Assembly (NCBI RefSeq): GCF_900112415.1
Contig: NZ_FOLV01000005.1
Span: 62,001 to 126,000, forward strand
DNA from: Bacillus sp. 491mf
Lineage (GTDB): Bacteria; Bacillota; Bacilli; Bacillales; Bacillaceae_G
Length of the DNA: 64,000 nucleotides
Direction: 5' to 3'
Shown here: positions 1-64,000 of the stretch, piece after piece
How the letters are laid out: every line of letters begins with the position of its first letter
Position numbering within the stretch: position 1 is the first letter of the stretch
The notes under the pieces: model-generated
Database searches by the model: none
What the model was told of the DNA's origin: nothing
Seen by the model: the letters and a program-made list of their open reading frames with translations, nothing else
Made by a program: the position numbers and the translations under genes

Positions 1-450
1 ATTGGATTTTGTCTAGCACGCAAAAATAGCGTGAGCACACAGCAGCGTGAGCAAGCGTTCTTTGATACTCTACACGCATATGGTAAACGTTCACAAACAG
101 ACTGGCAGTTTTATCAATGCTACACGATTCAAGACGGTGCAAATGTCATCCAAAGCATACTAACGATGAAAAATCGCCCTACTGCTCTTTTTGCTGCAAG
201 CGATCAAGTTGCTTCTGGATTATTAACTGAAGCAAAAAAACAAGGACTGCGAGTACCAGAGGATTTAGCAATCTTAGGATTTGATAACCATCCTATTTCT
301 GAAGCGTTAGAGATCACAACAATTGAAAATCCTGGCTTAGCAATGGGAAGCCATGCTTTTTCCTTATTTTATGAACAAGTACAACAGGAACAAATTATAG
401 GGACTTCTGAAGAGTTACCATTTCGTCTCATTGAACGAGGAACAGTATAA
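1..450 (+). CDS. LacI-family transcriptional regulator, C-terminal fragment (cut by window edge)
   Basis: The reading frame is open from base 1, so this is the 3' end of a longer gene and the GTG at 31 is not a real start. The roughly 149 visible residues match the effector-binding domain of LacI/GalR regulators. The segment around PTALFAASDQVASG followed by VPEDLAILGFDNHPIS is the usual C-terminal sub-domain pattern of this family. The DNA-binding N-terminus and the target genes lie outside the window, so the inducer cannot be named. It probably regulates a sugar locus to the left. Confidence 0.85.
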   Translation: MGFCLARKNSVSTQQREQAFFDTLHAYGKRSQTDWQFYQCYTIQDGANVIQSILTMKNRPTALFAASDQVASGLLTEAKKQGLRVPEDLAILGFDNHPISEALEITTIENPGLAMGSHAFSLFYEQVQQEQIIGTSEELPFRLIERGTV

Positions 451-640
451 AGTGAAACTTTAATCAGGGGGATAGAGCTTCTGACGTAGAGGTGTTTTTT
501 ACCTCGCAGGAAGAAGCGAAGCCACCGAACATTCTAGCCACTGGAACTGGACAATGCTTTTGCTGCATTTTGAGGCAGGAGTATTACTGCCCACGAATAG
601 CGGGATAAAAGTTCCTATTACTGGAGCTTTTATCACTTTT
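451..640. repeat. Intergenic repeat-like element, possible B. cereus bcr type
   Basis: This non-coding stretch after the LacI gene ends in a segment (about 572-611) that resembles 40251-40290: a run with GGAGG/GGCAGG, then TACTG(C/T)CC, then AATAGCGGGATAAA or AATAGCGAGATAAA. Both copies lie just upstream of a plus-strand gene. I infer a dispersed repeat of the short interspersed kind known from this group. The class is not verified. Confidence 0.4.
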
Positions 641-655
641 GTATGTTTATCCTTC

Positions 656-684
656 TTGACAACACCCGTGTATTATTCTATATT
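656..684 (+). promoter_or_regulatory. Sigma-A promoter of the TetR gene
   Basis: TTGACA at 656-661 and TATATT at 679-684 are separated by 17 bases, a near-consensus vegetative promoter 25 bases before the TetR start codon. The presumed TetR operator (689-708) begins right after the -10 box, so bound repressor would block initiation. Confidence 0.7.
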
Positions 685-688
685 TTAA

Positions 689-708
689 CTAACGAACGGT
701 AGGTAGGG
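689..708. promoter_or_regulatory. Putative TetR operator, copy 1
   Basis: The 20-base segment CTAACGAACGGTAGGTAGG and its preceding base lies between the -10 box and start of the TetR gene. A very similar segment recurs at 1330-1349 before the pump genes. It is partly palindromic (AC..AC.....GT..GT). Recurrence at both transcription units suggests autoregulation plus pump control. This is inference from position and repetition. Confidence 0.5.
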
Positions 709-709
709 G

Positions 710-1291
710 ATGAACATGACAGCAAACCGTATTAAATCTGTAGCACTTTCACACTTTGCACGCTATGGCTATGAAGGAACTTCACTAGCAAATATTGCCG
801 GGGAGGTTGGCATTAAGAAGCCGTCAATATATGCACACTTTAAAGGAAAAGAAGAGCTTTATTTTATTTGCTTAGAAGAATCTTTACAAAAGGATCTTGA
901 ATTCTTTAAACAGTATGTGAAGAATTCAGAAGAAACTCCCTTTGGAGACTTTTTATTTCATCTTCTTAAAGATTATAGCCATCGTTTTCAAGAAAGTATT
1001 GAGGCAATGTTTTGGTTACGCACTTCGTATTTTCCACCATTTTCCTTTCGCGAGCAAATTGTCGAAAAAGCAAATGCACACATTGAAAGCATCGGACAGC
1101 TTTTAGTACCTATATTTGAACAGGCACAAGAAAAGAATGAACTTTGTAGCATTGAAGTAACAGAAGCTGTTGCAGCTTATTTATGTTTAATGGACGGATT
1201 AATGGTTGAATTTTTATTTGCTGGAATACAACCATTTGAAAATCGATTACACGCATCTTGGAAAGTATTTTGGCGCGGATTGTCAAGCTGA
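710..1291 (+). CDS. TetR/AcrR-family transcriptional regulator
   Basis: A 193-residue protein of normal TetR length. Residues ~8-50 form the tetra-helical DNA-binding domain with the signature TSLANIAGEVGIKKPSIYAHF followed by KEELY. The remaining C-terminal part is the variable ligand and dimer domain. GTAGGGG just before the ATG at 710 is the ribosome site, and an in-frame ATG at 716 is an alternative. The paired SMR efflux genes start 65 bases downstream in the same direction. A repeated sequence lies before both units (689-708, 1330-1349), so it most likely represses itself and the pump until a toxic cation or guanidinium-like ligand binds. The ligand is not visible from sequence. Confidence 0.9.
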   Translation: MNMTANRIKSVALSHFARYGYEGTSLANIAGEVGIKKPSIYAHFKGKEELYFICLEESLQKDLEFFKQYVKNSEETPFGDFLFHLLKDYSHRFQESIEAMFWLRTSYFPPFSFREQIVEKANAHIESIGQLLVPIFEQAQEKNELCSIEVTEAVAAYLCLMDGLMVEFLFAGIQPFENRLHASWKVFWRGLSS

Positions 1292-1329
1292 CGGATTGCA
1301 CACGCAATACGTCATTTTCTCGCCCTAAA

Positions 1330-1349
1330 CCTAACGACTGGTAGGAAGG
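1330..1349. promoter_or_regulatory. Putative TetR operator, copy 2
   Basis: CCTAACGACTGGTAGGAAGG, immediately before the first pump gene, matches the element at 689-708 in most positions. It ends in the ribosome binding site of the pump gene, so repressor binding would block transcription of the pump. I do not see a strong separate promoter here. Confidence 0.45.
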
Positions 1350-1356
1350 AGAATGA

Positions 1357-1692
1357 ATGATGGAATGGATTTATGTTGTTATCGCAGGAATCATTGAAAT
1401 TGTATGGGTAATTGGCTTAAAACATGCGACAACACCACTAGAATGGATTGGGGTTGTACTTGCAATTGCAATAAGCTTTTTTCTTTTATTTAAAGCTTAT
1501 GCGAAGCTGCCTGTTGGAACTGTATATGCTGTGTTCACAGGAATTGGAGCTGGAGGTATTGTCCTAACAGAAATTTTTGTATTTGGTGAACCTTTTTCAA
1601 TAACAAAAATCTTATTTATCGGATTAATTTTCGTAGGTGTTATCGGCTTAAAACGAGTAACAGGTGAACAAGAACAGAAGGAGGCTGCATAA
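1357..1692 (+). CDS. Small multidrug resistance (SMR) efflux protein, first subunit
   Basis: 111 residues with four hydrophobic segments, the size and layout of SMR proteins such as EmrE, SugE/Gdx and YkkC. The conserved membrane-embedded acidic residue is present in helix 1 (E14, in GIIEIVWVIGLKHA). The family motif PVGTVYAVFTGIGAGG is in helix 3. ATG at 1357 and 1360 are both possible, following AAGGAG. The next gene starts two bases after the stop and encodes a second SMR subunit. Paired genes of this type usually form heterodimers inserted in opposite orientations. Likely function is proton-coupled export of cationic compounds, possibly guanidinium. No ykkC-type riboswitch is seen; a TetR gene lies upstream instead. 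Confidence 0.88.
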   Translation: MMEWIYVVIAGIIEIVWVIGLKHATTPLEWIGVVLAIAISFFLLFKAYAKLPVGTVYAVFTGIGAGGIVLTEIFVFGEPFSITKILFIGLIFVGVIGLKRVTGEQEQKEAA

Positions 1693-1693
1693 A

Positions 1694-2008
1694 ATGGCAT
1701 GGGTATATTTGATTATTGCTGGTATTTGTGAAGTCACTGGTGTTATCTTTATGAAGATAGCCAATGAAAAAAAAGGCTGGATGCCAAAACTTATGTTAAT
1801 CGGCAACTTCGGTGTAAGTTTCTTCTTCTTATCTCTCGCTATGGATACACTGCCCATGGGAACAGCTTACGCAATTTGGACTGGAATCGGAACTGCTGGA
1901 AGTGCACTACTTGGTATTCTCCTCTTCCGTGAATCCGCTGATTGGCGTCGCCTTGCCTTTTTAAGCTGTATCTTATGCGGGGCAGTTGGTTTAAAATTAA
2001 TGAGTTAA
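1694..2008 (+). CDS. Small multidrug resistance (SMR) efflux protein, second subunit
   Basis: 104 residues with four transmembrane segments. The start is ATG 1694 because AAGGAGG lies in the end of the preceding gene, 8-14 bases before it; an upstream in-frame ATG at 1664 lies inside that gene and is unlikely. The essential SMR glutamate is E13 in AGICEVTGVIFMK, and PMGTAYAIWTGIGTAGSA is the helix-3 motif. It resembles YkkD-type partners of paired SMR pumps. With the gene at 1357 it forms a two-gene transport unit controlled by the upstream TetR protein. Confidence 0.88.
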   Translation: MAWVYLIIAGICEVTGVIFMKIANEKKGWMPKLMLIGNFGVSFFFLSLAMDTLPMGTAYAIWTGIGTAGSALLGILLFRESADWRRLAFLSCILCGAVGLKLMS

Positions 2009-2021
2009 CGAGGTGAATGCA

Positions 2022-2273
2022 GTGTGGAAAAAAAGAAGTACACAAATTATGACAGGAATCGTAATTGCCATTGCATTCTTATTGCAATCTATATTCCATA
2101 TTGCAGAATGGTTATTTCATAAAGCATTTGCAATCCTCACGTTTTTGCCTAACATGGCTCTTGAGGCCCTTTCTGTAATTTGGTCCATTATTGCCTCTAT
2201 TATCGTTATTATCATTTGGAGTATCGTAAAACTCTGGAAAAAGCTCTTTTCAAAAGACAGTTCTTCAAACTAA
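2022..2273 (+). CDS. Small hydrophobic membrane protein, unknown function
   Basis: 83 residues if translation starts at GTG 2022, chosen because GAGGTG at 2010-2015 is correctly spaced for it; a GTG at 2013 lies inside that ribosome site. There are two hydrophobic stretches (about residues 10-40 and 45-70) and a lysine/serine-rich tail, suggesting an integral membrane protein. It follows the SMR pair by 13 bases and ends at a strong terminator, so it is probably the last gene of that operon. I do not recognise the family. Confidence 0.6.
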   Translation: MWKKRSTQIMTGIVIAIAFLLQSIFHIAEWLFHKAFAILTFLPNMALEALSVIWSIIASIIVIIIWSIVKLWKKLFSKDSSSN

Positions 2274-2290
2274 GAAGTAACTGTCTTTTT
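2252..2290 (+). terminator. Intrinsic terminator after the SMR operon
   Basis: The stem AAAAGACAGTT pairs with AACTGTCTTTT and is followed by a T run. It overlaps the last codons of the small membrane protein gene. Confidence 0.85.
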
Positions 2291-2340
2291 TTCATATCAT
2301 TTCCTCCTTTGGACATACTACGAAAAAAGGAGCTGATGAT

Positions 2341-2499
2341 ATGCAAATTTCTGTCCACAAGCAAATTTTACTGCTATTTTTCATCTTTATTACGTTTGCT
2401 CTGTTTTTTAGTTTCATCTTACATACATATAACGTACCTGTTTACTCACCAAGTATGGTGTCGGTTTATAAAGTTGTTATGCATAGTTTGTTGCAATAA
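2341..2499 (+). CDS. Small single-span membrane peptide, 52 aa
   Basis: A short open frame preceded by AAAAGGAGCTGATGAT, a strong ribosome site with ideal spacing to ATG 2341. Residues ~8-28 are a phenylalanine/leucine/isoleucine-rich membrane span, and the outer part contains VPVYSPSMVSVYK. A terminator follows within a few bases, so the gene is bracketed by its own signals. No family is recognised. Confidence rests on the ribosome site and terminator, not on homology. Confidence 0.55.
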   Translation: MQISVHKQILLLFFIFITFALFFSFILHTYNVPVYSPSMVSVYKVVMHSLLQ

Positions 2500-2501
2500 A
2501 G

Positions 2502-2530
2502 AAGGTGTCTCGTAATGAGGCACCTTTTAT
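2502..2530 (+). terminator. Intrinsic terminator after the 52-aa gene
   Basis: AAGGTGTCTC and GAGGCACCTT form a short stem with one mismatch around GTAAT, followed by TTTTAT. Confidence 0.75.
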
Positions 2531-2642
2531 AACGTATGACTTTCTTTTTTTCTAATTATATCTCTCACTTCGCTGAATGCCGTTCACCACAAAACAAAAG
2601 TCTTTCTTCATAATCATTCTGTTTCATTTGTTACTTAGTCTT

Positions 2643-3275
2643 TTAAAATTCCCTATCTTGAAAAAACGAAATAGAAAACAACATAGAAACAAAATACGCG
2701 ATACATACTCCAATACTTAACATACTTATGATAAACATAAGATTTGAAGAGTAAAAAAACATTAACATAAGCCTTTCCTCACCAAGAACATTACACATAA
2801 GTCCTAACAATCCTATTAGTGGAAACATAACAGCCACATTAAAAATAGTAACTATTTGTTTACTCCCTCCATACTTCAAAGGAAGTAGCATAATTGCATA
2901 AAGAGCCGAGAGAAAAACACCTATAAAAATTGCATACCATGGAATATTTATAGCTTTACCTAACAAAAATTTAGGTAAAATAGCAATAATTAAAGTAGCA
3001 ATTAACCCGCATCCAATAAAGAGAATTGTCGATATATATTTCGCAATGACAATATCTTTTCTAACAAATGGAAAACTAATTAATAATTTATCTGCTTCAT
3101 TTTTATCTTCAACCTGTAATGGTACAAATATCAATAAGCTACAAGTAGCAAAACAAACGACCGCAATCTGAAACGGGTCAACAGATTGTTTTAATGCACA
3201 ATAAATTGGCAATATAAGATAAAGAAAAAAAACTTTTCGTTGTAAGAAAAAATCCTTCCAAACTAACTGCCCCAT
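2643..3275 (-). CDS. ABC-2 type transporter permease
   Basis: 210 residues with about six hydrophobic segments. The N-terminal GQLVWKDFFLQRKVFF and the segment DKLLISFPFVRKDIVIAKYIS closely parallel the neighbouring permease (RQLVFKDLYFLR and SLPIERKDIIIARYM), so the two genes are paralogues. It is the last gene of the minus-strand operon GntR regulator, ATPase, permease, permease. Substrate unknown; this layout is typical of Ytr-like or bacteriocin/cell-envelope stress exporters. Confidence 0.8.
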   Translation of the reverse strand: MGQLVWKDFFLQRKVFFLYLILPIYCALKQSVDPFQIAVVCFATCSLLIFVPLQVEDKNEADKLLISFPFVRKDIVIAKYISTILFIGCGLIATLIIAILPKFLLGKAINIPWYAIFIGVFLSALYAIMLLPLKYGGSKQIVTIFNVAVMFPLIGLLGLMCNVLGEERLMLMFFYSSNLMFIISMLSIGVCIAYFVSMLFSISFFQDREF

Positions 3276-3290
3276 AATCCCTTCTCCCCT

Positions 3291-3962
3291 TTATATATCT
3301 CTTTTTTCATATAATTTAATTGCAATAAACATAGAGGCAATATACATAACTGCCAACCCAACTATCCCCATCATGCATATGCCTACATGTGACAGATTCA
3401 TGATCCAATCACCAAATGAATCCTCCACACGATTTTCTCCTCCATCTATAACAAATAACGGTATAAGCGTCGTAGGTATAATTAGTCCTATTGCAAATAA
3501 ACTACGGATAATTTTTGACCCAGCTCCATAATAGATTGGCAAATATAATGCAATGTATATAAAAGGAACGATAATACCTCTTAGCACTGAATACCACTTA
3601 AGTTCGATATAGAAATAAGGATGGTATACTCGAATGTCTTCAATTACAGTCATTCCTCTCATGATCCAAACGACCGTTGTTGTTAGTACAATCGCTATAA
3701 TCGCAATTATAATAAAAGTCATATATCTCGCTATAATAATATCCTTTCGTTCTATCGGTAAACTAGCAATGATTTTTTCACTGCCATTCTTTTCATCCGC
3801 TCCTACAGACAACAGAATTGATACTATTACTGATATTAAACAGCTTACAGAAAAAATGCTTGAATCTGATGGATTCGTTATAAACAAGAAAGCCGAAAAC
3901 CCCAAACAAAATATCCACATGGCACGCAGAAAATACAAGTCCTTAAACACAAGCTGACGCAT
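3291..3962 (-). CDS. ABC-2 type transporter permease
   Basis: 223 residues from ATG 3962, chosen because AAGGGGAGA precedes it; longer in-frame starts fall inside the ATPase gene without a ribosome site. Six predicted membrane spans. The cytoplasmic motif GSEKIIASLPIERKDIIIARY is typical of ABC-2 permeases with DUF-type family membership. Its start overlaps the ATPase gene end by 20 bases, indicating translational coupling, and the second permease follows after 15 bases. It probably forms the membrane channel with the 2643-3275 protein. Confidence 0.83.
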   Translation of the reverse strand: MRQLVFKDLYFLRAMWIFCLGFSAFLFITNPSDSSIFSVSCLISVIVSILLSVGADEKNGSEKIIASLPIERKDIIIARYMTFIIIAIIAIVLTTTVVWIMRGMTVIEDIRVYHPYFYIELKWYSVLRGIIVPFIYIALYLPIYYGAGSKIIRSLFAIGLIIPTTLIPLFVIDGGENRVEDSFGDWIMNLSHVGICMMGIVGLAVMYIASMFIAIKLYEKRDI

Positions 3963-4815
3963 TTCTCTTTCTCCCCTTCGCCGTATACACGATAATATCA
4001 TCAAACGTCGGCTTTTCTAACACAACTTCTTGACCAAACCACTCTACAACTGCCTGTTTATCTCTCGCCAATCCTTCAAACCCATATTTATTTTTTCTTA
4101 AACCACTAAACAATTCTTTTCCTTCTTCGTCTAACAAATCGTTGCTTCCTTTTACGATTATGTAATTCTCCAGTAGTTCGTCTTTCTCTCCAGTAAAGAC
4201 GATTTCACCTTCATTGATAAATGTAATATAATCGGCAATGCGTTCTAGATCAGTTGTAATATGTGTAGAAAATAACACGGATATTTCTTCTTCCATCACA
4301 ACTTCTTGCAATATATCCAGCAACTCACTTCGGACAACTGGATCTAAACCTGCTGTTGGTTCATCCATAATAATAAGCTCGGCATGATGTGACAGCGCCA
4401 TAGCAATGGCATATTTCATTTTCATTCCTTTTGATAATTGTTTAATCTTTTTATTTTTCGGAACTTGTAATCGTTCCATATAAGATTCATATTGTTCTTC
4501 ATCCCACTTTTTATATAACGGTGCGATAATACGCTTCATTTGTTCACATGTTAAATCTTCATAGTAATGATTTTCATCGTACACAAAGCCGATATTTTGT
4601 TTTACTTCTTTTTCATATTTTTGATTGTCCTTACCAAAAATATGAATTTCACCACTATTTCGTTTTACTAAATTCATAATCATTTTGATTGTTGTACTTT
4701 TTCCAGATCCGTTTGGTCCAATAAACCCCATAATATATCCACGTGGCAGTGTAAAATTTACATTTCGGACTGAAAAACCTTGATAATCTTTGCAAACATT
4801 TTTTAATTCTAGCAT
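3943..4815 (-). CDS. ABC transporter ATP-binding protein, YtrB-like
   Basis: 290 residues. The Walker A motif GPNGSGKST is at about residues 33-41, the signature LSKGMKMKYAIA about 130-140, Walker B ELIIMDEPT about 147-155, and the switch histidine is in FSTHI. The C-terminal ~70 residues are a family-specific extension. It is preceded by the GntR regulator gene with a gap of a few bases and overlaps the first permease gene. It energises the two ABC-2 permeases. By analogy with the B. subtilis ytr operon the unit may respond to cell-wall-active antibiotics. That role is inference. Confidence 0.9.
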   Translation of the reverse strand: MLELKNVCKDYQGFSVRNVNFTLPRGYIMGFIGPNGSGKSTTIKMIMNLVKRNSGEIHIFGKDNQKYEKEVKQNIGFVYDENHYYEDLTCEQMKRIIAPLYKKWDEEQYESYMERLQVPKNKKIKQLSKGMKMKYAIAMALSHHAELIIMDEPTAGLDPVVRSELLDILQEVVMEEEISVLFSTHITTDLERIADYITFINEGEIVFTGEKDELLENYIIVKGSNDLLDEEGKELFSGLRKNKYGFEGLARDKQAVVEWFGQEVVLEKPTFDDIIVYTAKGRKRNASACV

Positions 4816-4820
4816 GTGTC

Positions 4821-5195
4821 TTATTCCCCCTTATATAAAAACGCAATCATCTGCTGCAATTCTTCAAGAGACAGCTGAAGAAGTTTACTTTCATTGACTA
4901 CTTCTTCCGCTCTACTTTCTAACAATCGCAACCTTTGTTCTCGTATGAGCTCATTATTTTGCACAGAAACATACGTCCCTTTTCCAGCAACTGTCTCAAT
5001 ATACCCTTCTCTTTCAAGTTCTTCATATGCTCGTTTCGTCGTAATCACACTAATCTGTAATTCTTTCGCTAAACTACGGATAGACGGTAATTGCTCTCCA
5101 CCTTTTAAATTCCCATTTAAAATTAGCTGCCGAAGCTGTTTACTAATTTGTTCATAAATAGGATCTGGTGAAGAGTTTGAAATAATAATATTCAT
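4821..5195 (-). CDS. GntR-family (YtrA-type) transcriptional regulator
   Basis: 124 residues starting at ATG 5195, which has GGAGGGG at proper spacing; a longer frame to 5225 would run into the operator. Residues ~1-70 form the GntR winged helix (DPIYEQISKQLRQLILNG, then LPSIRSLAKELQISVITTKRAYEELEREGYI). The short C-terminal part lacks a large effector domain, as in YtrA proteins. It is the first gene of the ABC operon and lies just downstream of a perfect 12-base inverted repeat (5209-5249), so it is very probably an autorepressor of the transporter operon. Confidence 0.9.
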   Translation of the reverse strand: MNIIISNSSPDPIYEQISKQLRQLILNGNLKGGEQLPSIRSLAKELQISVITTKRAYEELEREGYIETVAGKGTYVSVQNNELIREQRLRLLESRAEEVVNESKLLQLSLEELQQMIAFLYKGE

Positions 5196-5208
5196 ATTCC
5201 CCTCCACT

Positions 5209-5249
5209 GTGTATATACTGTACATATCTTATATACACAGTATATACAC
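5209..5249 (-). promoter_or_regulatory. Operator of the GntR-ABC operon
   Basis: GTGTATATACTG (5209-5220) and CAGTATATACAC (5238-5249) are perfect inverted repeats separated by 17 bases, immediately upstream of the GntR gene. The arm sequence matches what I know of YtrA-type operators. The spacer contains -10-like TATA sequences on the minus strand. Confidence 0.75.
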
Positions 5250-5268
5250 ACTTCTCTATTTTGGCAAC

Positions 5269-5301
5269 AAAAAAAGACCAACAATTTCCTGTTGGTCTTT
5301 C
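5269..5301. terminator. Terminator of the 63-aa membrane protein gene
   Basis: AAAAAGACCAACA and TGTTGGTCTTT form an 11-base stem. In the minus direction it follows the gene at 5311-5502; the A/T flanks would let it work both ways. Confidence 0.75.
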
Positions 5302-5310
5302 ATATATGTA

Positions 5311-5502
5311 TCACTTCTCAAAGCGATTTAACATCTCGTCTCTCATACCAAAGCTCACAATCGCAATCCCGACATACATAAAAATAAGAAATGCTGGATG
5401 TACTGTATTGTACCAATGGCTATCAATAACCAAATATACCGTTAAAGCTGCAACAAGTAAAAATGCAACAATAAACATATAGAAATGACTTTTACTACCC
5501 AT
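5311..5502 (-). CDS. Small two-span membrane protein, unknown
   Basis: 63 residues, with two hydrophobic segments (about 8-26 and 36-52) separated by a short polar loop with SHWYNTVHP. ATG 5502 has a GAGGAG ribosome site. It has its own terminator and no operon partners. I do not recognise a named family; similar small membrane proteins are frequent and uncharacterised in Bacillus. Confidence 0.65.
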   Translation of the reverse strand: MGSKSHFYMFIVAFLLVAALTVYLVIDSHWYNTVHPAFLIFMYVGIAIVSFGMRDEMLNRFEK

Positions 5503-5560
5503 AATAAACTCCTCTCTAATTACTCATTTATTGTAACGAATTATCCCCTATGACTCAAGA

Positions 5561-5785
5561 CTAAGTTTCCTGTAAATGATCTAACTCAACTTTCACAATG
5601 TCATGACAAGCAATTGGAATCAGTGTTCCTTTACTATCAATTGCAGTTACACTCTTATTATCTAATACGTGATGCTTCACTCTTTCTAACATTTTTTCTG
5701 TATCTTGGTAATAAAATTCTTTAATATCTTTAATCATATCACCATTTTCTAAATGATACACCATCCTGCAACGTTTATAGCCCAT
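5561..5785 (-). CDS. Conserved hypothetical protein, 74 aa
   Basis: Start chosen at ATG 5785 because AAGGGG lies 9 bases upstream; the longer frame to 5848 lacks a ribosome site. The small soluble protein begins MGYKRCRMVYHLENGD and contains an acidic/hydrophobic C-terminal part (HDIVKVELDHLQE). It has no transmembrane segments. Function unknown; gene is monocistronic. Confidence 0.6.
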   Translation of the reverse strand: MGYKRCRMVYHLENGDMIKDIKEFYYQDTEKMLERVKHHVLDNKSVTAIDSKGTLIPIACHDIVKVELDHLQET

Positions 5786-6008
5786 CTTTCCCATCCCCTT
5801 GTTCATTTCTTCACATATGTATGAAAAATTGACATTTTTGCTTCTCATTTACTTTAATTTCAATAAAATTCTAACAAAAATACACACTATTATCAAAGGG
5901 ACTTTTTCAACAAAAATGTTGAGAAAGTATGATAATTCTCCAATCTTACATAAAACCTGCAATTTTGTAACATCTTTTTTAGGTAATGACACCTTCTTCG
6001 ACAATATG

Positions 6009-6037
6009 AAAAAAGAACCCGCATATAGCGAGTTCTC
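6009..6037 (-). terminator. Terminator of the gcv operon
   Basis: On the minus strand GAACTCGC and GCGGGTTC form a stem around TATAT, followed by a T6 run, about 20 bases after the gcvPB stop. Confidence 0.8.
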
Positions 6038-6056
6038 TACAAATTATTATTGATTA

Positions 6057-7532
6057 TTAAACTTGTACCATAGATGGTTTTTGATAGCGTAAAATCGGCT
6101 TACGTGCTGCCATTGTTTCATCAAGACGCTTAATTACTGTTGTATGCGGTGCTTCTTGAACCACTTCTGGATTTTCTTCTACCTCTTTTGCGATTTGAAT
6201 CATCGTATCGATAAATCCATCTAATGTTTCTTTTGATTCTGTTTCTGTCGGCTCAATCATAATACATTCTTCCACATTTAATGGGAAGTAAATTGTTGGT
6301 GGATGGTAGCCGAAATCAAGCAAACGTTTTGCGATATCAAGCGTACGTACGCCAAGTTTCTTTTGACGACGACCAGATAAAACAAACTCATGCTTACAAT
6401 GTCTATCAAATGGAAGATCGTAAAATGGCGCTAATCTTCTCATCATATAGTTCGCATTTAATACTGCATATTCTGTTACAGCACGAAGTCCATCTGGACC
6501 CATTGAACGGATATACGTATATGCACGAACGTTAATACCGAAGTTGCCATAGAACGGTTTCACGCGTCCGATTGCTTGTGGACGATCGTAATTAAAGTGG
6601 TAGCCGCTTTCTGTTTTCTCTAAAATCGGCTTTGGTAAAAATGGAATTAAATCTTCTTTTACACCTACTGGACCAGAACCTGGACCACCGCCGCCATGCG
6701 GACCTGTAAATGTTTTATGAAGGTTTAAATGCACAACGTCAAATCCCATATCTCCTGGGCGTGCTTGACTTAATACCGCATTTAAGTTTGCACCGTCATA
6801 GTACAATTTACCGCCTGCATTATGGACGATTTCTGCCATTTCTAAAATGTTCTCTTCAAATAGTCCAAGTGTATTTGGATTTGTTAACATAAGCGCTGCT
6901 GTTTCTTCGTTCACAACGCGCTTTAAGTCTTCTAAATCAACAAGACCATTTTCATTTGATTGTACTGTAATCGTCTCAAATCCTGCTACTGTTGCAGAAG
7001 CTGGGTTTGTTCCGTGCGCAGAGTCAGGAACGATAACTTTTGTACGGTTATAGTCACCGTTTGCTTCATGATACGCACGAATTAACATTAATCCTGTCCA
7101 TTCACCGTGCGCTCCTGCTGCCGGTTGAAGTGTAACAGTATCCATACCTGTAATTTCTTTTAAGTGCTCTTGTAAGTCATACATTAACTCCATTGCACCT
7201 TGCACTGTCTTTTCATCTTGAAGCGGATGAATATGCGCAAGGCCAGGGAAACGTGCTACATTTTCATTAATTTTTGGGTTGTACTTCATCGTACAAGATC
7301 CTAATGGATAAAACCCAGAATCAACACCGTGGTTACGGTTTGAAAGCGCTGTGTAATGGCGCATAATATCAAGTTCTGATACTTCAGGAAGCTCTGCATC
7401 TTCAATGCGAATATACTCGCTCCCAAACACATCTTCTAATTTTACTTCTTCTACATCTAATTGGGGTAAGCTATATCCTACGCGTCCTTCTCTACTCATT
7501 TCAAAAATAAGTGCTTGGTCTTGATTCTTCAT
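6057..7532 (-). CDS. gcvPB: Glycine dehydrogenase (decarboxylating) subunit 2, P-protein beta part
   Basis: 491 residues, the usual length for the C-terminal half of split P-protein. The PLP lysine lies in the motif [18 protein letters not shown] (about residue 273). With GcvPA it decarboxylates glycine and transfers the aminomethyl group to lipoyl GcvH. Its start overlaps the end of gcvPA by four bases (ATGA), so translation is coupled. Third gene of gcvT-gcvPA-gcvPB; gcvH is not in this window, as is usual in Bacillus. Confidence 0.96.
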
Positions 7533-8872
7533 TGGATAGCCCCCATTCCGTTTACAAGTGTGTCGATTTCTTCTTTTGTGCGAAGTTCTGTTACCGCTAG
7601 AAGCATATGATTTGTTAATTCTTTATAATCACGGCCTAAGTCGTAACCACCGATAATATTTTTTGATAATAATGCATCGTTTACTTCTTGTACTGGACGT
7701 TTGCAATCTACAACAAATTCATTGAAGAACGGTCCAGCAAATGTTACTGTAAAGCCTTTTGCCTCAAGTTGACGTTTTGCATATTGTGCTTTAGAAACGT
7801 TTTGACGTGCCATTTCCTTCACACCTTGCTTTCCAAGTGCTGTCATGGCAACAGAAGCTGCTAATGCATTTAATGCTTGGTTTGAACAAATATTAGATGT
7901 CGCTTTATCACGACGAATATGTTGCTCACGTGCTTGCAGTGTTAATACGAAACCACGTTGTCCTTCAGAATCCACTGTTTGTCCAACAAGGCGTCCTGGA
8001 ATTTTACGCATAAACGCTTTTGTTGAAGCAAAATAACCGCAGTGTGGGCCGCCAAACTGCGTTGGGATACCAAATGGTTGTGCATCACCAATGACAATAT
8101 CAGCACCAAATTTCCCTGGTGATGTTAATGCACCTAGTGATAGTGGATTTGAAGAAACGATGAATAATGATTTTTGCTGATGAGTGATTTTCTCAATATC
8201 AGCTAATTTCTCCACTTGTCCGAAGAAGTTTGGATATTGAACGATTACGCAAGCTACTGTATCATCTACTTCACTTTGTAATACGTCTAAATCTGTTACA
8301 CCATCTTTATAATCAATTTCAACAACCTCAAGGTGTTGACCTTTTGCATATGTTTCAAGAACTGCTCTTGATTCTGGATGAACTGCTTTAGAAACAAGAA
8401 TTTTCTTTTTACGAGTATGACCTGCCGCTAGCATTGCCGCTTCTGCTAACGCTGTACCTCCGTCATACATAGAAGAGTTTGCTACGTCCATACCTGTTAG
8501 TTCACAAATCATAGTTTGGAATTCAAAGATCGCTTGTAATTCCCCTTGTGAAATTTCTGGTTGGTATGGTGTATAAGCTGTATAAAATTCTGAACGAGAA
8601 AGAACATGATCTACAATTACTGGTGCATAATGATCATATACACCTGCTCCTAAGAAGGAAGCATAGTCTTTTAAGTTTGCATTTTTACTAGCAAGCTCAG
8701 ACAGTTCTTTTAAAAGTTCTGGTTCTGATTTTGCCTGTTTTATATTTAAATCTCCTTGAAAACGAACGCTTTCTGGAATATCAGAAAATAACTCATCGAT
8801 CGTTTGAACGCCGATTGTTTGTAACATTTCTTTTTTGTCTTCTTCTGTCATTGGAAGATAACGATGCAACAT
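7529..8872 (-). CDS. gcvPA: Glycine dehydrogenase (decarboxylating) subunit 1, P-protein alpha part
   Basis: 447 residues, matching the N-terminal half of the split P-protein. The N-terminus [15 protein letters not shown] and the segments [20 protein letters not shown] and [18 protein letters not shown] are highly characteristic of this subunit. It lies 20 bases after gcvT and overlaps gcvPB by four bases. It works with GcvPB as a heterotetramer in the glycine cleavage system, producing one-carbon units for folate. Confidence 0.96.
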
Positions 8873-8892
8873 GAAATTTACCCCTCTCCCCG

Positions 8893-9993
8893 TTACTTTG
8901 AACGTTTGTAAAATGGTGTTGGAACAACAACTGCTTTGACGCGTTTATTACGAATTTCAATTTCAATTTCTGTATCAACTGCTGCATATTTTACATCAAT
9001 TAACGCTAAACCAATATTTTTCTTTAACGTTGGAGATTGTGTACCACTTGTAACTTCCCCGATTTTTTCTTCGCCCACATATACTGGGTAATGCGTGCGC
9101 GGGATACCACGTTCAATTACTTCGATGCCGACTAATTTACGAGGTGCACCGTTTTCTTTTTGTTCCTTTAGCGTTTCTTTTCCAAAGAAATCCATTTCTT
9201 TATTTGTTTTTACTGCAAAGCCAATTCCAGTTTCAATTGGTGTAATATCTTTTGATAACTCTTGACCATAAAGAGGAAGTGCAGCTTCAAAACGCAGTGT
9301 ATCACGCGCTCCTAAACCACATGGTTTTAAGCCGTCTTCTTCGCCTACTTCAAGAAGTTTCTCCCAAATCTTTGCAGCCTCTTCGCTCTTACAGTAAATT
9401 TCAAATCCATCTTCACCTGTATAACCAGTACGAGATACAAGCGCTTCTACATCGTCCACAAGAACATGGTCTTTAAATTTAAAGAACTTAATTTCTTTTA
9501 AATCTTCTGAGACAACTTTTTGTAAAATGCCCTCTGCTTTTGGTCCTTGAATTGCAAGTTGTGCAATTTCACTAGAAACGTTGACTACTTGCACATCACC
9601 GCTTACATGAGAAGCTAACCACTCATAATCTTTTTCAATATTTGATGCATTGATTACTAATAAATAGTCTTCTTCTCCGCGTTTGTAGATTAATAAATCA
9701 TCTACCGTACCACCATCTTCGTAGCACATTGCCGTATATTGTGCTCCGCCTACCTTTAAGATAGAAACATCATTTGTAACTACACGTTGTAAAAATGCTA
9801 AACTATCTGCACCTTTTACTTCTACTTCTCCCATGTGAGAAACATCAAAAAGACCTGCTTCTGTACGAACAGCTTCATGCTCTTCTTTAATGCTTGAAAA
9901 TTGAACTGGCAGTTCCCAACCACCAAAGTCAATTGTTTTCCCACCATACTTCGCGTATACATCAAATAGCGGTGTACGTTGTAACGTAATCAT
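8893..9993 (-). CDS. gcvT: Aminomethyltransferase (glycine cleavage T-protein)
   Basis: 366 residues from ATG 9993, preceded by AAGGGGGAGAG; an in-frame GTG at 10011 is less likely. The N-terminus [20 protein letters not shown] and the segments [20 protein letters not shown]-like [10 protein letters not shown] and [14 protein letters not shown] are T-protein hallmarks. It transfers the methylene group from aminomethyl-GcvH to tetrahydrofolate, releasing ammonia. First gene of the gcv operon. I could not find a glycine-riboswitch aptamer in the 240-base leader. Confidence 0.96.
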
Positions 9994-10253
9994 GTTCTCT
10001 CCCCCTTGCACTTTCTATGACAAATTAATAAAAGTTGACTTCCCATTTCTAAACATTTTCAAATTTAAAAAGATGGGATATACGGAATCTCATGCTATTT
10101 TTTTATGAAAGCGTAAATAAAAAAGTACTTTCTTGGATAAAATACGAAAGATTCCACACATTTCACACCATTATCCTAACATTTTTCGAGTAGTTTCATC
10201 AATATTCTAGCTAAAAAAATAATTTAGAATTTATAGAAGGTGAGATATTATCC
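9994..10253. other. Divergent intergenic region between gcvT and the helicase gene
   Basis: About 260 bases of AT-rich sequence with promoters expected for both directions. On the minus strand I looked for the conserved glycine-aptamer core (CTCTCAGG with AAAAGGACAGAG) and did not find it. A short inverted pair CCCAT/ATGGG (minus strand) and the weak cre-like TGAAAGCGTAAATA at about 10107 are the only structured elements noted. Confidence 0.5.
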
Positions 10254-11936
10254 ATGAATGTCGAAATTTCAATAGAACGTTCTTGGCAAGAAAACTTCTT
10301 AAAACGAATAGAAGAAGATGGTCCGTGGACAAATTGGGAACTATTTCATCTCGCATATCAAACTGAACAGTCCCTTCTCACTCCCACATTTGACGGGCTA
10401 CAGGCGCCTAAACATTTACCTAATTTCACGCCGCTTCCACATCAACTAGAAGTAGCGCAAACCGTTATTGAACAAATGAACGGAAAAGCAATCTTAGCAG
10501 ATGAAGTTGGCCTTGGAAAAACAATTGAAGCCGGACTTATTTTAAAAGAATATATGGTGCGCGGACTTGTGAAAAAAGTGCTCATTCTTGTACCTGCATC
10601 TCTCGTTTCCCAATGGGCATATGAATTAAATACAAAATTTTTCATTCCAGCCGCCATGCAGCGAAAAAGTTACTCTTGGGAGCAAGCTGACGTTATTGTT
10701 TCGTCTATCGATACCGCGAAGCGCTCTCCGCACCGTGATATCGTTTTAAATTTAGAATATGATCTCATTATTATTGATGAAGCGCATAAACTAAAAAACA
10801 ACAAAACGAAAAACTATGAATTTGCGCAACTATTAAAGAAAAAATTTTGCTTATTACTTACCGCAACACCTGTTCAAAATCGTATTGATGAAATATTTAA
10901 TCTTGTCTCATTATTAAAGCCCGGTCATCTCGGCAACCAATCTAATTTTGAAGAATATTATGCTTCCAAAAATCGCACTACTGAAACAGATGAACATTTA
11001 AAACAACTCATTAATAAAGTAATGGTACGGAATCGACGGCACGACACTGGCATCGAGTGGCCAAAAAGGCACGTTCATACGCTCTTTGTCGACTTCAATG
11101 AACAGGAAAAGGCTTTATACGATGCAATTGAAGGGTGGAAAAGACAAGATGCATGTACCTCAGCATTTTCTGCTTTAACATTAAAGCGTGAAGCGTGCAG
11201 TAGCCGCGAAGCTGTCTATTTCTCACTCAAAAAACATGTAGAAAAGCGGCAAAAAGAAAATGAGCAATATACAGTGGATCCATACATAGATGTGTTAATG
11301 GAAAAAATCAATGGTATTTCCGCTAATTCAAAAGCAAATAAAGCATTAGAAATCATTAAAGAAATTAATGATAAAGTTGTCATTTTTACAGAATACCGTG
11401 CTTCTCAAATGTATTTACAATGGTTTTTAAAACAGCACGGCATTTCATCTGTACCATTTCGCGGCGGGTTTAAACGTGGAAAAAAAGATTGGATGAAAGA
11501 ATTGTTTCAAAACCATGCCCAAGTATTAATTGCGACAGAAGCAGGCGGTGAAGGGATAAATCTACAATTTTGTAATTACATGATCAACTACGACCTTCCT
11601 TGGAATCCGATGCGCCTTGAACAAAGAATCGGCCGGATTCATCGTCTCGGACAAAAGCATGATGTTCACATTTATAATTTGGCAACGAAACATACAGTAG
11701 AAGAGCATATTTTAAAACTGCTTTATGAGAAAATTGACTTATTTGAGCGTGTCATTGGTGATTTAGATGAAATTTTAACAAGAATTAATATGAAGAATAT
11801 CGATGCACACATTCACGATATTTTTGCTCATTCCAAAAGCGAAGGCGAAATCCGAATTAAAATGGAAAATTTAACATCTATTATTGAATTTGCCAAACGA
11901 AATGAAGCTGAGGTGCATGGCTATGCAGCAACATGA
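10254..11936 (+). CDS. SNF2-family DEAD/DEAH-box helicase, YqhH-like
   Basis: 560 residues. Walker A is in ILADEVGLGKTIEAG (about residue 82), the DEAH box in LIIIDEAHKLKN (about 173), motif III in LLLTATPVQN, and motif VI in QRIGRIHRLGQ near residue 460. This is the two-RecA-domain layout of HepA/RapA-like SNF2 ATPases, translocating on double-stranded DNA. ATG 10254 follows AGAAGGTGAG. The next gene overlaps its end by 14 bases. The pair, divergent from gcvT, corresponds to yqhH-yqhG of B. subtilis. Cellular role is unknown. Confidence 0.92.
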   Translation: MNVEISIERSWQENFLKRIEEDGPWTNWELFHLAYQTEQSLLTPTFDGLQAPKHLPNFTPLPHQLEVAQTVIEQMNGKAILADEVGLGKTIEAGLILKEYMVRGLVKKVLILVPASLVSQWAYELNTKFFIPAAMQRKSYSWEQADVIVSSIDTAKRSPHRDIVLNLEYDLIIIDEAHKLKNNKTKNYEFAQLLKKKFCLLLTATPVQNRIDEIFNLVSLLKPGHLGNQSNFEEYYASKNRTTETDEHLKQLINKVMVRNRRHDTGIEWPKRHVHTLFVDFNEQEKALYDAIEGWKRQDACTSAFSALTLKREACSSREAVYFSLKKHVEKRQKENEQYTVDPYIDVLMEKINGISANSKANKALEIIKEINDKVVIFTEYRASQMYLQWFLKQHGISSVPFRGGFKRGKKDWMKELFQNHAQVLIATEAGGEGINLQFCNYMINYDLPWNPMRLEQRIGRIHRLGQKHDVHIYNLATKHTVEEHILKLLYEKIDLFERVIGDLDEILTRINMKNIDAHIHDIFAHSKSEGEIRIKMENLTSIIEFAKRNEAEVHGYAAT

Positions 11937-12717
11937 AATCCATCATTATTTGCATTGTTTTTTCGAGGCAAACGACTGCGAAATTGTGCAGCGTTTTCCT
12001 CATTTATTGGATGTTCAATTAACAATTGAAATGGACAAACTACTTATGAACCGTCCATTTTACTGGCATTATCTTGAAAAAACAGGCGGCATACCAAATC
12101 CAATGCGCCTTACATTCATTACTGATACAAAACACGAGGAGCAAGAAGGCGAGTTCATTCACTACGGTTCTCCGCGCCTACATCAAATTTTTCAAACAAC
12201 AAAAGAATTAGGTGCTTACATTCGTTTATTTGAAGATGTACATTCAAATGGAAAAACAAGCACTCCGCTCCATCCTTGGCTTGGCGTCAATATAAAAGTC
12301 TCCTATCAATGTGATCGAAAAAAAGATATGTTGTACTCAATCGGTATTCATCTTATTTCCGGTACGATGATTACCAATTTTCATGAAGCATTGGCAGCAC
12401 TTCGTCTCACACCAAAAATTCCTGATTTTTGTTTTACATTAACGCCGATTATTAAACCACAAAGCGGGCTAACTAGAATTGAAGAAGCAATGAAACGTAT
12501 CATTACTTCCGACGATCATTCATGGGCTGAAGAAGCAAAAATTCGTTGGAATCACGATTTACAACTCCTAAACCGCTTTTATGAGGAAAGTAATGAATTA
12601 CCAGAAAGCTATGAGATAGAAAAACGAGCTTTGCAAGAACAATACGAGCCGCGCATTACGATCCAAATTATAAACGGCGGACTCTTTTATGTGACAGCAA
12701 ACCATTTTCTCGCATAA
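11923..12717 (+). CDS. yqhG: YqhG family protein
   Basis: 264 residues from ATG 11923, chosen because GAGGTG is seven bases upstream; upstream in-frame ATGs lie too close to or before the ribosome site. The N-terminus MQQHEIHHYLHCFFEANDCE matches YqhG as I know it. It has no transmembrane segments and no catalytic motif I recognise. It overlaps the helicase gene by 14 bases, so the two are translationally coupled and probably act together. A terminator follows directly. Confidence 0.85.
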   Translation: MQQHEIHHYLHCFFEANDCEIVQRFPHLLDVQLTIEMDKLLMNRPFYWHYLEKTGGIPNPMRLTFITDTKHEEQEGEFIHYGSPRLHQIFQTTKELGAYIRLFEDVHSNGKTSTPLHPWLGVNIKVSYQCDRKKDMLYSIGIHLISGTMITNFHEALAALRLTPKIPDFCFTLTPIIKPQSGLTRIEEAMKRIITSDDHSWAEEAKIRWNHDLQLLNRFYEESNELPESYEIEKRALQEQYEPRITIQIINGGLFYVTANHFLA

Positions 12718-12748
12718 AAAAACTCCTTCTACAAGGAGCTTTTTTATG
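12716..12748 (+). terminator. Terminator of the helicase-yqhG operon
   Basis: CTCCTT and AAGGAG form a stem around CTAC, flanked by A6 before and T6 after, overlapping the yqhG stop codon. Confidence 0.85.
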
Positions 12749-12768
12749 TTAGAAAGTAAAAGTTCATT

Positions 12769-12915
12769 TTAAATTTTCCCATTATATTTCCGGCCATCGT
12801 TATGTTCTTGCTGATGAATCTTTGTCATTCTCTTTTGATATTCTCTATCTTTTGCACTTACATGATTTGCATCTGTTTCTCTATTCTTCTTTGAACCGCC
12901 AGCTCCGTTACTCAT
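12769..12915 (-). CDS. Small basic hydrophilic protein, 48 aa
   Basis: Starts at ATG 12915 after GGGGTG. The product is very hydrophilic (NGAGGSKKNRETDANH..., lysine, arginine, histidine and glutamine rich) with no hydrophobic core, in the style of small spore-associated or intrinsically disordered Bacillus proteins. A longer in-frame extension to 13032 would overlap the neighbouring gene's terminator and lacks a ribosome site. Function unknown. Confidence 0.55.
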   Translation of the reverse strand: MSNGAGGSKKNRETDANHVSAKDREYQKRMTKIHQQEHNDGRKYNGKI

Positions 12916-12979
12916 TTTGTTCACCCCACTCGTATATACTTCGACATTAGTTTTCGCAATCAACATTTCCCTTATACAA

Positions 12980-13008
12980 AAAATAAGGAGAGGCATTTGC
13001 CTCTCCTT
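12980..13008 (-). terminator. Terminator of the 73-aa gene
   Basis: AAGGAGAGGC and GCCTCTCCTT form a near-perfect stem around ATTT. On the minus strand it overlaps the stop codon of the gene at 13007-13228 and is followed by ATTTTTT. Confidence 0.85.
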
Positions 13009-13228
13009 ACATATATTTTTGAAACATATCACGCAGTCCTTGATTCACAAGGAAAGAAATCTGCTCATCTGACTTTTCAGGATAACGATCGCGCAGTCGA
13101 ATAGATGCCTTTAAAATTAAATTCTCTAATACGGAACGTCCGCCTTTTCCATAAATTGTTTCTGCATATTCTATTAATTTTCCATCTTCAACTGTTGCAG
13201 GGTTTTGATCGAAGAAAAATTTACTCAT
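13007..13228 (-). CDS. Hypothetical protein, 73 aa
   Basis: ATG 13228 has GGAGAGGTG upstream, better than the longer frame to 13237. The small soluble protein has a helical pattern with a glycine-rich turn (YGKGGRSVLENLILKASIRLRDR) and ends in a basic tail. The family is not recognised. A perfect CcpA cre-type site lies 18 bases before the start codon, on the transcript side, so it may be repressed on good carbon sources. It lies between yqhG and the end of the eut locus. Confidence 0.6.
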   Translation of the reverse strand: MSKFFFDQNPATVEDGKLIEYAETIYGKGGRSVLENLILKASIRLRDRYPEKSDEQISFLVNQGLRDMFQKYM

Positions 13229-13245
13229 TTGTATCACCTCTCCTT

Positions 13246-13259
13246 TGATAGCGTTTACA
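13246..13259 (-). promoter_or_regulatory. Putative CcpA cre site
   Basis: On the minus strand TGTAAACGCTATCA fits the consensus TGWAARCGYTWWCW at every position. It lies directly upstream of the ribosome site of the 73-aa gene, where bound CcpA would act as a roadblock. A weaker match, TGAAAGCGTTTTAA, is near 13390. Confidence 0.6.
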
Positions 13260-13543
13260 TTTATATAAACTAAGAATGTTATTTATTTCACAATTAATGT
13301 ATGCATGTATAGATGATTAGTTCCATTATAAAACAATATTGCCACTGTATTAAAGTGTATTTTAGACAATTTTGTGAACAAATCTAAAAATGAAAGCGTT
13401 TTAATTGCTTATTATTAATAATACACCAATTAAGCATGATAATTCAATATAATATAATAGAAAGATTAATTCTTACTATTAAGGTAACCAAAAAAATTTT
13501 TATCTTGAAATAAAGTAACTACTCAGTCACTCTATGAAAAAAA
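13260..13543. other. AT-rich gap with a repeat remnant, left edge of the eut locus
   Basis: No credible gene is seen. The gap contains a weak cre-like sequence near 13390 and, at 13515-13536, a segment matching the left end of the MITE-like element at 36786. The eut terminator follows directly. Confidence 0.6.
13515..13536. repeat. Solo terminal-repeat remnant of a MITE-like element
   Basis: GTAACTACTCAGTCACTCTATG matches the left terminus of the element at 36786-36962 (GTAACTACTCA, then four extra bases, then GCCACTTTATG), and both continue into an A-rich run. No matching right end was found nearby, so this is either a remnant or a chance fragment at the edge of the accessory block. Confidence 0.45.
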
Positions 13544-13566
13544 GGCATAATGATTATATTATGCCT
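13544..13566 (-). terminator. Terminator of the eut locus
   Basis: GGCATAAT and ATTATGCC form a perfect stem around a six-base loop. On the minus strand it is followed by a T7 run, 41 bases after the eutQ stop. Confidence 0.85.
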
Positions 13567-13606
13567 CCCAAATTCTTATTTTATCTCACATTAATGTGCT
13601 CTAGTT

Positions 13607-14071
13607 CTATGCTTGTGATGCCCAATCCGCTGGATATGTAACGTACATAAAACGAGCATATTCAGGTACAGAAAATTGAATTTTTGTTCCCTTCGGAATG
13701 AGAATAATTTCACCTGCTTGTGCACTTACTTTCCGGCCATCAATTATTACTTCTAGTTTACCTTCAATTACATAATCAATTTCATCGTAGTTCAAGGTCC
13801 AATCAAATGTCGTTTCTTTCATTTCCATTATACCGCAGCCTAAACGTGGACTTTCTTCTAAAGAAAAAATGTCTTTACAGTAAACTATATCCTCTTGTTT
13901 ACCTGTATTTAAACGGTCTGTTTCAGCTACTTTAACCGTTGGTAATTGTACAGATATTACTCCACTTTCGTCACGACGACTAAACATTTCATTTTGAGGC
14001 GTATTTCCTATTTTCTCTGCAATGATTTTACGAACAAGATCTTCAATAACTTGTTTATCCAATGTATTCAT
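13607..14071 (-). CDS. eutQ: EutQ, cupin-fold ethanolamine utilisation protein
   Basis: 154 residues. The C-terminal ~100 residues form a cupin barrel (ESPRLGCGIMEMKETTFDWTLNYDEIDYVIEGKLEV..., then AGEIILIPKGTKIQF). The N-terminal helix LDKQVIEDLVRKIIAEKIG looks like a microcompartment encapsulation peptide. It is shorter than enterobacterial EutQ, which has a longer N-terminal part. EutQ of Salmonella has acetate-kinase activity and is needed anaerobically; whether this one does is unknown. It is the last gene of the operon, four bases after eutH. Confidence 0.9.
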   Translation of the reverse strand: MNTLDKQVIEDLVRKIIAEKIGNTPQNEMFSRRDESGVISVQLPTVKVAETDRLNTGKQEDIVYCKDIFSLEESPRLGCGIMEMKETTFDWTLNYDEIDYVIEGKLEVIIDGRKVSAQAGEIILIPKGTKIQFSVPEYARFMYVTYPADWASQA

Positions 14072-14074
14072 GAC

Positions 14075-15190
14075 TTACATAGCCTCCTTTTGTTGATTAG
14101 CATCTTTTTTATTTTCAAGCAATCTTTTTGACATAAAGATCGCTACAAACACAGCTGAAATACCCCCAACAAACTTTCCAACTATCATTGGAAAAATCAT
14201 GTCTTTTGCTACACCAGCTACAAATCCTAAATGGTCACCAAAGACAAAACTTGCCGATACAGCAAACGCGACATTAATTACTTTTCCTCTAGCATCCATA
14301 TCCTTCATCATGCCGAACATCGGAATATTATTTGCAAGTGTAGCAACCATACCAGCTGCTGCAATTTCATTCATTCCAAGCATTTTTCCAAGTCTCATTA
14401 ATGGTTTCTTAAATACTTTCGTAATTACAAATACCATACAGAAAGCACCTGCTAATACAATCGCGATATTTCCAACGATTTCAATTCCTTCATCGATCGG
14501 TGCAAGACCAGGAATAATTGTTATATTTGTTAACTGTTTCACAATTCCACACACTAAACCAAGTGTTGCCAGAATGACGATAAACTTCCCGAAAATTGTA
14601 AATCCTTTAACCATTCCATCCGGGAATTTCCAAAGTCCTAACACGATTAACACAGCAAAAATAATAATTGGCACTAAGTTTGATAGAATCATTGACACAG
14701 AATATCCTGCAACCAGTCCACCAATAAAACAACCTAAAGGAATAGTAATAATGCCTGATAAAACACCTGTTGCTAAAAACTTATGATCTTCTTTTTGAAT
14801 AATTCCTAATGCGACAGGAATAGTAAATACAATTGTTGGGCCTAACATAGAACCTAAAATAACTCCTGCAAACATTCCAGCATCTGGGTCTTTGGCTAAT
14901 TCTAATGCTAATGAATACCCACCCATATCATTAGCTAATAAACTTGTCGCAAACATAGATGGATCTGCTCCCAAAGCACTAAATACTGGAACAACAATTG
15001 GGCTTAATATCTTTGCAAGTACAGGTGATAATGAAATGATACCGACCATCGCCAAGGTTAATGATCCCATCGCCATTATCCCTTCATCAAACTGCTCGCC
15101 GAGTCCAAATTTATTACCAATACACTTATCAATAGCTCCAAGTATCATAAAAATAACCATTAAATAAATAATAATCTCATTAATGCTCAT
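14075..15190 (-). CDS. eutH: EutH, ethanolamine permease
   Basis: 371 residues with ten or eleven hydrophobic helices. The family motifs MGSLTLAMVGIISLSPVLA, MFATSLLANDMGGYSLA and FVFGDHLGFVAGV match EutH. It brings ethanolamine into the cytoplasm, mainly important at low external concentration because the uncharged form diffuses. GGAGGGG precedes ATG 15190. It lies between the PduT-like shell gene and eutQ in one operon. Confidence 0.95.
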   Translation of the reverse strand: MSINEIIIYLMVIFMILGAIDKCIGNKFGLGEQFDEGIMAMGSLTLAMVGIISLSPVLAKILSPIVVPVFSALGADPSMFATSLLANDMGGYSLALELAKDPDAGMFAGVILGSMLGPTIVFTIPVALGIIQKEDHKFLATGVLSGIITIPLGCFIGGLVAGYSVSMILSNLVPIIIFAVLIVLGLWKFPDGMVKGFTIFGKFIVILATLGLVCGIVKQLTNITIIPGLAPIDEGIEIVGNIAIVLAGAFCMVFVITKVFKKPLMRLGKMLGMNEIAAAGMVATLANNIPMFGMMKDMDARGKVINVAFAVSASFVFGDHLGFVAGVAKDMIFPMIVGKFVGGISAVFVAIFMSKRLLENKKDANQQKEAM

Positions 15191-15209
15191 TTGTTCCCCT
15201 CCGTTCTTC

Positions 15210-15752
15210 TTATAAATATTTTTTCATCAACTCACTTGGCGAAGGAATGACTGTATAGTGAACAACACGTTTCTTATCAATAGATAAAACAGCTATTTTC
15301 ATACCTTGTTCTACATCACTAACGGTACCTGTAAAAATCGCCACAAACTTACCGCCAATCCCCATGCCTAGTGTCATTCTTTTTAATGATATAGTCGCTT
15401 CTTTTAACGCCTTATTTATCGAAAAAATTCCTGCTGATACATTTGATGCTTCAAATATTCCAACAGCATGCGTCTCTTGTTGAGGATATCGATTTTTTAA
15501 GCCAAGTAAAATCTCTTCATGTACTCCATGTAGTAAAAATGTATCTACTAAAAACCCCTTTGCTTCATTCACTGCTTTACCCATCGCTTCATTTACATCT
15601 TCAGCTTCACCACTTATAATAATTAAAAATTTCCCTGGACAAATAGGACGTAAAACATGCATTTCAACTGAGGACTGCTTAAGCATTTTATCAGCTAGTT
15701 CGTATCCTTTACTTATACTCCTTAGTTCCAATACACCGATAGAACTATTCAT
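15210..15752 (-). CDS. PduT-like tandem-BMC shell protein with predicted Fe-S cysteine
   Basis: 180 residues from ATG 15752 (ATG 15755 possible). It has two BMC domains: residues ~4-85 (SIGVLELRSISKGYELADKM) and ~96-178 (HAVGIFEASNVSAGIFSINKAL). This is a trimer-forming shell protein similar along its length to PduT. Cys38 in RPICPGKF coincides with the PduT cysteine that holds a 4Fe-4S cluster at the threefold pore, which in Pdu may pass electrons across the shell. It overlaps eutN by eight bases. Absence of other pdu genes suggests it serves the Eut compartment. Confidence 0.88.
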   Translation of the reverse strand: MNSSIGVLELRSISKGYELADKMLKQSSVEMHVLRPICPGKFLIIISGEAEDVNEAMGKAVNEAKGFLVDTFLLHGVHEEILLGLKNRYPQQETHAVGIFEASNVSAGIFSINKALKEATISLKRMTLGMGIGGKFVAIFTGTVSDVEQGMKIAVLSIDKKRVVHYTVIPSPSELMKKYL

Positions 15753-16017
15753 CATTAACCTCAATAGAATCAATAATTCCTACAATTACTGCGTCAACAG
15801 GAACATCTTGATTTTCAACAGACGCCCGGGCAGCACTTCCTTGGCTGACAAGTACGGTATCACCAATTCCAGCACCAGCATTATCTGCAGCAACAAATAT
15901 ATCAGTATCTCGCGTTTTATTATGCGAAAGAGGTTTTATCACCAAAAACTTCCAACCGTTTAACTTTTCATCTTTCCTAGTTGCCCAAAGACTTCCAACA
16001 ACCTCTCCAATAATCAT
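15745..16017 (-). CDS. eutN: EutN/CcmL-type pentameric shell vertex protein
   Basis: 90 residues, the normal length of EutN/CcmL/PduN. It starts MIIGEVVGSLWATRKDEKLNGWKFLVI and contains VAADNAGAGIGDTVLVSQGSAAR, the conserved loop of this family. Pentamers cap the vertices of the polyhedral compartment. It lies 12 bases after the upstream gene and overlaps the PduT-like gene. Confidence 0.95.
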   Translation of the reverse strand: MIIGEVVGSLWATRKDEKLNGWKFLVIKPLSHNKTRDTDIFVAADNAGAGIGDTVLVSQGSAARASVENQDVPVDAVIVGIIDSIEVNDE

Positions 16018-16029
16018 AGTGTCCCTCCA

Positions 16030-16713
16030 TCAAGCCCTTTGTACATGCATCTGTTGCATACGAATATAATCTTTTGCTAATGGCGTAATAATACTATTTG
16101 GTGTCACGATAATTTCCTTCACGTTTCGTAAATGAAATTTTTTCAAATCGGCTTCTGTAATTACTTTTTTGGAGATCACCGCTGCTTCCGTTTGAAGTTG
16201 AGTTTCAACGTTCATTTGGCTATTTGTAACTTGTACATTATGTACTACTTTTTTCTCACAACACGACTGCAATAGCTGTGTGTCATGAATAATCTTTATA
16301 CCAAAACTTTCTACTTTCGCTTGATATTCTTCATACATTTTGAATAAATGAGCATTAGCTGTTTGTTTATATTTTTTATAGACAAGACCATCATCTAAGG
16401 CAATCACGTTCTTTCCTTTTAAAAGCATTGTTAAAATAAATCGTTCCCGAGGACTACTACTTAAGCCGTTAGCAAGATTCCCTAACAATTGAATACACAT
16501 TTTAGGAATAACAACGACATCACAATCCATTACCGAATCATCAAAGTATTGAATAGTGTATTCATGTGCTAAAATGCCTTCAAGTTGTGGATAAACTTCT
16601 GTTGCAACAAACACTGCTGTTTTTAGGGGCTCTGCTTTCTTTGCAACTGGTATATTTTGAAGACGGTTATACACTTCTTTCGTAATAACTTCAACTAATG
16701 CTTCCACGTTCAT
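16030..16713 (-). CDS. Eut-locus associated protein of unknown function
   Basis: 227 residues. Position and sequence fit the conserved hypothetical protein found between eutD and eutN in Listeria and Enterococcus loci. The N-terminal amphipathic helix EALVEVITKEVYNRLQNI resembles encapsulation peptides. A central part (about residues 30-135) alternates beta strands and helices in a flavoprotein-like way, and a C-terminal stretch LKKFHLRNVKEIIVTPNSIITPLAKDYI resembles the short EutT/EutQ-type N-terminal domain. It contains a Cys pair (SCCEKK). Probably lumenal; activity unknown. Confidence 0.85.
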   Translation of the reverse strand: MNVEALVEVITKEVYNRLQNIPVAKKAEPLKTAVFVATEVYPQLEGILAHEYTIQYFDDSVMDCDVVVIPKMCIQLLGNLANGLSSSPRERFILTMLLKGKNVIALDDGLVYKKYKQTANAHLFKMYEEYQAKVESFGIKIIHDTQLLQSCCEKKVVHNVQVTNSQMNVETQLQTEAAVISKKVITEADLKKFHLRNVKEIIVTPNSIITPLAKDYIRMQQMHVQRA

Positions 16714-16725
16714 CTTTTCACACTC

Positions 16726-17361
16726 CTAGGTACTTTTTTTTATAATCTTTCCGATCGTACCTTTAACAAAACCACAAGCATTTGCCTCATCATAATCAAT
16801 GTGCATATACGTCTCATATGATGAACTAACCCGTATGACAACATCATCAAAAATTAATGGACGTTTTCCAAATACCTTTACTTGAACTATTTCACCATTT
16901 ACAACATTATTTTTCTTTGCGTCTTCTGGGGTCATATGAATGTGACGTTTCGCTACAATAACACCATGATTAAGATGTACAACATTTTTCCCTGTCGAAA
17001 GAACAATACCTGGTGTTCCGTCAAGTTGTCCGCTTTCTTTAATAGGAGCTTTAATTCCTAACGAAACTGCATCTGTTTGTGATATTTCAACTTGTGTCTG
17101 TTTTCGTTCTGGTCCTAATACCACTACATTATGAATAACTCCTTTTGGACCAATTAATGTTACACGCTCTCTACATACATATTGTCCAGGTTGAGATAAA
17201 TCTCTTAATTTAGTTAACTCGTATCCAGAACCGAATAATAAATCAATTGTAGTTCTACTTAAGTGCACGTGTCGGCCAGAAGCTTCAATTTCAATACATG
17301 TTTCTTTTTGTACACGTTTTAATATTTCATCTACGAGACTATCCATTAATTGATTGTTCAT
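16726..17361 (-). CDS. eutD: Phosphotransacylase EutD, PduL type
   Basis: 211 residues. Two metal-binding motifs are visible: ASGRHVHLS (about residues 28-36) and AKRHIHMTPEDA (about 137-148), the histidine pairs that bind zinc in PduL. This is the non-homologous PduL-type enzyme, not Pta. It converts acetyl-CoA and phosphate to acetyl phosphate and recycles CoA inside the compartment. The N-terminal helix NQLMDSLVDEILKRVQKE resembles an encapsulation peptide. It lies 14 bases after eutT. Confidence 0.93.
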   Translation of the reverse strand: MNNQLMDSLVDEILKRVQKETCIEIEASGRHVHLSRTTIDLLFGSGYELTKLRDLSQPGQYVCRERVTLIGPKGVIHNVVVLGPERKQTQVEISQTDAVSLGIKAPIKESGQLDGTPGIVLSTGKNVVHLNHGVIVAKRHIHMTPEDAKKNNVVNGEIVQVKVFGKRPLIFDDVVIRVSSSYETYMHIDYDEANACGFVKGTIGKIIKKST

Positions 17362-17375
17362 TGCTTCCTCCTGTT

Positions 17376-18134
17376 TTATTTGTATTTATTTGTCCGAACT
17401 TTAAACATCAGAATCCAAAAAAGAGACGATAAACGATTAAGTGCACGAATAATATCTTCGCGTTCAATCGCCCCATAATTATTTTTAAATGCTTCATAAC
17501 CAAGTAATTCTGTCTCTCGAGTAAGTGTTCGGAGCGAATTTAACATAATAACTGCTTCTCCCATTTCATAGCTAGGTTGAAAATGATCCAGACCAAAGTA
17601 TTTTTTCGGATGATGCGATTGTTCACGTAATTCTTTCTGTGTCATATTTAACAAAAAAAACTCTTCTACCGTTTCCCCTAATACTTCACATCGAACTAAG
17701 TTTCGAACAAACATCAAAATCTCCTCTAAATCCTTTGCAAGCTTTGGAAGACTTTGTTTCGTCGCTAAAATTTGCGCTTCTAAAATCTTCGCTTCTAGTG
17801 AATCAAGTTTCCCACGAAAAATAATCCGAGGATGATCTTTAAAAACTAATAAATTACCGTACAATTGTGTCATATGTTCTGGCTTTTCATCTAATGAACC
17901 ACCATAAATGGTCTGATAACGCATTTTCTTCTCTTTAGGTGTTTCCTTTACTTCATCATCTTTCTCTTCTTGCCTCTTTTCTTTAGCATAAGAAAGTTTA
18001 ATATGATGGTCGGATAAAAAACTTTTAGCAGAAGGTGTCAAAATAACTCCTTTTTGAACTTCATATACATCAATTTCTTTCAGATTTTGATCTTTAAAGT
18101 GCTTTCTTAAGTAACTTTCCGTAATAACAGCCAC
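17376..18134 (-). CDS. eutT: EutT, ATP:cob(I)alamin adenosyltransferase
   Basis: 252 residues if translated from GTG 18134, which has AAGGGATG seven bases upstream and gives MAVITESYLRKHF; the longer frame uses TTG 18164 without a good ribosome site. The N-terminal domain contains LTPSAKSFLSDHHIKL. The core has HMTQLYGNLLVFKDHPRIIFRGKLDSLEA and a C-terminal helical bundle. It makes adenosylcobalamin for EutBC. The HX11CCX2C metal motif of Salmonella EutT appears absent, as I recall for Listeria EutT. A stable hairpin separates it from eutM. Confidence 0.9.
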   Translation of the reverse strand: MAVITESYLRKHFKDQNLKEIDVYEVQKGVILTPSAKSFLSDHHIKLSYAKEKRQEEKDDEVKETPKEKKMRYQTIYGGSLDEKPEHMTQLYGNLLVFKDHPRIIFRGKLDSLEAKILEAQILATKQSLPKLAKDLEEILMFVRNLVRCEVLGETVEEFFLLNMTQKELREQSHHPKKYFGLDHFQPSYEMGEAVIMLNSLRTLTRETELLGYEAFKNNYGAIEREDIIRALNRLSSLFWILMFKVRTNKYK

Positions 18135-18214
18135 ACTTTCACATCCCTTAATAAGTGGTGCCAAGCTTTTGGTTACGATGAAATTATCAAACTAAATTTC
18201 AAGTTAGATAAGAG

Positions 18215-18242
18215 GGATGCAGATGGTTTTCCATCTGCATCC
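18215..18242. other. Perfect intercistronic hairpin between eutM and eutT
   Basis: GGATGCAGATGG and CCATCTGCATCC form a perfect 12-base stem with a four-base loop (AAAA on the transcript) ten bases after the eutM stop. No T run follows on the minus strand, so it is more likely an mRNA 3'-end stabiliser or partial terminator that raises shell protein EutM relative to the distal genes. Confidence 0.75.
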
Positions 18243-18251
18243 TAACTCTCA

Positions 18252-18536
18252 TTATTCTGCTGTTTTCGGTAAAATCGCATCTACTTCTGAATGTGGTCTT
18301 GGAATTACATGAACTGATAATAACTCTCCTACACGCTCAGCTGCTGCTGCACCTGCATCTGTTGCAGCTTTTACTGCACCAACATCACCTCGAACCATAA
18401 CAGTTACCAATCCAGCACCTACTTGTTCTTTACCAATTAATGTAACGTTTGCTGCTTTTACCATTGCATCTGCTGCTTCAATTGCTCCTACTAACCCTTT
18501 AGTTTCTACCATTCCTAATGCATTTGCGTTTGCCAT
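18252..18536 (-). CDS. eutM: EutM, major hexameric BMC shell protein
   Basis: 94 residues, a canonical single BMC domain. It starts [27 protein letters not shown] and ends with [16 protein letters not shown], matching EutM/PduA/PduJ facets. Hexamers tile the shell and their central pore probably passes ethanolamine. It has GGAGG before ATG 18536. The hairpin downstream may protect its mRNA, fitting a need for high abundance. Confidence 0.97.
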
Positions 18537-18574
18537 AATATAATTCCTCCTAATTAAATGTTTTTATAATAAAA

Positions 18575-20041
18575 TTAATTAATCTTTTCTAAAATACGTT
18601 GCACAATCATGTTAATAAGCTCTTCATTTTCATTTAAGTTTGTTGTTTTTTCTTCTAGAATAGGTGTATTCTCTTGCAGATCCTCTAACTCTCTTACACC
18701 ATATGCAATTCTTCTTACATTAAATAAATTTTCCGGTCCAATATTATCCGATGTCGAACTTCCACCTACTGCTCCGCAACCGAGTGTTAACGCTGGAACT
18801 AAATTTGTCGTTGCACCAATTCCTCCTAATGCTCCGGACGTATTCACTAGTAAACGAGATACTGGTTTTTTTAACGCAAATTCACGAATTACTTCTTCAT
18901 TCTCAGAATGAATGATAAGCGTATGCCCTGCACCTTCATTATGTAAAATTTCAATGCAGCGATCACATGCAGATTCCCAATCTTTTTCTGTATAAAATGC
19001 TAGAATTGGTGCTAATTTTTCTCGAGAATAAGGAACATTGCTTCCAACATGAGTTTCTTCTGCAATTAAAACTCTTGCACTTGTAGGTATATTTAACTTT
19101 GCTAATGACGCAATGTGTTCCACACTTTTTCCGACAATTTGAGGATTCATCGAACCATTCGCACGCATAATAAATTCCGATAATTTTTCACTTTCTTCTT
19201 TAGATAGGAAGTAAGCACCTTGTTTCTTTAACTCTTCCATAACAACTTGTTTGCTGCATTCTTCCACAACAATGGATTGTTCAGATGCACAAATTGTTCC
19301 GTTATCAAACGTTTTAGAATCTAAAATTCGTTTGACAGCCAAAGGAATATTTGCACTCTTTTCAATGAAAGCTGGGCCATTGCCCGGGCCCACACCAATG
19401 GCTGGTGTTCCAGATGAATACGCCGCTTTAACCATTGGAGTCCCACCTGTAGCTAAAATGAGATTAGTATCTTTATGCTTCATTAATTCGTTCGTTCCTT
19501 GAACTGTTGGAACAGTCATACAGCTAATTGCTCCATCAGGACAACCAACTTGTTTCGCAGCTTCATTAATTATTTTCACCGTTTCTAAAATACACTTTAA
19601 TGCATTAGGATGAGGTGAAAACACAATACTATTGCCTGCTTTCAGTGAAATTATTGCTTTATACAGCACTGTTGATGTTGGATTTGTTGATGGAATTAAT
19701 CCCGCTATTACTCCAACAGGAACAGCTACCTCCATGATCTTCGTCTCTTTATCATCACTTATAATTCCTACTGTTCTCATGTCTTTCACTGATTCGTAAA
19801 CATGCTTTGATGCAAAACTATTTTTGAGAATCTTATCTTGCCAACGACCAAAACCTGTTTCCTCATTCGCCATTTTCGCTAATTTTTCTCGATGTTTATA
19901 ACCAGCATCTGCGATAGCTTTCACAATTGTATTAATGTTCTCTTGCGACATAGTCGCTAATTTTTGCTGTGCACTTTTTGCTTTTTTGACCAAATGACGT
20001 ACTTCTTGGATAGATCTTAAATCTTTATCATATATCTCCAT
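18575..20041 (-). CDS. eutE: EutE, CoA-acylating acetaldehyde dehydrogenase
   Basis: 488 residues of the aldehyde dehydrogenase fold. The catalytic cysteine is in NGTICASEQSIVVEE (about residue 260), with the NAD-binding segments PVGVIAGLIPSTNPTSTVLYK and GVGPGNGPAFIE. It oxidises acetaldehyde to acetyl-CoA inside the compartment. The C-terminal tail NENEELINMIVQRILEKI looks like an encapsulation peptide, here at the end and not at the start. Its ATG shares one base with the stop codon of the preceding BMC gene. Confidence 0.96.
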   Translation of the reverse strand: MEIYDKDLRSIQEVRHLVKKAKSAQQKLATMSQENINTIVKAIADAGYKHREKLAKMANEETGFGRWQDKILKNSFASKHVYESVKDMRTVGIISDDKETKIMEVAVPVGVIAGLIPSTNPTSTVLYKAIISLKAGNSIVFSPHPNALKCILETVKIINEAAKQVGCPDGAISCMTVPTVQGTNELMKHKDTNLILATGGTPMVKAAYSSGTPAIGVGPGNGPAFIEKSANIPLAVKRILDSKTFDNGTICASEQSIVVEECSKQVVMEELKKQGAYFLSKEESEKLSEFIMRANGSMNPQIVGKSVEHIASLAKLNIPTSARVLIAEETHVGSNVPYSREKLAPILAFYTEKDWESACDRCIEILHNEGAGHTLIIHSENEEVIREFALKKPVSRLLVNTSGALGGIGATTNLVPALTLGCGAVGGSSTSDNIGPENLFNVRRIAYGVRELEDLQENTPILEEKTTNLNENEELINMIVQRILEKIN

Positions 20042-20595
20042 TATTTATCCTCCCCCCTATTACATTGTTGAATTGCGTCAATCAACTGTTCTTTTTTTGC
20101 ATACTTTATTTGGCTTTTTGGTATATTAGATATATCTAGCTTGTAAGCAAGTTTTCTTAATTCAACTAACTTCATTTGTTGAAAAGATGGTACCTTTCTC
20201 TCGGAAACTACTGCTATTTCGCTAGTATTAGGTACTTGCACACTTTCATTCTCCTGTGCTTCTTCTATTTTTTGATACGAATCAACAACCTCTTGTATTT
20301 GCTCTTCTATATAACTAGTAGGCTCGTCTTTAATCATTTTGTGTAATTCTTCATGTAATCGTGCAATTACATGGCTCGTTATTAGTACGCCCAGTTTTTT
20401 AGCAGCTTCTTCCCCTGCTTCCACAGCAGCTTGAATTGCGCCAACATCTCCTGTTAATTGAACAGTAACAAGCCCACCTTTTATTACTTCACAGCGTATC
20501 AATGTGACATTTGCTGCTTTCAATGCTGTGTCAGCGGCTTGAACTGCACCTAAATATCCGCGAACTTCAATGAGACCTAACGCTTGATTTTCCAT
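20041..20595 (-). CDS. BMC shell protein with C-terminal Rho_N/SAP-like domain (EutK-like role)
   Basis: 184 residues. Residues ~1-93 are a BMC domain (ALGLIEVRGYLGAVQAADTALKAANV ... HVIARLHEELH). A flexible acidic linker (~94-140) leads to SFQQMKLVELRKLAYKLDISN and AKKEQLIDAIQQC at the end, a pattern typical of the small helix-turn-helix Rho N-terminal/SAP fold. E. coli EutK also joins a BMC domain to a small nucleic-acid-binding-type domain, so this may be a functional counterpart with a different fold. Cargo or RNA/DNA attachment is possible. It lies between eutL and eutE with a one-base overlap to eutE. Confidence 0.85.
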   Translation of the reverse strand: MENQALGLIEVRGYLGAVQAADTALKAANVTLIRCEVIKGGLVTVQLTGDVGAIQAAVEAGEEAAKKLGVLITSHVIARLHEELHKMIKDEPTSYIEEQIQEVVDSYQKIEEAQENESVQVPNTSEIAVVSERKVPSFQQMKLVELRKLAYKLDISNIPKSQIKYAKKEQLIDAIQQCNRGEDK

Positions 20596-20609
20596 CTATT
20601 ATCAACACC

Positions 20610-21263
20610 TTAATAGCTCGTTGGATTATCAGCTACATATTGTACTGCTGTTGCAAAGGCATCACATGCTGCTTTGCAAGCAGATTGGCTACCTGTTAAT
20701 AATGCCCCGCCAAAATTCGTTTCAGAAGGAGGACCAAAGAAAGCTCCTATACTTACATCCGCTGCTTTTAATGCTGCATCTAGGGCATACATCGCTTCAA
20801 GAGGAGGTGCAATTAAATAGGCAATTGCTTCACCTTCTTTGACATTGGCTACCTCTGATAAATAAGTACCTGTACGTGAAACACAATGTGCAAAGTAAGT
20901 AATAGAATCATCGTCATTTGCACTAACAAAATGAGCACCGCTCTCCATGAAATCAACAACTGCATTTAATCCACTTTTTACTTCTGCTGGACTTGGCCCA
21001 GCCAAAATACCAATTACTTCACCTGCAAGTTTCGTAGAGGCATTAGCAGATCCCGCAAACATACTCTTTGCATATACAACATCTACCTCTGCTGATTTAG
21101 TAGCTTCATCTAAAGCGGTATATGTCACATCATCAATATCTGCGGTAATAATTCCTAAACTTTTTTGGTGAGACTTGAGCTTAAGCTTTTCTGCCATATC
21201 AGGACTTACGTTCGAAATTAATTTAATACTTAAAACGGTTGCGCGAATTGGCTCGTTCTTCAT
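20610..21263 (-). CDS. eutL: EutL, trimeric tandem-BMC shell protein
   Basis: 217 residues, close to the 219 of E. coli EutL. It contains two circularly permuted BMC domains, with diagnostic segments LKSHQKSLGIITADIDDVTYTALDEATKSA, FAGSANASTKLAGEVIG and FFGPPSETNFGGALLTGSQSACKAACDAF. EutL trimers have a gated central pore. It lies 14 bases after eutC and before the BMC-Rho_N protein. Confidence 0.96.
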   Translation of the reverse strand: MKNEPIRATVLSIKLISNVSPDMAEKLKLKSHQKSLGIITADIDDVTYTALDEATKSAEVDVVYAKSMFAGSANASTKLAGEVIGILAGPSPAEVKSGLNAVVDFMESGAHFVSANDDDSITYFAHCVSRTGTYLSEVANVKEGEAIAYLIAPPLEAMYALDAALKAADVSIGAFFGPPSETNFGGALLTGSQSACKAACDAFATAVQYVADNPTSY

Positions 21264-21279
21264 AAATTGCCCTCCATTC

Positions 21280-22167
21280 TTATAGCTTTAAATCAATACC
21301 TGATGCTTTCTTATCAATCATTGTTTTAATAAGCTCTGCAATGTGTGCTCCTGCTTCTACTGGAGGTGTACCACCTTGATGAATATTGGAGATTACCGTG
21401 CGTCTTGCTTCTGGCATCCCTACTGTTGGTTTATATGCAATGTAAGCACTCATAGATTCAGCTGTTACAAGTCCTGGACGTTCACCTACTAATAAGCACA
21501 CTACGTCCGCTTCCGTTGCTTCACCGATAACATCCATTGATGGTACACGACAATGTTTGACGAAGATAATTTCACCAAGCTCAATACCATACATCGTTAG
21601 TCCTTGCTTTATTGCCGGTAAAATATCACGAAGATTCGCTTCAATTGCAGCTGAACTTAATCCATCACCAACAACAATTTGTACTTTTGCACCTTTTGTT
21701 GCATTTAGCTTTATCTTATCAATTGCGTCTTTTGGAAATTGCCGTCCCAAATCAGGTCTTGTTAAATATTCATCCTTATCCTGACAGAGTGTATTTACAC
21801 TTATAAGTTCCATTTCTTTTACAAAATCTTCCGATACATAAGAAAATACTGCATCTTGTGCAGTTGCATGATCTGCACGGAAACGTAATGAAGTAGTTGT
21901 TTTATAGCGAGGTCCAGCACGCCAAATTCCAATACGGGCTGACGTTTTTTCCTTCATTTTTAAATACCCTTCTCGATCCTCAGGATCTGGAACTAAAAGT
22001 TGTTTCTTAATATCAATTTTTGTGATATCTGCTAAATATTCATCACTCACTTGAAGTTCATCTGCTACTTGTTCGGTAATGCCTTCAATAGCTTCATCTT
22101 TTTTATCCCCTATCATCTCAGATAAAATATTTTCAATCATAAACTTCAAATCTTTTTCATTCACCAT
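21280..22167 (-). CDS. eutC: Ethanolamine ammonia-lyase small subunit
   Basis: 295 residues. Core motifs are [31 protein letters not shown] and [17 protein letters not shown], and the end contains [19 protein letters not shown]. With EutB it forms the adenosylcobalamin-dependent lyase that cleaves ethanolamine to acetaldehyde and ammonia. The N-terminal helix [20 protein letters not shown] is a likely encapsulation peptide. AAGGAGGAAG precedes ATG 22167. Confidence 0.97.
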
Positions 22168-22185
22168 TAACTCTTCCTCCTTCCT

Positions 22186-23550
22186 TTATTTTAAAAATAC
22201 AGATGCATCTCCAGCTTTTTTCGTTAGTTTCCCATTTTCAATAAAGCCCATCTTTTCCATCCATTGCTCAAATTCTCTAATTGGGCGTAATCCTAATAAT
22301 TCACGTAAAGTCGCTATATCATGATGACCTGTACATTGATAATTCAACATAATATCGTCTCCATGAGGAATTCCCATAAAGAAATTACATCCTGCAGTTG
22401 ATAGTAAAACAGCTAAATTTTCAATATCATTTTGATCAGCCTTCATATGATTCGTATAGCAAGCATCACAACCCATAGGGATTCCGGTTAATTTACCCAT
22501 AAAATGGTCCTCAAGACCTGCCCGAATAACCTGTTTAGAGTCATATAAAAACTCAGGGCCAATAAAACCAACTACTGTATTAACTAAAAATGGATCATAT
22601 TTTTTCGCAAACCCATAACAACGTGCTTCCATTGTTACTTGATCTACTCCGTGATGTGCTTCTGAAGATAATTCAGAGCCTTGTCCTGTTTCAAAATACA
22701 TTACGTTTGGTCCTGCTGTTACTCCTTCTTTTAATGCTAATTGACGCGCTTCTTCGATTGTCGCTGCATTAAAACCGAACGCTTCATTTCCTTTTTGTGA
22801 CCCCGCAATGGATTGGAAAATCAAACCGCTTGGAGCACCATTTCGAATTGCTTCCATCTGTGTTGTTACGTGTGCTAATACACATGTTTGCGTCGGAATA
22901 TCCCATTTTTCTCTAAAATCTTCAAATCTCTTTAAAACTCGGGTTACACTTTCCGCTGAATCATCAACTGGGTTTAACCCTATAACTGCATCTCCTACTC
23001 CAAATGTTAAACCTTCCATTACTGACGCTATGATTCCATCTGGATCATCAGTTGGATGATTCGGTTGTAACCTAGCAGATAACGTACCTTTTCGTCCAAT
23101 TGTTGTATTAGCATGTGCCGTAATTCGAATCTTTCTTGCACCGTAAATTAAGTCTAAATTTGACATAATTTTTGCAACAGCTGCCACCATTTCAGCTGTT
23201 AAACCTCTTGCAACCCGTTTAATATCTGCTTCCGTTGTATTTTCATTTAATATCCATTCACGTAGTTCTTCGACTGTCCAATTTTTTATTTCATTATAAA
23301 TACGCTCATTTACCTGGTCTTGGATAATCCGTGTTACTTCATCCTTTTCATAAGGAACAACTGGATTGTTACGTAGGTCTGCTAATGTCAGATTAGATAA
23401 AACTACTTTTGCCGCAACACGTTCTTCTGCTGAAGTAGCCGCTAGTCCCGCTAATTTATCACCGGATTTTTCTTCATTTGCTTTTGCTAATACGTCAATA
23501 ATTGATGTAAATTGATACATATGACCAAATAATTTTGTTTTTAAAATCAC
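22186..23550 (-). CDS. eutB: Ethanolamine ammonia-lyase large subunit
   Basis: 454 residues from GTG 23550, which has AAGGAGG seven bases upstream and gives the family-typical start ILKTKLFGHMYQF; the longer frame to 23568 overlaps that ribosome site. E. coli EutB has 453 residues. The (beta/alpha)8 barrel carries family segments such as IVGLNPV-like VIGLNPVDDS, GAPSGLIFQSIAGSQKGN and GCDACYTNHMKADQND. It holds the active site that uses adenosylcobalamin. It lies between eutA and eutC. Confidence 0.97.
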   Translation of the reverse strand: MILKTKLFGHMYQFTSIIDVLAKANEEKSGDKLAGLAATSAEERVAAKVVLSNLTLADLRNNPVVPYEKDEVTRIIQDQVNERIYNEIKNWTVEELREWILNENTTEADIKRVARGLTAEMVAAVAKIMSNLDLIYGARKIRITAHANTTIGRKGTLSARLQPNHPTDDPDGIIASVMEGLTFGVGDAVIGLNPVDDSAESVTRVLKRFEDFREKWDIPTQTCVLAHVTTQMEAIRNGAPSGLIFQSIAGSQKGNEAFGFNAATIEEARQLALKEGVTAGPNVMYFETGQGSELSSEAHHGVDQVTMEARCYGFAKKYDPFLVNTVVGFIGPEFLYDSKQVIRAGLEDHFMGKLTGIPMGCDACYTNHMKADQNDIENLAVLLSTAGCNFFMGIPHGDDIMLNYQCTGHHDIATLRELLGLRPIREFEQWMEKMGFIENGKLTKKAGDASVFLK

Positions 23551-23579
23551 AAAAGCTCCTCCTTCCATCTATCTCCTAA

Positions 23580-25010
23580 TTAATTGAAAACTAATGTTTT
23601 AATAACTACTGGCAAAACTTTACCGTTTGCTATCGGTTTACCAATATCGATATAATCACCGTTTTCTACTTGAATACTATCAATACATACAACTTCTTTT
23701 TTGCGATCCATTAATGCATACAATGTTTGTCCAAGTACTTTTGCTATATCGTGCCGTACAATAACTACGAGTGGATACTCCTTTTTCAGAAGTTCCTGCA
23801 TTCCTTGTACAATGCCTTTCGCATACTCCTGAATGTCTTGGAAACAAGGATTTTTCTTTCCTTCAAAAGCAATAGCAACTTTTTGTAGATCGTTTTCTAC
23901 TTTGTACCAATTTATCTTCTCGCAAATAGCTTTTGCCATTGCTTCCCCAGAACCATTTTCATCATCAAATGAAAGCTTTAGTATTGGAATATTTTTCAAT
24001 GGAAATGCGTCATCCGTATACGTAATCGTACTTCCGCTAACTTCTGTCGTATGGGATCCCGCTCCTACTACGGTAGCTCTAATCGTTTCATCCGCCTTAA
24101 CAACATTGAAACGGTGCATCAAAGCTGAATCAGCAATTGCTTTTCCAAGTAAAATTCCAATGTCTCCATAGCGGAAAACATCTTCATTTGTTTCATAGTA
24201 AATATAATCTGCTACACCTCCGGAGAATGATATGCATGAGATTTCATCTTGAAGCTTTAATCCTTTATTCGTAACAATCGCATCATAATAATGACTTCGC
24301 TCATGAATACCAACACTTTCTTCTAGCAGTTTTACCATATCTTGAATGATCGGCTTAAGTTTATTTGGCATTGCCGTTTGGCCAAGTGCTATATCATATC
24401 CTTTTTGCATAATAAGTTGTTGAAGCTTTGGTGATATGTATGTTATTTCGTGAGTGGATGGATGTACTTTAATTAACCTGCCACCAATATCTAGACATCC
24501 AGTGTCCTTTAGTTCTCCATGGGCAAATAATGCTAAATTACTCGTTCCACCCCCAATGTCCATATTTACAACGGAAGTAGAATGTTCCTTGGAATAACTA
24601 TGTATGCCAGCTCCCTTTGCAGCAATAATACTTTCTAAATCTGGACCGGCTGTCGCAACGACAAAATCACCCGCAAAACCACTTAATGTTAAAAGGACAT
24701 CATTTGCATTTTCTTTCCTTACTGTTTCCCCTGTAATTATTACTGCTCCAGTCCGAATCTCTTCCTTTTTGATTCCTGCTTTTGCATATTGTTCTTCTAC
24801 AAATGCTTTTATTTGATTGGCATCAATTTTCTTATTTGAAAGAAAAGGTGTGAAGCATATATCGCTTTTATAAACAACCTCTTTCTCACTGATAACAATA
24901 CGTGGAACTGAAAAAGAAGAAGCCATATTTTGGACATGAAGTTTTGATAGTACAAGTTGTGTTGTAGATGTTCCAATATCAATGCCAACACTTAATAATG
25001 TTTCTTTCAT
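23580..25010 (-). CDS. eutA: EutA, reactivating factor for ethanolamine ammonia-lyase
   Basis: 476 residues with an actin/Hsp70-like ATPase fold. The phosphate-binding motif VGIDIGTSTTQLV is near the N-terminus and NMDIGGGTSNLALF at about residue 150. EutA exchanges damaged cobalamin in inactivated EutBC. Expression is gated by a leader with two hairpins and a terminator (25045-25132), so it and the genes after it need EutV antitermination. GGGGGTG precedes the ATG. Confidence 0.95.
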   Translation of the reverse strand: MKETLLSVGIDIGTSTTQLVLSKLHVQNMASSFSVPRIVISEKEVVYKSDICFTPFLSNKKIDANQIKAFVEEQYAKAGIKKEEIRTGAVIITGETVRKENANDVLLTLSGFAGDFVVATAGPDLESIIAAKGAGIHSYSKEHSTSVVNMDIGGGTSNLALFAHGELKDTGCLDIGGRLIKVHPSTHEITYISPKLQQLIMQKGYDIALGQTAMPNKLKPIIQDMVKLLEESVGIHERSHYYDAIVTNKGLKLQDEISCISFSGGVADYIYYETNEDVFRYGDIGILLGKAIADSALMHRFNVVKADETIRATVVGAGSHTTEVSGSTITYTDDAFPLKNIPILKLSFDDENGSGEAMAKAICEKINWYKVENDLQKVAIAFEGKKNPCFQDIQEYAKGIVQGMQELLKKEYPLVVIVRHDIAKVLGQTLYALMDRKKEVVCIDSIQVENGDYIDIGKPIANGKVLPVVIKTLVFN

Positions 25011-25044
25011 TTTTTCACCCCCATCGCGTTATATAAGAGAAAAC

Positions 25045-25132
25045 AAAAAGGCTTAAAGTTATAAATATCCCATAACCATTGGAATTTATAACCTTAAGCC
25101 TCTTTGCTTAATTCTTTCTACAACGTTGTAGA
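25045..25132 (-). promoter_or_regulatory. EutV (ANTAR) antitermination leader before eutA
   Basis: On the minus strand hairpin P1 (25117-25132) is TCTAC-AACGTT-GTAGA and P2 (25094-25111) is TTAAGC-AAAGAG-GCTTAA. Both six-base loops have A at position 1 and G at position 4, the known ANTAR recognition rule. The 3' half of P2 is also the start of a long terminator stem (GGCTTAAGGTTATAAAT with ATTTATAACTTTAAGCC) ending in a T5 run. Phospho-EutV binding would hold P1-P2 and prevent the terminator. Confidence 0.9.
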
Positions 25133-25136
25133 TCTG

Positions 25137-26552
25137 TTATTTTTTAAATGTAATTGTAATTTTTGTACCGTTTATACTTGAATTCATTTGAATATTTCCT
25201 TTTAACTTGTCCTTCACATAGCTTTGGACAATTGTTAATCCTAAACTTCTATTCGCACATGTAGCAATATCAAATCCAGTCCCATCATCATTCACTTCTA
25301 TTGTAATATATCCTTGCTCTTCGATAACATTTACACGAATAGTACCATTTCTATTACCATTAAACGCATGCTCATATGAATTTTGCATTAACTCATTAAT
25401 AATAAGAGCAATTGCTACTGTACGATCACTATCAATATAAATAGCTTGATGCACATCCGTTTGAACATTAACATTCTTACAATCTATAAAACACCTTTGA
25501 ATATTGTAAATAATTGATTGAATAACTTCCACCATGTCTACACAATCCCCTAATTGTTTAGATAATAGTTCATGTGTAGCGGCAATTGCTAATATCCGAT
25601 TAACACTTTCATTTAAGCTTTTTTTCGCTTCATCACTCTTACACCTTCTACCTTGAATGCGAAGTAGAGAAGCAACTGTCTGTAAATTGTTCTTCACGCG
25701 ATGATGAATTTCACGAATTGCGACAGATTTAGAAATAATTTCAGCCTCTTTATCTTTCATCTCCGTTAAATCATGAAGAATAACTACGAGTCGAAAATCC
25801 TTTTCATAAATGAAATTCCTTTTTACCGAAAAATAATATGCCCCGATATGTATTTCCTTTTTACAAGATGAGGACGCATCCTCCATCATGATATCACCAA
25901 AAGTTGTTTGATCAAGAGAAAGATTATCATAATGTAAACCTTGGATATCTTCTAAATATCCTAAATTTCGATAGTAAGTATCTGCTATACTATTTTTCAA
26001 ACGTACGTAACCATATTTATCAAATACTAGAATTGCATCATCTAGCTGATTTGAAATAGATTCGTTAAATCGTACCATTGCCGTTAATGTCGACGAAACA
26101 TCTTCAATATCATAATGATTTTTTACAATATCAAAGTTCTCTTTTATAGCTTCACTTATATCCTTTTCTACTATTAGAACTGCAATCACTTTTTTCTTAT
26201 GTTTGATTGGATAAACAGTTTGTCTAACAAGTTGATTTTCTTGTGTCTTAGCGACTAACTCATGTGAAGATATACCTGTCTGTAGCGTCCGTAAGACACC
26301 TGGCTCATTTGCTCGAAGCGCCTTCTCTCCAACGACAGACTTTTTATAAAAAGATTTCCCATCTCTCGGATGACGGTGATATACAACCATTGCTTCATCA
26401 GAAAATCTAGATAAAACATCAATAAATAGATCGTATCCATCATACTTTTTTAATGTGCTAGTAGTTTGTGATACTTCTATGATTTTATTTATTTCGGCAT
26501 TTGTTAAATTCGTATACTTTTTACATAAATCTTGTATATGTAGACTAGTCAT
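25137..26552 (-). CDS. eutW: EutW, ethanolamine sensor histidine kinase
   Basis: 471 residues. The N-terminal ~130 residues form a sensor domain of the type found in PdtaS/EutW kinases (VVYHRHPRDGKSFYKKSVVG, TGISSHELVAKTQE). A PAS-like segment (about 165-270) follows. The H-box is REIHHRVKNNLQTVASLLRIQ and the ATP-binding N-box is NELMQNSYEHAF, with DDGTGFD and LGLTIVQ, i.e. a HisKA_2 kinase. It lacks membrane spans, so it senses cytoplasmic ethanolamine and phosphorylates EutV. It overlaps eutV by eight bases. Confidence 0.94.
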   Translation of the reverse strand: MTSLHIQDLCKKYTNLTNAEINKIIEVSQTTSTLKKYDGYDLFIDVLSRFSDEAMVVYHRHPRDGKSFYKKSVVGEKALRANEPGVLRTLQTGISSHELVAKTQENQLVRQTVYPIKHKKKVIAVLIVEKDISEAIKENFDIVKNHYDIEDVSSTLTAMVRFNESISNQLDDAILVFDKYGYVRLKNSIADTYYRNLGYLEDIQGLHYDNLSLDQTTFGDIMMEDASSSCKKEIHIGAYYFSVKRNFIYEKDFRLVVILHDLTEMKDKEAEIISKSVAIREIHHRVKNNLQTVASLLRIQGRRCKSDEAKKSLNESVNRILAIAATHELLSKQLGDCVDMVEVIQSIIYNIQRCFIDCKNVNVQTDVHQAIYIDSDRTVAIALIINELMQNSYEHAFNGNRNGTIRVNVIEEQGYITIEVNDDGTGFDIATCANRSLGLTIVQSYVKDKLKGNIQMNSSINGTKITITFKK

Positions 26553-27117
26553 ATGAAATCACGATTGTCCTAGCAATCTCGATTATCGGACACCTTCTAG
26601 TCATGCTTAATTTACGAATTGTTTCATATGCCTCCTCTTCAGATAAACCATTTTCCTTCATTAACATTCCTTTTGCTTTTTCTACTACTTTTCGTTCTGC
26701 AAGCTTTTTCGTAACCTTTGTTAACTCATTTTCTAACTTACGAACAGACTTACCTTTCGCAATACTAACTTCAATCATTGGAACTAATGACTTTTCATCA
26801 AGAGGTTTCACTAAATAACCTAAAGCCCCAATATTCGTTGCTTTTTCAATATTCGTAGAGTCACTGAATGCCGTCAATAAAATGACCCCTCCAGCTAACT
26901 GTTCTGAAATAATTCGTTTTCCCGCTTTCAAACCATCCAAGATAGGCATTTGAATATCCATAATTACTAAATCAGGTAAATGCCTTTGACATAACTCAAT
27001 TGCTTCAAAACCATCTGAAGCTTCACCTACTACATCGTAGTTCGCTTCTTCTAACATGTCACGAATATCCATTCTTGTAATAGGTTCATCATCGACTATT
27101 ACAATTTTCCTATTCAT
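26545..27117 (-). CDS. eutV: EutV, response regulator with ANTAR RNA-binding domain
   Basis: 190 residues from ATG 27117, where GAGGTG is nine bases upstream. Receiver domain residues ~3-118 with D9, D10 and phosphoacceptor D54 (IMDIQMPILDG) and K in YLVKPLDE. A coiled linker leads to the ANTAR domain (~132-186: LAERKVVEKAKGMLMKENG, then EAYETIRKLSMTRRC and IARTIV). Phosphorylated EutV dimers bind paired hairpins in eut leaders and prevent termination. Three such leaders lie in this locus. Confidence 0.95.
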   Translation of the reverse strand: MNRKIVIVDDEPITRMDIRDMLEEANYDVVGEASDGFEAIELCQRHLPDLVIMDIQMPILDGLKAGKRIISEQLAGGVILLTAFSDSTNIEKATNIGALGYLVKPLDEKSLVPMIEVSIAKGKSVRKLENELTKVTKKLAERKVVEKAKGMLMKENGLSEEEAYETIRKLSMTRRCPIIEIARTIVISYD

Positions 27118-27156
27118 TGTGGCATACACCTCATTATCTCAGCTGAATTTACACGA

Positions 27157-27594
27157 TTACTTTTTGTCATCTAAAAATCGTTTTATTTTATCTATTCCTA
27201 TGTTTTGCACGGCAGATATTTCAAATATTTGTTCCGCACCTGCTGTTTCTAAATGCTTTTTTGCTTGTTCGATCTTATCACGATTTTCCACTTGATCAAT
27301 CTTAGTTACTATGCCGATAATAGGCTGAGGAAAAACACTTCCAAATGCTGGAGGGAAGTAATTTTCTTCCTCTGTGCAATCATGCACAAGTCCTATTATA
27401 TCCGCATCTACACTTGTTACAATTAAGGCTTTATAGTAATGTCGATTTTCAATATACTCTCCAGGTGTGTCGATTGCATGATCAAAATTTTCAATTGCCT
27501 GCGTTTTCTTATACTCAATTACATGTTCATGTAATTGTTGACAAAGAGTCGTTTTCCCACTACCAGTTTTCCCGATAAAAATAACTTTTTTCAT
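27157..27594 (-). CDS. eutP: EutP, small P-loop protein
   Basis: 145 residues from ATG 27594, with GAGGAC upstream; the upstream in-frame codons belong to the end of eutS. The P-loop is GKTGSGKTT (residues ~8-16), followed by DTPGE, DCTEEENYFPP and TKID, a Ras-like GTPase motif set. EutP of Salmonella was reported to have acetate-kinase activity, which would make ATP from acetyl phosphate. It is a separate gene two bases after eutS and ahead of eutV. Confidence 0.93.
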   Translation of the reverse strand: MKKVIFIGKTGSGKTTLCQQLHEHVIEYKKTQAIENFDHAIDTPGEYIENRHYYKALIVTSVDADIIGLVHDCTEEENYFPPAFGSVFPQPIIGIVTKIDQVENRDKIEQAKKHLETAGAEQIFEISAVQNIGIDKIKRFLDDKK

Positions 27595-27595
27595 G

Positions 27596-27949
27596 TTATG
27601 TCCTCGTAATCTTTGCAGCTGAAAATCCAAGAATTGCTTGCAAGCCATTTAACACTTCATTTAAAGCAGATTCTACAGACGAAACATCACCTGTGATGAC
27701 TAATGAACCACTAAATCGATCGACAAAACCAATGGATACACCAGCAGCTTTTGTAGCAATATCTGCAGCAATAATAGAAGCTTCACTTGGTGTAATTGTT
27801 AAAATTCCAATTGACTCTTTTAACTCATTACCTAATCCTAGTTTCTTGTATATATCTTGATTTGGATTAGCGATTAAATGAGCTAAAGTTACTTGTTTCC
27901 CAGGAACATATTCCTGAATCACCCGTTGTTTTTCATTTTGTTCGCTCAT
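27596..27949 (-). CDS. eutS: EutS, bent hexameric BMC shell protein
   Basis: 117 residues, slightly longer than enterobacterial EutS. The core is [19 protein letters not shown], then [26 protein letters not shown] and [18 protein letters not shown], a permuted BMC fold. EutS forms shell edges. It is preceded by a two-hairpin leader with terminator at 28003-28080, so its expression depends on EutV. Confidence 0.95.
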
Positions 27950-28002
27950 GTCATCATCCTATCGTTATATAATAATTGATAAAATTTACTTATAAACACA
28001 CA

Positions 28003-28080
28003 AAGGCCTCTTAAAAATACACATAGATATTTTTAAGAAGCCTCATCGCTCTAATCAATAGTAACACGCCGTTGTGTTAC
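28003..28080 (-). promoter_or_regulatory. EutV (ANTAR) antitermination leader before eutS
   Basis: P1 (28061-28080) is GTAACAC-AACGGC-GTGTTAC, a seven-base stem with loop A1 and G4. P2 (28038-28051) is a short GAGC-GATGAG-GCTT hairpin whose loop keeps G4 but has G in place of A1. The terminator pairs CTTAAAAATA with TATTTTTAAG plus outer GGC/GCC pairs and is followed by TTTGTGTGTTT, a weaker tract than in the other two leaders. Confidence 0.8.
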
Positions 28081-28142
28081 CTCAAATATAATCCAACTTG
28101 AAAACGGTGTCAATACGTTCTCCTAGGAATAATTCTGATATT

Positions 28143-29282
28143 TTACAATTGATACATTTTGTTCAAAATTTCTTTTACATCATCTTTTGTTGGAATACGA
28201 GGGTTTGTTACTGTACATCCATCTTGAAGTGCTCCTATTGCAATTTCATCTCTTACCTCTGCTAATTTCTTGTTATCTATTCCACATTCTTTTAACGTTA
28301 GTGGCATATTTAATTGCTTTTGCATGTTTTTAATTGCATTCACTAAACTACGTACACCCACTCGTGGATTAGATGCTGATAAACCTAACAATTTTGCAAT
28401 GGCCGCATATCTAGTTGCTGCAACACTATACTCTCCTCCGATAAATCCCTTTAATTCCGCATTGTATTCAATGACGAATGGAAGTAAAAGGGTATTCATC
28501 CGTCCGTGCGGAATTTTAAATTTCGCTCCTGCAATATGTGCGATTCCATGATTCAAACCAAGAGATGTCGTATTGAATGCCATACCTGCAAGACATGATG
28601 CATTATGCATTTTTTCTCTTGCCTCAAGATCATTTCCATCTTTATACGCTTTTACTAAATAATTAAATACAAGACGAATGGCCTTCTCCGCCAATGCATC
28701 GGAAATATCATTTGCTTTCGTTGATACATATGCTTCAATTGCATGTGTCAATACATCCATACCTGTATCGGCAGTAACAAAATTAGGAACACTCACGACT
28801 AGTTCTGGGTCTAAAATCGCCTCCTCTGGAATAATCGCATCTGACACAATTGGATATTTTACATTCTTTTGCTTATCTGTAATAACAGAAAATGCGGTAA
28901 CCTCTGATCCTGTTCCACTAGTTGTCGGAATTGCTATGAACGGAATTTCTTCCTTTTTAACAATTTGTCTTGAAAAATCTTTCATCGCCTTTGCCGCATC
29001 AATAGCTGAACCGCCTCCAAGTGCAATCATTAAATCGGCATTAAATGTGCTCAATTCTTTAATCCCATCAACTACAACTTCAATTGGAGGATCAGGGACA
29101 ATATTACTAAAAATAATATATGTATTACTATCATTTAAATTTTTTTCAATATGTTCAATCATCCCAGATTGAACCATGAATGGATCAGTTACAATAAAAA
29201 TCCTTCTATCGTTAAATTCTTTTAATCGATTTAACGCTCCTTTCCCCATATAGATATCCGTCTTAAAACTTACTCTATCCAT
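28143..29282 (-). CDS. eutG: EutG, iron-dependent alcohol dehydrogenase
   Basis: 379 residues of the type III (iron) alcohol dehydrogenase family. The NAD-binding segment IALGGGSAIDAAKAMKDF is around residue 92. Metal ligands lie in AHAIEAY-like LTHAIEAYVST and GLNHGIAHIAGAKFKIPHGRMNTLLLP. It reduces acetaldehyde to ethanol, regenerating NAD for EutE. It is the first eut gene transcribed, with GGAGGTG before ATG 29282 and a EutV-type leader upstream. Confidence 0.92.
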   Translation of the reverse strand: MDRVSFKTDIYMGKGALNRLKEFNDRRIFIVTDPFMVQSGMIEHIEKNLNDSNTYIIFSNIVPDPPIEVVVDGIKELSTFNADLMIALGGGSAIDAAKAMKDFSRQIVKKEEIPFIAIPTTSGTGSEVTAFSVITDKQKNVKYPIVSDAIIPEEAILDPELVVSVPNFVTADTGMDVLTHAIEAYVSTKANDISDALAEKAIRLVFNYLVKAYKDGNDLEAREKMHNASCLAGMAFNTTSLGLNHGIAHIAGAKFKIPHGRMNTLLLPFVIEYNAELKGFIGGEYSVAATRYAAIAKLLGLSASNPRVGVRSLVNAIKNMQKQLNMPLTLKECGIDNKKLAEVRDEIAIGALQDGCTVTNPRIPTKDDVKEILNKMYQL

Positions 29283-29382
29283 ACTTACACCTCCAAAAAA
29301 ATAAAAACTTCTAATAATTCCCTTACATTACAAGAGAGACATGCTTAAGTAACTTTATCAAAATTAAAAAAGTGCATAAAAA

Positions 29383-29449
29383 AAGCTTTTAAAGGAATTT
29401 CTTCCTCTAAAAGCTTCTTTGCTATTTGTTATGTACACGCCATTGTGTA
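29383..29449 (-). promoter_or_regulatory. EutV (ANTAR) antitermination leader before eutG
   Basis: P1 (29434-29449) is TACAC-AATGGC-GTGTA and P2 (29412-29423) is AGC-AAAGAA-GCT; both loops have A1 and G4. P2's 3' arm begins the terminator AAGCTTTTAGAGGAA / TTCCTTTAAAAGCTT followed by a T7 run. The layout is the same as in the eutA leader. Confidence 0.9.
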
Positions 29450-29535
29450 ATATTTATTCATTTTTCATACTAACAATGTACTACTTCATCTATAGCATAG
29501 TCAACATCACATTAACTATATTTTTCAAAATTATC

Positions 29536-29551
29536 TACACGCCTTCGTGTA
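29536..29551 (-). promoter_or_regulatory. Orphan P1-like hairpin downstream of the ECF gene
   Basis: TACAC-GAAGGC-GTGTA has the same stem as P1 of the eutG leader but G in place of A at loop position 1. No convincing P2 follows. It could be a decayed duplicate or a decoy binding site. Confidence 0.4.
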
Positions 29552-29585
29552 TATAAGCCCTCTTCATTGAAGGTGTATGTGATCT

Positions 29586-30173
29586 TTAATCGCACACCTT
29601 TGTGCTTTTTGCTTTTTCATGTAAACATGAACTTTGATATTTAATTAATAATTTATCTAGCAATGGTAATAAAATCGGTGCTAGCACCATATAAAATCCA
29701 ACATTTCCAATCGCGTGATTAAAATCAAACGGTATGCCCGCCAAATAATAAGCCCAAAAATATTTCAAACCATAAATCGGCGCCTGACATAAAGAGATGA
29801 CAAACCCATATAAAAAACCTGTAAATCCAGCATACACTCCCATGATGACATGTGGGATTTTCGAAAACATAGGTCGAATAATCAAACCGGTAATGAGCAC
29901 AATGACGACATACGCAATAATTTGTGGAATTGTCCAAATTCCCATTCCTAATACTAAGTTCGATACTACCATAACAAGTATAGCGTGCAAAGTTCCATAA
30001 CGCATTCCCATCAGCAATGTTACTAAAATAAGTAATGTCGTTGTTGGTTGTACATTAGGAATAAACGCAAATACTATCCTTCCAGTAACTGATAATGCTG
30101 TTAATACAGCCACTAACGCAATACTTTTAATGTGTGTAATTGGAACATTAGAAGATTGGTTATGAAGCTGCAT
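29586..30173 (-). CDS. ECF transporter S component, predicted cobalamin-related
   Basis: 195 residues with six hydrophobic helices typical of energy-coupling-factor substrate-binding proteins (IKSIALVAVLTALSVTGRIVFAFIPNVQPTTTLLIL at the start, then PFDFNHAIGNVGFYMVLAP). It overlaps the DUF4430 lipoprotein gene by 14 bases. Both are under a cobalamin riboswitch, so the likely substrate is a cobalamin or precursor. The A, A' and T ECF modules are not in the window and are presumably shared from elsewhere. It lies immediately upstream of the B12-dependent eut locus on the same strand, with no clear terminator between. Confidence 0.88.
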   Translation of the reverse strand: MQLHNQSSNVPITHIKSIALVAVLTALSVTGRIVFAFIPNVQPTTTLLILVTLLMGMRYGTLHAILVMVVSNLVLGMGIWTIPQIIAYVVIVLITGLIIRPMFSKIPHVIMGVYAGFTGFLYGFVISLCQAPIYGLKYFWAYYLAGIPFDFNHAIGNVGFYMVLAPILLPLLDKLLIKYQSSCLHEKAKSTKVCD

Positions 30174-30561
30174 GTAAATCCCACTTCACTTTATCACCAT
30201 TTTTTAATTCAGTTTCGTTTGCACCTTTTACTGCTGGTGTACCATTAACATCAAACAGCCAATACTTATTTTCTTTCGTATCTTGCTTAACTCCATTAAT
30301 CGAAGTGATAAACCCTTTGTTATCTTCAATTTTGAAGTTTTTCTTCATCACGTCTAATAGTGTTTCTTTTCCCTTAATTTCAACAGTCTTTTTTTCTACC
30401 TTACTTTCACCATTATTCTGCGTTACTTCAATTGTTACTTTACTTACTGCATCTTTCTTATTTGAGGCATTATCAGATGATTCCTTGTTTGAACAACCAA
30501 CGATGCTTATTAACATCAAGATTGCCAAGAATACCCCCATCATTGTTCTTGTAAATTTCAT
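30160..30561 (-). CDS. DUF4430 (transcobalamin C-terminal-like) lipoprotein
   Basis: 133 residues from ATG 30561, with AAGGAG upstream. The N-terminal signal (KFTRTMMGVFLAILMLISIVGC) ends in a lipobox with Cys22, so the protein is lipid-anchored outside the membrane. After a serine/asparagine/lysine-rich linker comes a ~75-residue DUF4430 domain with NKYWLFDVNGTPA and NGDKVKWDL. This domain resembles the cobalamin-contacting domain of transcobalamin and intrinsic factor. With the riboswitch and the ECF partner it probably captures B12 at the cell surface. Confidence 0.88.
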   Translation of the reverse strand: MKFTRTMMGVFLAILMLISIVGCSNKESSDNASNKKDAVSKVTIEVTQNNGESKVEKKTVEIKGKETLLDVMKKNFKIEDNKGFITSINGVKQDTKENKYWLFDVNGTPAVKGANETELKNGDKVKWDLHAAS

Positions 30562-30582
30562 CCTCGTCTCCTTTCTGCCCAA

Positions 30583-30768
30583 ATAAAAAAGGCCTAGTAA
30601 GGCATGTAAGCAAAACTAGACCTGCAGACTAACTCCTTTGCCTCGAAACAGTTAGTCTAAACAAAGCTGTAGGTAATCGACCTGACTTAAGACTAGATAC
30701 CTAATCTATTACAGTGGCGGGACCGCGTTGGAATTTCACCAAACTTCCTTTACCTACAACATTTTTAT
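30583..30768 (-). promoter_or_regulatory. Cobalamin (B12) riboswitch with terminator
   Basis: On the minus strand the aptamer contains GGTGAAATTCCAACGCGG, TCCCGCCACTGT (B12 box) and flanking helices around 30623-30765. Downstream, AGGTCTAGT pairs with ACTAGGCCT and a T6 run follows (30585-30623), a classical terminator. High cobalamin should stop transcription of the DUF4430-ECF unit. Confidence 0.93.
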
Positions 30769-30983
30769 GGACAATTTTTTACAAATTGATTACTAAGTTT
30801 ATCAATTCACGACTATTATATCACAATGAAAGCGTAAAACAATGTCGATTTTTCAACAACTCATTTCGAATTACCTATATTTCATAAATATAACTTAAAC
30901 TTTCAATCCATAATTTTTTTTGGATTTGAACAGGAATTACCCTAACATTTTGACAGAAAAGAACTTGTTATTGTCTTAATCAT

Positions 30984-31002
30984 ATAATGATTCTCATTCT
31001 AT
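30984..31002 (+). promoter_or_regulatory. Putative Fur box upstream of the VC0807-like gene
   Basis: TATAATGATTCTCATTCTA matches the 19-base Fur consensus GATAATGATTATCATTATC at 15 positions. A TATAAT lies at 31033-31038 and the gene starts at 31082. The box is somewhat upstream of the core promoter. Confidence 0.45.
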
Positions 31003-31081
31003 CAATTTTTTATTCTTGACTCTACAAATAAGTATAATATTCAGAACCTTTATTGTAAAATACAAACAAAGGAGGATTTCA

Positions 31082-31705
31082 ATGAAGCAAAACAATAAAG
31101 CGATCTACGATATTATTTTTTATCTCATCTTTCCATTTGTTATTTGGAAATTCGGCAAACAATATATGGGTGCCTATTATGCTATGCTTATTTCTTCTGT
31201 GCCAGGCATTTTTTATACATTGTATTGTTTTAAGAAAGAACGGCAATTTCATATGACTGGCTTTTTTATCCTCATTACGATGATTGTAAATACAAGCGTA
31301 GATTTACTTTCCGGTTCAGCTGAAAAGATGCTATGGAACGACGTGTACTATCACATTGCACTTGGGATTGTTGTGATATGTACCATTTTTATTAAACAAC
31401 CACTCATGTTGTACTTTGCAGCAGACTATGCTGCATTGCAAGGGGATGATCGAAAGGAATCACAATTGTTATATCGTGACCCACGCCTCTTTCCATCTTT
31501 CCAATACTTTACTTTCTTTTTTGGCTTACAATTTATTGTACTTAGCTGTATTAAGATCTATATGATTTCTAAATTTGGAGTAGATGGATACGGAGAAATG
31601 AAAGCCATTATGACAGGGATTGGTTGGTGCATTTCAATAGGAATTGGTGCTGGGTTCCTTTGGATTAGCAATAAGATTAAACAGGTGACTGAAGCTGAAG
31701 TTTAA
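31082..31705 (+). CDS. VC0807-like integral membrane protein
   Basis: 207 residues from ATG 31082, chosen for AAAGGAGG upstream. Six hydrophobic segments, with an N-terminal YDIIFYLIFPFVIWKFGKQYMG and PLMLYFAADYAALQGDD in a loop, resemble the VC0807 family of uncharacterised membrane proteins. It is monocistronic with a good terminator. A possible Fur box lies upstream, so an iron-related role is conceivable but unproven. Confidence 0.75.
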   Translation: MKQNNKAIYDIIFYLIFPFVIWKFGKQYMGAYYAMLISSVPGIFYTLYCFKKERQFHMTGFFILITMIVNTSVDLLSGSAEKMLWNDVYYHIALGIVVICTIFIKQPLMLYFAADYAALQGDDRKESQLLYRDPRLFPSFQYFTFFFGLQFIVLSCIKIYMISKFGVDGYGEMKAIMTGIGWCISIGIGAGFLWISNKIKQVTEAEV

Positions 31706-31710
31706 TGTAT

Positions 31711-31754
31711 AAAAAGAAGTTCCACTGTTTATAAGCAGCGGAACTTCTTTTTTA
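31711..31754 (+). terminator. Terminator of the VC0807-like gene
   Basis: AAAAAGAAGTTCC and GGAACTTCTTTTTT pair, with inner CTG/CAG, forming a long stem with a T run. Confidence 0.85.
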
Positions 31755-31835
31755 TGTTATATTGTCGATTTCTATGACATAGTATCCTTTTCTATATAAA
31801 TTCATTTTAATTTTTCGACGCATAATTAGCTGCTA

Positions 31836-31972
31836 TGCAGAATACAACATGCCCGCTACTTGCTTTCTCCTTTTGTTTTAAACCTTGCATGTGGTAGAAA
31901 AAGGCACTAACCGCTTCTATGCATGGCCAGATGCTCTCGCCCGCCTAAAAAGAAAAAGGGTTTTTATGTCGA
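31836..31972 (-). repeat. Dispersed repeat copy R4
   Basis: In the minus orientation this contains GAGAGCATCTGGCCATGCATAGAAGCGGTTAG and later TTCTACCACATGC, the core shared with 36786-36962, 51822-51953, 54310-54435 and 60288-60403. With R5 it also shares CGACATAAAAAC at one end and ATGTTGTATTCTG at the other. CTGGCC and GGT(C/T)AG can pair as a hairpin. Confidence 0.7.
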
Positions 31973-32017
31973 TTTTTTAATCTGTATTTATATAGTTTTA
32001 TATCATTCCAAAGATAC

Positions 32018-32218
32018 TTAACTCGATTTCTTTCTGATTTTCTTCATTTGACGGTAAAAAATAGTAGCGCTTAACGGTAACATCCCAAACCAACGATTCA
32101 AAAATGGTTCTCTCTCTTCACGGCGCTGCTGCCGTTTTTGTTTTCGGTCCTCTTTTGGAGCATCCATATATGATACAAATTGTTGTGTGACATATTTTAC
32201 ATAATCATTTGTAGACAT
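32018..32218 (-). CDS. yqzE: YqzE family protein
   Basis: 66 residues from ATG 32218, preceded by AGAGGTG. It has the sequence pattern of YqzE: STNDYVKYVTQQFVSYMDAPKEDRK, then a strongly basic KRQQRREERE stretch and a C-terminal amphipathic part with SATIFYRQMKK. In B. subtilis yqzE lies next to the end of the comG operon, as it does here (after comGG and aroK). Function unknown. Confidence 0.85.
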   Translation of the reverse strand: MSTNDYVKYVTQQFVSYMDAPKEDRKQKRQQRREEREPFLNRWFGMLPLSATIFYRQMKKIRKKSS

Positions 32219-32254
32219 ACTTATCACCTCTACTAGATTAGTATGTCCACTTTT

Positions 32255-32752
32255 TTATTTATTAATCGACCCGTGAATCTCTTGCACAATTGCTTCAATG
32301 CTTTTATTCGTCGTGTCGATTTTTACTGTTGCTTCTTCATAGTAAGCTTGACGCTTTTCAAATTTCTGAATAAACGCCCCTATATTTTCTTTTTGAAATA
32401 ACGGTCTTGTTGTATCCTCAGCAATTCGCTCGGCAATCACATATGGATCACAGTACAAATAAATTACCGTTCCATGTTCATTCATCCATTCTCGGTTCTC
32501 CGCTTTTTCAACGATTCCTCCTCCAGTTGTAATAATGTAATCATTTGTCGGTAATGATTGCAGCACTTCACTTTCGTACTTTCGAAATACATCTTCTCCT
32601 TCTTCTGAAAAGATATTCCGAATCAGTTTCTTTGTCTTTTCTTCAATACGCTGATCTGTATCAATAACCGGCATATGAAGTGCACTACTTAACGCTTTGC
32701 CAACAGTTGTTTTCCCCGCTCCCATAAAACCTGTTATATATAACGTTTGCAT
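32255..32752 (-). CDS. aroK: Shikimate kinase
   Basis: 165 residues. Walker [12 protein letters not shown] is at residues ~8-18, followed by DTDQRIEE (shikimate/Mg site), [16 protein letters not shown] and the glycine-rich TTGGGIV. The lid arginine lies in EDTTRPLF. It phosphorylates shikimate in aromatic amino acid synthesis. It sits one base after comGG, at the end of the competence operon, an order also seen in other Bacillus. Confidence 0.94.
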
Positions 32753-32753
32753 G

Positions 32754-33134
32754 TTATCCTCTCTCCTCTTGCCAATTCGTAATCGCTTCGTTACTTGTAT
32801 TATAACGAAAGCTAACTTTACTTGCTCGCTTTCGTTTTGTTATACATTGTAAAGTAATAAGAGCATTCCCATCTACAATTGTGTAATCTCCCTTTGCTTC
32901 TCCTGCCTCATACAAATAAAAAAATTCTCTTTTTCCCATTTCAGCTTTTAATTCTTGTTTCACATCCGCAACAGCTTGGCTCGTTATTTCTTCTAATATA
33001 AACAATTCTTCTGCTTCTGTATAAAATTTTTGATCTAATAGAAATATATTTGTCTCATATACTAAAAAAGACATGAGTAAAAATAGGAGGATGATTGTTC
33101 CCGGCATTGTAAATCCACTTTCCGACTTCATCAT
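32754..33134 (-). CDS. comGG: ComGG, minor competence pseudopilin
   Basis: 126 residues. The N-terminal [26 protein letters not shown] is a class-3-like leader plus membrane helix, and the acidic/basic C-terminal domain fits ComGG. Assigned mainly by position as the seventh gene after comGF, with a four-base overlap. Part of the pseudopilus that helps DNA reach the uptake receptor. Confidence 0.8.
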
Positions 33135-33568
33135 TTCACCTCAATAGCAGAATAACGGGTAACAACACCATCATATACTTTACCGTTTATATCCCGCACA
33201 CATATCATTAATGTATGAGCTGTTAATTGATAAGAAATGTCCTCTACTTTTTGTAATAGAACTTCATGTCCCGCCCCATTTACTTTTCGAACAATATTAT
33301 TTCCAGATTTGACATATGTGATATGTTCCCCTGCCTTTGTTTTGAAAAACAATTTTCCTTCCCCATTATTTCCTTCTTCCACATCGCGAAACTCAATTTG
33401 CACTTGCTCTAAAAAAACGTTCCATTCCCAATTCGTAATCTGTTTAGGGTACGGGGGTTCTATAAAGAGAACTTGAAGACGCGGGAGAAGAAGAAAAAAT
33501 ACAGATAAAAATAGAAAACATATCATAACTTCTAACAACGTAAACCCAGCTTGCTTATTTTTTAACAT
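33131..33568 (-). CDS. comGF: ComGF, minor competence pseudopilin
   Basis: 145 residues from ATG 33568, giving the prepilin-type leader MLKNKQAG followed by FTLLEVMICFLFLSVFFLLL; a longer frame to 33589 also exists. Cleavage by ComC after Gly8 is expected. The soluble part contains YVKSGNNIVRKVNGAGH. The gene overlaps comGE and comGG, as usual in the comG operon. Confidence 0.85.
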   Translation of the reverse strand: MLKNKQAGFTLLEVMICFLFLSVFFLLLPRLQVLFIEPPYPKQITNWEWNVFLEQVQIEFRDVEEGNNGEGKLFFKTKAGEHITYVKSGNNIVRKVNGAGHEVLLQKVEDISYQLTAHTLMICVRDINGKVYDGVVTRYSAIEVK

Positions 33569-33872
33569 GACGACACCGTTCATTCTCACGCTGTTTACTA
33601 TCTTTCCACATTACGCATACCTTTTCACTCTTCCATTGAATTGTATATACCGTATGTTCATAGCGCTTTTCTATTACTGACGAAACGACATGATTATACA
33701 TATATACAGATGCCGCTTCTTTCAAAAGTAGCTGCGCTCTGTACCGAAGCTGAATATTTTTTCTTTCCTGCATAATGAGAAGCGTTTGCGGAATCAAGAG
33801 CGAAACCGCCATCATTAATAAACTAAGAGACACAAGAATTTCTAACATAACCGAACCTTTGTCACACTTCAT
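33555..33872 (-). CDS. comGE: ComGE, minor competence pseudopilin
   Basis: 105 residues from ATG 33872, giving MKCDKGSVMLEILVSLSLLMMAVSLL, a short basic leader ending in Gly and a hydrophobic helix with glutamate at position 5 of the mature protein. It overlaps comGD and comGF by about 10-14 bases. The ribosome site is weak, so it probably relies on translational coupling. Confidence 0.8.
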   Translation of the reverse strand: MKCDKGSVMLEILVSLSLLMMAVSLLIPQTLLIMQERKNIQLRYRAQLLLKEAASVYMYNHVVSSVIEKRYEHTVYTIQWKSEKVCVMWKDSKQRENERCRHVKK

Positions 33873-34296
33873 AATACGTAAATCTTCCTCTCCCAAGTTG
33901 AAATACAACATGGTACGTTTTGGATTTATAAGAAATAATAATTGTTCCGCCTCTATTAATATTACCGTCCGCTCCGTAACTCATTGGATTAGGGAATGTA
34001 TTTACATTCACCTCTATATCTGATGGATAGTAACGAACGAGAAGAGGATTGGTTTCTCCTGACGATGTAATGCTATACGAATATTGATTAGGAAACCACC
34101 GTAATGTGTGACGGTTATGACGGCTCATCGCTACTTGTTGCATGAAAAGGATATCTTGAGAAAATTGATTCATAAACTGATTCATCTTTTGCTTTTCATA
34201 AATCGGTGAAAAATTAAAATATGTTACAACACTTAAAATAGAAATAGCACTTAAGACGAGGAGCATTTCTAATAATGTGAAACCATTTTTCTTCAC
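33862..34296 (-). CDS. comGD: ComGD, competence pseudopilin
   Basis: 144 residues. The N-terminal MKKNGFTLLEMLLVLSAISILSVVTYF is a textbook type IV prepilin leader and helix (cleavage after Gly5, Glu5 of the mature form). The C-terminal part has the GspH-like beta structure. It overlaps comGC by four bases and comGE by about ten. Confidence 0.92.
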   Translation of the reverse strand: MKKNGFTLLEMLLVLSAISILSVVTYFNFSPIYEKQKMNQFMNQFSQDILFMQQVAMSRHNRHTLRWFPNQYSYSITSSGETNPLLVRYYPSDIEVNVNTFPNPMSYGADGNINRGGTIIISYKSKTYHVVFQLGRGRFTYYEV

Positions 34297-34598
34297 GATT
34301 TTCCTACAACTTTAACCTCTCCATTTGTAGGATCAATTGCAATACTTTCTCCCTTTGGACAAGTTTTCGATGTAATATACTTACCCGTATACAATTCATC
34401 CACCGTTGGGATTTTATTATGCTCTAATTGATATCCTTGTACTTGTGATTCAACTGACTTTACAAAAGCATCGCATCCCTTCCCTTGTACGGAAGAACGC
34501 TGGTTTACGACATTTGGAATAATAAGCAGTAGCAACACAGAAATTACAACCATAACAAGCAACATTTCTAACAGCGTAAAGCCTTTTTCATTTTTCAC
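34293..34598 (-). CDS. comGC: ComGC, major competence pseudopilin
   Basis: 101 residues. The leader MKNEKG is followed by FTLLEMLLVMVVISVLLLLIIPNV, the prepilin helix. Two cysteines (in GCDAF and KTCPKG) could form the intramolecular disulfide known for ComGC. It polymerises into the competence pilus that captures DNA. AGGAGG precedes ATG 34598. Confidence 0.94.
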   Translation of the reverse strand: MKNEKGFTLLEMLLVMVVISVLLLLIIPNVVNQRSSVQGKGCDAFVKSVESQVQGYQLEHNKIPTVDELYTGKYITSKTCPKGESIAIDPTNGEVKVVGKS

Positions 34599-34610
34599 AG
34601 AACACGCCTC

Positions 34611-35645
34611 CTAAATAGAATCCATCATTTGAAACATCGGCATAATCATCGCTAAATACATAAGCACAACGACCAGTCCGATACATGTAAACAAAAGGGG
34701 TTGTATCACAAACAACATACGATTAATTTTCTCTTCAATTTTTTCTATTGTCATGTCACTATAATCGGAAAGCTCAGTTGCTAAATTGCCATTTGCTTGT
34801 CCATGTTTAATAATGTAAGCGAGCTCCTGTTCATAATACGAACGAGTCATCATAATAGAATCCAGGTGTTCACCTATCGTTAATAACTCCTGTATTTTGA
34901 GCGCTTCGCATTGAAAAAACAAATGATGTTTTTGCTCCTTCATTAACGTTAGCGCTTCTAATATAGAGAGCCCGCCTTGTAAAAGGCCGCTTAATTGAAT
35001 TGCAAAATAGTGTGAGTTCGTTAATTTTAAAAACATTTGTATAAGAGGCACTCTCATACAAATGTTCATTCTCGTAACTGGATGCAACCTTTTTACATAC
35101 AGCACGTAGATAAGAACTACGGCGCCAATTGCAAAAGCGACACCTCCCATAACATACGGAAGTGCTTGAATAACCATTAAAATATTGTCTGTAAATGAAG
35201 TGGATGATCCACGGAGTGAACGATATAAAGTAGTGAACTGCGGAAGAAGAACTAGGTTAAATACAAGGAGAATACCTAATAAAAACAAAGAAAGAACGAA
35301 TGGATAGCGCAGCACCTTCACCATATTTTTTTGATGTTTATCTTTTCTGTCAAGGAGTGAGCTCCCTTGCTGCAACGCAAAGGCAATGTCACCATGCCGC
35401 TCTGCATAAAATAAATAGCTTAAAATATCAGGATGAAATGCCAGTTTATCAAATACATCATGTAAACTACTTCCTTTTTTAAATTCTTCGGCAGCATCTT
35501 GAAGCTGTATTTGTTTACGCGGGGTTAAGTGAAAATATAGAAACTCTAATGCGTGCAATAAAGAATATCCTTTCTCCAAAAGTTCTCCAAGCCTTCGGAG
35601 CAATAATGCTTGTTCATGTAAACGCCACTTTTCTTGCTTAAACAT
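34611..35645 (-). CDS. comGB: ComGB, inner-membrane platform protein of the competence pilus
   Basis: 344 residues from ATG 35645, which overlaps the comGA stop; upstream in-frame ATGs at 35651 and 35675 are alternatives. It has two T2SF/PilC-type domains with hydrophobic helices near residues 110-135, 160-185 and 310-335 (family segment LLRRLGELLEKGYSLLHALEF). It connects the ComGA ATPase to pilin assembly. Confidence 0.93.
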   Translation of the reverse strand: MFKQEKWRLHEQALLLRRLGELLEKGYSLLHALEFLYFHLTPRKQIQLQDAAEEFKKGSSLHDVFDKLAFHPDILSYLFYAERHGDIAFALQQGSSLLDRKDKHQKNMVKVLRYPFVLSLFLLGILLVFNLVLLPQFTTLYRSLRGSSTSFTDNILMVIQALPYVMGGVAFAIGAVVLIYVLYVKRLHPVTRMNICMRVPLIQMFLKLTNSHYFAIQLSGLLQGGLSILEALTLMKEQKHHLFFQCEALKIQELLTIGEHLDSIMMTRSYYEQELAYIIKHGQANGNLATELSDYSDMTIEKIEEKINRMLFVIQPLLFTCIGLVVVLMYLAMIMPMFQMMDSI

Positions 35646-36681
35646 AAACATCTTCTTCAATAAACCCGAGCGCATACCCTTTTCTTAGTTCATCTTGAAG
35701 TGTTGTATATTGGTACGCTGCTTGCTTTCCATTTGCTTCATAAATGACTTCTTTCAACTCATCACCGTACAATAATTCATAAATGCTTGCTCGGCGTATG
35801 TGACGCATTTTTTTGCATAGAGGTGAGCATTTCCCTTTGCAAAATGGACATTTTAATTCCACTAACCGCTGCGCTGCAACCGCTAGTAGCGATTGTTCAA
35901 TTTCTAGAAGCGTTATACCATAATCCATTAAACGTAGCACTGCACTCTTTGCATCATTCGTATGCAATGTCGTCATCACTAAATGACCTGTTAAACTCGC
36001 TCGAACCGCCACCTTTGCTGTTTCCTCATCACGAATTTCTCCCACTAAAATAATATCTGGATCATGACGTAAAATTGCTTTCAATCCTGTTGCGTACGTA
36101 ATACCAGCTTTTTCATTAATTTGAATTTGTAATAGTCCATCCTTTTTCTTTTCAACCGGATCCTCCAGTGTAACAATGCGGCGGGTCTGCTCCTTCTTTG
36201 CTACTTCTAAAAGAGCATACATCGTTGTCGTTTTTCCGGAGCCGGTCGGACCTGTAAAAATTATTAGTCCGTGTGAATGATGTAAAAAAGAGAGAAGTGT
36301 TTTTGCGGAACTTGGGAATAATGAGAGATGAGAGAGGTTCGGGACTGCAGTTTGTAAGTGTAATCGAATAACAAGACTTTCATGATGTACAGTTGGCAAA
36401 GTAGATAGGCGTAAATATACTTCCTCATCATCAACTTTCATCTGCAATGAACCATTTTGCGGCTTTCTCCTTTCACCAATATCCATAGCTGCTAAAAACT
36501 TAAAGTGTGATACAAGTCGTTCACAAAATTCTTTTGAAGTATGATGCTTTGTCACCAAATCTTTTCCAATACGCAATTGTACAACAGCATCTTCGTGACG
36601 CGGCACAATATGAAGATCTGATGCGCGCAAGCTACAAGCTTCTTTCATAATTGTGTCAGCAAACTGTTCGACAGCATTCAC
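35638..36681 (-). CDS. comGA: ComGA, competence pilus assembly ATPase
   Basis: 347 residues of the GspE/PilB family. Walker A is GPTGSGKTTTMYALL (about residue 145), the Asp box VTLEDPVE, Walker B DPDIILVGEIRDEETA and the His box LTGHLVMTTLHTND. The start is GTG 36681 with GAGGAGG nine bases upstream. First gene of comGA-GG. I looked for a perfect ComK box (AAAAN5TTTT pairs) in the ~100 bases upstream and did not find one; only A/T-rich half matches occur. A MITE-like element lies 105 bases upstream. Confidence 0.95.
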   Translation of the reverse strand: MNAVEQFADTIMKEACSLRASDLHIVPRHEDAVVQLRIGKDLVTKHHTSKEFCERLVSHFKFLAAMDIGERRKPQNGSLQMKVDDEEVYLRLSTLPTVHHESLVIRLHLQTAVPNLSHLSLFPSSAKTLLSFLHHSHGLIIFTGPTGSGKTTTMYALLEVAKKEQTRRIVTLEDPVEKKKDGLLQIQINEKAGITYATGLKAILRHDPDIILVGEIRDEETAKVAVRASLTGHLVMTTLHTNDAKSAVLRLMDYGITLLEIEQSLLAVAAQRLVELKCPFCKGKCSPLCKKMRHIRRASIYELLYGDELKEVIYEANGKQAAYQYTTLQDELRKGYALGFIEEDVYV

Positions 36682-36785
36682 TGTTATCGCCTCCTCACTA
36701 TGTATATATCATGGTCATCATGAAAAGAAAAATAGCGAATTTCCTGTTTTTATCGTAATGTTTTTGAACTTTCCAAATAAAAAAA

Positions 36786-36962
36786 GTAACTACTCACTCA
36801 GCCACTTTATGAAAGAAAAAGACGGAAAACCATTTTTTAAATGGTCTGAGAGGGACCGGCCATGCATAGAAGCGGTCAGGGCCTATTTCTACTACGCGCA
36901 ACGTTTAAAAAAAAGAAAAGCACCAATCTTTCTGCGAATAGAGTGGATGGTTGAGTAGTTAC
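36786..36962. mobile_element. 177-bp MITE-like element containing repeat core R1
   Basis: The ends are inverted: GTAACTACTCA at 36786-36796 and TGAGTAGTTAC at 36952-36962, and the similarity continues inward after a five-base gap (CCACT against AGTGG). The interior carries the dispersed-repeat core GGCCATGCATAGAAGCGGTCAG. No transposase is encoded. No clear target-site duplication could be read because both flanks are A-rich. It lies between comGA and the regulator gene at 37091. Confidence 0.7.
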
Positions 36963-37090
36963 ATTAAAAACCGAAATAAGTTTGTGAAATTATGAACAAT
37001 TAATGAATCATTGCCCAAAAACATGTTATGCAACGTTATCTATATTATAATATTGTTATCTCAGATAAACCGATAAAGGTGGCGATCCTC

Positions 37091-37789
37091 ATGGAACAGG
37101 CTTTAAAAATTACAAACGTACTATCCGATCCAACACGCTATTATATTTATAAATATATTTCTCAAAAACATACGGAGGTTACCGTACAAGAAATTGCCGA
37201 CGAATTTGATATTCATCCGAATGTTGCGCGTTTACATCTTTCAAAGCTAGAAGATGTAAATATGTTAAAATCAGAAACAAAAAAAACAGGTAAAGGCGGC
37301 AGACCAAGCCGATTATATGCCTTATCAGATGATGTCATTCAACTACAATTTCCGTTTCGTGATTATCAATTGTTAGCACAAATTGCTTGCAATACATTAT
37401 TTAGCTTAGGTGAAGTTGGCGAGAAAGCTCTATATGAAACGGGTAAAAAGTTTGGTAAAGAATTAATGGAACAACAAATGAACCGATTAAACAGGAACGA
37501 AAATGAATTGACGGTTGAACAAAAAATACAAATTGCCAAAGAAGCTTTATCAACGGCGGGCTTATCCCCGGAATTTGAATTAAGCACCGATGGATCAAAA
37601 ATTTTCTATGACGTATACAATTGTCCATTTAAAGAAGTTGCTGTTCATCATCCAAAAGAAGTTTGTAACATGCATGTCGATATGATGAAAGGCATCTTTG
37701 AAGTTCTATTCCCGAACATGGAATTAACACGTGATGATACGATGTTCGAAACAGGTTGTAAGTCTTGTAATTATCATCTTCATATGTAA
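37091..37789 (+). CDS. wHTH transcriptional regulator with cysteine-rich C-terminus
   Basis: 232 residues from ATG 37091, where AAAGGTGG is upstream. Residues ~1-75 are an ArsR/DeoR-type winged helix (LSDPTRYYIYKYI, EIADEFDIHPNVARLHLSKLE, KGGRPSRLYAL). The C-terminal domain has four cysteines in the pattern C-X13-C-X30-C-X2-C (NCPF, EVCNMH, GCKSC), which recalls Fe-S regulators of the SufR type. A metal or Fe-S cofactor is an inference. It is transcribed alone, away from comG, with its own terminator. Confidence 0.8.
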   Translation: MEQALKITNVLSDPTRYYIYKYISQKHTEVTVQEIADEFDIHPNVARLHLSKLEDVNMLKSETKKTGKGGRPSRLYALSDDVIQLQFPFRDYQLLAQIACNTLFSLGEVGEKALYETGKKFGKELMEQQMNRLNRNENELTVEQKIQIAKEALSTAGLSPEFELSTDGSKIFYDVYNCPFKEVAVHHPKEVCNMHVDMMKGIFEVLFPNMELTRDDTMFETGCKSCNYHLHM

Positions 37790-37792
37790 ACT

Positions 37793-37823
37793 AAGAAGCC
37801 AGATTATACTGGCTTCTTATTAT
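37793..37823 (+). terminator. Terminator of the wHTH regulator gene
   Basis: AAGAAGCCAG and CTGGCTTCTT form a perfect ten-base stem with a six-base loop, followed by ATTATTTTG. Confidence 0.82.
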
Positions 37824-37903
37824 TTTGTAAATGTTTACAATAGTTAGAATAGTGCATTATAATTAAAAGGAGTATTGAGTTCATACAAAGGGAGGGGAAT
37901 GGG

Positions 37904-38146
37904 ATGGAGCGCATGTTTCGCGTTCTTGGCTTTTGGACTGGTATTTTTTCCGTGATGTTTTATTTAGGGGATATGTATGGGGCAGCACTATTATTTTTAG
38001 GACAAACAGGATTTTTTGTACTTTTAAGTTATTTAAAGTTAACAGAGCGCATGTACATTTATGTATTTGGCGCATATTTAACAGTCTTCTTCATTGGATT
38101 TACATACTATACGACGTTCCTTCTTACACCAGGAGTTGGACATTAA
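37904..38146 (+). CDS. DUF2626 family small membrane protein (YqgY-like)
   Basis: 80 residues with three hydrophobic segments. It starts ERMFRVLGFWTGIFSVMFYLGDM and ends TTFLLTPGVGH, matching DUF2626. GGGAGGGG precedes ATG 37904. The gene belongs to the conserved comG-yqg neighbourhood of Bacillus. Function unknown. Confidence 0.85.
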   Translation: MERMFRVLGFWTGIFSVMFYLGDMYGAALLFLGQTGFFVLLSYLKLTERMYIYVFGAYLTVFFIGFTYYTTFLLTPGVGH

Positions 38147-38171
38147 GATGGCATATATGCCATCTTTTTTT
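38145..38171 (+). terminator. Terminator of the DUF2626 gene
   Basis: AAGATGGCATA and TATGCCATCTT are a perfect palindrome followed by T6. Confidence 0.88.
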
Positions 38172-38251
38172 ATCTCCGCTTAAATTCATAGTTGACTTAT
38201 TGGTTTTCTTTGAATATATTTATTGTAACAAATTTTAAGGAGGAAAACAGT

Positions 38252-39646
38252 ATGAACACATTGTTAGTTAGCATAAACGTCATTATTATGCTCCTATTAG
38301 TAGGTGTATTATATTATATGCAACGGAAACACCTTTCTTTTAATAAACGTGTATTTACCGCACTCGGACTCGGAATTATATTTGGACTTATTTTACAACT
38401 TTTTTATAAACCAACTTCCGAAATCATTATTCAATCTAATAACTGGTTTAACTTAATCGGGGGCGGTTATGTTAAGTTATTACAAATGATCGTTATGCCA
38501 CTTATTTTAGTTTCCATTATTTCAGCGTTTACAAAATTAAAATTAACTAGTAATCTTGGCAAAATTAGCGGACTTATCATCGGTATTTTACTTCTTACAA
38601 CTGGAATTGCTGCTGCAGTCGGAATTGCAGCAAGTGCTGGCTTTGATTTGCAAGCAACTGGCTTACAGCAGGGCAGTGCAGAAGCAGCTCGTTTAAAATT
38701 AGTACAAGAAAAATTCACTTCTATTGACCAAACACCTATCCCGCAAAAATTATTAGAACTACTTCCTGCAAATCCATTTCTCGATTTAACAGGAGCCCGT
38801 CCAACATCTACAATTTCTGTTGTCATTTTTGCGGCATTTATTGGGATTGCCTTCTTAGGAGTGAAAAAGAAATATCCAGAACAAGCAGAACAATTTAAGA
38901 ATATACTAGATGCCGTATATGCAGTGGTCATGCGTATGGTCACATTAATTTTACGCCTCACTCCATACGGCGTACTTGCTCTTATGGCCAAAACAGTTTC
39001 AGGAAGTGATGTGCAAGCGATTTTAAAACTTGGTAACTTTGTTTTGGCATCTTATGTAGCACTTATTGTTATGTTTATTATTCACTTATTACTAATCGCT
39101 CTGTCTGGTTTAAACCCAGTGCAATATTTAAAAAAGGCATTCCCGGTTTTAACATTTGCATTTACATCACGTTCAAGTGCAGGTACGATGCCGTTAAATA
39201 TTGAAGCGCAAAAAGAAAAACTCGGTGTTTCAGAAGGAATTGCAAACTTCGCTGCTTCCTTTGGTGTCTCAATTGGTCAAAATGGATGTGCTGGTATTTA
39301 TCCAGCCATGCTTGCGATGATGGTTGCGCCAACTGTTGGTATCAATCCATTGCAACCGCAATTTATCTTAACGTTAATCGCCGTTGTTGCAATTAGTTCA
39401 TTCGGCGTTGCAGGTGTCGGAGGCGGAGCAACATTTGCTGCACTCATCGTACTTTCTACTATGAACTTACCAATCGAAATTGTCGCTCTATTAATCTCTG
39501 TTGAACCATTAATTGATATGGGACGTACAGCATTAAACGTAAGCGGTTCTATGACAGCTGGTCTTATTTCTAGCAAATGGCTTGGAGAGTTAGATGTAAA
39601 TACGTACAATGAAGCAGTCGATAAAACTGAAGAGATTGCATTATAA
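38252..39646 (+). CDS. tcyP: Dicarboxylate/amino acid:cation symporter, probable L-cystine transporter TcyP
   Basis: 464 residues from ATG 38252, which has TAAGGAGG upstream. It has the DAACS fold with about eight helices and the signature serine-rich loop (FTSRSSAGTMPLNIEAQ) plus SIGQNGCAGIYPAMLA and VAGVGGGATFAALIVLS in the substrate-binding hairpin region. The sequence and size resemble B. subtilis TcyP (YhcL), a sodium-coupled cystine importer. Cystine specificity is inferred from overall similarity. It would supply sulfur, in line with the nearby methionine genes. Confidence 0.85.
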   Translation: MNTLLVSINVIIMLLLVGVLYYMQRKHLSFNKRVFTALGLGIIFGLILQLFYKPTSEIIIQSNNWFNLIGGGYVKLLQMIVMPLILVSIISAFTKLKLTSNLGKISGLIIGILLLTTGIAAAVGIAASAGFDLQATGLQQGSAEAARLKLVQEKFTSIDQTPIPQKLLELLPANPFLDLTGARPTSTISVVIFAAFIGIAFLGVKKKYPEQAEQFKNILDAVYAVVMRMVTLILRLTPYGVLALMAKTVSGSDVQAILKLGNFVLASYVALIVMFIIHLLLIALSGLNPVQYLKKAFPVLTFAFTSRSSAGTMPLNIEAQKEKLGVSEGIANFAASFGVSIGQNGCAGIYPAMLAMMVAPTVGINPLQPQFILTLIAVVAISSFGVAGVGGGATFAALIVLSTMNLPIEIVALLISVEPLIDMGRTALNVSGSMTAGLISSKWLGELDVNTYNEAVDKTEEIAL

Positions 39647-39651
39647 GAAAG

Positions 39652-39680
39652 AAAACACCCTGGATTTCCAGGGTGTTTTT
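39652..39680 (+). terminator. Terminator of the symporter gene
   Basis: AACACCCTGGA and TCCAGGGTGTT form a perfect stem followed by TTT. Confidence 0.88.
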
Positions 39681-39701
39681 CTATATAAGTAAACATTAAA
39701 A

Positions 39702-39723
39702 AACACGCTATTATAAGCGTGTT
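39702..39723 (-). terminator. Terminator of the 72-aa gene
   Basis: AACACGCT and AGCGTGTT pair. On the minus strand a TTTTAATGTTT tract follows, 24 bases after the stop of the next gene. Confidence 0.65.
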
Positions 39724-39746
39724 CAATGCCATACACATCTATTGTT

Positions 39747-39965
39747 TTACAAATATCCTTGCTCTTCACACCAATCATGAAATTGCCGAACATCTACATC
39801 AATTAAAACAATATCTTTTAATTCAATATCAATATCCATGCCGTCAATTACAATCGCATATTTTGCACCATTCTCCGTGCTAGTTCGTTTTATGATTCCT
39901 ATTTGATTTCGATGCGGTCCATCTTTTACATATGCTTTTTGTCCTATAATATCAAAGTTCAACAT
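39747..39965 (-). CDS. Small KOW/SH3-like protein, 72 aa
   Basis: Starts at ATG 39965 after GAGGTG. The sequence LNFDIIGQKAYVKDGPHRNQIGIIKR has the KOW-like pattern (conserved glycine in a beta-hairpin after basic residues), and the rest is strand-rich with a C-terminal HDWCEEQGYL. It may bind nucleic acid, but this is only a resemblance. It is monocistronic. Confidence 0.6.
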   Translation of the reverse strand: MLNFDIIGQKAYVKDGPHRNQIGIIKRTSTENGAKYAIVIDGMDIDIELKDIVLIDVDVRQFHDWCEEQGYL

Positions 39966-40313
39966 CTTCACCTCTTTCTTTTGCTCCACTTAACTATGTA
40001 TATGATGAAACATCGAAAGAGTCCCTACTTTTTTTCTTTATTACAATTATTTTTCATTTATTTTAATTTCATAAAGTACATATAAAGATTCCTCTTCAAA
40101 ATAAATTGTTAGCGCTTTCTTTAATAGACTCATGTTATACTAATACAGTGAAATCACCATCAAAATATGGCTTCACTAATGATCATTTTCATACATCGTT
40201 TTTAGCGGGTATTTATTCTTCACAATTTTTTAGGCTTTCTCACAGTCTTTAGGTGGAGGGCATACTGTCCGCAAATAGCGAGATAAAGTCGAATTTCTTA
40301 AAGAGGAAAAACA
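39966..40313. other. Intergenic region with repeat-like end
   Basis: AT-rich region holding divergent promoters for the flanking small genes. Its last ~100 bases (about 40235-40295: GGTGGAGGGCATACTGTCC, then AATAGCGAGATAAA) resemble the end of the element at 451-640. No gene is seen. Confidence 0.45.
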
Positions 40314-40625
40314 ATGAATACAGTAACAATTACAAAAATCATCGAAGCTTTAAAATCATACGGATTTCAAAATGTAGCATATTGTGAAAAAACAAAACAA
40401 TATCTATTTCAAAATGTAACAGATATAATGAGTGGCTATGCTGAAATTACCTATAGTACTCAATTTGAAAAATTCAGCTTACAAATCCATCCTATTGAAA
40501 CGCATCAGCTTACAGAATTGCAAGAAGTCGAGAAGCATATACAATCTTGTATCCGGAAGGTTGAGCATTTAAATGCGATCATTGAAAAGCAATATAAAAA
40601 CGCAGAACATACAATCATTCTATAA
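40314..40625 (+). CDS. Hypothetical protein, 103 aa
   Basis: ATG 40314 follows AAAGAGGAAAA. The soluble protein begins NTVTITKIIEALKSYGFQNVAYCE and ends with a helical, charged segment (EVEKHIQSCIRKVEHLNAIIEKQ) that could be a short coiled coil. I do not recognise the family. It has a strong terminator. Confidence 0.6.
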   Translation: MNTVTITKIIEALKSYGFQNVAYCEKTKQYLFQNVTDIMSGYAEITYSTQFEKFSLQIHPIETHQLTELQEVEKHIQSCIRKVEHLNAIIEKQYKNAEHTIIL

Positions 40626-40657
40626 AAAAAGAACGTGCTCGACACGTTCTTTTTTTA
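40624..40657. terminator. Bidirectional terminator
   Basis: GAACGTG and CACGTTC form a stem between A7 and T7 runs, serving the convergent genes ending at 40625 and 40655. Confidence 0.85.
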
Positions 40658-41146
40658 TACATTCATATCTTCTTTAATCTGAAGGCCTGTCACATTCTCT
40701 ACTAATTCAATCGCTTCTTCTAATGTCAGCTCAAATATTGTTTGGCCACCTTCTACATAAGGGAATTTTGAAAAACGTTTCTCCATTTTCTTTATTGTAT
40801 CAGATGAAAACATCGCACTATCTACACGAAATTCTGATTCCAATAACACAATGTAGTCTAATAATTGAAACCCTAAGCCATTTATAAAAGAGATGAATTT
40901 TTCTTTTGACTGCGTTGATAAAAAGACGTTACGCTCAAGTTCATAATATAATTCTTCACCTAAAATCTCTGCTAATTCTTCATCATGTTCACGATTGATA
41001 ATCTCTTCATATCCATAATCATCGACAAGTTCTTCTACTTCTTCGCCGTCTTCAAATAGTAATTGCGCTAAAGTTGCATCTTTCTTATATTCACTTTGCT
41101 GTACAACTGTTAAGAAATTTGTTTTCCATCCTTGTTCTAAATGCAT
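40655..41146 (-). CDS. Acidic hypothetical protein, 163 aa
   Basis: Strongly acidic protein (FEDGEEVEELVDDYGYEEIINREHDEELAEILGEE) without membrane segments. AAGGAG precedes ATG 41146. It lies 15 bases after the HD-domain gene, so it is probably co-transcribed with that gene and the deoxyribosyltransferase-like gene. Family not recognised. Confidence 0.65.
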   Translation of the reverse strand: MHLEQGWKTNFLTVVQQSEYKKDATLAQLLFEDGEEVEELVDDYGYEEIINREHDEELAEILGEELYYELERNVFLSTQSKEKFISFINGLGFQLLDYIVLLESEFRVDSAMFSSDTIKKMEKRFSKFPYVEGGQTIFELTLEEAIELVENVTGLQIKEDMNV

Positions 41147-41161
41147 GATTTATAACTCCTT

Positions 41162-42142
41162 TTATACACTCTTTATTTTTAAATATATATTTTGTTTCAA
41201 TTGCTTTTTCGCTTTCTCATTACACTGTTTAACAAATGAAGATACGCAAGATGCCCTTTGCATCTTGCCATTTGTATAAATGAGCGGGTCAATTAATCGT
41301 TCTTTTCCTCCCTTATAACAAATGTCGTATTCGGTCTCATTCTCTTCTAATACTACTTTCGAATGCAGAGAGTGAAGCATCTTATCAATTTGACAATCCC
41401 CACAACTTCGTAATAGATGTAACACCGTTTCATCGTCAGTTAAAAAATCAGATAGCTGTAAAATATTCTTTTGCAACGCCTCTTTTAACACCTTTGTTAA
41501 TATATAATAACCATACGAATTCGACGGATGCAAAAAGAAATCAATCGTTTCTTTGTAATAAGCTTCTGTAAACCATTCTGCTGCCTGCACAGATTGTAAA
41601 CAAATTTGTCCGTTACGAACTATTACATCTTCTAAAAAAGAGGACACTTCTTGCTTTGAGATCATTCCATATGTATATAAATCCCGTAACGTATAGTCTA
41701 CACGATCTGCACATAAATTCGGAAGCGGTTGCTCTAACAACGTCCATTGTTCCCATTTCTCAACCATTCTATAATCATAGCCATATCTCTCCAAAATAGA
41801 GGGAATATCTGAAGCTTCAATAACATCCATAAAAATTTGTTCATGATAATCCTCATCTTGCTCTTCTAATACGTGGTCAACAATGTGAGAAAATGCTGTA
41901 TGAGATACATCATGAAGCAATGCCGCAATTTGTTCTTCCACACTACCACCTAGCATTCTCACAAGAATCATAACACCAACAGAATGTTCATAACGTGTTA
42001 CGTTCCACGTTGGATTCACAAGGAAGCTTGCGCCGCCTTGATGAATTTTCTGCAAACGCTGCACCGCCTTTGATTGTAATAGTTCCGCAAGCACACCATC
42101 TATATAATGTTCACCATATACAGAATCATTAATTATAATCAT
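41162..42142 (-). CDS. HD-domain phosphohydrolase
   Basis: 326 residues. The metal-binding HD motif is ALLHDVSHTAFSHIVDH (about residue 77), with an upstream histidine in RYEHSVGVMIL and a downstream aspartate in LCADRVDYTLRDL. This is the dGTPase/dNTPase-like HD layout. It overlaps the deoxyribosyltransferase-like gene by four bases, which suggests a nucleotide-related role. The exact substrate is unknown. Confidence 0.85.
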   Translation of the reverse strand: MIIINDSVYGEHYIDGVLAELLQSKAVQRLQKIHQGGASFLVNPTWNVTRYEHSVGVMILVRMLGGSVEEQIAALLHDVSHTAFSHIVDHVLEEQDEDYHEQIFMDVIEASDIPSILERYGYDYRMVEKWEQWTLLEQPLPNLCADRVDYTLRDLYTYGMISKQEVSSFLEDVIVRNGQICLQSVQAAEWFTEAYYKETIDFFLHPSNSYGYYILTKVLKEALQKNILQLSDFLTDDETVLHLLRSCGDCQIDKMLHSLHSKVVLEENETEYDICYKGGKERLIDPLIYTNGKMQRASCVSSFVKQCNEKAKKQLKQNIYLKIKSV

Positions 42143-42516
42143 GCTCCTTCACCCTCTAACACTTTCTCCACTAATCCATCTAGACTGCCTTCGACTATAC
42201 ATACTTCTGGCAAATGGTAAAATGTTGTATCCAAAGAACCGTTTCCTTTATACACAAATATTTTCTTTTCCCAAGCAAGCGCCATTCCAAATTCGGTATG
42301 ACTTCCTTTTCCACCATCTAATAAAAGCAGAAAAACGTCTGCGTCTCGTACAGCTTGTTTTTCTGCTTGTCCTATACGTTGTAATTCTAATCGATTTGTC
42401 GCTTTTTCATTTTTTGTCCAATCGTATGTATGAATCCATCCTGCTTGTTTCAGTCTATCTGCTACAATGTGGACAATGTGTTTATTTGTAAAAGTTGAAG
42501 CGATGTAAAATTTCAT
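42139..42516 (-). CDS. Nucleoside 2-deoxyribosyltransferase-like protein
   Basis: 125 residues from ATG 42516, with GGAGAGG upstream. It starts KFYIASTFTNKHIVHIVADRL and contains DADVFLLLLDGGKGSHTEFGMALAWEKKIFVYKG, the pattern of the deoxyribosyltransferase superfamily (Asp and catalytic-type Glu in HTEFG). It may act on nucleotide bases or be a related N-glycosidase. It is coupled to the HD phosphohydrolase gene. Confidence 0.75.
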   Translation of the reverse strand: MKFYIASTFTNKHIVHIVADRLKQAGWIHTYDWTKNEKATNRLELQRIGQAEKQAVRDADVFLLLLDGGKGSHTEFGMALAWEKKIFVYKGNGSLDTTFYHLPEVCIVEGSLDGLVEKVLEGEGA

Positions 42517-42572
42517 GTTACCTCTCTCCTTCATATAAAAACAAACAGGAAGATATTGAAAAAAAGGGACGT

Positions 42573-42755
42573 TTACGAATCCCTTTTTTCTTTTTTATCA
42601 ATTTTATCATTTAACATGTCTAATTCAGCTGTAATTTCTGATTTTTCTAATTTGCGTTCTTGTGAAAAATTCCGTCCCATATATATTATAATACTACCAA
42701 TATACAATACTAAACAAACAACTAGAGCAATATTTTCACAGAGACTTAGCCCCAA
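42573..42755 (-). CDS. Small membrane protein, 60 aa
   Basis: I place the start at TTG 42755, because AGGAG lies eight bases upstream; in-frame ATGs at 42776 and 42788 precede that site. One membrane helix (residues ~8-30: ALVVCLVLYIGSIIIYMG) is followed by a charged, helical tail rich in lysine and glutamate. Function unknown. Confidence 0.5.
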   Translation of the reverse strand: MGLSLCENIALVVCLVLYIGSIIIYMGRNFSQERKLEKSEITAELDMLNDKIDKKEKRDS

Positions 42756-42860
42756 TGTAGTCACTCCTAATCTCATCCATATTATCACGCTTCAATAATT
42801 AGAATTCGTCCGTCAAATCTATGCTATTGTAACATAAAGTGTGCTTTTATCTCTATCTTA

Positions 42861-42892
42861 AAAAGCAATCCTAAATGGATCGCTTTTTTTTA
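42861..42892 (-). terminator. Terminator of the DUF2339 gene
   Basis: AAAAGC.ATCC and GGATCGCTTTT pair around TAAAT. It sits at the end of the minus-strand DUF2339 gene, with a matching A/T run on both sides. Confidence 0.65.
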
Positions 42893-44620
42893 CTACTCAC
42901 CTTTTTCTTTCGAGAAAAACATTCTAGAAATAACAATTCCTAGCCCACCAATAAGTAAGAATAATACTGCACGAATCATCATTGATACTTCTGGTAAATC
43001 TAAGAAGAATAACTTAATCACTGTTACAACTAACACAACTAATCCAGCGTATAATATTTCATTCATTCCTCTATTACGTCCAAACCAAACTGAAACTAAA
43101 GCATATATCATCCATAAAAGAGAGACAAATACACTGATAATACTTCCGTCTGTTGAAAGAACCTCTCCTATTCTAGTAATCGTAATAAATACAAGTACCA
43201 TAAAGCCATATAACGTAATCGAATACACATATTTCCCAAAACGTTGCAACATTGGTTTCATTTTCATCATTCCATAATAAAATGTTCCAACTAAAATGAG
43301 ATGGGCTACAAAAGCTGCTGACATGAATGTCTCAAATGGACTCACAAGCGTTTGCAACATACCGATTCCATAAATAACTGCACTGATATAAAACTTGATT
43401 TCTTGTTTTAATTTCGCAGAAGTAACGATACCTAAAAAACCTTGCAACATCAATACAATTGCTCCATTTACTAAACTAAATTCATTTAAAATTGTTAAAC
43501 TAAACGACCCCATCGCAAAACCAAATAAAAGATCTGTAAATGACGATTTTTTATTTTTCATATAGTCAGCTATAAACATTACACTGTGTACAATTGTACT
43601 AATTAACAATCCCCATGTTGTAAAATCCGGAATTTTTATAATTGCCAGAATAAAGAAGATTGCATTGGCACTAAATAAAGCCATTCTAGGTTGATAAATA
43701 AAACTTCGATCAATAAACATATGCCAGAAAAGCAGAATATGAATTAATCCATAAACAATTGTTAATTGTACCTGTAAATTCCCTAGTAACATGGTCATAA
43801 TTACAAAAAAGACAAACGTTACAAGTACAGAAACAGAGTAAGATACCATATATAAATATTGATAGCGATTTTTATACGCATACCATAATAAACTCATCGT
43901 TAACACTGTTTCATATCCAAAGAAAATGTAAGAATTAGGTGCTGTACTATTTAATAAGAACGGTACAAAAAAGGCTCCTACAGATACAAATATAGCGAGA
44001 TACTCTGATTGATATCGCTTAGCTAAATAAATACCGAGTATAATCCAAATAATATTGAATATAAATGCCATGCTTGCCGGAAAGAAATGATACAAATAAT
44101 GCGCAGCGAATGTCGTTAAAACAATGCCTGTAATACTTCCTCCAGCTAACACTAAGCCTAACGCTTGATGTTCTTTTTTTATTTGTATATCACCTACATA
44201 ATACAAAGCAACTGATAATGCTACGCCAAATACAATACGAATTGCTGGAGTAAGTAATCCTGCATCTACTCCCGCTTTAAATAGCCAAATTACCCCAAGC
44301 AGCATAATGGCAACGAAAATACGTGGTAGCCATGTTTGACAAAATTTTATAATGTCAAATGGTTCAGGCTTAAACGCAGATATATCTACCTGCTTTATCT
44401 CCGGTTCCTTCACACTTTCTTGGCTAATGACTCTTTCTTCTTGTCGTACATTTTGCACAGGAGTACTAACTTCTTGTTTCTTCTCAATAGGTTCCTTTAC
44501 TTGTTGAACTCTTTCTTCGTCCATTTCTCTTCGCTGTGCTTTTAACTCATAGAGCGTCTCCTGCAATGTATCAATTGCTGTTTCTAGAGCTTCTATTTTT
44601 TTGCTCAAATCTTGTTTCAT
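42893..44620 (-). CDS. DUF2339 polytopic membrane protein
   Basis: 575 residues. An N-terminal coiled coil (~1-45, KKIEALETAIDTLQETLYELKAQRREMDEE) and an acidic/proline linker precede about 16 hydrophobic segments to the end. This matches the DUF2339 family of large membrane proteins. Function unknown. It is transcribed alone with GGGGGAG before ATG 44620. Confidence 0.8.
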   Translation of the reverse strand: MKQDLSKKIEALETAIDTLQETLYELKAQRREMDEERVQQVKEPIEKKQEVSTPVQNVRQEERVISQESVKEPEIKQVDISAFKPEPFDIIKFCQTWLPRIFVAIMLLGVIWLFKAGVDAGLLTPAIRIVFGVALSVALYYVGDIQIKKEHQALGLVLAGGSITGIVLTTFAAHYLYHFFPASMAFIFNIIWIILGIYLAKRYQSEYLAIFVSVGAFFVPFLLNSTAPNSYIFFGYETVLTMSLLWYAYKNRYQYLYMVSYSVSVLVTFVFFVIMTMLLGNLQVQLTIVYGLIHILLFWHMFIDRSFIYQPRMALFSANAIFFILAIIKIPDFTTWGLLISTIVHSVMFIADYMKNKKSSFTDLLFGFAMGSFSLTILNEFSLVNGAIVLMLQGFLGIVTSAKLKQEIKFYISAVIYGIGMLQTLVSPFETFMSAAFVAHLILVGTFYYGMMKMKPMLQRFGKYVYSITLYGFMVLVFITITRIGEVLSTDGSIISVFVSLLWMIYALVSVWFGRNRGMNEILYAGLVVLVVTVIKLFFLDLPEVSMMIRAVLFLLIGGLGIVISRMFFSKEKGE

Positions 44621-44929
44621 TTTCTCCCCCCTCTAATCATGCTGCTAAATAGAAATATGCCTATAATTAGTTTAATTTCCAATTAACTACATCATACTAT
44701 TAGTTTATTCATTTTTTAAGAGGTTTTTCCTAAAATTATACAATTCATTCCATTTTGAAAGTAACACGTTACGATTTAAAATATCCATCTAAAAAAACCT
44801 GAAATACAGCAGGTTCCCTATAGTTCCCTACTAGTACCTGAATATCTTCCACTGGTGTAATCATACTCTTAAAAAAATAAAGGTGTTAACAGCTTTCCAA
44901 CCAGCCCCAAAAGCATGATTTCATAGAAA
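44621..44929. other. Intergenic region between murG and the DUF2339 gene
   Basis: AT-rich, no gene seen. It contains the murG terminator at its right end and a second minus-strand hairpin, AACCTG/CAGGTT at 796-815 (44796-44815), followed by a T7 run, which could act as a back-up terminator. The DUF2339 promoter must lie left of it but was not resolved. Confidence 0.55.
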
Positions 44930-44937
44930 TCATGCTT
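44911..44937 (-). terminator. Terminator of murG
   Basis: AAGCATGATTTC and GAAATCATGCTT form a perfect stem around ATA and are followed by TTTT on the minus strand. It overlaps the last codons of murG. Confidence 0.75.
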
Positions 44938-45988
44938 TCGTTACATAATCAATAATCGTTTGCAAAGCTTCTTGTCCGCTATATTGCTGCATCGATCTTT
45001 TATACTGCAAACGATTTTTATACAGTTCTTCTACATGTTCAATTAGCAACGTTTCTGTTATATCTTCTTCAAATAACATGCGTCCATATCCTTGTTTTTC
45101 AAAAGACTGTCCGTTTAAAATTTGATCTCCTCGGCTCGAAGATTTCGGAAGAGGAATTAATAACATTGGCTTTTGTAATGTTAAAAATTCAAAAATCGCA
45201 TTGGATCCTGCACGAGAAATAACGATATCAGTTGCCGCTAATATATCAGGAAGTTCATCGTGAACATATTCAAACTGTTTGTATCCCGGTGTATTCTCAA
45301 GCGTTTCATCCATATTGCCTTTCCCGCACAAATGAACAATTTGATAGGTTTGCAGGAGGTTTGGCAGGGCACCGCGTACTGCTTCATTAATACGGCGTGC
45401 TCCTAAGCTGCCTCCCATAACCGTAATAACTGGTTTTGATGCAGTGAATCGTAAAAATTGCAGTCCTTTGTTTCTACTTCCCTGCAATACTTCTTCACGC
45501 ACAGGTGAGCCAGTAAATACTGTTTTTTCTTTCGGTAAATGTTTTTTCGCTTCTTCAAACGTAACAAATATTTTTGAAGCAAAGCGAAGAGCAATTTTAT
45601 TTGCAAGCCCAGGCGTCATATCAGACTCGTGTAAAAAAACAGGAACACGATTTAGCCACGCACCAATTACAACCGGCACAGACACGAAGCCGCCTTTTGA
45701 GAAAATAACATCTGGTTTTAGCTTTCGAATCAGGAAATACGCATCCATAACCCCTTTCATAACAAGAAAGGGGTCTTTTATATTTTTTAAATCAAAATAG
45801 CGGCGAAGCTTTCCACTCGCTATTCCATAATAAGGAATCCCTTCTTTTTCAATGATCGTCTTTTCAATTCCATTATGTGAACCAATATAACACACCTTCC
45901 AACCGCTCTTTTGAAAATGTGGTATAAGCGCTAAGTTCGGCGTAACGTGACCCGCAGAACCACCGCCTGTAAATATAATCGTTTTCAA
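44930..45988 (-). CDS. murG: MurG-type UDP-GlcNAc:lipid I N-acetylglucosaminyltransferase
   Basis: 352 residues. The N-terminal glycine-rich loop [18 protein letters not shown], the segment [16 protein letters not shown] and the C-terminal UDP-binding signature [24 protein letters not shown] match MurG. It converts lipid I to lipid II on the inner membrane face. It is a stand-alone gene and not in a division cluster, so it may be the second of two murG-like copies known in the cereus group; that copy number is not visible here. Confidence 0.92.
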
Positions 45989-46024
45989 CAGTATGTCTCC
46001 TTTTAATAAAAGATTTACTTTTTA

Positions 46025-49000
46025 TTATAACACACTGAAATAACGCGCTTCTGGATGAGCAAACACCAGCGCCGATACAGAAGCCTCCGGTTCCATCATA
46101 AACCCTTCTGTTAAGGAAATTCCAATTTCCTCAGGGCGAAGCAACCGAAATAACTTTTCTTGATCAGCAAGCTCTGGACACGCAGGATAGCCAAAAGAAA
46201 CGCGAATCCCTTGATATTTTGTTCGGAACCGCTCTTCCATCGTCATGTTTGGTGAATCTGGAAATCCCCAGCGATCACGGATGAGCATATGCGTTTTTTC
46301 AGCTAATCCTTCTGCAAGTTCCAGCGCAAGTGATTGAATCGCATGACTACGCAAATAATCGCCTTGTTCTTTCCACTTTTCTGCTACAGCACGGACACCT
46401 GTTCCAACCGTTACAGCTAAAAAAGCAACATAATCCATTTCATCTCCAACTGGGCGTAAATAATCACCAAGCGTGCGATGCGGTGCTTTTCCTTGTCTTG
46501 GGAATGTAAAACGCTCTAGCACACGACCCTGATCTTCTGGATCATAAATTAAAATGTCTTGATTTTCACTTTGTGCAGGAAAGAATTGATACACAACGCT
46601 CGGACGTAACCATGATTGTTCTTCGCGAAGCAATTCATCGATTAAGTCATTCAGTTCATGGGCTCTTCTATCCCCTTCTTGTAGCAACTTTTTTACATTC
46701 CCTTTTAAACCTAAGTGATGCCCAAGTAACATTTGCCGATTTAAAAACGGAGCAAGATGTGTTACTGAAATATCACGCAAAGCGACACGTTTTGTAGAAT
46801 ACGGTACATATACTGGTGCCGGCGGTAATTTTTCAATTTGAATCGGTACCAGTGCCCGGCTTTTCTCTTCTTCTACAACAACATGTAAATGGCGTTTCGC
46901 TTTTTCCTCACTCATCTTTTCCCGTTCTTCTTCGTTTTGCAGGCGATTGATCAGATCTAATCCTGTCATCGCATCACTTGCATATAAAACAAGCCCTTGA
47001 TAAGAGGGAGATATCCGCGTTTCTGTGAACTTCCGCGTCAGCGCAGCACCTCCTACAACAATCGGAACATCAATATTTGCCGCTTTTAAGTCTTCTGCTG
47101 TTGTTACCATTTGCTGCGCAGATTTAACAAGTAATCCTGATAAACCAATAATATCTGGTTTCTGTTCTTTTACCTCTTGAATAATACGATCAGAGCGCAC
47201 ATTAATACCCAGGTTTACAATGTCGTATCCATTGTTCGATAAAATAATTTCCACCAAATTTTTACCGATGTCATGCACATCACCTTTTACTGTCGCAAGC
47301 AGCACTTTCCCTTTCTTCGCACTATCACTTGTCTCCATATACGGCTCTAAATACGCAACAGCCGCTTTCATACTTTCCGCACTTTGCAATACCTCTGCCA
47401 CAATAAGCTCATTATTATTAAATAAACGTCCCACTTCATCCATGCCAGTCATAAGCGGTCCGTTAATAATATCAAGCGGTGCTCTTCCTTCATCTAGAGC
47501 AAATTGCAAGTCATCATGTAGTCCTTGTTTTGTCCCTTCTACAATATAATGAGATAACCGCTCTTCAAGCGTTAACGTTTCAGCTGCTACGACTTCTTTT
47601 TTCTTCACATTTCGATAAAAATTTGTAAATTCTTCTAACGTTTCTTTCGTCGTCTCAAACAAAAGAGCATTCGCTAATAGCTTTTCCTCTTCAGAAATAG
47701 AAGCATACCGCTCTAGCTTTTCGGTATTCACAATGGCATAATCTAAACCAGCCTTTGTCGCATGATATAAAAAGACCGAATTTAATACTTCGCGTCCTGC
47801 TGGCGGTAAACCAAATGAAATATTACTTACACCTAATATTGTTAAACATTCAGGCAATGCCTCTTTTATGAGCCGAATGCCTTCAATTGTCGCTGCAGCT
47901 GAACCGATATATTCTTCATCACCTGTTCCAACCGGAAAGACAAGTGCGTCAAAAATAATATCTGACGGGCGCACTCCATATTTTATTGTTAAGAGCTCAT
48001 AACTTCTTTTCGCAATTTCAAGTTTTCGCTCAGCCGTTACCGCCATACCAATTTCATCAATTGTTCCCACAACAATAGCCGATCCGTACTGTTTAATAAG
48101 TGGAATTACTTTTTCAAAACGCTCTTCTCCATTTTCTAAGTTAATAGAGTTAATTACTCCTTTTCCTTGCAAATAAGTAAGAGCCAGGTTTATCACTTGC
48201 TCATCTGTCGAATCAATCATAATGGGTACTTTTAATACTTTCGTCACAGCTTGCAAGAAATTTTCCATATCTTCTATTTCATCACGGTCTGGGTCTGCCA
48301 TGCAAATATCAATAATATGGGCATTTTTCTTTACTTGTGCCCTTGCGACTTCCGCTGCTTCTTCAAAATTCCCTTCTGCAACAAGACGTTTAAATTTGCG
48401 TGAACCAATTACATTCGTACGCTCTCCAACGAATAACGGGCGCATAGAATCTTCATATTGCAACGCTTCAAGCCCGCTAATCCCATGACCTTTTCTTTCT
48501 CGTTTCACACGGGGCTCAAATGATATTAGCGCCTCTTTCATCGCACGAGTGTGCGCTGGCGTCGTCCCGCAGCAACCACCAACAATATTCATCCAGCCTT
48601 CTTCTGCAAACTGTTTCACTTTATGAGCAAGTGACTGCGGGGATTCATGATAATGACCGTCTTCATCTGGAAGTCCAGCATTGGGATAACAAGAGATGTA
48701 ACACTCTGATAACTCTGCAAGTGAACGAATATGTTCTCTCATAAACTCTGGTCCTGTTGCACAGTTTAGCCCAACCGATAATGGATTCATATGCTCTACC
48801 GATAAGTAAAATGCTTCAATTGTTTGCCCAGCTAACGTCGTTCCCATTGGTTCAATTGTTCCCGAAATCATAAGCGGAACTTTTTTCTCTGCCTCAATAA
48901 ATGCCTTTTCAATTCCTAAGCATGCCGCTTTTACATTACGCATGTCCTGACTTGTTTCTACAAGTAACAGATCTACACCTCCGCGCAGTAAACCGCGTGC

Positions 49001-49426
49001 TTGTCTTGTATATGCCTCAATGAGCTCTTCAAAAGTAACGCCACCCGTGACACTAATTGCTTTTGTCGTTGGACCCATTGACCCGGCTACATATACTTCT
49101 TTACCGCTCTCCTTTACAGCTTGTTTTGCTAACCTGACCGCCCTTTCATTCAACTCCTCATCTAAGTGAGAAAGGTTATAATCACTAAGTACAATGTTCG
49201 TTGCACCAAATGTATTCGTTTCAATAATATCTGCCCCTGCTTCAATATACGCTTTATGAATCTGTAAAATAACGTCCGGCCGTGTTTTTACTAAATATTC
49301 ATTACAGCCCTCATATTCTTCTCCGCCAAAATCTTCAGCTAAAAGGTCTTCTTGTTGAATCATCGTTCCCATTGCACCATCTAATATTAAAATTTCTTGC
49401 TGCAATCTTTCCTCGATTTGTCTCAT
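46025..49426 (-). CDS. metH: Cobalamin-dependent methionine synthase
   Basis: 1133 residues. Domain order: homocysteine-binding (~1-320, with zinc ligands in VGGCCGTTPAH), pterin-binding (~335-600, FVGERTNVIGSRKFK), helical cap and B12-binding domain (~620-840, with the base-off histidine in VKGDVHDIGKNLV), and a C-terminal AdoMet activation domain (~880-1133, RVSFGYPACPELADQEKLF). It transfers methyl groups from methyl-THF to homocysteine. It overlaps the upstream gene by four bases and shares the SAM riboswitch at 51284-51440. Confidence 0.96.
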   Translation of the reverse strand: MRQIEERLQQEILILDGAMGTMIQQEDLLAEDFGGEEYEGCNEYLVKTRPDVILQIHKAYIEAGADIIETNTFGATNIVLSDYNLSHLDEELNERAVRLAKQAVKESGKEVYVAGSMGPTTKAISVTGGVTFEELIEAYTRQARGLLRGGVDLLLVETSQDMRNVKAACLGIEKAFIEAEKKVPLMISGTIEPMGTTLAGQTIEAFYLSVEHMNPLSVGLNCATGPEFMREHIRSLAELSECYISCYPNAGLPDEDGHYHESPQSLAHKVKQFAEEGWMNIVGGCCGTTPAHTRAMKEALISFEPRVKRERKGHGISGLEALQYEDSMRPLFVGERTNVIGSRKFKRLVAEGNFEEAAEVARAQVKKNAHIIDICMADPDRDEIEDMENFLQAVTKVLKVPIMIDSTDEQVINLALTYLQGKGVINSINLENGEERFEKVIPLIKQYGSAIVVGTIDEIGMAVTAERKLEIAKRSYELLTIKYGVRPSDIIFDALVFPVGTGDEEYIGSAAATIEGIRLIKEALPECLTILGVSNISFGLPPAGREVLNSVFLYHATKAGLDYAIVNTEKLERYASISEEEKLLANALLFETTKETLEEFTNFYRNVKKKEVVAAETLTLEERLSHYIVEGTKQGLHDDLQFALDEGRAPLDIINGPLMTGMDEVGRLFNNNELIVAEVLQSAESMKAAVAYLEPYMETSDSAKKGKVLLATVKGDVHDIGKNLVEIILSNNGYDIVNLGINVRSDRIIQEVKEQKPDIIGLSGLLVKSAQQMVTTAEDLKAANIDVPIVVGGAALTRKFTETRISPSYQGLVLYASDAMTGLDLINRLQNEEEREKMSEEKAKRHLHVVVEEEKSRALVPIQIEKLPPAPVYVPYSTKRVALRDISVTHLAPFLNRQMLLGHHLGLKGNVKKLLQEGDRRAHELNDLIDELLREEQSWLRPSVVYQFFPAQSENQDILIYDPEDQGRVLERFTFPRQGKAPHRTLGDYLRPVGDEMDYVAFLAVTVGTGVRAVAEKWKEQGDYLRSHAIQSLALELAEGLAEKTHMLIRDRWGFPDSPNMTMEERFRTKYQGIRVSFGYPACPELADQEKLFRLLRPEEIGISLTEGFMMEPEASVSALVFAHPEARYFSVL

Positions 49427-51258
49427 ACATTCATTCCTTCTTTCTGCCCTTTCTTCACTTGAATATACCGAACGAGCGCTTCTGTCACTTCATATTTTAA
49501 AAATGGTGTAATTAAATAAATACCATTAAATAACTCCATCGCAATATCAATTAATTCTTTAGCTATACAAATACCTTCTGCCACCGCTTCTTCTGACGTT
49601 TTATGTGCGTCCATACGCCTTCTCACTTCTTCTGGAAGCGTAATGCCTGGCACCTCAAAATGTAAAAAGTCTGCATTTCGTTTACTTACAAGCGGCATAA
49701 TTCCAATAAAAATTGGCTGTTCAATATGCTTCGTTGCTTCATATACATTTCGGATGACTGCCGCATCATAAATGGGCTGCGTTAAAAAGTACTCCGCACC
49801 AGCTGCAATTTTTTTCTCCATACGTTTTACAGCTGCATCGATATGTCTGACATGCGGATTAAAAGCCCCGCCAATTGAAAAATTGGTGGCTGCTCCAATT
49901 GTTTTCCCTAAAATAGAACGGCCATTGTTCATTTCCTTAATCATTTTAATAAGTTCTATAGAAGAAAGATCATATACAGATGTTGCACCAGGAAAATCAC
50001 CAACCCTCGCAGGGTCTCCGGTTAATGCCAATACTTCCTCCATACCGAGCGCTGCTAATCCAAGTAAATGAGACTGCAGCCCAATCACATTATGATCACG
50101 ACATGTTAAATGAGTTAATATCGGGATATCGTATTTTCTTAATAACGCTCCCATTGCCATATTTGATAAGCGAGGCGATGCTAAAGAGTTATCTGCTAAC
50201 GTAATAGCATCTGCTCCAGCACGCTTCAACACTTTTGCTCCTTCAAAAAACCTCTGTGTATCCAACGTTTTAGGAGGATCTAGCTCAACAATCACCGTCG
50301 TTTCCTTTTTCGCTTTTTCTGCTAATGTAATTCGATCTGCTACATTTACACGCTGCGCAGTTATAACCTCTGCACGCTTTACAACTTCTTTTGCTGTTAC
50401 AGGACGCTCATTTCCAAGCGCTCGCTTCATTGCCTCAATATGGGCAGGAGTTGTACCACAACAACCTCCAAGTAGCCTAACGCCTTGCTTAATAAATTCC
50501 GGCACCATCTCTTCAAAATAAGCCGGACTTCCTTCATATACGTAACGGCCCTCTACATATTTAGGGAGACCAGCATTTGGATACGCAGATAAGTAACCAT
50601 ATTTAGGGATTTCTATCGTTTTAAAAGATTCGATCATACGAAGCGGTCCTAACTGACAATTTAATCCGACCACATTTGCACCATACTCTATAATTTGCTT
50701 CAATACATCATCTACACTATTTCCGTTTTGAGTCGTACCAGCTTCGTGAAGAGCAAGCTGCGCAATAAGAGGGACATTTGTTTGTTTACGTAATACCTTC
50801 ACTGCATGAAGTAATTCAAACTCATCGTAAAACGTTTCTAATAATAGCCCATCCACACCTTCTTCTAGCAGGGCATCCGCTTGTTCTAAGAGCATAAACT
50901 CACGCTCCATATCAGTAGTTGTAACTGCCCCAATATGTTTCATTCCACCGATTGTTCCAACGATTGCATTTTTTTCTGTCACTGCTGCTTTTGCATGTCT
51001 TACAGCAGCCCGGTTAATTTCCTTTACGCTATCCTCAAGACCGTACATGCGAAGTTTCCCTTCATTTGCTCCGTATGTATTGGTTTGAATGACATCTGCT
51101 CCTACTGCAACATATTGTTTATGAATCGAAATAATCCGCTCTGGTTCAGATATATTCAATTCTTCAAAGCAGCTTTGTAAACCATGAGAATACAGAAACG
51201 TTCCCATCGCTCCGTCCCCAATGACAATTCCTCTTTGCAATAAATCTAGTAGTTTCAC
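49423..51258 (-). CDS. yitJ: Bifunctional homocysteine S-methyltransferase / methylenetetrahydrofolate reductase (YitJ-type)
   Basis: 611 residues. The N-terminal ~290 residues form a homocysteine methyltransferase domain (DGAMGTFLYSHG ... LLGGCCGTTPAHIEAM with the zinc cysteines), and residues ~320-600 form the MetF-type reductase barrel (VIVELDPPKTLD, ALTGDPARVGDFPG). It makes 5-methyl-THF for MetH. It is the first gene behind the SAM riboswitch, with metH overlapping its end. Confidence 0.94.
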   Translation of the reverse strand: MKLLDLLQRGIVIGDGAMGTFLYSHGLQSCFEELNISEPERIISIHKQYVAVGADVIQTNTYGANEGKLRMYGLEDSVKEINRAAVRHAKAAVTEKNAIVGTIGGMKHIGAVTTTDMEREFMLLEQADALLEEGVDGLLLETFYDEFELLHAVKVLRKQTNVPLIAQLALHEAGTTQNGNSVDDVLKQIIEYGANVVGLNCQLGPLRMIESFKTIEIPKYGYLSAYPNAGLPKYVEGRYVYEGSPAYFEEMVPEFIKQGVRLLGGCCGTTPAHIEAMKRALGNERPVTAKEVVKRAEVITAQRVNVADRITLAEKAKKETTVIVELDPPKTLDTQRFFEGAKVLKRAGADAITLADNSLASPRLSNMAMGALLRKYDIPILTHLTCRDHNVIGLQSHLLGLAALGMEEVLALTGDPARVGDFPGATSVYDLSSIELIKMIKEMNNGRSILGKTIGAATNFSIGGAFNPHVRHIDAAVKRMEKKIAAGAEYFLTQPIYDAAVIRNVYEATKHIEQPIFIGIMPLVSKRNADFLHFEVPGITLPEEVRRRMDAHKTSEEAVAEGICIAKELIDIAMELFNGIYLITPFLKYEVTEALVRYIQVKKGQKEGMNV

Positions 51259-51283
51259 ATGTCTCCCTCTCTTCTTTCAATAT

Positions 51284-51440
51284 AAAAACCCCCTCTTCTC
51301 AATGAAGAGGGGGACAGCGTTTTATCCTCCTCTTATCATTCAGAACGCTTTGTTCCGCAGGTCTTAGCACCGTTTCAAACATATAATTTGAAGGTTGCTG
51401 GGTTTCACAGGGCCTTTCCCTCCACCACTCTTGATAAGAG
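51284..51440 (-). promoter_or_regulatory. SAM-I riboswitch (S-box) of yitJ-metH
   Basis: On the minus strand the aptamer starts with CTCTTATCAAGAG (51428-51440), continues GGTGGAGGGAAAGGCCCTGTGAAACCCAGCAACC and closes with GATAAGAG at 51330-51337. The terminator CCCCCTCTTC/GAAGAGGGGG plus a T run is at 51284-51313. High SAM should stop transcription. Confidence 0.95.
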
Positions 51441-51641
51441 TTATATTCATTTATGATTTCAAAAAGCAAACATCGTCCGTTCACTTATTAGCAATCTTTG
51501 TTAATTTTCTCACTAATTTAGCATGTTAAAATATGAAAGTCAACAAAAAGAAAGAAAAATAAAATTATTCAAAATATAGTTGCATTTCTTTCTAAATTTG
51601 TTGTAAAGTAAAAAACATAATCAAAAACTTCATATTTCGAA

Positions 51642-51810
51642 TTCTTATCGAGAGAGGTCGAGGGACTGGCCCTTTGACGCCTCAGCAACCATTAACAAAC
51701 TTTTTATTTGTTAATAAGGTGCTAATTCCAGCGAATTGAGAAATGATTTGACAGATAAGAAGAAGACTATATTTGTCGTATATAAGCCTTCTTCTTAGAA
51801 GGCTTTTTTT
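51642..51810 (+). promoter_or_regulatory. SAM-I riboswitch (S-box) of metI-metC
   Basis: The aptamer spans 51642-51761: TTCTTATCGAGAGAGGT, then GAGGGACTGGCCC, GCCTCAGCAACC and AAGGTGCTAATTCC, closing with GATAAGAA at 51754-51761. The terminator AAGCCTTCT/AGAAGGCTT and T7 is at 51784-51810. It faces away from the yitJ S-box, about 200 bases apart. Confidence 0.95.
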
Positions 51811-51821
51811 GCATACAAATC

Positions 51822-51953
51822 CAAATTTTAAAAAACAAAAACCATTCTTTTTCGATGAGCGAGGGCATCTAGCCGCGCATAGAAGCAATCGGACCTTCTT
51901 CTGCCACACGTAAAATGCAAACAAAAAGAGAAAGCAAGTGCAGGCTCTTTTTT
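51822..51953 (+). repeat. Dispersed repeat copy R2
   Basis: Lies in the metI leader between the riboswitch terminator and the start codon. It carries GAGGGCATCTAGCC, GCGCATAGAAGC and TTCTGCCACACG followed by GAAAGCAAGTGCAGGCT, shared with copy R3 and the others. It is the most diverged in the GGTCAG arm. Confidence 0.65.
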
Positions 51954-52021
51954 TCTTCATACCAACAATCTAAATGTCGAAAAATCAAAATGGATTTACC
52001 TGTTTAAGGAGGAATTCTATT

Positions 52022-53134
52022 ATGTCTACAATGGAAACAAAGCTTGCCCAAATTGGAAATCGCAGTGAAACAACAACTGGAGCAGTCAATCCACCAGTTT
52101 ACTTCTCCACTGCTTATCGCCACGAAGGAATTGGGAAGTCAACAGGGTTTGATTATTCCCGAACTGGAAATCCAACGCGCCTTCTATTAGAACGTGCGAT
52201 CGCTGACTTAGAGCACGGCGAACAAGGCTACGCCTGTAGCTCAGGAATGGCCGCTGTTCTTCTTGTCCTTTCATTATTCTGCTCTGGTGACGAACTGATT
52301 GTATCTGAAGATTTGTACGGCGGAACATATCGTTTATTTACAGAACACGAGAAAAAATGGGATGTTCGATGTAGATATGTAGATACGCAGCATATAGAAG
52401 AAATTGCAAAAGCCATTTCACCGAAAACAAAAGCCATTTTCATCGAAACACCAACAAATCCACTTATGCAAGTAACAGATATTGCCGCAGTTGCTGCCGT
52501 TGCAAAACGTCACGACTTGCTCCTTATTGTTGATAACACATTTTACACACCGTATTTACAACAACCATTAACAACAGGCGCCGACATTGTCCTGCATAGC
52601 GCTACAAAATATTTAGGCGGTCATAACGATGTATTAAGTGGGCTCGTTGTTGCAAAAGGAGTAAAATTATGCGAAGAACTCGCTCACTACCACAACGCAT
52701 CTGGAGCTGTGTTAAGCCCGTTTGATTCGTGGCTTTTAATACGCGGCATGAAAACATTAGCACTGCGCATGAGGCAGCATGAAGAGAATGCCAAAGCAAT
52801 TGTTGCCTATTTACAAGGAGAAGAAGCGATAACTGATGTGTATTATCCAGGAAAAGGCGGCATGATCTCTTTTAAACTGCGAGAAGAGTCGTGGGTTGAT
52901 CCGTTCTTACAATCTCTTTCTCTTATTACGTTTGCAGAAAGTCTTGGCGGTGTAGAAAGCTTTATTACATACCCCGCAACACAAACACACGCCGATATAC
53001 CAGAAGATATTCGCACAGCACGAGGCGTTTGTAATCGTCTGCTCCGCTTCTCCGTAGGAATTGAGAACCAAGATGATTTAATTCAAGACTTACAGCGATC
53101 ATTAAAACGAGTAAAAGAAGGAGTGAGAATATGA
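52022..53134 (+). CDS. metI: Cystathionine gamma-synthase / O-acetylhomoserine thiolyase
   Basis: 370 residues from ATG 52022, with TAAGGAGG upstream; a longer frame to 51974 has no such site. PLP-dependent Cys/Met metabolism family: FDYSRTGNPTR near the N-terminus and the PLP lysine in VLHSATKYLGGH (about residue 197). It joins homoserine ester and cysteine to cystathionine. It overlaps metC by four bases and is controlled by the SAM riboswitch upstream. Confidence 0.93.
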   Translation: MSTMETKLAQIGNRSETTTGAVNPPVYFSTAYRHEGIGKSTGFDYSRTGNPTRLLLERAIADLEHGEQGYACSSGMAAVLLVLSLFCSGDELIVSEDLYGGTYRLFTEHEKKWDVRCRYVDTQHIEEIAKAISPKTKAIFIETPTNPLMQVTDIAAVAAVAKRHDLLLIVDNTFYTPYLQQPLTTGADIVLHSATKYLGGHNDVLSGLVVAKGVKLCEELAHYHNASGAVLSPFDSWLLIRGMKTLALRMRQHEENAKAIVAYLQGEEAITDVYYPGKGGMISFKLREESWVDPFLQSLSLITFAESLGGVESFITYPATQTHADIPEDIRTARGVCNRLLRFSVGIENQDDLIQDLQRSLKRVKEGVRI

Positions 53135-54294
53135 GCTATTCCTTTGATACGCTTTTACTTCATAACCGTTTTAAGCATGACAAACAAACAGGTGCTGTAA
53201 ATGTTCCTGTTTATAATACATCTACATTCCATCAATTTGATGTAGATACATTTGGAAAATATGATTATAGTCGTTCTGGAAATCCAACGCGCGAAGCACT
53301 CGAGGAACTAATTGCTTTACTAGAAGGCGGAAGCAAAGGATTTGCCTTTTCATCTGGCATGGCTGCTATTTCAACAACTTTTCTTCTTTTATCGCAAGGA
53401 GATCATGTCCTTATTTCTGAAGACGTGTACGGGGGTACATACCGAATCATAACAGAAGTTCTTTCTCGTTACGGCGTTTCCCACACATTCGTTGACATGA
53501 CAAATTTAGAAGAGGTAAAACAAAACATTCGCCCCAATACAAAAGTCTTTTACATCGAAACACCATCAAACCCATTATTAAAAGTAACAAATATTAGAGC
53601 CGTTTGTGAACTTGCAAAATCTATTGATGCGCTCACTTTTGTTGATAATACATTTTTAACACCCCTTTACCAAAAACCATTAGAACTTGGGGCTGATATC
53701 GTTCTTCATAGCGCAACAAAATTCCTTGCAGGTCATAGTGATGTTACCGCAGGATTAGCAGTCGTAAAAGATGAAGAACTCGCAAAAAAAGTGGGATTTT
53801 TACAAAATTCTTTTGGAGCTATATTAGGACCACAAGATTGCTCCCTTGTGCTTCGTGGTTTAAAAACATTATACGTGCGCTTAGAGCACTCTTCACGAAA
53901 TGCTGAAAAAATCGCCTGTTATTTACAGCAACATCCTAAAATTAAAGATATCTATTATCCCGGCTTGCCGTCCCATCCCGGATATGAAACGCAGCACAAT
54001 CAAGCAAAATCAGCGGGAGCGGTCCTTTCCTTTACACTAGAATCTGAACATGCGCTAAGGCAATTTCTAGCACACATCCAACTTCCCGTATTTGCAGTTA
54101 GTTTAGGAGCCGTTGAATCAATTCTTTCGTACCCAGCGAAAATGTCACACGCTGCCATGCCAGAAGAAGAACGTGAAAAACGAGGAATTTCAAATGCATT
54201 GCTACGCTTATCGGTTGGATTAGAAAACGCAGACGATTTAATTGCGGATTTTGGGCATGCTCTTACTTATGTAGAGGAAGTCGTTATCTCTTAG
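53131..54294 (+). CDS. metC: Cystathionine beta-lyase
   Basis: 387 residues. Same fold as MetI: YDYSRSGNPTRE, then the PLP lysine in VLHSATKFLAGHSD. It cleaves cystathionine to homocysteine, the substrate of the two methyltransferases on the other side of the riboswitches. The assignment MetI first and MetC second follows the B. subtilis metI-metC order. Confidence 0.93.
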   Translation: MSYSFDTLLLHNRFKHDKQTGAVNVPVYNTSTFHQFDVDTFGKYDYSRSGNPTREALEELIALLEGGSKGFAFSSGMAAISTTFLLLSQGDHVLISEDVYGGTYRIITEVLSRYGVSHTFVDMTNLEEVKQNIRPNTKVFYIETPSNPLLKVTNIRAVCELAKSIDALTFVDNTFLTPLYQKPLELGADIVLHSATKFLAGHSDVTAGLAVVKDEELAKKVGFLQNSFGAILGPQDCSLVLRGLKTLYVRLEHSSRNAEKIACYLQQHPKIKDIYYPGLPSHPGYETQHNQAKSAGAVLSFTLESEHALRQFLAHIQLPVFAVSLGAVESILSYPAKMSHAAMPEEEREKRGISNALLRLSVGLENADDLIADFGHALTYVEEVVIS

Positions 54295-54309
54295 ACTGGA
54301 AACTTATAT

Positions 54310-54435
54310 AAATACAAATTTTAAAACCATTTTTAGATGGGTGAGAGCAACTGGCCGTGTATAAGAGCGGTCAGGGCCTTTTTCTGCCACGTGCGATGTT
54401 TAGAGGAGCAAGCGAGTGCAGGCTATGTTTTATGT
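54310..54435 (+). repeat. Dispersed repeat copy R3
   Basis: Starts soon after metC. Contains GGTGAGAGCAACTGGCC, AGAGCGGTCAGGGCC and TTTTTCTGCCACGTGC, then GCAAGCGAGTGCAGGCTATG. CTGGCC and GGTCAG can pair. Best matched by R1 and R2. Confidence 0.7.
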
Positions 54436-54486
54436 TGAAAAATTCAAATGACAAGTATTGATCTTTTAAAAAAGAATGATAGACTC

Positions 54487-54522
54487 AAAAAGTTCCTTCA
54501 GAAGGCTGAAGGAACTTTTTTA
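54487..54522. terminator. Terminator between metC and the methyltransferase gene
   Basis: AAAAAGTTCCTTCAG and CTGAAGGAACTTTTT form a perfect 15-base stem with loop AAGG, usable by both convergent genes. Confidence 0.9.
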
Positions 54523-54585
54523 TATAAGTCCCGTTAGCGGAAGTGACAGATGATAGTCCATCTAACTTTAGACAAGTTCTCCTTT

Positions 54586-55365
54586 TTACTTCCTACAAAC
54601 AAAAATCATCTCTGGCCCTTCTTCAATAGCGCAGCCATCATAATCCCCATATTGCTCAGCGATTGTAAATCCAGCAGCCTGAATCATATATGTAATTTGT
54701 TCATAATAATAATATTTTAGAGACAACTGTTCTCTTAATTCTTCTTTTGTCCCATTTTCATGTGTAATCCGAAATATATATTCTGGATAAATGATTTGAT
54801 TTTCTACATCAATGGCTTTGGCAATATGAGATTTTTGAATTGTACTTCCTGTTTGCGGATCTATCTTTTCCCATTGCACCTTTTCAGGTTGAACCCAAGT
54901 TTTATCTAATTGCTGAAAAGGGCGAAATACATTGAAGATAAATTCTCCATCAGCTTTTAGATGGTTATAGATCGTTTTCAAACATTCGATTTGGTCTTCT
55001 TGTTTGAGAAGTGCTTGATATGAAATACCCGGAATTAAAATGAACTCATAGCTCTTGTTCATAGTAAAATTGGCCATATTTGCTTGCTGAAGATGAACCT
55101 TCTTCTGAATTTCACTTGGCATAATGCTTAGTTTTTCTCCAAGTATATTTAACATATATTCAGATAATTCAATTCCCCATATCGAAAAACCAGCTTGTGC
55201 TAAGGGCAAAGTAATTCTTCCTGTTCCACAAGCAATTTCTAAAATGTCACCTGATAATTTAGAAGCTCTTTCGAGATAAAATGATATTTCTCTATGATCC
55301 TGCCTCTCTTCTAAATCATAAAATTCAGCTGTATTTTCATATAGATTCCCTTTTGGTGTAGCCAT
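54586..55365 (-). CDS. SAM-dependent class I methyltransferase
   Basis: 259 residues from ATG 55365, with GAGGTG upstream. Motif I is ILEIACGTGRITLPLAQAG (about residue 45), followed by IWGIELSEYML. The acidic N-terminal AEFYDLEERQDHREI is typical of small-molecule methyltransferases. It follows the MBL-fold gene by 13 bases, suggesting an operon. Substrate unknown. Confidence 0.85.
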   Translation of the reverse strand: MATPKGNLYENTAEFYDLEERQDHREISFYLERASKLSGDILEIACGTGRITLPLAQAGFSIWGIELSEYMLNILGEKLSIMPSEIQKKVHLQQANMANFTMNKSYEFILIPGISYQALLKQEDQIECLKTIYNHLKADGEFIFNVFRPFQQLDKTWVQPEKVQWEKIDPQTGSTIQKSHIAKAIDVENQIIYPEYIFRITHENGTKEELREQLSLKYYYYEQITYMIQAAGFTIAEQYGDYDGCAIEEGPEMIFVCRK

Positions 55366-55378
55366 GTATTTTGCACCT

Positions 55379-56224
55379 CTACACATCGATATTCATCGTA
55401 TCGTAAGCAAATGTTATATTTATACCTTCCGCTCGTAATTCAGATTCAATTTCTTTCAATTCGTCATATCCAATGTTGTCTACTTCTTCAATATGCGTAA
55501 TAATGGTATGTTTTGCTCGTAATTGTTTCGCTACTTCTAGCGTATCTTCAAACGTCGCCTCCCGCATGCTTTCAATAAAAGCACGGTCTCTTATTCGCTC
55601 TTTCGTCTTCCAATCAAACTCAGCAATTCCCATTGGTAAAATAGCTACATCTAAATTATCAATCAAATGAGCAGGCGGTTCCCATTTATACAGTTCATCC
55701 ATTGCAATAAGTACTCGCTTTTCTTTTTCTTCTAACAGGAATGCATACACATATTGTTCATGTAAACGAAATGGTGTAACTTTTATTTTATTTTTCACAA
55801 AAGATTGCCCATCTCGTAATACGATTATATCAATCCATCCTTGCTGCTGCATAAATTGCAAATGATCCCACGATCCTAAAAATGTTTTCATATCCTCTGC
55901 TACTTGCTCTGGTACATAAACCGCTGTACTCCAAGCTCTGTTCGTATCAAACGCCATCGTTTCCCAAATTCTCCGTCCCATTGTATGATCTGGGTGCCAA
56001 TGAGAGTATATCCCGGCTTCTACTTTCAATATTTGAGCTCGCTCTAATTGCAAGCGTATTTCCTCTGGCGTATCAATTAATAAGCGGAGATCGTGAATAA
56101 AAACACTCGGTCCCATTCTACTATATGGCAACCCTTTTTCTCTTGCCTCTTTACTTACTTTGCTATAACTCCCTGGTCTTGGAGTTGGTGTGGCACCACC
56201 TGTTCCTAAAAATTCTATTTTCAT
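55379..56224 (-). CDS. MBL-fold metal-dependent hydrolase
   Basis: 281 residues. The metal motif is YSHWHPDHTMGRR (about residue 73), a variation of HxHxDH with tryptophan between the histidines. A second histidine lies in FRLHEQYVYAFLL and IITHIEEV. The N-terminal FLGTGGATPTPRPGS is the RNase Z/PhnP-type start. Probably a phosphodiesterase-like enzyme; substrate unknown. First gene of the pair with the methyltransferase. Confidence 0.85.
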   Translation of the reverse strand: MKIEFLGTGGATPTPRPGSYSKVSKEAREKGLPYSRMGPSVFIHDLRLLIDTPEEIRLQLERAQILKVEAGIYSHWHPDHTMGRRIWETMAFDTNRAWSTAVYVPEQVAEDMKTFLGSWDHLQFMQQQGWIDIIVLRDGQSFVKNKIKVTPFRLHEQYVYAFLLEEKEKRVLIAMDELYKWEPPAHLIDNLDVAILPMGIAEFDWKTKERIRDRAFIESMREATFEDTLEVAKQLRAKHTIITHIEEVDNIGYDELKEIESELRAEGINITFAYDTMNIDV

Positions 56225-56582
56225 GACTATCCCTTCTTTCTATCCGTATTAATTTCCAGATTACTATATATAACTCCTTCAAAATTATCGAAAAATTTTT
56301 TCAATTCCGTTGTTGAAAGAAAAATAAAATATGGTAAGATTGTAATATAACTGGAAATGTTTTTTGTTGAGAACAAAAATATTTATGATTAACATCTATC
56401 AAGTACTGCTTTATCCTAATGGAAAAACGTCTAGATTTACCCAATTTATTTACATCACAGTCTCTTTTCTTACAATTTCTTTACTTTAAAGCATTTTTTT
56501 TGCAACAACTATTCTCTTTGGTTTAGAATTTTGTTATGTATAGTATGGGTATAACAGCAGCACACATGGAGGTGGAGAAAAT
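56225..56582. other. Divergent intergenic region
   Basis: 358 AT-rich bases with promoters for the MBL gene (left) and the ArsR gene (right). TATAGT at 56539-56544 may be the -10 of the ArsR gene; GTTAT...ATAAC around it (56533-56555) is an imperfect inverted repeat that could be an autoregulatory site. No gene is seen. Confidence 0.4.
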
Positions 56583-56873
56583 ATGTTAGAAACCTTTCAA
56601 CAAGAATTAGAGCTATATGAAAACAATGCAGAATTATTAAAAGTACTTGCTCATCCAGTGCGTTTATGTATTGTAAAAGGATTGATTGAGCGAGGACCAA
56701 GTAACGTTTCTACAATGTACACAGGTTTAAACATGCCCCAATCTACAATTTCTCAGCATTTAGCGAAATTAAAAAGCGCTAAAATTGTTTCAAGTGAAAG
56801 AAAAGGATTAGAAATTTACTACAAAGTAGAAAACGAAACAATTATTCAATTAGTTCGTGTATTACTAGGTTAA
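56583..56873 (+). CDS. ArsR-family winged-helix regulator, PagR-like
   Basis: 96 residues, one small winged helix. The core NAELLKVLAHPVRLCIVKGL, NMPQSTISQHLAKLK and RKGLEIYYKVEN is very like PagR of B. anthracis pXO1 (as I recall its sequence). It has only one cysteine, so a metal-sensing cysteine pair is absent. GGAGGTGG precedes ATG 56583. Its target is not visible; no neighbouring gene is co-directional. Confidence 0.85.
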   Translation: MLETFQQELELYENNAELLKVLAHPVRLCIVKGLIERGPSNVSTMYTGLNMPQSTISQHLAKLKSAKIVSSERKGLEIYYKVENETIIQLVRVLLG

Positions 56874-56908
56874 ATGTATTCAAATATACAAAAGGCGTAT
56901 AATGTATG

Positions 56909-56960
56909 TATATTTCATCTCATATCTTTAATATAAATATATATCATGAGATGAAATATA
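56909..56960. other. Perfect 15-bp inverted repeat after the ArsR gene
   Basis: TATATTTCATCTCAT (56909-56923) and ATGAGATGAAATATA (56946-56960) are exact inverted repeats with a 22-base AT-rich spacer. There is no adjacent T run, so it is not an ordinary terminator. It could be a large protein-binding site or an RNA structure at the end of the ArsR transcript. Confidence 0.6.
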
Positions 56961-57002
56961 AACATTCTACATAATCCTAAACAAAATGTCGTATTTACCT
57001 AT

Positions 57003-57041
57003 AAAACGAGGCGCAGTATTTTACACTGCGCCTCGTTTTAT
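57003..57041. terminator. Bidirectional terminator
   Basis: AAAACGAGGCGCAGT and ACTGCGCCTCGTTTT form a perfect GC-rich stem between the convergent ArsR and methyltransferase genes. Confidence 0.9.
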
Positions 57042-58153
57042 GAAAAGGTATGTAAATAATGGGTTAAATTGAAATGAGGCAATCCTTTTTGCTGAATGAC
57101 AACATCAAATGCATCGCTCATTCCACCTTGTAAAATCATAGAATAAATCGCGCGGTTTTTCTTTTGATTATTAGAAAATGGGTTACGATCTTCATGATTA
57201 ACAAATTGTTCTAAAATTCCTGCAGCAAGCAAAAATTCTCTTTGTTTCGTATGCCATACTGTTTGCAATCCTTGTTCTTCGCAAGCAGTCTTCAATGCAT
57301 CCCAATGAATATGAGTTGTTATATCCATCTCTCCTGGAAATTGAAGAGGGTTACGAATCATTTGATGCTCATAATAACCTCGTAAACTTCCTTCACGATG
57401 AGCTGGGTGCATCCATTCTTCATTTGTATATCCATAATCGATTGTTATAAGTAAGCCTTCCTGTAGCCATCTTGTAAGCTGTTTGACATAAGCATTCATT
57501 TGTAATGGCACTTCAAATCGCTGTCTTTCATACAATTGAATTTGGTGTCTTTGTAAATAGCTTATAATTTGTTCATTATCTAACGGGCGCAATACTTCTA
57601 TGAGTCTGCCTTCACTGTTATACTTTATGCGTACTTCATATAACATGCCTTCCCGCTTCTCAATGACTTCTACAGGAAATGCATCAAACAACTCATTTGA
57701 AAAAACAATTCCTGTAAAAGGGGCATCCAATTCATCATAGGATGCATATTGCGAAACGTTTGCAAAAGAAATAAGTTGCTGTTTTTGCAACCTTCTATGG
57801 AATGGACTCACTTCTATAAGAGAATACTGCAAGTTTGCAAACGTATCAGGTGAAATCGTTTGCCACTCTTGCAATACATTATAAGCAAATTTCCCCGTTC
57901 CACCACCAATTTCACATATATGAGGTGTAACAACTCCTTCTTTTACAAGCCGAAGAAAAAAATGAGCAAATGTTTTTGCATAAATAGAAGACACATTACT
58001 ACTTGTAAAGAAGTCTCCTTGCCTGCCAATTTTTTCACGTTCTTTCATATAATAGCCATTATTTTCGTCATATAAAGCAAGGCTCATATATGTACTATAA
58101 GAAATAGAGTGGTCTTCTTCTTTTTCCATCGCCTGTTTTAGAACGTGCTTCAT
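57038..58153 (-). CDS. SAM-dependent methyltransferase, NDUFAF7/COG1565 family
   Basis: 371 residues. Motif I is ICEIGGGTGKFAYNVLQEW (about residue 82), followed by YSLIEVSPFHRRLQ and FSNELFDAFPVEVI, and later TIDYGYTNEEWMHPAHREGSLRGYYEHQ, all typical of this family, whose human member methylates an arginine of complex I. The bacterial target is unknown. It lies 11 bases after the YqgX-type gene. Confidence 0.88.
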   Translation of the reverse strand: MKHVLKQAMEKEEDHSISYSTYMSLALYDENNGYYMKEREKIGRQGDFFTSSNVSSIYAKTFAHFFLRLVKEGVVTPHICEIGGGTGKFAYNVLQEWQTISPDTFANLQYSLIEVSPFHRRLQKQQLISFANVSQYASYDELDAPFTGIVFSNELFDAFPVEVIEKREGMLYEVRIKYNSEGRLIEVLRPLDNEQIISYLQRHQIQLYERQRFEVPLQMNAYVKQLTRWLQEGLLITIDYGYTNEEWMHPAHREGSLRGYYEHQMIRNPLQFPGEMDITTHIHWDALKTACEEQGLQTVWHTKQREFLLAAGILEQFVNHEDRNPFSNNQKKNRAIYSMILQGGMSDAFDVVIQQKGLPHFNLTHYLHTFS

Positions 58154-58164
58154 TGCCGTTCCCC

Positions 58165-58794
58165 TTATTGTAGAAATGGATTATTTTCTTTTTCAAAGCC
58201 AATCGTTGTTTCTGGACCATGCCCACATAACACAGTTGTATCATCGGATAATACAAATAACTTTTCTTCAATACTCATGATTAATTCTTGGAAGCTACCT
58301 CCCGGCAAATCAGTGCGGCCAATACTCATTTGAAATAAAACATCACCTGAAATGACAACGTTTGCTTCTTTGCAATAGTATGAAATACTTCCCGGTGAAT
58401 GCCCCGGCGTTTCAAACATATCAAACGTAAACGAACCAATTGTCAAAGTTCCTTCTCCTTCAATGATGTGATCCGCAGGTCTTGCTGTAATACTACGATT
58501 CATCATAAAAATTTGCGAACCGTTAACAGCAGCATCTCCTAACCAATCCGCTTCTTCTTGATGAACATATACTGGAATTTGAAAAGCAGTACGTACTTCA
58601 TCCACCGCACCAATATGATCAAAATGTGCATGTGTTAATAAAATAGCTAATGGTTTTAACTGTTCTTGTTTTACATAATTTATAAGTTTTTCCCCTTCAT
58701 TACCTGGGTCAAAAATAATACATTCTTTTTGGTCATTACTTAAAATATATGCATTTGTTTGCAGTGGCCCTAACGGCATTTGAATCCACTTCAT
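58165..58794 (-). CDS. yqgX: MBL-fold hydrolase, YqgX/glyoxalase-II-like
   Basis: 209 residues from ATG 58794, preceded by GGAGGAG. The metal motif is LTHAHFDHIGAVDEV (about residue 57), followed by ETPGHSPGSISYY and SGDVLFQMSIGRTDLPGG, the small type II glyoxalase-like family. In B. subtilis yqgX lies in the same neighbourhood. Substrate may be a thioester or related compound. Confidence 0.88.
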   Translation of the reverse strand: MKWIQMPLGPLQTNAYILSNDQKECIIFDPGNEGEKLINYVKQEQLKPLAILLTHAHFDHIGAVDEVRTAFQIPVYVHQEEADWLGDAAVNGSQIFMMNRSITARPADHIIEGEGTLTIGSFTFDMFETPGHSPGSISYYCKEANVVISGDVLFQMSIGRTDLPGGSFQELIMSIEEKLFVLSDDTTVLCGHGPETTIGFEKENNPFLQ

Positions 58795-58949
58795 ACTTAA
58801 TCTCCTCCAGTCATTACACTCACTTCCATCATACAATATTTTCTTCTTATAGGAAACGAAACCTCGACAACCCTATTGAAAACATGTACAATTGAAATGA
58901 AAAAATATTACAAAAAATCAAACAAATCAAGAGAGTAGAGGGGATATGT

Positions 58950-59123
58950 ATGGGTCTTGTTATTATTTTTGCGTTAGTCACTCTGTTAGCTGTATACTCT
59001 TCTCTTAAAACATTGCGGGACAAAAACCTTCTTGCTGGAGGCTTTTCTGTTGCAACTGTAATTGTTTTCGGGTGGTTTACAGTCATGACAGTACTAAACA
59101 ATGGCTATCCACCAACACATTAA
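58950..59123 (+). CDS. DUF2759 small membrane protein (YqgW-like)
   Basis: 57 residues, plus strand, from ATG 58950 after GAGGGG. Two hydrophobic segments (GLVIIFALVTLLAVYSSL and FSVATVIVFGWFTVMT) are separated by KTLRDKNLLAGG. Its position beside yqgX and its pattern match B. subtilis YqgW. Function unknown. Confidence 0.75.
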   Translation: MGLVIIFALVTLLAVYSSLKTLRDKNLLAGGFSVATVIVFGWFTVMTVLNNGYPPTH

Positions 59124-59169
59124 GCAATTCTTTACAAACTCTACATACACCATGATTTCTAGCATATGA

Positions 59170-59200
59170 AAAAGGAAGGGAAACCCCTTCCTTCTTCTTT
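59170..59200. terminator. Terminator after the YqgW-like gene
   Basis: AAGGAAGGG and CCCTTCCTT pair around AAAC; A/T-rich on both sides. Confidence 0.8.
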
Positions 59201-59234
59201 TCTTGCTCATCTTCTATAAATAAAAAGCTTCATT

Positions 59235-60212
59235 TTACTTTACTTCATAAATATACTTTTTCACAAGCCATGCTCCGCCAATTACCCCAGCATCATTACC
59301 AAGTGTCGCAATTGCTAATTTTGTACTTTTAACAGCACGTGAAAATGCATATTGTTCAAAATAGCGTTGAATTGGTTGTAACAATGCATCACCTGCTTTT
59401 GATACACCACCGCCAATAACAATTTTCTCTGGGTTTAATGTACTAGCTAGATTTGCGACTGCTAATCCTAAATACGAAGCAACCTTTTCAACTACTTTTT
59501 TTGCTAATCCATCACCTTGTGCAAGTGCATCAAACACATCTTTAGATGTAATAAGACCTTCTTGCTCTAGCATCAAACGCAATACGCTAGCCTCATCTGT
59601 TTCCTGTATTTTTTGCATTGCAACCCGTACAATACCAGTTGCAGAAGAAACCGTTTCTAAGCATCCTGATTTCCCGCAGTTACAAGCAAAGCCACCTTCT
59701 GTTACAACTGTAATATGACCAATTTCACCGCCTGCTCCGCTTACACCATGGACGACCTCACCGTTTGTGATAACACCGCCACCAACGCCCGTTCCAAGCG
59801 TCATACAAACGATATCTTTTGAACCTTCTCCAGCGCCTTTCCACATCTCTCCAAGCGCTGCAATATTCGCATCATTATCAACAACAACTGGCAAACCAGT
59901 TTCTACTTCTAATAAATCTTTAAGAGGATAGTTTTTCCATCCTAAGTTTACTGCTTCATAAATCATTCCAGAAGCAACATGAACAGGACCCGGTGCACCC
60001 ATCCCAATTCCAGCCAACTTACTTTTTAGCTCACCTAGTTCTTGTAACTTTTTATCAATTGCCTTTGCAATATCGAGTGTAATATGTTTTCCTTGTTCGC
60101 TTGTATTCGTTGGAATTTCCCATTTATGGATAAACTCACCATAAGTATTAATGAATGCTAATTTAATAGTTGTTCCGCCAAGATCAACACCAACCAACCA
60201 TTTCTCTTCCAT
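59235..60212 (-). CDS. glcK: Glucokinase, ROK family
   Basis: 325 residues. The ATP site motif is [15 protein letters not shown], the sugar site [13 protein letters not shown], the second phosphate motif [10 protein letters not shown] and the zinc motif [11 protein letters not shown]. It phosphorylates glucose with ATP. AAGGCGAA lies upstream of ATG 60212. In B. subtilis glcK is paired with yqgQ, which here lies upstream with a repeat copy inserted between. Confidence 0.94.
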
Positions 60213-60287
60213 GTTGTTCGCCTTCTTTCATCTATTTCGTCAATAGAATATATAAATTCAGTTTCATTTTTCAACATATAAATTAAT

Positions 60288-60403
60288 GCTATACAGAATA
60301 CAACATCACCTGTACTCGTATGTGGCAGGAAAAAGCACTGACCGCTTCTATGCATGACCAGGCGCTCTTGTCCTCCCCTAAAAAGAAAGAAGTTTTTATG
60401 TCG
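60288..60403 (-). repeat. Dispersed repeat copy R5
   Basis: In the minus orientation it contains CAAGAGCGCCTGGTCATGCATAGAAGCGGTCAG and CCTGCCACATACG, and shares CGACATAAAAAC and ATGTTGTATTCTG with R4. It lies between yqgQ and glcK, and its left edge at 60403 touches the end of yqgQ (stop at 60396). Confidence 0.7.
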
Positions 60404-60587
60404 TTTTTTGAATTTCTTGCTTTAATAAAAATAAAGCCATCTGATACTCTTTCGGCTCAATAAGCTGTGATTTATATAATTCACGAAGCTCATCGTCCAT
60501 TAATTGTAAATCTGCAACACGATCTCCTGTATAAATAATCGTTCCAAATTTCTTTAATAATTGTTGAATATCATAAATAGTTTTCAT
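60396..60587 (-). CDS. yqgQ: YqgQ family protein
   Basis: 63 residues. It starts KTIYDIQQLLKKFGTIIYTGDR and contains QLMDDELRELYKSQLIEPKEYQMALFLLKQEI, matching YqgQ (DUF910), a small three-helix protein that has been suggested to bind nucleic acid. GAGGGTG precedes ATG 60587. It belongs with glcK. Confidence 0.9.
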   Translation of the reverse strand: MKTIYDIQQLLKKFGTIIYTGDRVADLQLMDDELRELYKSQLIEPKEYQMALFLLKQEIQKTT

Positions 60588-60700
60588 TTTTTCACCCTCT
60601 AAATGTCTACTTACTATAAAAATACAATAAGAAAACGTTCACATAGTTTATTATAATCAACATAAAAAAGAATCGTCAATTTATAATTTATCTATATAAA

Positions 60701-61270
60701 TTATAAAATTGACAATGTTTCTTTTTCTGTAATAATTTTCTGCACAGTTTTGTCAAACGGTTCCACTGGGATATGAGACACAATTTGAAGATTAAAAACC
60801 AATGATAGCGTTTTCTTTTTATAATTCACGAGATAACGATCGTAATATCCTCCGCCATATCCTACACGCTCGCCTTTTCTTGTAAAGGCAACACCTGGTA
60901 CGACAAGTAAATCGATCTCCTCTGCTAATACTTCTTCTGTCATTGATGGAGCAGGCTCCCGTAAATTCATATAAACGGTTTCTAATTGTTCAAAACTTGT
61001 AATTTGACGAAATGTCATTGTTCTCGTTTCACGATTACATTTTGGAACAACAATTGCTTTTCCTTCTTCCCATGCTTTTTCAATAATTGTATATGTATTT
61101 ACTTCACGCTCCATAGAAAGTGTAATCCCAATTGTTTTAGCCTCGGTCCATTCTCGTTGTTTAAATAGAGAATCTGCAATTTTTTCTGATAAAGTCGTAT
61201 ACTGTTCTTCTGATAAAGCATTCATACGCTGTAATATTTCTGTTCGTAATTTTTTTTTCTCTTCTTTCAT
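60701..61270 (-). CDS. 5-formyltetrahydrofolate cyclo-ligase
   Basis: 189 residues. Conserved motifs are KKKLRTEILQRMNALS at the start, VPKCNRETRTMTF in the middle and LVVPGVAFTRKGERVGYGGGYYDRYL, the ATP/folate site. It converts 5-formyl-THF to 5,10-methenyl-THF. Same neighbourhood as B. subtilis yqgN. It lies between yqgQ and rpmG on the minus strand. Confidence 0.93.
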   Translation of the reverse strand: MKEEKKKLRTEILQRMNALSEEQYTTLSEKIADSLFKQREWTEAKTIGITLSMEREVNTYTIIEKAWEEGKAIVVPKCNRETRTMTFRQITSFEQLETVYMNLREPAPSMTEEVLAEEIDLLVVPGVAFTRKGERVGYGGGYYDRYLVNYKKKTLSLVFNLQIVSHIPVEPFDKTVQKIITEKETLSIL

Positions 61271-61290
61271 TTTGAATTCCCCCTATATAC

Positions 61291-61320
61291 AAAAGAAACA
61301 GTAGGAAAATATCCCTACTG
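61291..61320 (-). terminator. Terminator of rpmG
   Basis: CAGTAGG and CCTACTG pair, and on the minus strand TTTCTTTT follows. It starts immediately after the rpmG stop. Confidence 0.75.
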
Positions 61321-61321
61321 C

Positions 61322-61471
61322 TTACTTTGTTTCGCGGTGTAACGTAGACTTCTTGTCACGCTTGCAATATTTTTTAAGCTCAAGACGCTCAGCGTTGTTA
61401 CGTTTGTTTTTCTTAGAGATATAGTTACGATCTCCGCATTCTGTACATGCTAGAGTAATATTCACACGCAT
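61322..61471 (-). CDS. rpmG: Ribosomal protein bL33
   Basis: 49 residues, [18 protein letters not shown] and ending [16 protein letters not shown], which is bL33. It keeps three cysteines (C9, C12 and the C of KYC) but not the fourth of the zinc form, like B. subtilis RpmGA. GGAGGG lies upstream of ATG 61471. Part of the large ribosomal subunit. Confidence 0.95.
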
Positions 61472-61541
61472 TCTTATTTCCCTCCAGTCACTAATAACTT
61501 AAATCAGACTATACCATAATACCACTTTTAAAACAAAAATT

Positions 61542-63899
61542 CTACACCTTTTGATATTGTCTAATTTTTTCTATAAGTGTATTCATATTTTCCTTTGCTA
61601 TGACTGGGTTTCTTGCATGAGAATAAACGAGAAATTTAGGTTGATTTACATCTGAAACAACGTAAGACCACTCTTCTTCTGCATGTGTAAATTTAATTCC
61701 TTCTAATACTTCAAACTCGCGCTGTACGCGATCTCGCAGCAACATCCCTAATACTTTCCCTTTCTCATTCCATGAACAAACTACTTCATCACATAATAAG
61801 TACAGTGGTGAATATTGCTCTAACATTGCTGGCAATGTTTTCCCTTGAAGAACAATTAACTCCAATAATTTACCAACTCGAAATAAAATATCTTGCTGCC
61901 ATCTCATTTGAAATAACTTCTTATTTTCAATATGGATATAAAAAAGAAGATAACATTCTCCTAATTTTAATGATAATGGGTAAAAACCTTTATCTTTTTC
62001 AAACAATAAATTAGGAATATCGATTTCTTCGCAATTTGTATTTTTATAAATATTCCCGTAAGTATCATATAATTCAAATGTATTTTCTTCTTCTTGAAAT
62101 AGAATCGCCATATCTGCCCGGCTCGATTTCATTAATGACTTAATATGTTCTTTTTGCTTTGCGGCATATAACCACGTTACTGTGCAGCCGATTTTCTGTA
62201 AAAAAGAGGATAGCAACGGTTGAAATAACTCATCCGGCTTATTGATAAGAAGGTGAAAATGTTGTCTTTTTATAACAGGGGTATCGATGAATTGCAAAGT
62301 TGATTCAATATACATTTCTGAACAAACATCTATGACTTCATTATTCCCAATACTTTTACTATCGACATAACGAAATGACTCTGCCATATACAAATTTTCT
62401 ATCTCTTTTTGCTTTTTATATGTTAATGCCATTCCTTCTTCATCGTAAAATTGAATAATGAGTTTCTCATCTTTCCCCTTATAAAAAAACACTCCACCAA
62501 CGACATTTGTTTGCCCGGTTGCATATCGGAAGCAAGATTCGTTCATGTCTTGGCATTCCATTGTATGCACTCCTGCTGTATGAACAGCATGTAAAAAAAT
62601 ATGTTTAAACATTTGCACGTCCGCATGTGTACTGCTGCCAATCAGCAAACTGTCTCCTTCTGATAATAAAGAGCCATATGCCATCGCTAATTTCACAACA
62701 ACTTGTGGCGTAATATCTAAATTACTTCTGCCGCATATACGACTTTTCTGCAAAAAACACGAAATATTTTCATGTTCTGTAATTCCAGATGAAGCAATAA
62801 TTGTACTACTCTCAACCACTTTCTCTGGCCATACTTTCCCTTTCGTCTTAATCACTGCATTTTGGCCAATTCGACAATGATCAGCCACAACACTCTTTTC
62901 AAATAAAGTAACTCCATCTTCAATAATTGTGCCGTCTCCAATGGTGGTTCCAATCAATTCACATCGCTTTCCTACATACGTATGAGCGAGTAAAATACTT
63001 TTTTGAAGACGAGTATATGCTGAAATTAAGCTATGGTTACCAATAATAGAATACGGTTCAATAATAACTCCTGTTTGCACTGTTGTTCCCTCACCAATAA
63101 AAGCAGGGCCGTGTATCTTTGTTCCTTTTTCAATTGTTACATCTTCTCCAATCCATACCATTGGCAACACTTCTGTATATGGAATAGATACATGAACTTT
63201 CTTCGTAAGCAAGTCAAATTGAGCCTGACGATATTGTGTGAACGTACCAATATCAAGCCAATATCCATCTGCTACATATCCATACATTGCTTCTTTGTTT
63301 TCTAATAAAGGAAATACATGATGACTAAAATCAAAAAACGTATGAGGTGTAATATAAGAAAAAATGTCGGGGTCTATAATATAAATACCGGTGTTTACTG
63401 TATTGGAAATGACTTCATTCCAACTTGGTTTTTCAATATATTTAATAATTTCATGATGCTGATTTGTGACAACTAATCCATACGATGATGGATTCACTAC
63501 TTCTTTAACAAACATCGTAACGATCCCGTTATGACTATTATGAAAATCAATTCCTTTCGATAGATGAAAATCTGTGAGCGCATCTCCGCTAATTACAACA
63601 AATGGTTCGTCTAAAAATTTCTCTGCTTGTTTTACACTCCCCGCTGTACCAAGAGGGGGGGTATCTTCAAAATAATATAACTTCACTCCCCATTTACTAC
63701 CATCACCAAAATAATTTTGAATAACGGAACTCATATATTGAACAGTAATCGCAATTTCACGAATACCATGCTGTTTCAATAGTTCAATACTATATTCCAT
63801 CACTGGCTTTTGTAGTAGGGGTAACATGGGTTTTGGAAGGTTACATGTTAACGGACGTAAACGCGTCCCTTTCCCTCCAGCTAAAATAACCCCCTTCAT
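61542..63899 (-). CDS. Nucleotidyltransferase fused to left-handed beta-helix and phosphomannomutase-like domain
   Basis: 785 residues from ATG 63899 (or 787 from ATG 63905, both near GGAGG). Residues ~1-230 are a sugar-1-phosphate nucleotidyltransferase (KGVILAGGKGTRLRPLT, NLPKPMLPL). ~245-370 are hexapeptide repeats (VWIGEDVTIEKGTKIHGP...). ~380-785 follow the alpha-D-phosphohexomutase layout, but the catalytic TASHNP position reads FFYKGKDEK and the DGDADR metal loop reads QEEENT. So the C-terminal part should be inactive as a mutase. Usual annotation is mannose-1-phosphate guanylyltransferase; the true sugar is unknown. It probably serves cell-surface glycans, with the glycosyltransferase gene just upstream. 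Confidence 0.82.
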   Translation of the reverse strand: MKGVILAGGKGTRLRPLTCNLPKPMLPLLQKPVMEYSIELLKQHGIREIAITVQYMSSVIQNYFGDGSKWGVKLYYFEDTPPLGTAGSVKQAEKFLDEPFVVISGDALTDFHLSKGIDFHNSHNGIVTMFVKEVVNPSSYGLVVTNQHHEIIKYIEKPSWNEVISNTVNTGIYIIDPDIFSYITPHTFFDFSHHVFPLLENKEAMYGYVADGYWLDIGTFTQYRQAQFDLLTKKVHVSIPYTEVLPMVWIGEDVTIEKGTKIHGPAFIGEGTTVQTGVIIEPYSIIGNHSLISAYTRLQKSILLAHTYVGKRCELIGTTIGDGTIIEDGVTLFEKSVVADHCRIGQNAVIKTKGKVWPEKVVESSTIIASSGITEHENISCFLQKSRICGRSNLDITPQVVVKLAMAYGSLLSEGDSLLIGSSTHADVQMFKHIFLHAVHTAGVHTMECQDMNESCFRYATGQTNVVGGVFFYKGKDEKLIIQFYDEEGMALTYKKQKEIENLYMAESFRYVDSKSIGNNEVIDVCSEMYIESTLQFIDTPVIKRQHFHLLINKPDELFQPLLSSFLQKIGCTVTWLYAAKQKEHIKSLMKSSRADMAILFQEEENTFELYDTYGNIYKNTNCEEIDIPNLLFEKDKGFYPLSLKLGECYLLFYIHIENKKLFQMRWQQDILFRVGKLLELIVLQGKTLPAMLEQYSPLYLLCDEVVCSWNEKGKVLGMLLRDRVQREFEVLEGIKFTHAEEEWSYVVSDVNQPKFLVYSHARNPVIAKENMNTLIEKIRQYQKV

Positions 63900-63905
63900 C
63901 GGCAT

Positions 63906-64000
63906 TCAACCTCCACATTTATGATGTTGAACTGCTTTTTCATACGTGTGTGCCGTTGTTCTTGCAATTTCATTCCAATTATAGTGAACAAGAACATCTT
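63906..64000 (-). CDS. Glycosyltransferase, C-terminal fragment (cut by window edge)
   Basis: Only the last ~31 codons are inside the window; the frame continues beyond 64000. The visible end HYNWNEIARTTAHTYEKAVQHH is the typical C-terminal helix of GT-B family 4 glycosyltransferases. The TGA is followed one base later by the downstream ATG at 63905, so it is coupled to the nucleotidyltransferase gene. Confidence 0.7.
   Translation of the reverse strand, partial: DVLVHYNWNEIARTTAHTYEKAVQHHKCGG

Follow-up and report, generated by a model that had tools for sequence, protein, structure and literature searches.

The window, that is, the whole 64,000-nucleotide stretch of Bacillus sp. 491mf DNA analysed here, contains 19 contiguous eut genes on the minus strand between 13607 and 29282, every one with an open frame. 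The open reading frames together with NCBIfam and Pfam profile matches confirmed the minus-strand run of 19 genes from eutG to eutQ in the original prediction, whose ends at 13544 and 29450 agree with the gene ends to within about 200 bases. From 29282 down to 13607 the gene order is as follows.

28143..29282, minus strand: eutG, iron alcohol dehydrogenase (EutG equivalog model; gene order)
27596..27949, minus strand: eutS shell protein (NF012012)
27157..27594, minus strand: eutP (TIGR02528)
26545..27129, minus strand: eutV, response regulator with ANTAR RNA-binding domain (PF00072 and PF03861)
25137..26552, minus strand: eutW, sensor histidine kinase (PF12282, PF07568)
23580..25010, minus strand: eutA, lyase reactivase (NF007992)
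22186..23568, minus strand: eutB, ethanolamine ammonia-lyase large subunit (NF011649)
21280..22167, minus strand: eutC, lyase small subunit (NF003971)
20610..21263, minus strand: eutL shell protein (TIGR04502)
20041..20595, minus strand: BMC shell protein with a C-terminal tail, EutK-like layout (PF00936)
18575..20041, minus strand: eutE, acetylating aldehyde dehydrogenase (TIGR02518)
18252..18536, minus strand: eutM shell protein (NF012018, 128.1 bits against 133; PF00936)
17376..18164, minus strand: eutT, cobalamin adenosyltransferase (PF01923)
16726..17361, minus strand: eutD, PduL-type phosphotransacylase (NF040837; PF06130)
16030..16713, minus strand: TIGR02536 family eut protein (140.3 bits, cut-off 152.6)
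15745..16017, minus strand: eutN/CcmL-type shell vertex protein (matches below the models' cut-offs)
15210..15773, minus strand: tandem BMC (PduT-type) shell protein (TIGR02526, 232.5 bits against 250.3; PF00936 twice)
14075..15190, minus strand: eutH permease (NF011666)
13607..14071, minus strand: eutQ cupin (PF06249)

The matches of eutG, eutM, eutN, eutT, the TIGR02536 family protein and the PduT-type protein lie below their own NCBIfam cut-offs, so these names rest also on Pfam or gene order. As eutG scores 200 bits against an equivalog cut-off of 556, its alcohol dehydrogenase class is established and its equivalog status is not. The tail of the BMC protein at 20041..20595 is weakly Rho_N-like (E 0.0071, below cut-off).

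The EUT2A taxonomy is that of Axen et al. 2014 (PMC4207490), a passage of which gives the alcohol dehydrogenase EutG, among EUT2 sub-types, to EUT2A only. The window carries the EutBC lyase with its reactivase EutA, a PduL-like phosphotransacylase (PF06130, NF040837) rather than a Pta-like EutD, an iron alcohol dehydrogenase in the eutG place (28143-29282, assigned at class level), and the two-component system EutVW in place of EutR, with ANTAR, response regulator and histidine kinase domains. EutT and EutQ are likewise common to EUT2A loci and the window. The locus is thus a complete EUT2A-type ethanolamine microcompartment locus, with a predicted shell. No essential difference from EUT2A loci was found; what is unusual is the lineage of the host and the place of insertion.

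Three EutV antitermination leaders precede eutG, eutS and eutA.

29378..29449, minus strand: eutG leader, hexaloop at 29449-29434, second at about 29423-29412 overlapping the terminator
28003..28081, minus strand: eutS leader, hexaloop at 28081-28060, weaker second at about 28052-28037, terminator at 28044-28003
25045..25132, minus strand: eutA leader, hexaloops at 25132-25117 and 25111-25094, the second overlapping the terminator

The eutA leader shows the full arrangement of dual hexaloops, a short linker and a second loop overlapping the terminator. Dual hexaloops are also present in the eutG leader, where the second stem has 3 pairs, and in the eutS leader, where the second loop has G at position 1.

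Upstream of eutG lie an adenosylcobalamin (AdoCbl) riboswitch, two genes and a series of hairpins.

30623..30776, minus strand: AdoCbl (B12) riboswitch aptamer (RF01482, 106.8 bits, gathering threshold 50)
30583..30622, minus strand: hairpin and T run, probable expression-platform terminator (read by eye)
30163..30582, minus strand: DUF4430 protein (PF14478, E 9.5e-25; first ATG of the frame at about 30561)
29586..30173, minus strand: ECF transporter S component, CbrT-like (phmmer to 6fnp_A, E 8.6e-31; PF12822)
29592..29605, minus strand: hexaloop H2, a 4-pair stem within the final ECF codons
29558..29573, minus strand: hexaloop P1, proposed EutV decoy (hairpin and conservation)
29536..29551, minus strand: hexaloop P2, proposed EutV decoy, also flagged as terminator-like
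29475..29504, minus strand: promoter-like site for eutG, TTGACT-18-TACATT (promoter scan)

On the riboswitch our R1 aptamer model, which comprises seven sequences with the window among them, gave 135.4 bits. The terminator hairpin directly follows the aptamer, upstream of the B12-uptake genes, and a hairpin and T run of this kind also come after the aptamers of loci L001, L003, L005 and L020. DUF4430 is described in a passage of PMC4350170 as the C-terminal domain of transcobalamins, and the DUF4430 protein is probably an exported B12-binding protein. The S component, predicted to take up B12, is homologous to that of ECF-CbrT (PDB 6FNP) over residues 15-172; in contrast to ECF-CbrT, it comes with a DUF4430 protein and a link to eut. 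The match to ECF-CbrT and the riboswitch upstream thus bear out the earlier claim that the locus has its own B12 uptake genes. The earlier description named these genes and mentioned neither the riboswitch nor the EutV leaders nor the hexaloop array.

The hairpins H2, P1 and P2 form a conserved array after the uptake genes. They are tandem EutV-type hexaloops, with A at position 1 and G at position 4, except that in the window the P2 loop starts with G. Comparison with Brevibacillus laterosporus revealed stems kept by paired changes (covariation) and the same H2-to-P1 distance of 32 nt. H2 lies just after the ECF stop codon in the B. laterosporus locus L002 and within the ECF gene in the window. 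L002 and the near-identical L141 and L142 share 21 genes with the window in unchanged order, including the layout of aptamer, two B12-uptake genes, array and eutG, and their proteins are 43-98% identical to those of the window; these three genomes are near copies of each other and so count as about one. The genes that flank the locus in the window were not found within the few kb read around the L002 locus. In Paenibacillus a homologous array follows the AdoCbl aptamer at a distance of 123-131 nt, and the intervening stretch contains no uptake gene. The array model R2 was built from six sequences including the window, so the window's own R2 score is not independent. R2 gave 37 matches, of which we discounted the 23 with E >0.01, such as window 51766-51806, as chance or leader sites. 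R2 found no array in 299 genomes of the order, under stricter filters and with no known positive among those genomes, nor did it find one at the Mesobacillus locus L029, where aptamer, DUF4430 and ECF genes precede eutG.

EutX of Enterococcus faecalis and Rli55 of Listeria monocytogenes are non-coding RNAs that sequester EutV under an AdoCbl riboswitch, a well-known case of riboswitch control of a protein-sequestering RNA. The window shares with them an AdoCbl aptamer and a terminator (read by eye), followed by EutV-type hexaloops upstream of eutG. In EutX and Rli55 the aptamer adjoins the decoy in a non-coding transcript, as in the Paenibacillus layout, whereas in the window 1046 nt and two B12-uptake genes separate the aptamer from the array. 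The array after the uptake genes therefore reads as a putative protein-coding EutX; none is announced in titles or abstract starts of the open-licence PMC matches listed. The eut locus type itself is known, and the new part is regulatory, a candidate decoy array on the B12-uptake transcript.

Based on this arrangement, we propose a regulatory cycle. EutW would sense ethanolamine and phosphorylate EutV, which would bind the hexaloops of the eutG, eutS and eutA leaders and prevent termination. The riboswitch transcript would encode the DUF4430 protein and the CbrT-like ECF subunit and then enter H2, P1 and P2. When AdoCbl is low, the uptake mRNA would be made, B12 imported and EutV sequestered by the 3' end; when AdoCbl is high, transcription would end at the riboswitch, leaving no decoy and EutV free. 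The genes, the riboswitch and the hairpins, with their conservation, covariation and position, are observed; the direction of the riboswitch, EutV binding, sequestration and gene transfer are inferred. The whole explanation, a gained EUT2A locus with a B12-linked EutV decoy on the uptake mRNA, seems to us fairly probable. Its narrower form is about evenly balanced: that a single RNA is both B12-uptake messenger and 3' EutV-sequestering array, lying in the window partly in the last transporter codons, and that the non-coding Paenibacillus EutX may have derived from it by losing both genes. If true, a cofactor importer and a decoy on one RNA would form a feedback loop, and a non-coding regulator could arise from an mRNA 3' end.

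The hexaloops might instead be defunct remnants of a once non-coding EutX into which genes were inserted, in an otherwise ordinary gained eut locus. The missing A at position 1 of the P2 loop would suit such decay, as would the array's lack of a strong terminator of its own, none separate from P2 being found between P2 and the eutG leader. We consider this unlikely, since the stems are kept with paired changes at equal H2-P1 spacing and three further genomes, albeit near copies, have this arrangement. The same lack of a strong terminator before the eutG leader, together with the terminator-like flag on P2, would also fit an array acting in cis, by which EutV controls read-through from the B12-uptake genes to eutG with no sequestration in trans. 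This is quite unlikely, as eutG has its own dual-hexaloop leader, the homologous Paenibacillus array occupies the EutX place, and a promoter-like site for eutG follows the array. Of 8 leaders scanned, 7, that of the window included, have a similar motif with a 17-18 base spacer between eutG and the ECF gene or array, and L011 is the exception; promoter-like sites across the stretch showed no excess over shuffles (30 found, 30.5 expected).

With the decoy preferred as the role of the array, we turn to the origin of the locus, which lies in an 18.8 kb gap between two small backbone genes, orf76 and yqzE.

13238..32017, no strand: inserted segment, orf76-yqzE interval, eut-free and 0.4-2.1 kb in five relatives

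One flank carries two small conserved genes besides yqhH/yqhG (10254-12717), and the other yqzE (32018-32218), aroK and comG; the predicted flanks, yqhG on one side and yqzE/comG on the other, were thus verified by the open reading frames and comparison with relatives. In 5 of 8 relatives read the same gap is 0.4-2.1 kb without eut, and in all eight the region from yqhG to aroK/comG is free of eut. Searches at class, order, genus and family level gave best long matches to this backbone of 69% identity in one search and 73-76% in the others, one of which covered 249 genomes, 53 of them unscored. In B. subtilis the gap presumably contains sinIR-tapA-sipW-tasA. No cereus-group genome was recognised among the backbone relatives compared. 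The profile scan revealed at least 80 eut loci, among which the absence of the cereus group is weak evidence. According to part of PMC4363355, which compared Lysinibacillus with 12 strains of the B. cereus group (another passage gives 15 selected; the species were B. cereus, B. thuringiensis and B. anthracis only), Lysinibacillus alone has ethanolamine-utilization COGs, which fits the view that eut is not core in that group.

The Eut proteins were placed in a quick LG+G4 tree of the window and 40 of 82 eut loci, none dropped. Eight of its rows were compositionally odd, and a warning flagged the long-branch join of L048 and L065. The window is sister to Brevibacillus and Paenibacillus, apart from four other Bacillaceae loci and from Listeria and Enterococcus. 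Grouping with Listeria/Enterococcus/Brochothrix was rejected (AU p 0.006), as was grouping with the four Bacillaceae loci (AU p 2.8e-6). The lineage-specific gain of the original prediction is thus upheld as an insertion relative to kin, and the Listeria/Enterococcus-like tree expected with it is contradicted. Gain of the locus by this Bacillus chromosome is well supported, and a Brevibacillus/Paenibacillus-type lineage may have been the donor or may have shared in the gain. Alternatively, the locus could be old, inherited vertically by this Bacillus and missing from the relatives read through loss. In favour of this, its GC of 31-39% resembles the surroundings, no mobility gene was recognised in the orf76-yqzE interval by open reading frames and profile matches, and a comparison of the two ends revealed no common repeat above the chance level (the longest has 13 bases, a length attained in 27 of 200 shuffles). 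It is nevertheless quite improbable, since the locus stands apart from the four other Bacillaceae loci, relatives have only a short gap there with no eut, and the 12 cereus-group strains are reported in that part of PMC4363355 to lack these COGs. A plasmid search for eut matched only Listeria eutH.

The AU test also rejected a tree in which the coding-decoy loci all form one clade (p 0.001). One change between coding and non-coding layouts suffices among 16 array-bearing rows, and three with nine outgroup rows. The insertion equips a Bacillus chromosome with a full microcompartment pathway, and the clear empty site in relatives makes it possible to trace the time of arrival.

Family searches against NCBIfam and Pfam revealed 19 contiguous open genes of the expected families on the minus strand, from eutG (29282) to eutQ (13607), bearing out the original prediction by both reading frames and family matches, some of which score below the NCBIfam cut-offs. 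The gene set includes the lyase, reactivase, permease, cobalamin adenosyltransferase and six shell proteins, an acetyl-CoA branch whose phosphotransacylase is of the PduL type, and EutV and EutW, the former carrying an ANTAR domain. The locus is EUT2A when judged by the criteria of PMC4207490. In addition, a strong hairpin without a T run was seen by eye between eutM and eutT (18165-18251, minus strand); it may mark a place of mRNA processing or attenuation downstream of the shell gene. The tail of the 184-residue BMC shell protein (20041-20319, minus strand) resembles the N-terminal domain of Rho, with a sub-threshold Pfam match (Rho_N, E 0.0071). EutK carries a nucleic-acid-binding tail, which this tail may parallel.

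The small backbone genes bounding the insertion, orf76 (13007-13237) and yqzE (32018-32218), lie 18,780 bases apart, compared with about 390 to 2,135 bases in five relatives that keep the yqhG, aroK, comG order (aroK matched in four). Three further relatives have yqhG and yqzE, no orf76 match and no eut genes; all eight were drawn from the 19 genomes of that family. EutB was found in one of these 19, at 59% identity, with only eutA and eutC matches adjoining in the piece examined. At E 1e-100 or better it occurs in 36 of 299 sampled genomes of the order (best 74%, the majority of listed matches 54-65%), and identity reaches 88% in Brevibacillus and Paenibacillus among the matches listed. Base composition gave no clue to the origin of the locus, and the two interval ends compared have no common repeat beyond chance. 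Within the interval, opposite in strand to eut, is a 229-residue reading frame (31016-31705, plus strand), for which Pfam gave no family at E 0.001 and tblastn found nothing in any of the eight relatives.

A tree was built on eleven Eut proteins, with 40 loci in addition to the window; the sister group of the window in it consists of 16 Brevibacillus and Paenibacillus loci (support 100). Four other Bacillaceae loci form a separate group, and forcing the window among them costs 284 log units (AU test, p 2.8e-6). The Listeria/Enterococcus-like tree originally named as a sign of gain was rejected, as grouping the window with Listeria, Enterococcus and Brochothrix, also separate, costs 63 log units (AU test, p 0.006). 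The Brevibacillus laterosporus locus has all 21 genes of the window's locus, in the same order. The simplest reading is transfer of the locus, in either direction. As for the host, the 5-formyl-THF cyclo-ligase scores 306 bits against 2jcb, which we take to be a B. anthracis protein, and 169 bits against YqgN, so a cereus-type backbone fits these sequence scores. The best long DNA matches to the backbone were 73-76%, none closer among the genomes searched. According to PMC4363355, ethanolamine-utilization COGs were unique to Lysinibacillus in its comparison; the 12 B. cereus-group strains listed in its methods represent just three species.

The locus also has predicted B12 uptake genes of its own, as had been claimed: upstream of the eut genes stand an AdoCbl riboswitch, a DUF4430 protein gene and a CbrT-like ECF S component, predicted to act in uptake (E 8.6e-31 against 6fnp_A; 6FNP is ECF-CbrT, PMC5997447). 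Elsewhere in the window, two divergent SAM riboswitches (51330-51440, minus strand; 51642-51761, plus strand) are flanked by methionine-synthase-like reading frames on one side and two cystathionine-type ones on the other, named by eye; a metH-like gene here, if true, would imply that B12 is also used apart from eut.

A EutV site is a hairpin whose six-base loop bears A at position 1 and G at position 4 (PMC8934654). The gaps before eutG, eutS and eutA hold five such strict hexaloops on the sense strand and one on the other (shuffle mean 0.39; none of 1000 shuffles reached five). Both loops of the eutA leader are strict and the second overlaps the terminator, the second stem of the eutG leader has three pairs, and the second loop of the eutS leader starts with G. 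One of the five, P1 in the eutG gap, belongs to a hexaloop array next to the ECF gene:

29605-29592, minus strand: H2, 32 nt ahead of P1, within the last codons of the ECF gene
29573-29558, minus strand: P1, directly 3' of the ECF gene
29551-29536, minus strand: P2, after P1, directly 3' of the ECF gene

P2 deviates at loop position 1, and H2 lies just past the ECF stop codon in B. laterosporus. R2, a model of the array built from six sequences including the window, matched the window and 13 of 80 retrieved loci (E below 1e-4), eight of the 13 being new to the model. With H2 added, 222 of 224 cells are paired across 16 sequences, and 23 cells are changed on both sides versus 7.7 in shuffles (none of 500 as high); of the five measures, two stay within the range of the shuffles, namely pairs with both-side change and further pair types. 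When the partner is shifted by 1-3 columns, pairing falls to 25-60%. In whole genomes, R2 was found in 4 of 39 of the Brevibacillus family, where B. laterosporus-type genomes are near copies of one another, in 19 of 245 of the Paenibacillus family, and in none of 299 of the window-like order, a sample without a known positive searched with stricter filters. At all 23 hits the AdoCbl aptamer lies upstream and eutG downstream. The parts, their order and the conservation of the array are what the sequences show.

In E. faecalis and Listeria, the non-coding RNA EutX/Rli55 sequesters EutV without AdoCbl and is shortened when AdoCbl is present (PMC5821096, PMC7602753 and PMC6317780). The window repeats this set of parts and its order, with predicted B12 import genes lying in between. 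Therefore, by analogy, we propose that the array and the B12-uptake transcript form a coding EutX; none was announced in the open-licence papers surveyed. For transcript extent, EutV binding, sequestration and riboswitch direction, we infer that the transcript would run from the riboswitch through the uptake genes into the hexaloops, which would bind and sequester EutV when AdoCbl is absent. Several Paenibacillus arrays (L001, L003, L005-L007, L009, L010, L030) carry a further hexaloop about 50-58 nt after the aptamer, which brings the non-coding form to as many as four loops. R2 does not match the Mesobacillus zeae locus (L029, 4755-6240), where the aptamer, DUF4430 and ECF genes precede eutG and have at least one hexaloop after them; this may be a coding EutX that arose independently or has diverged.
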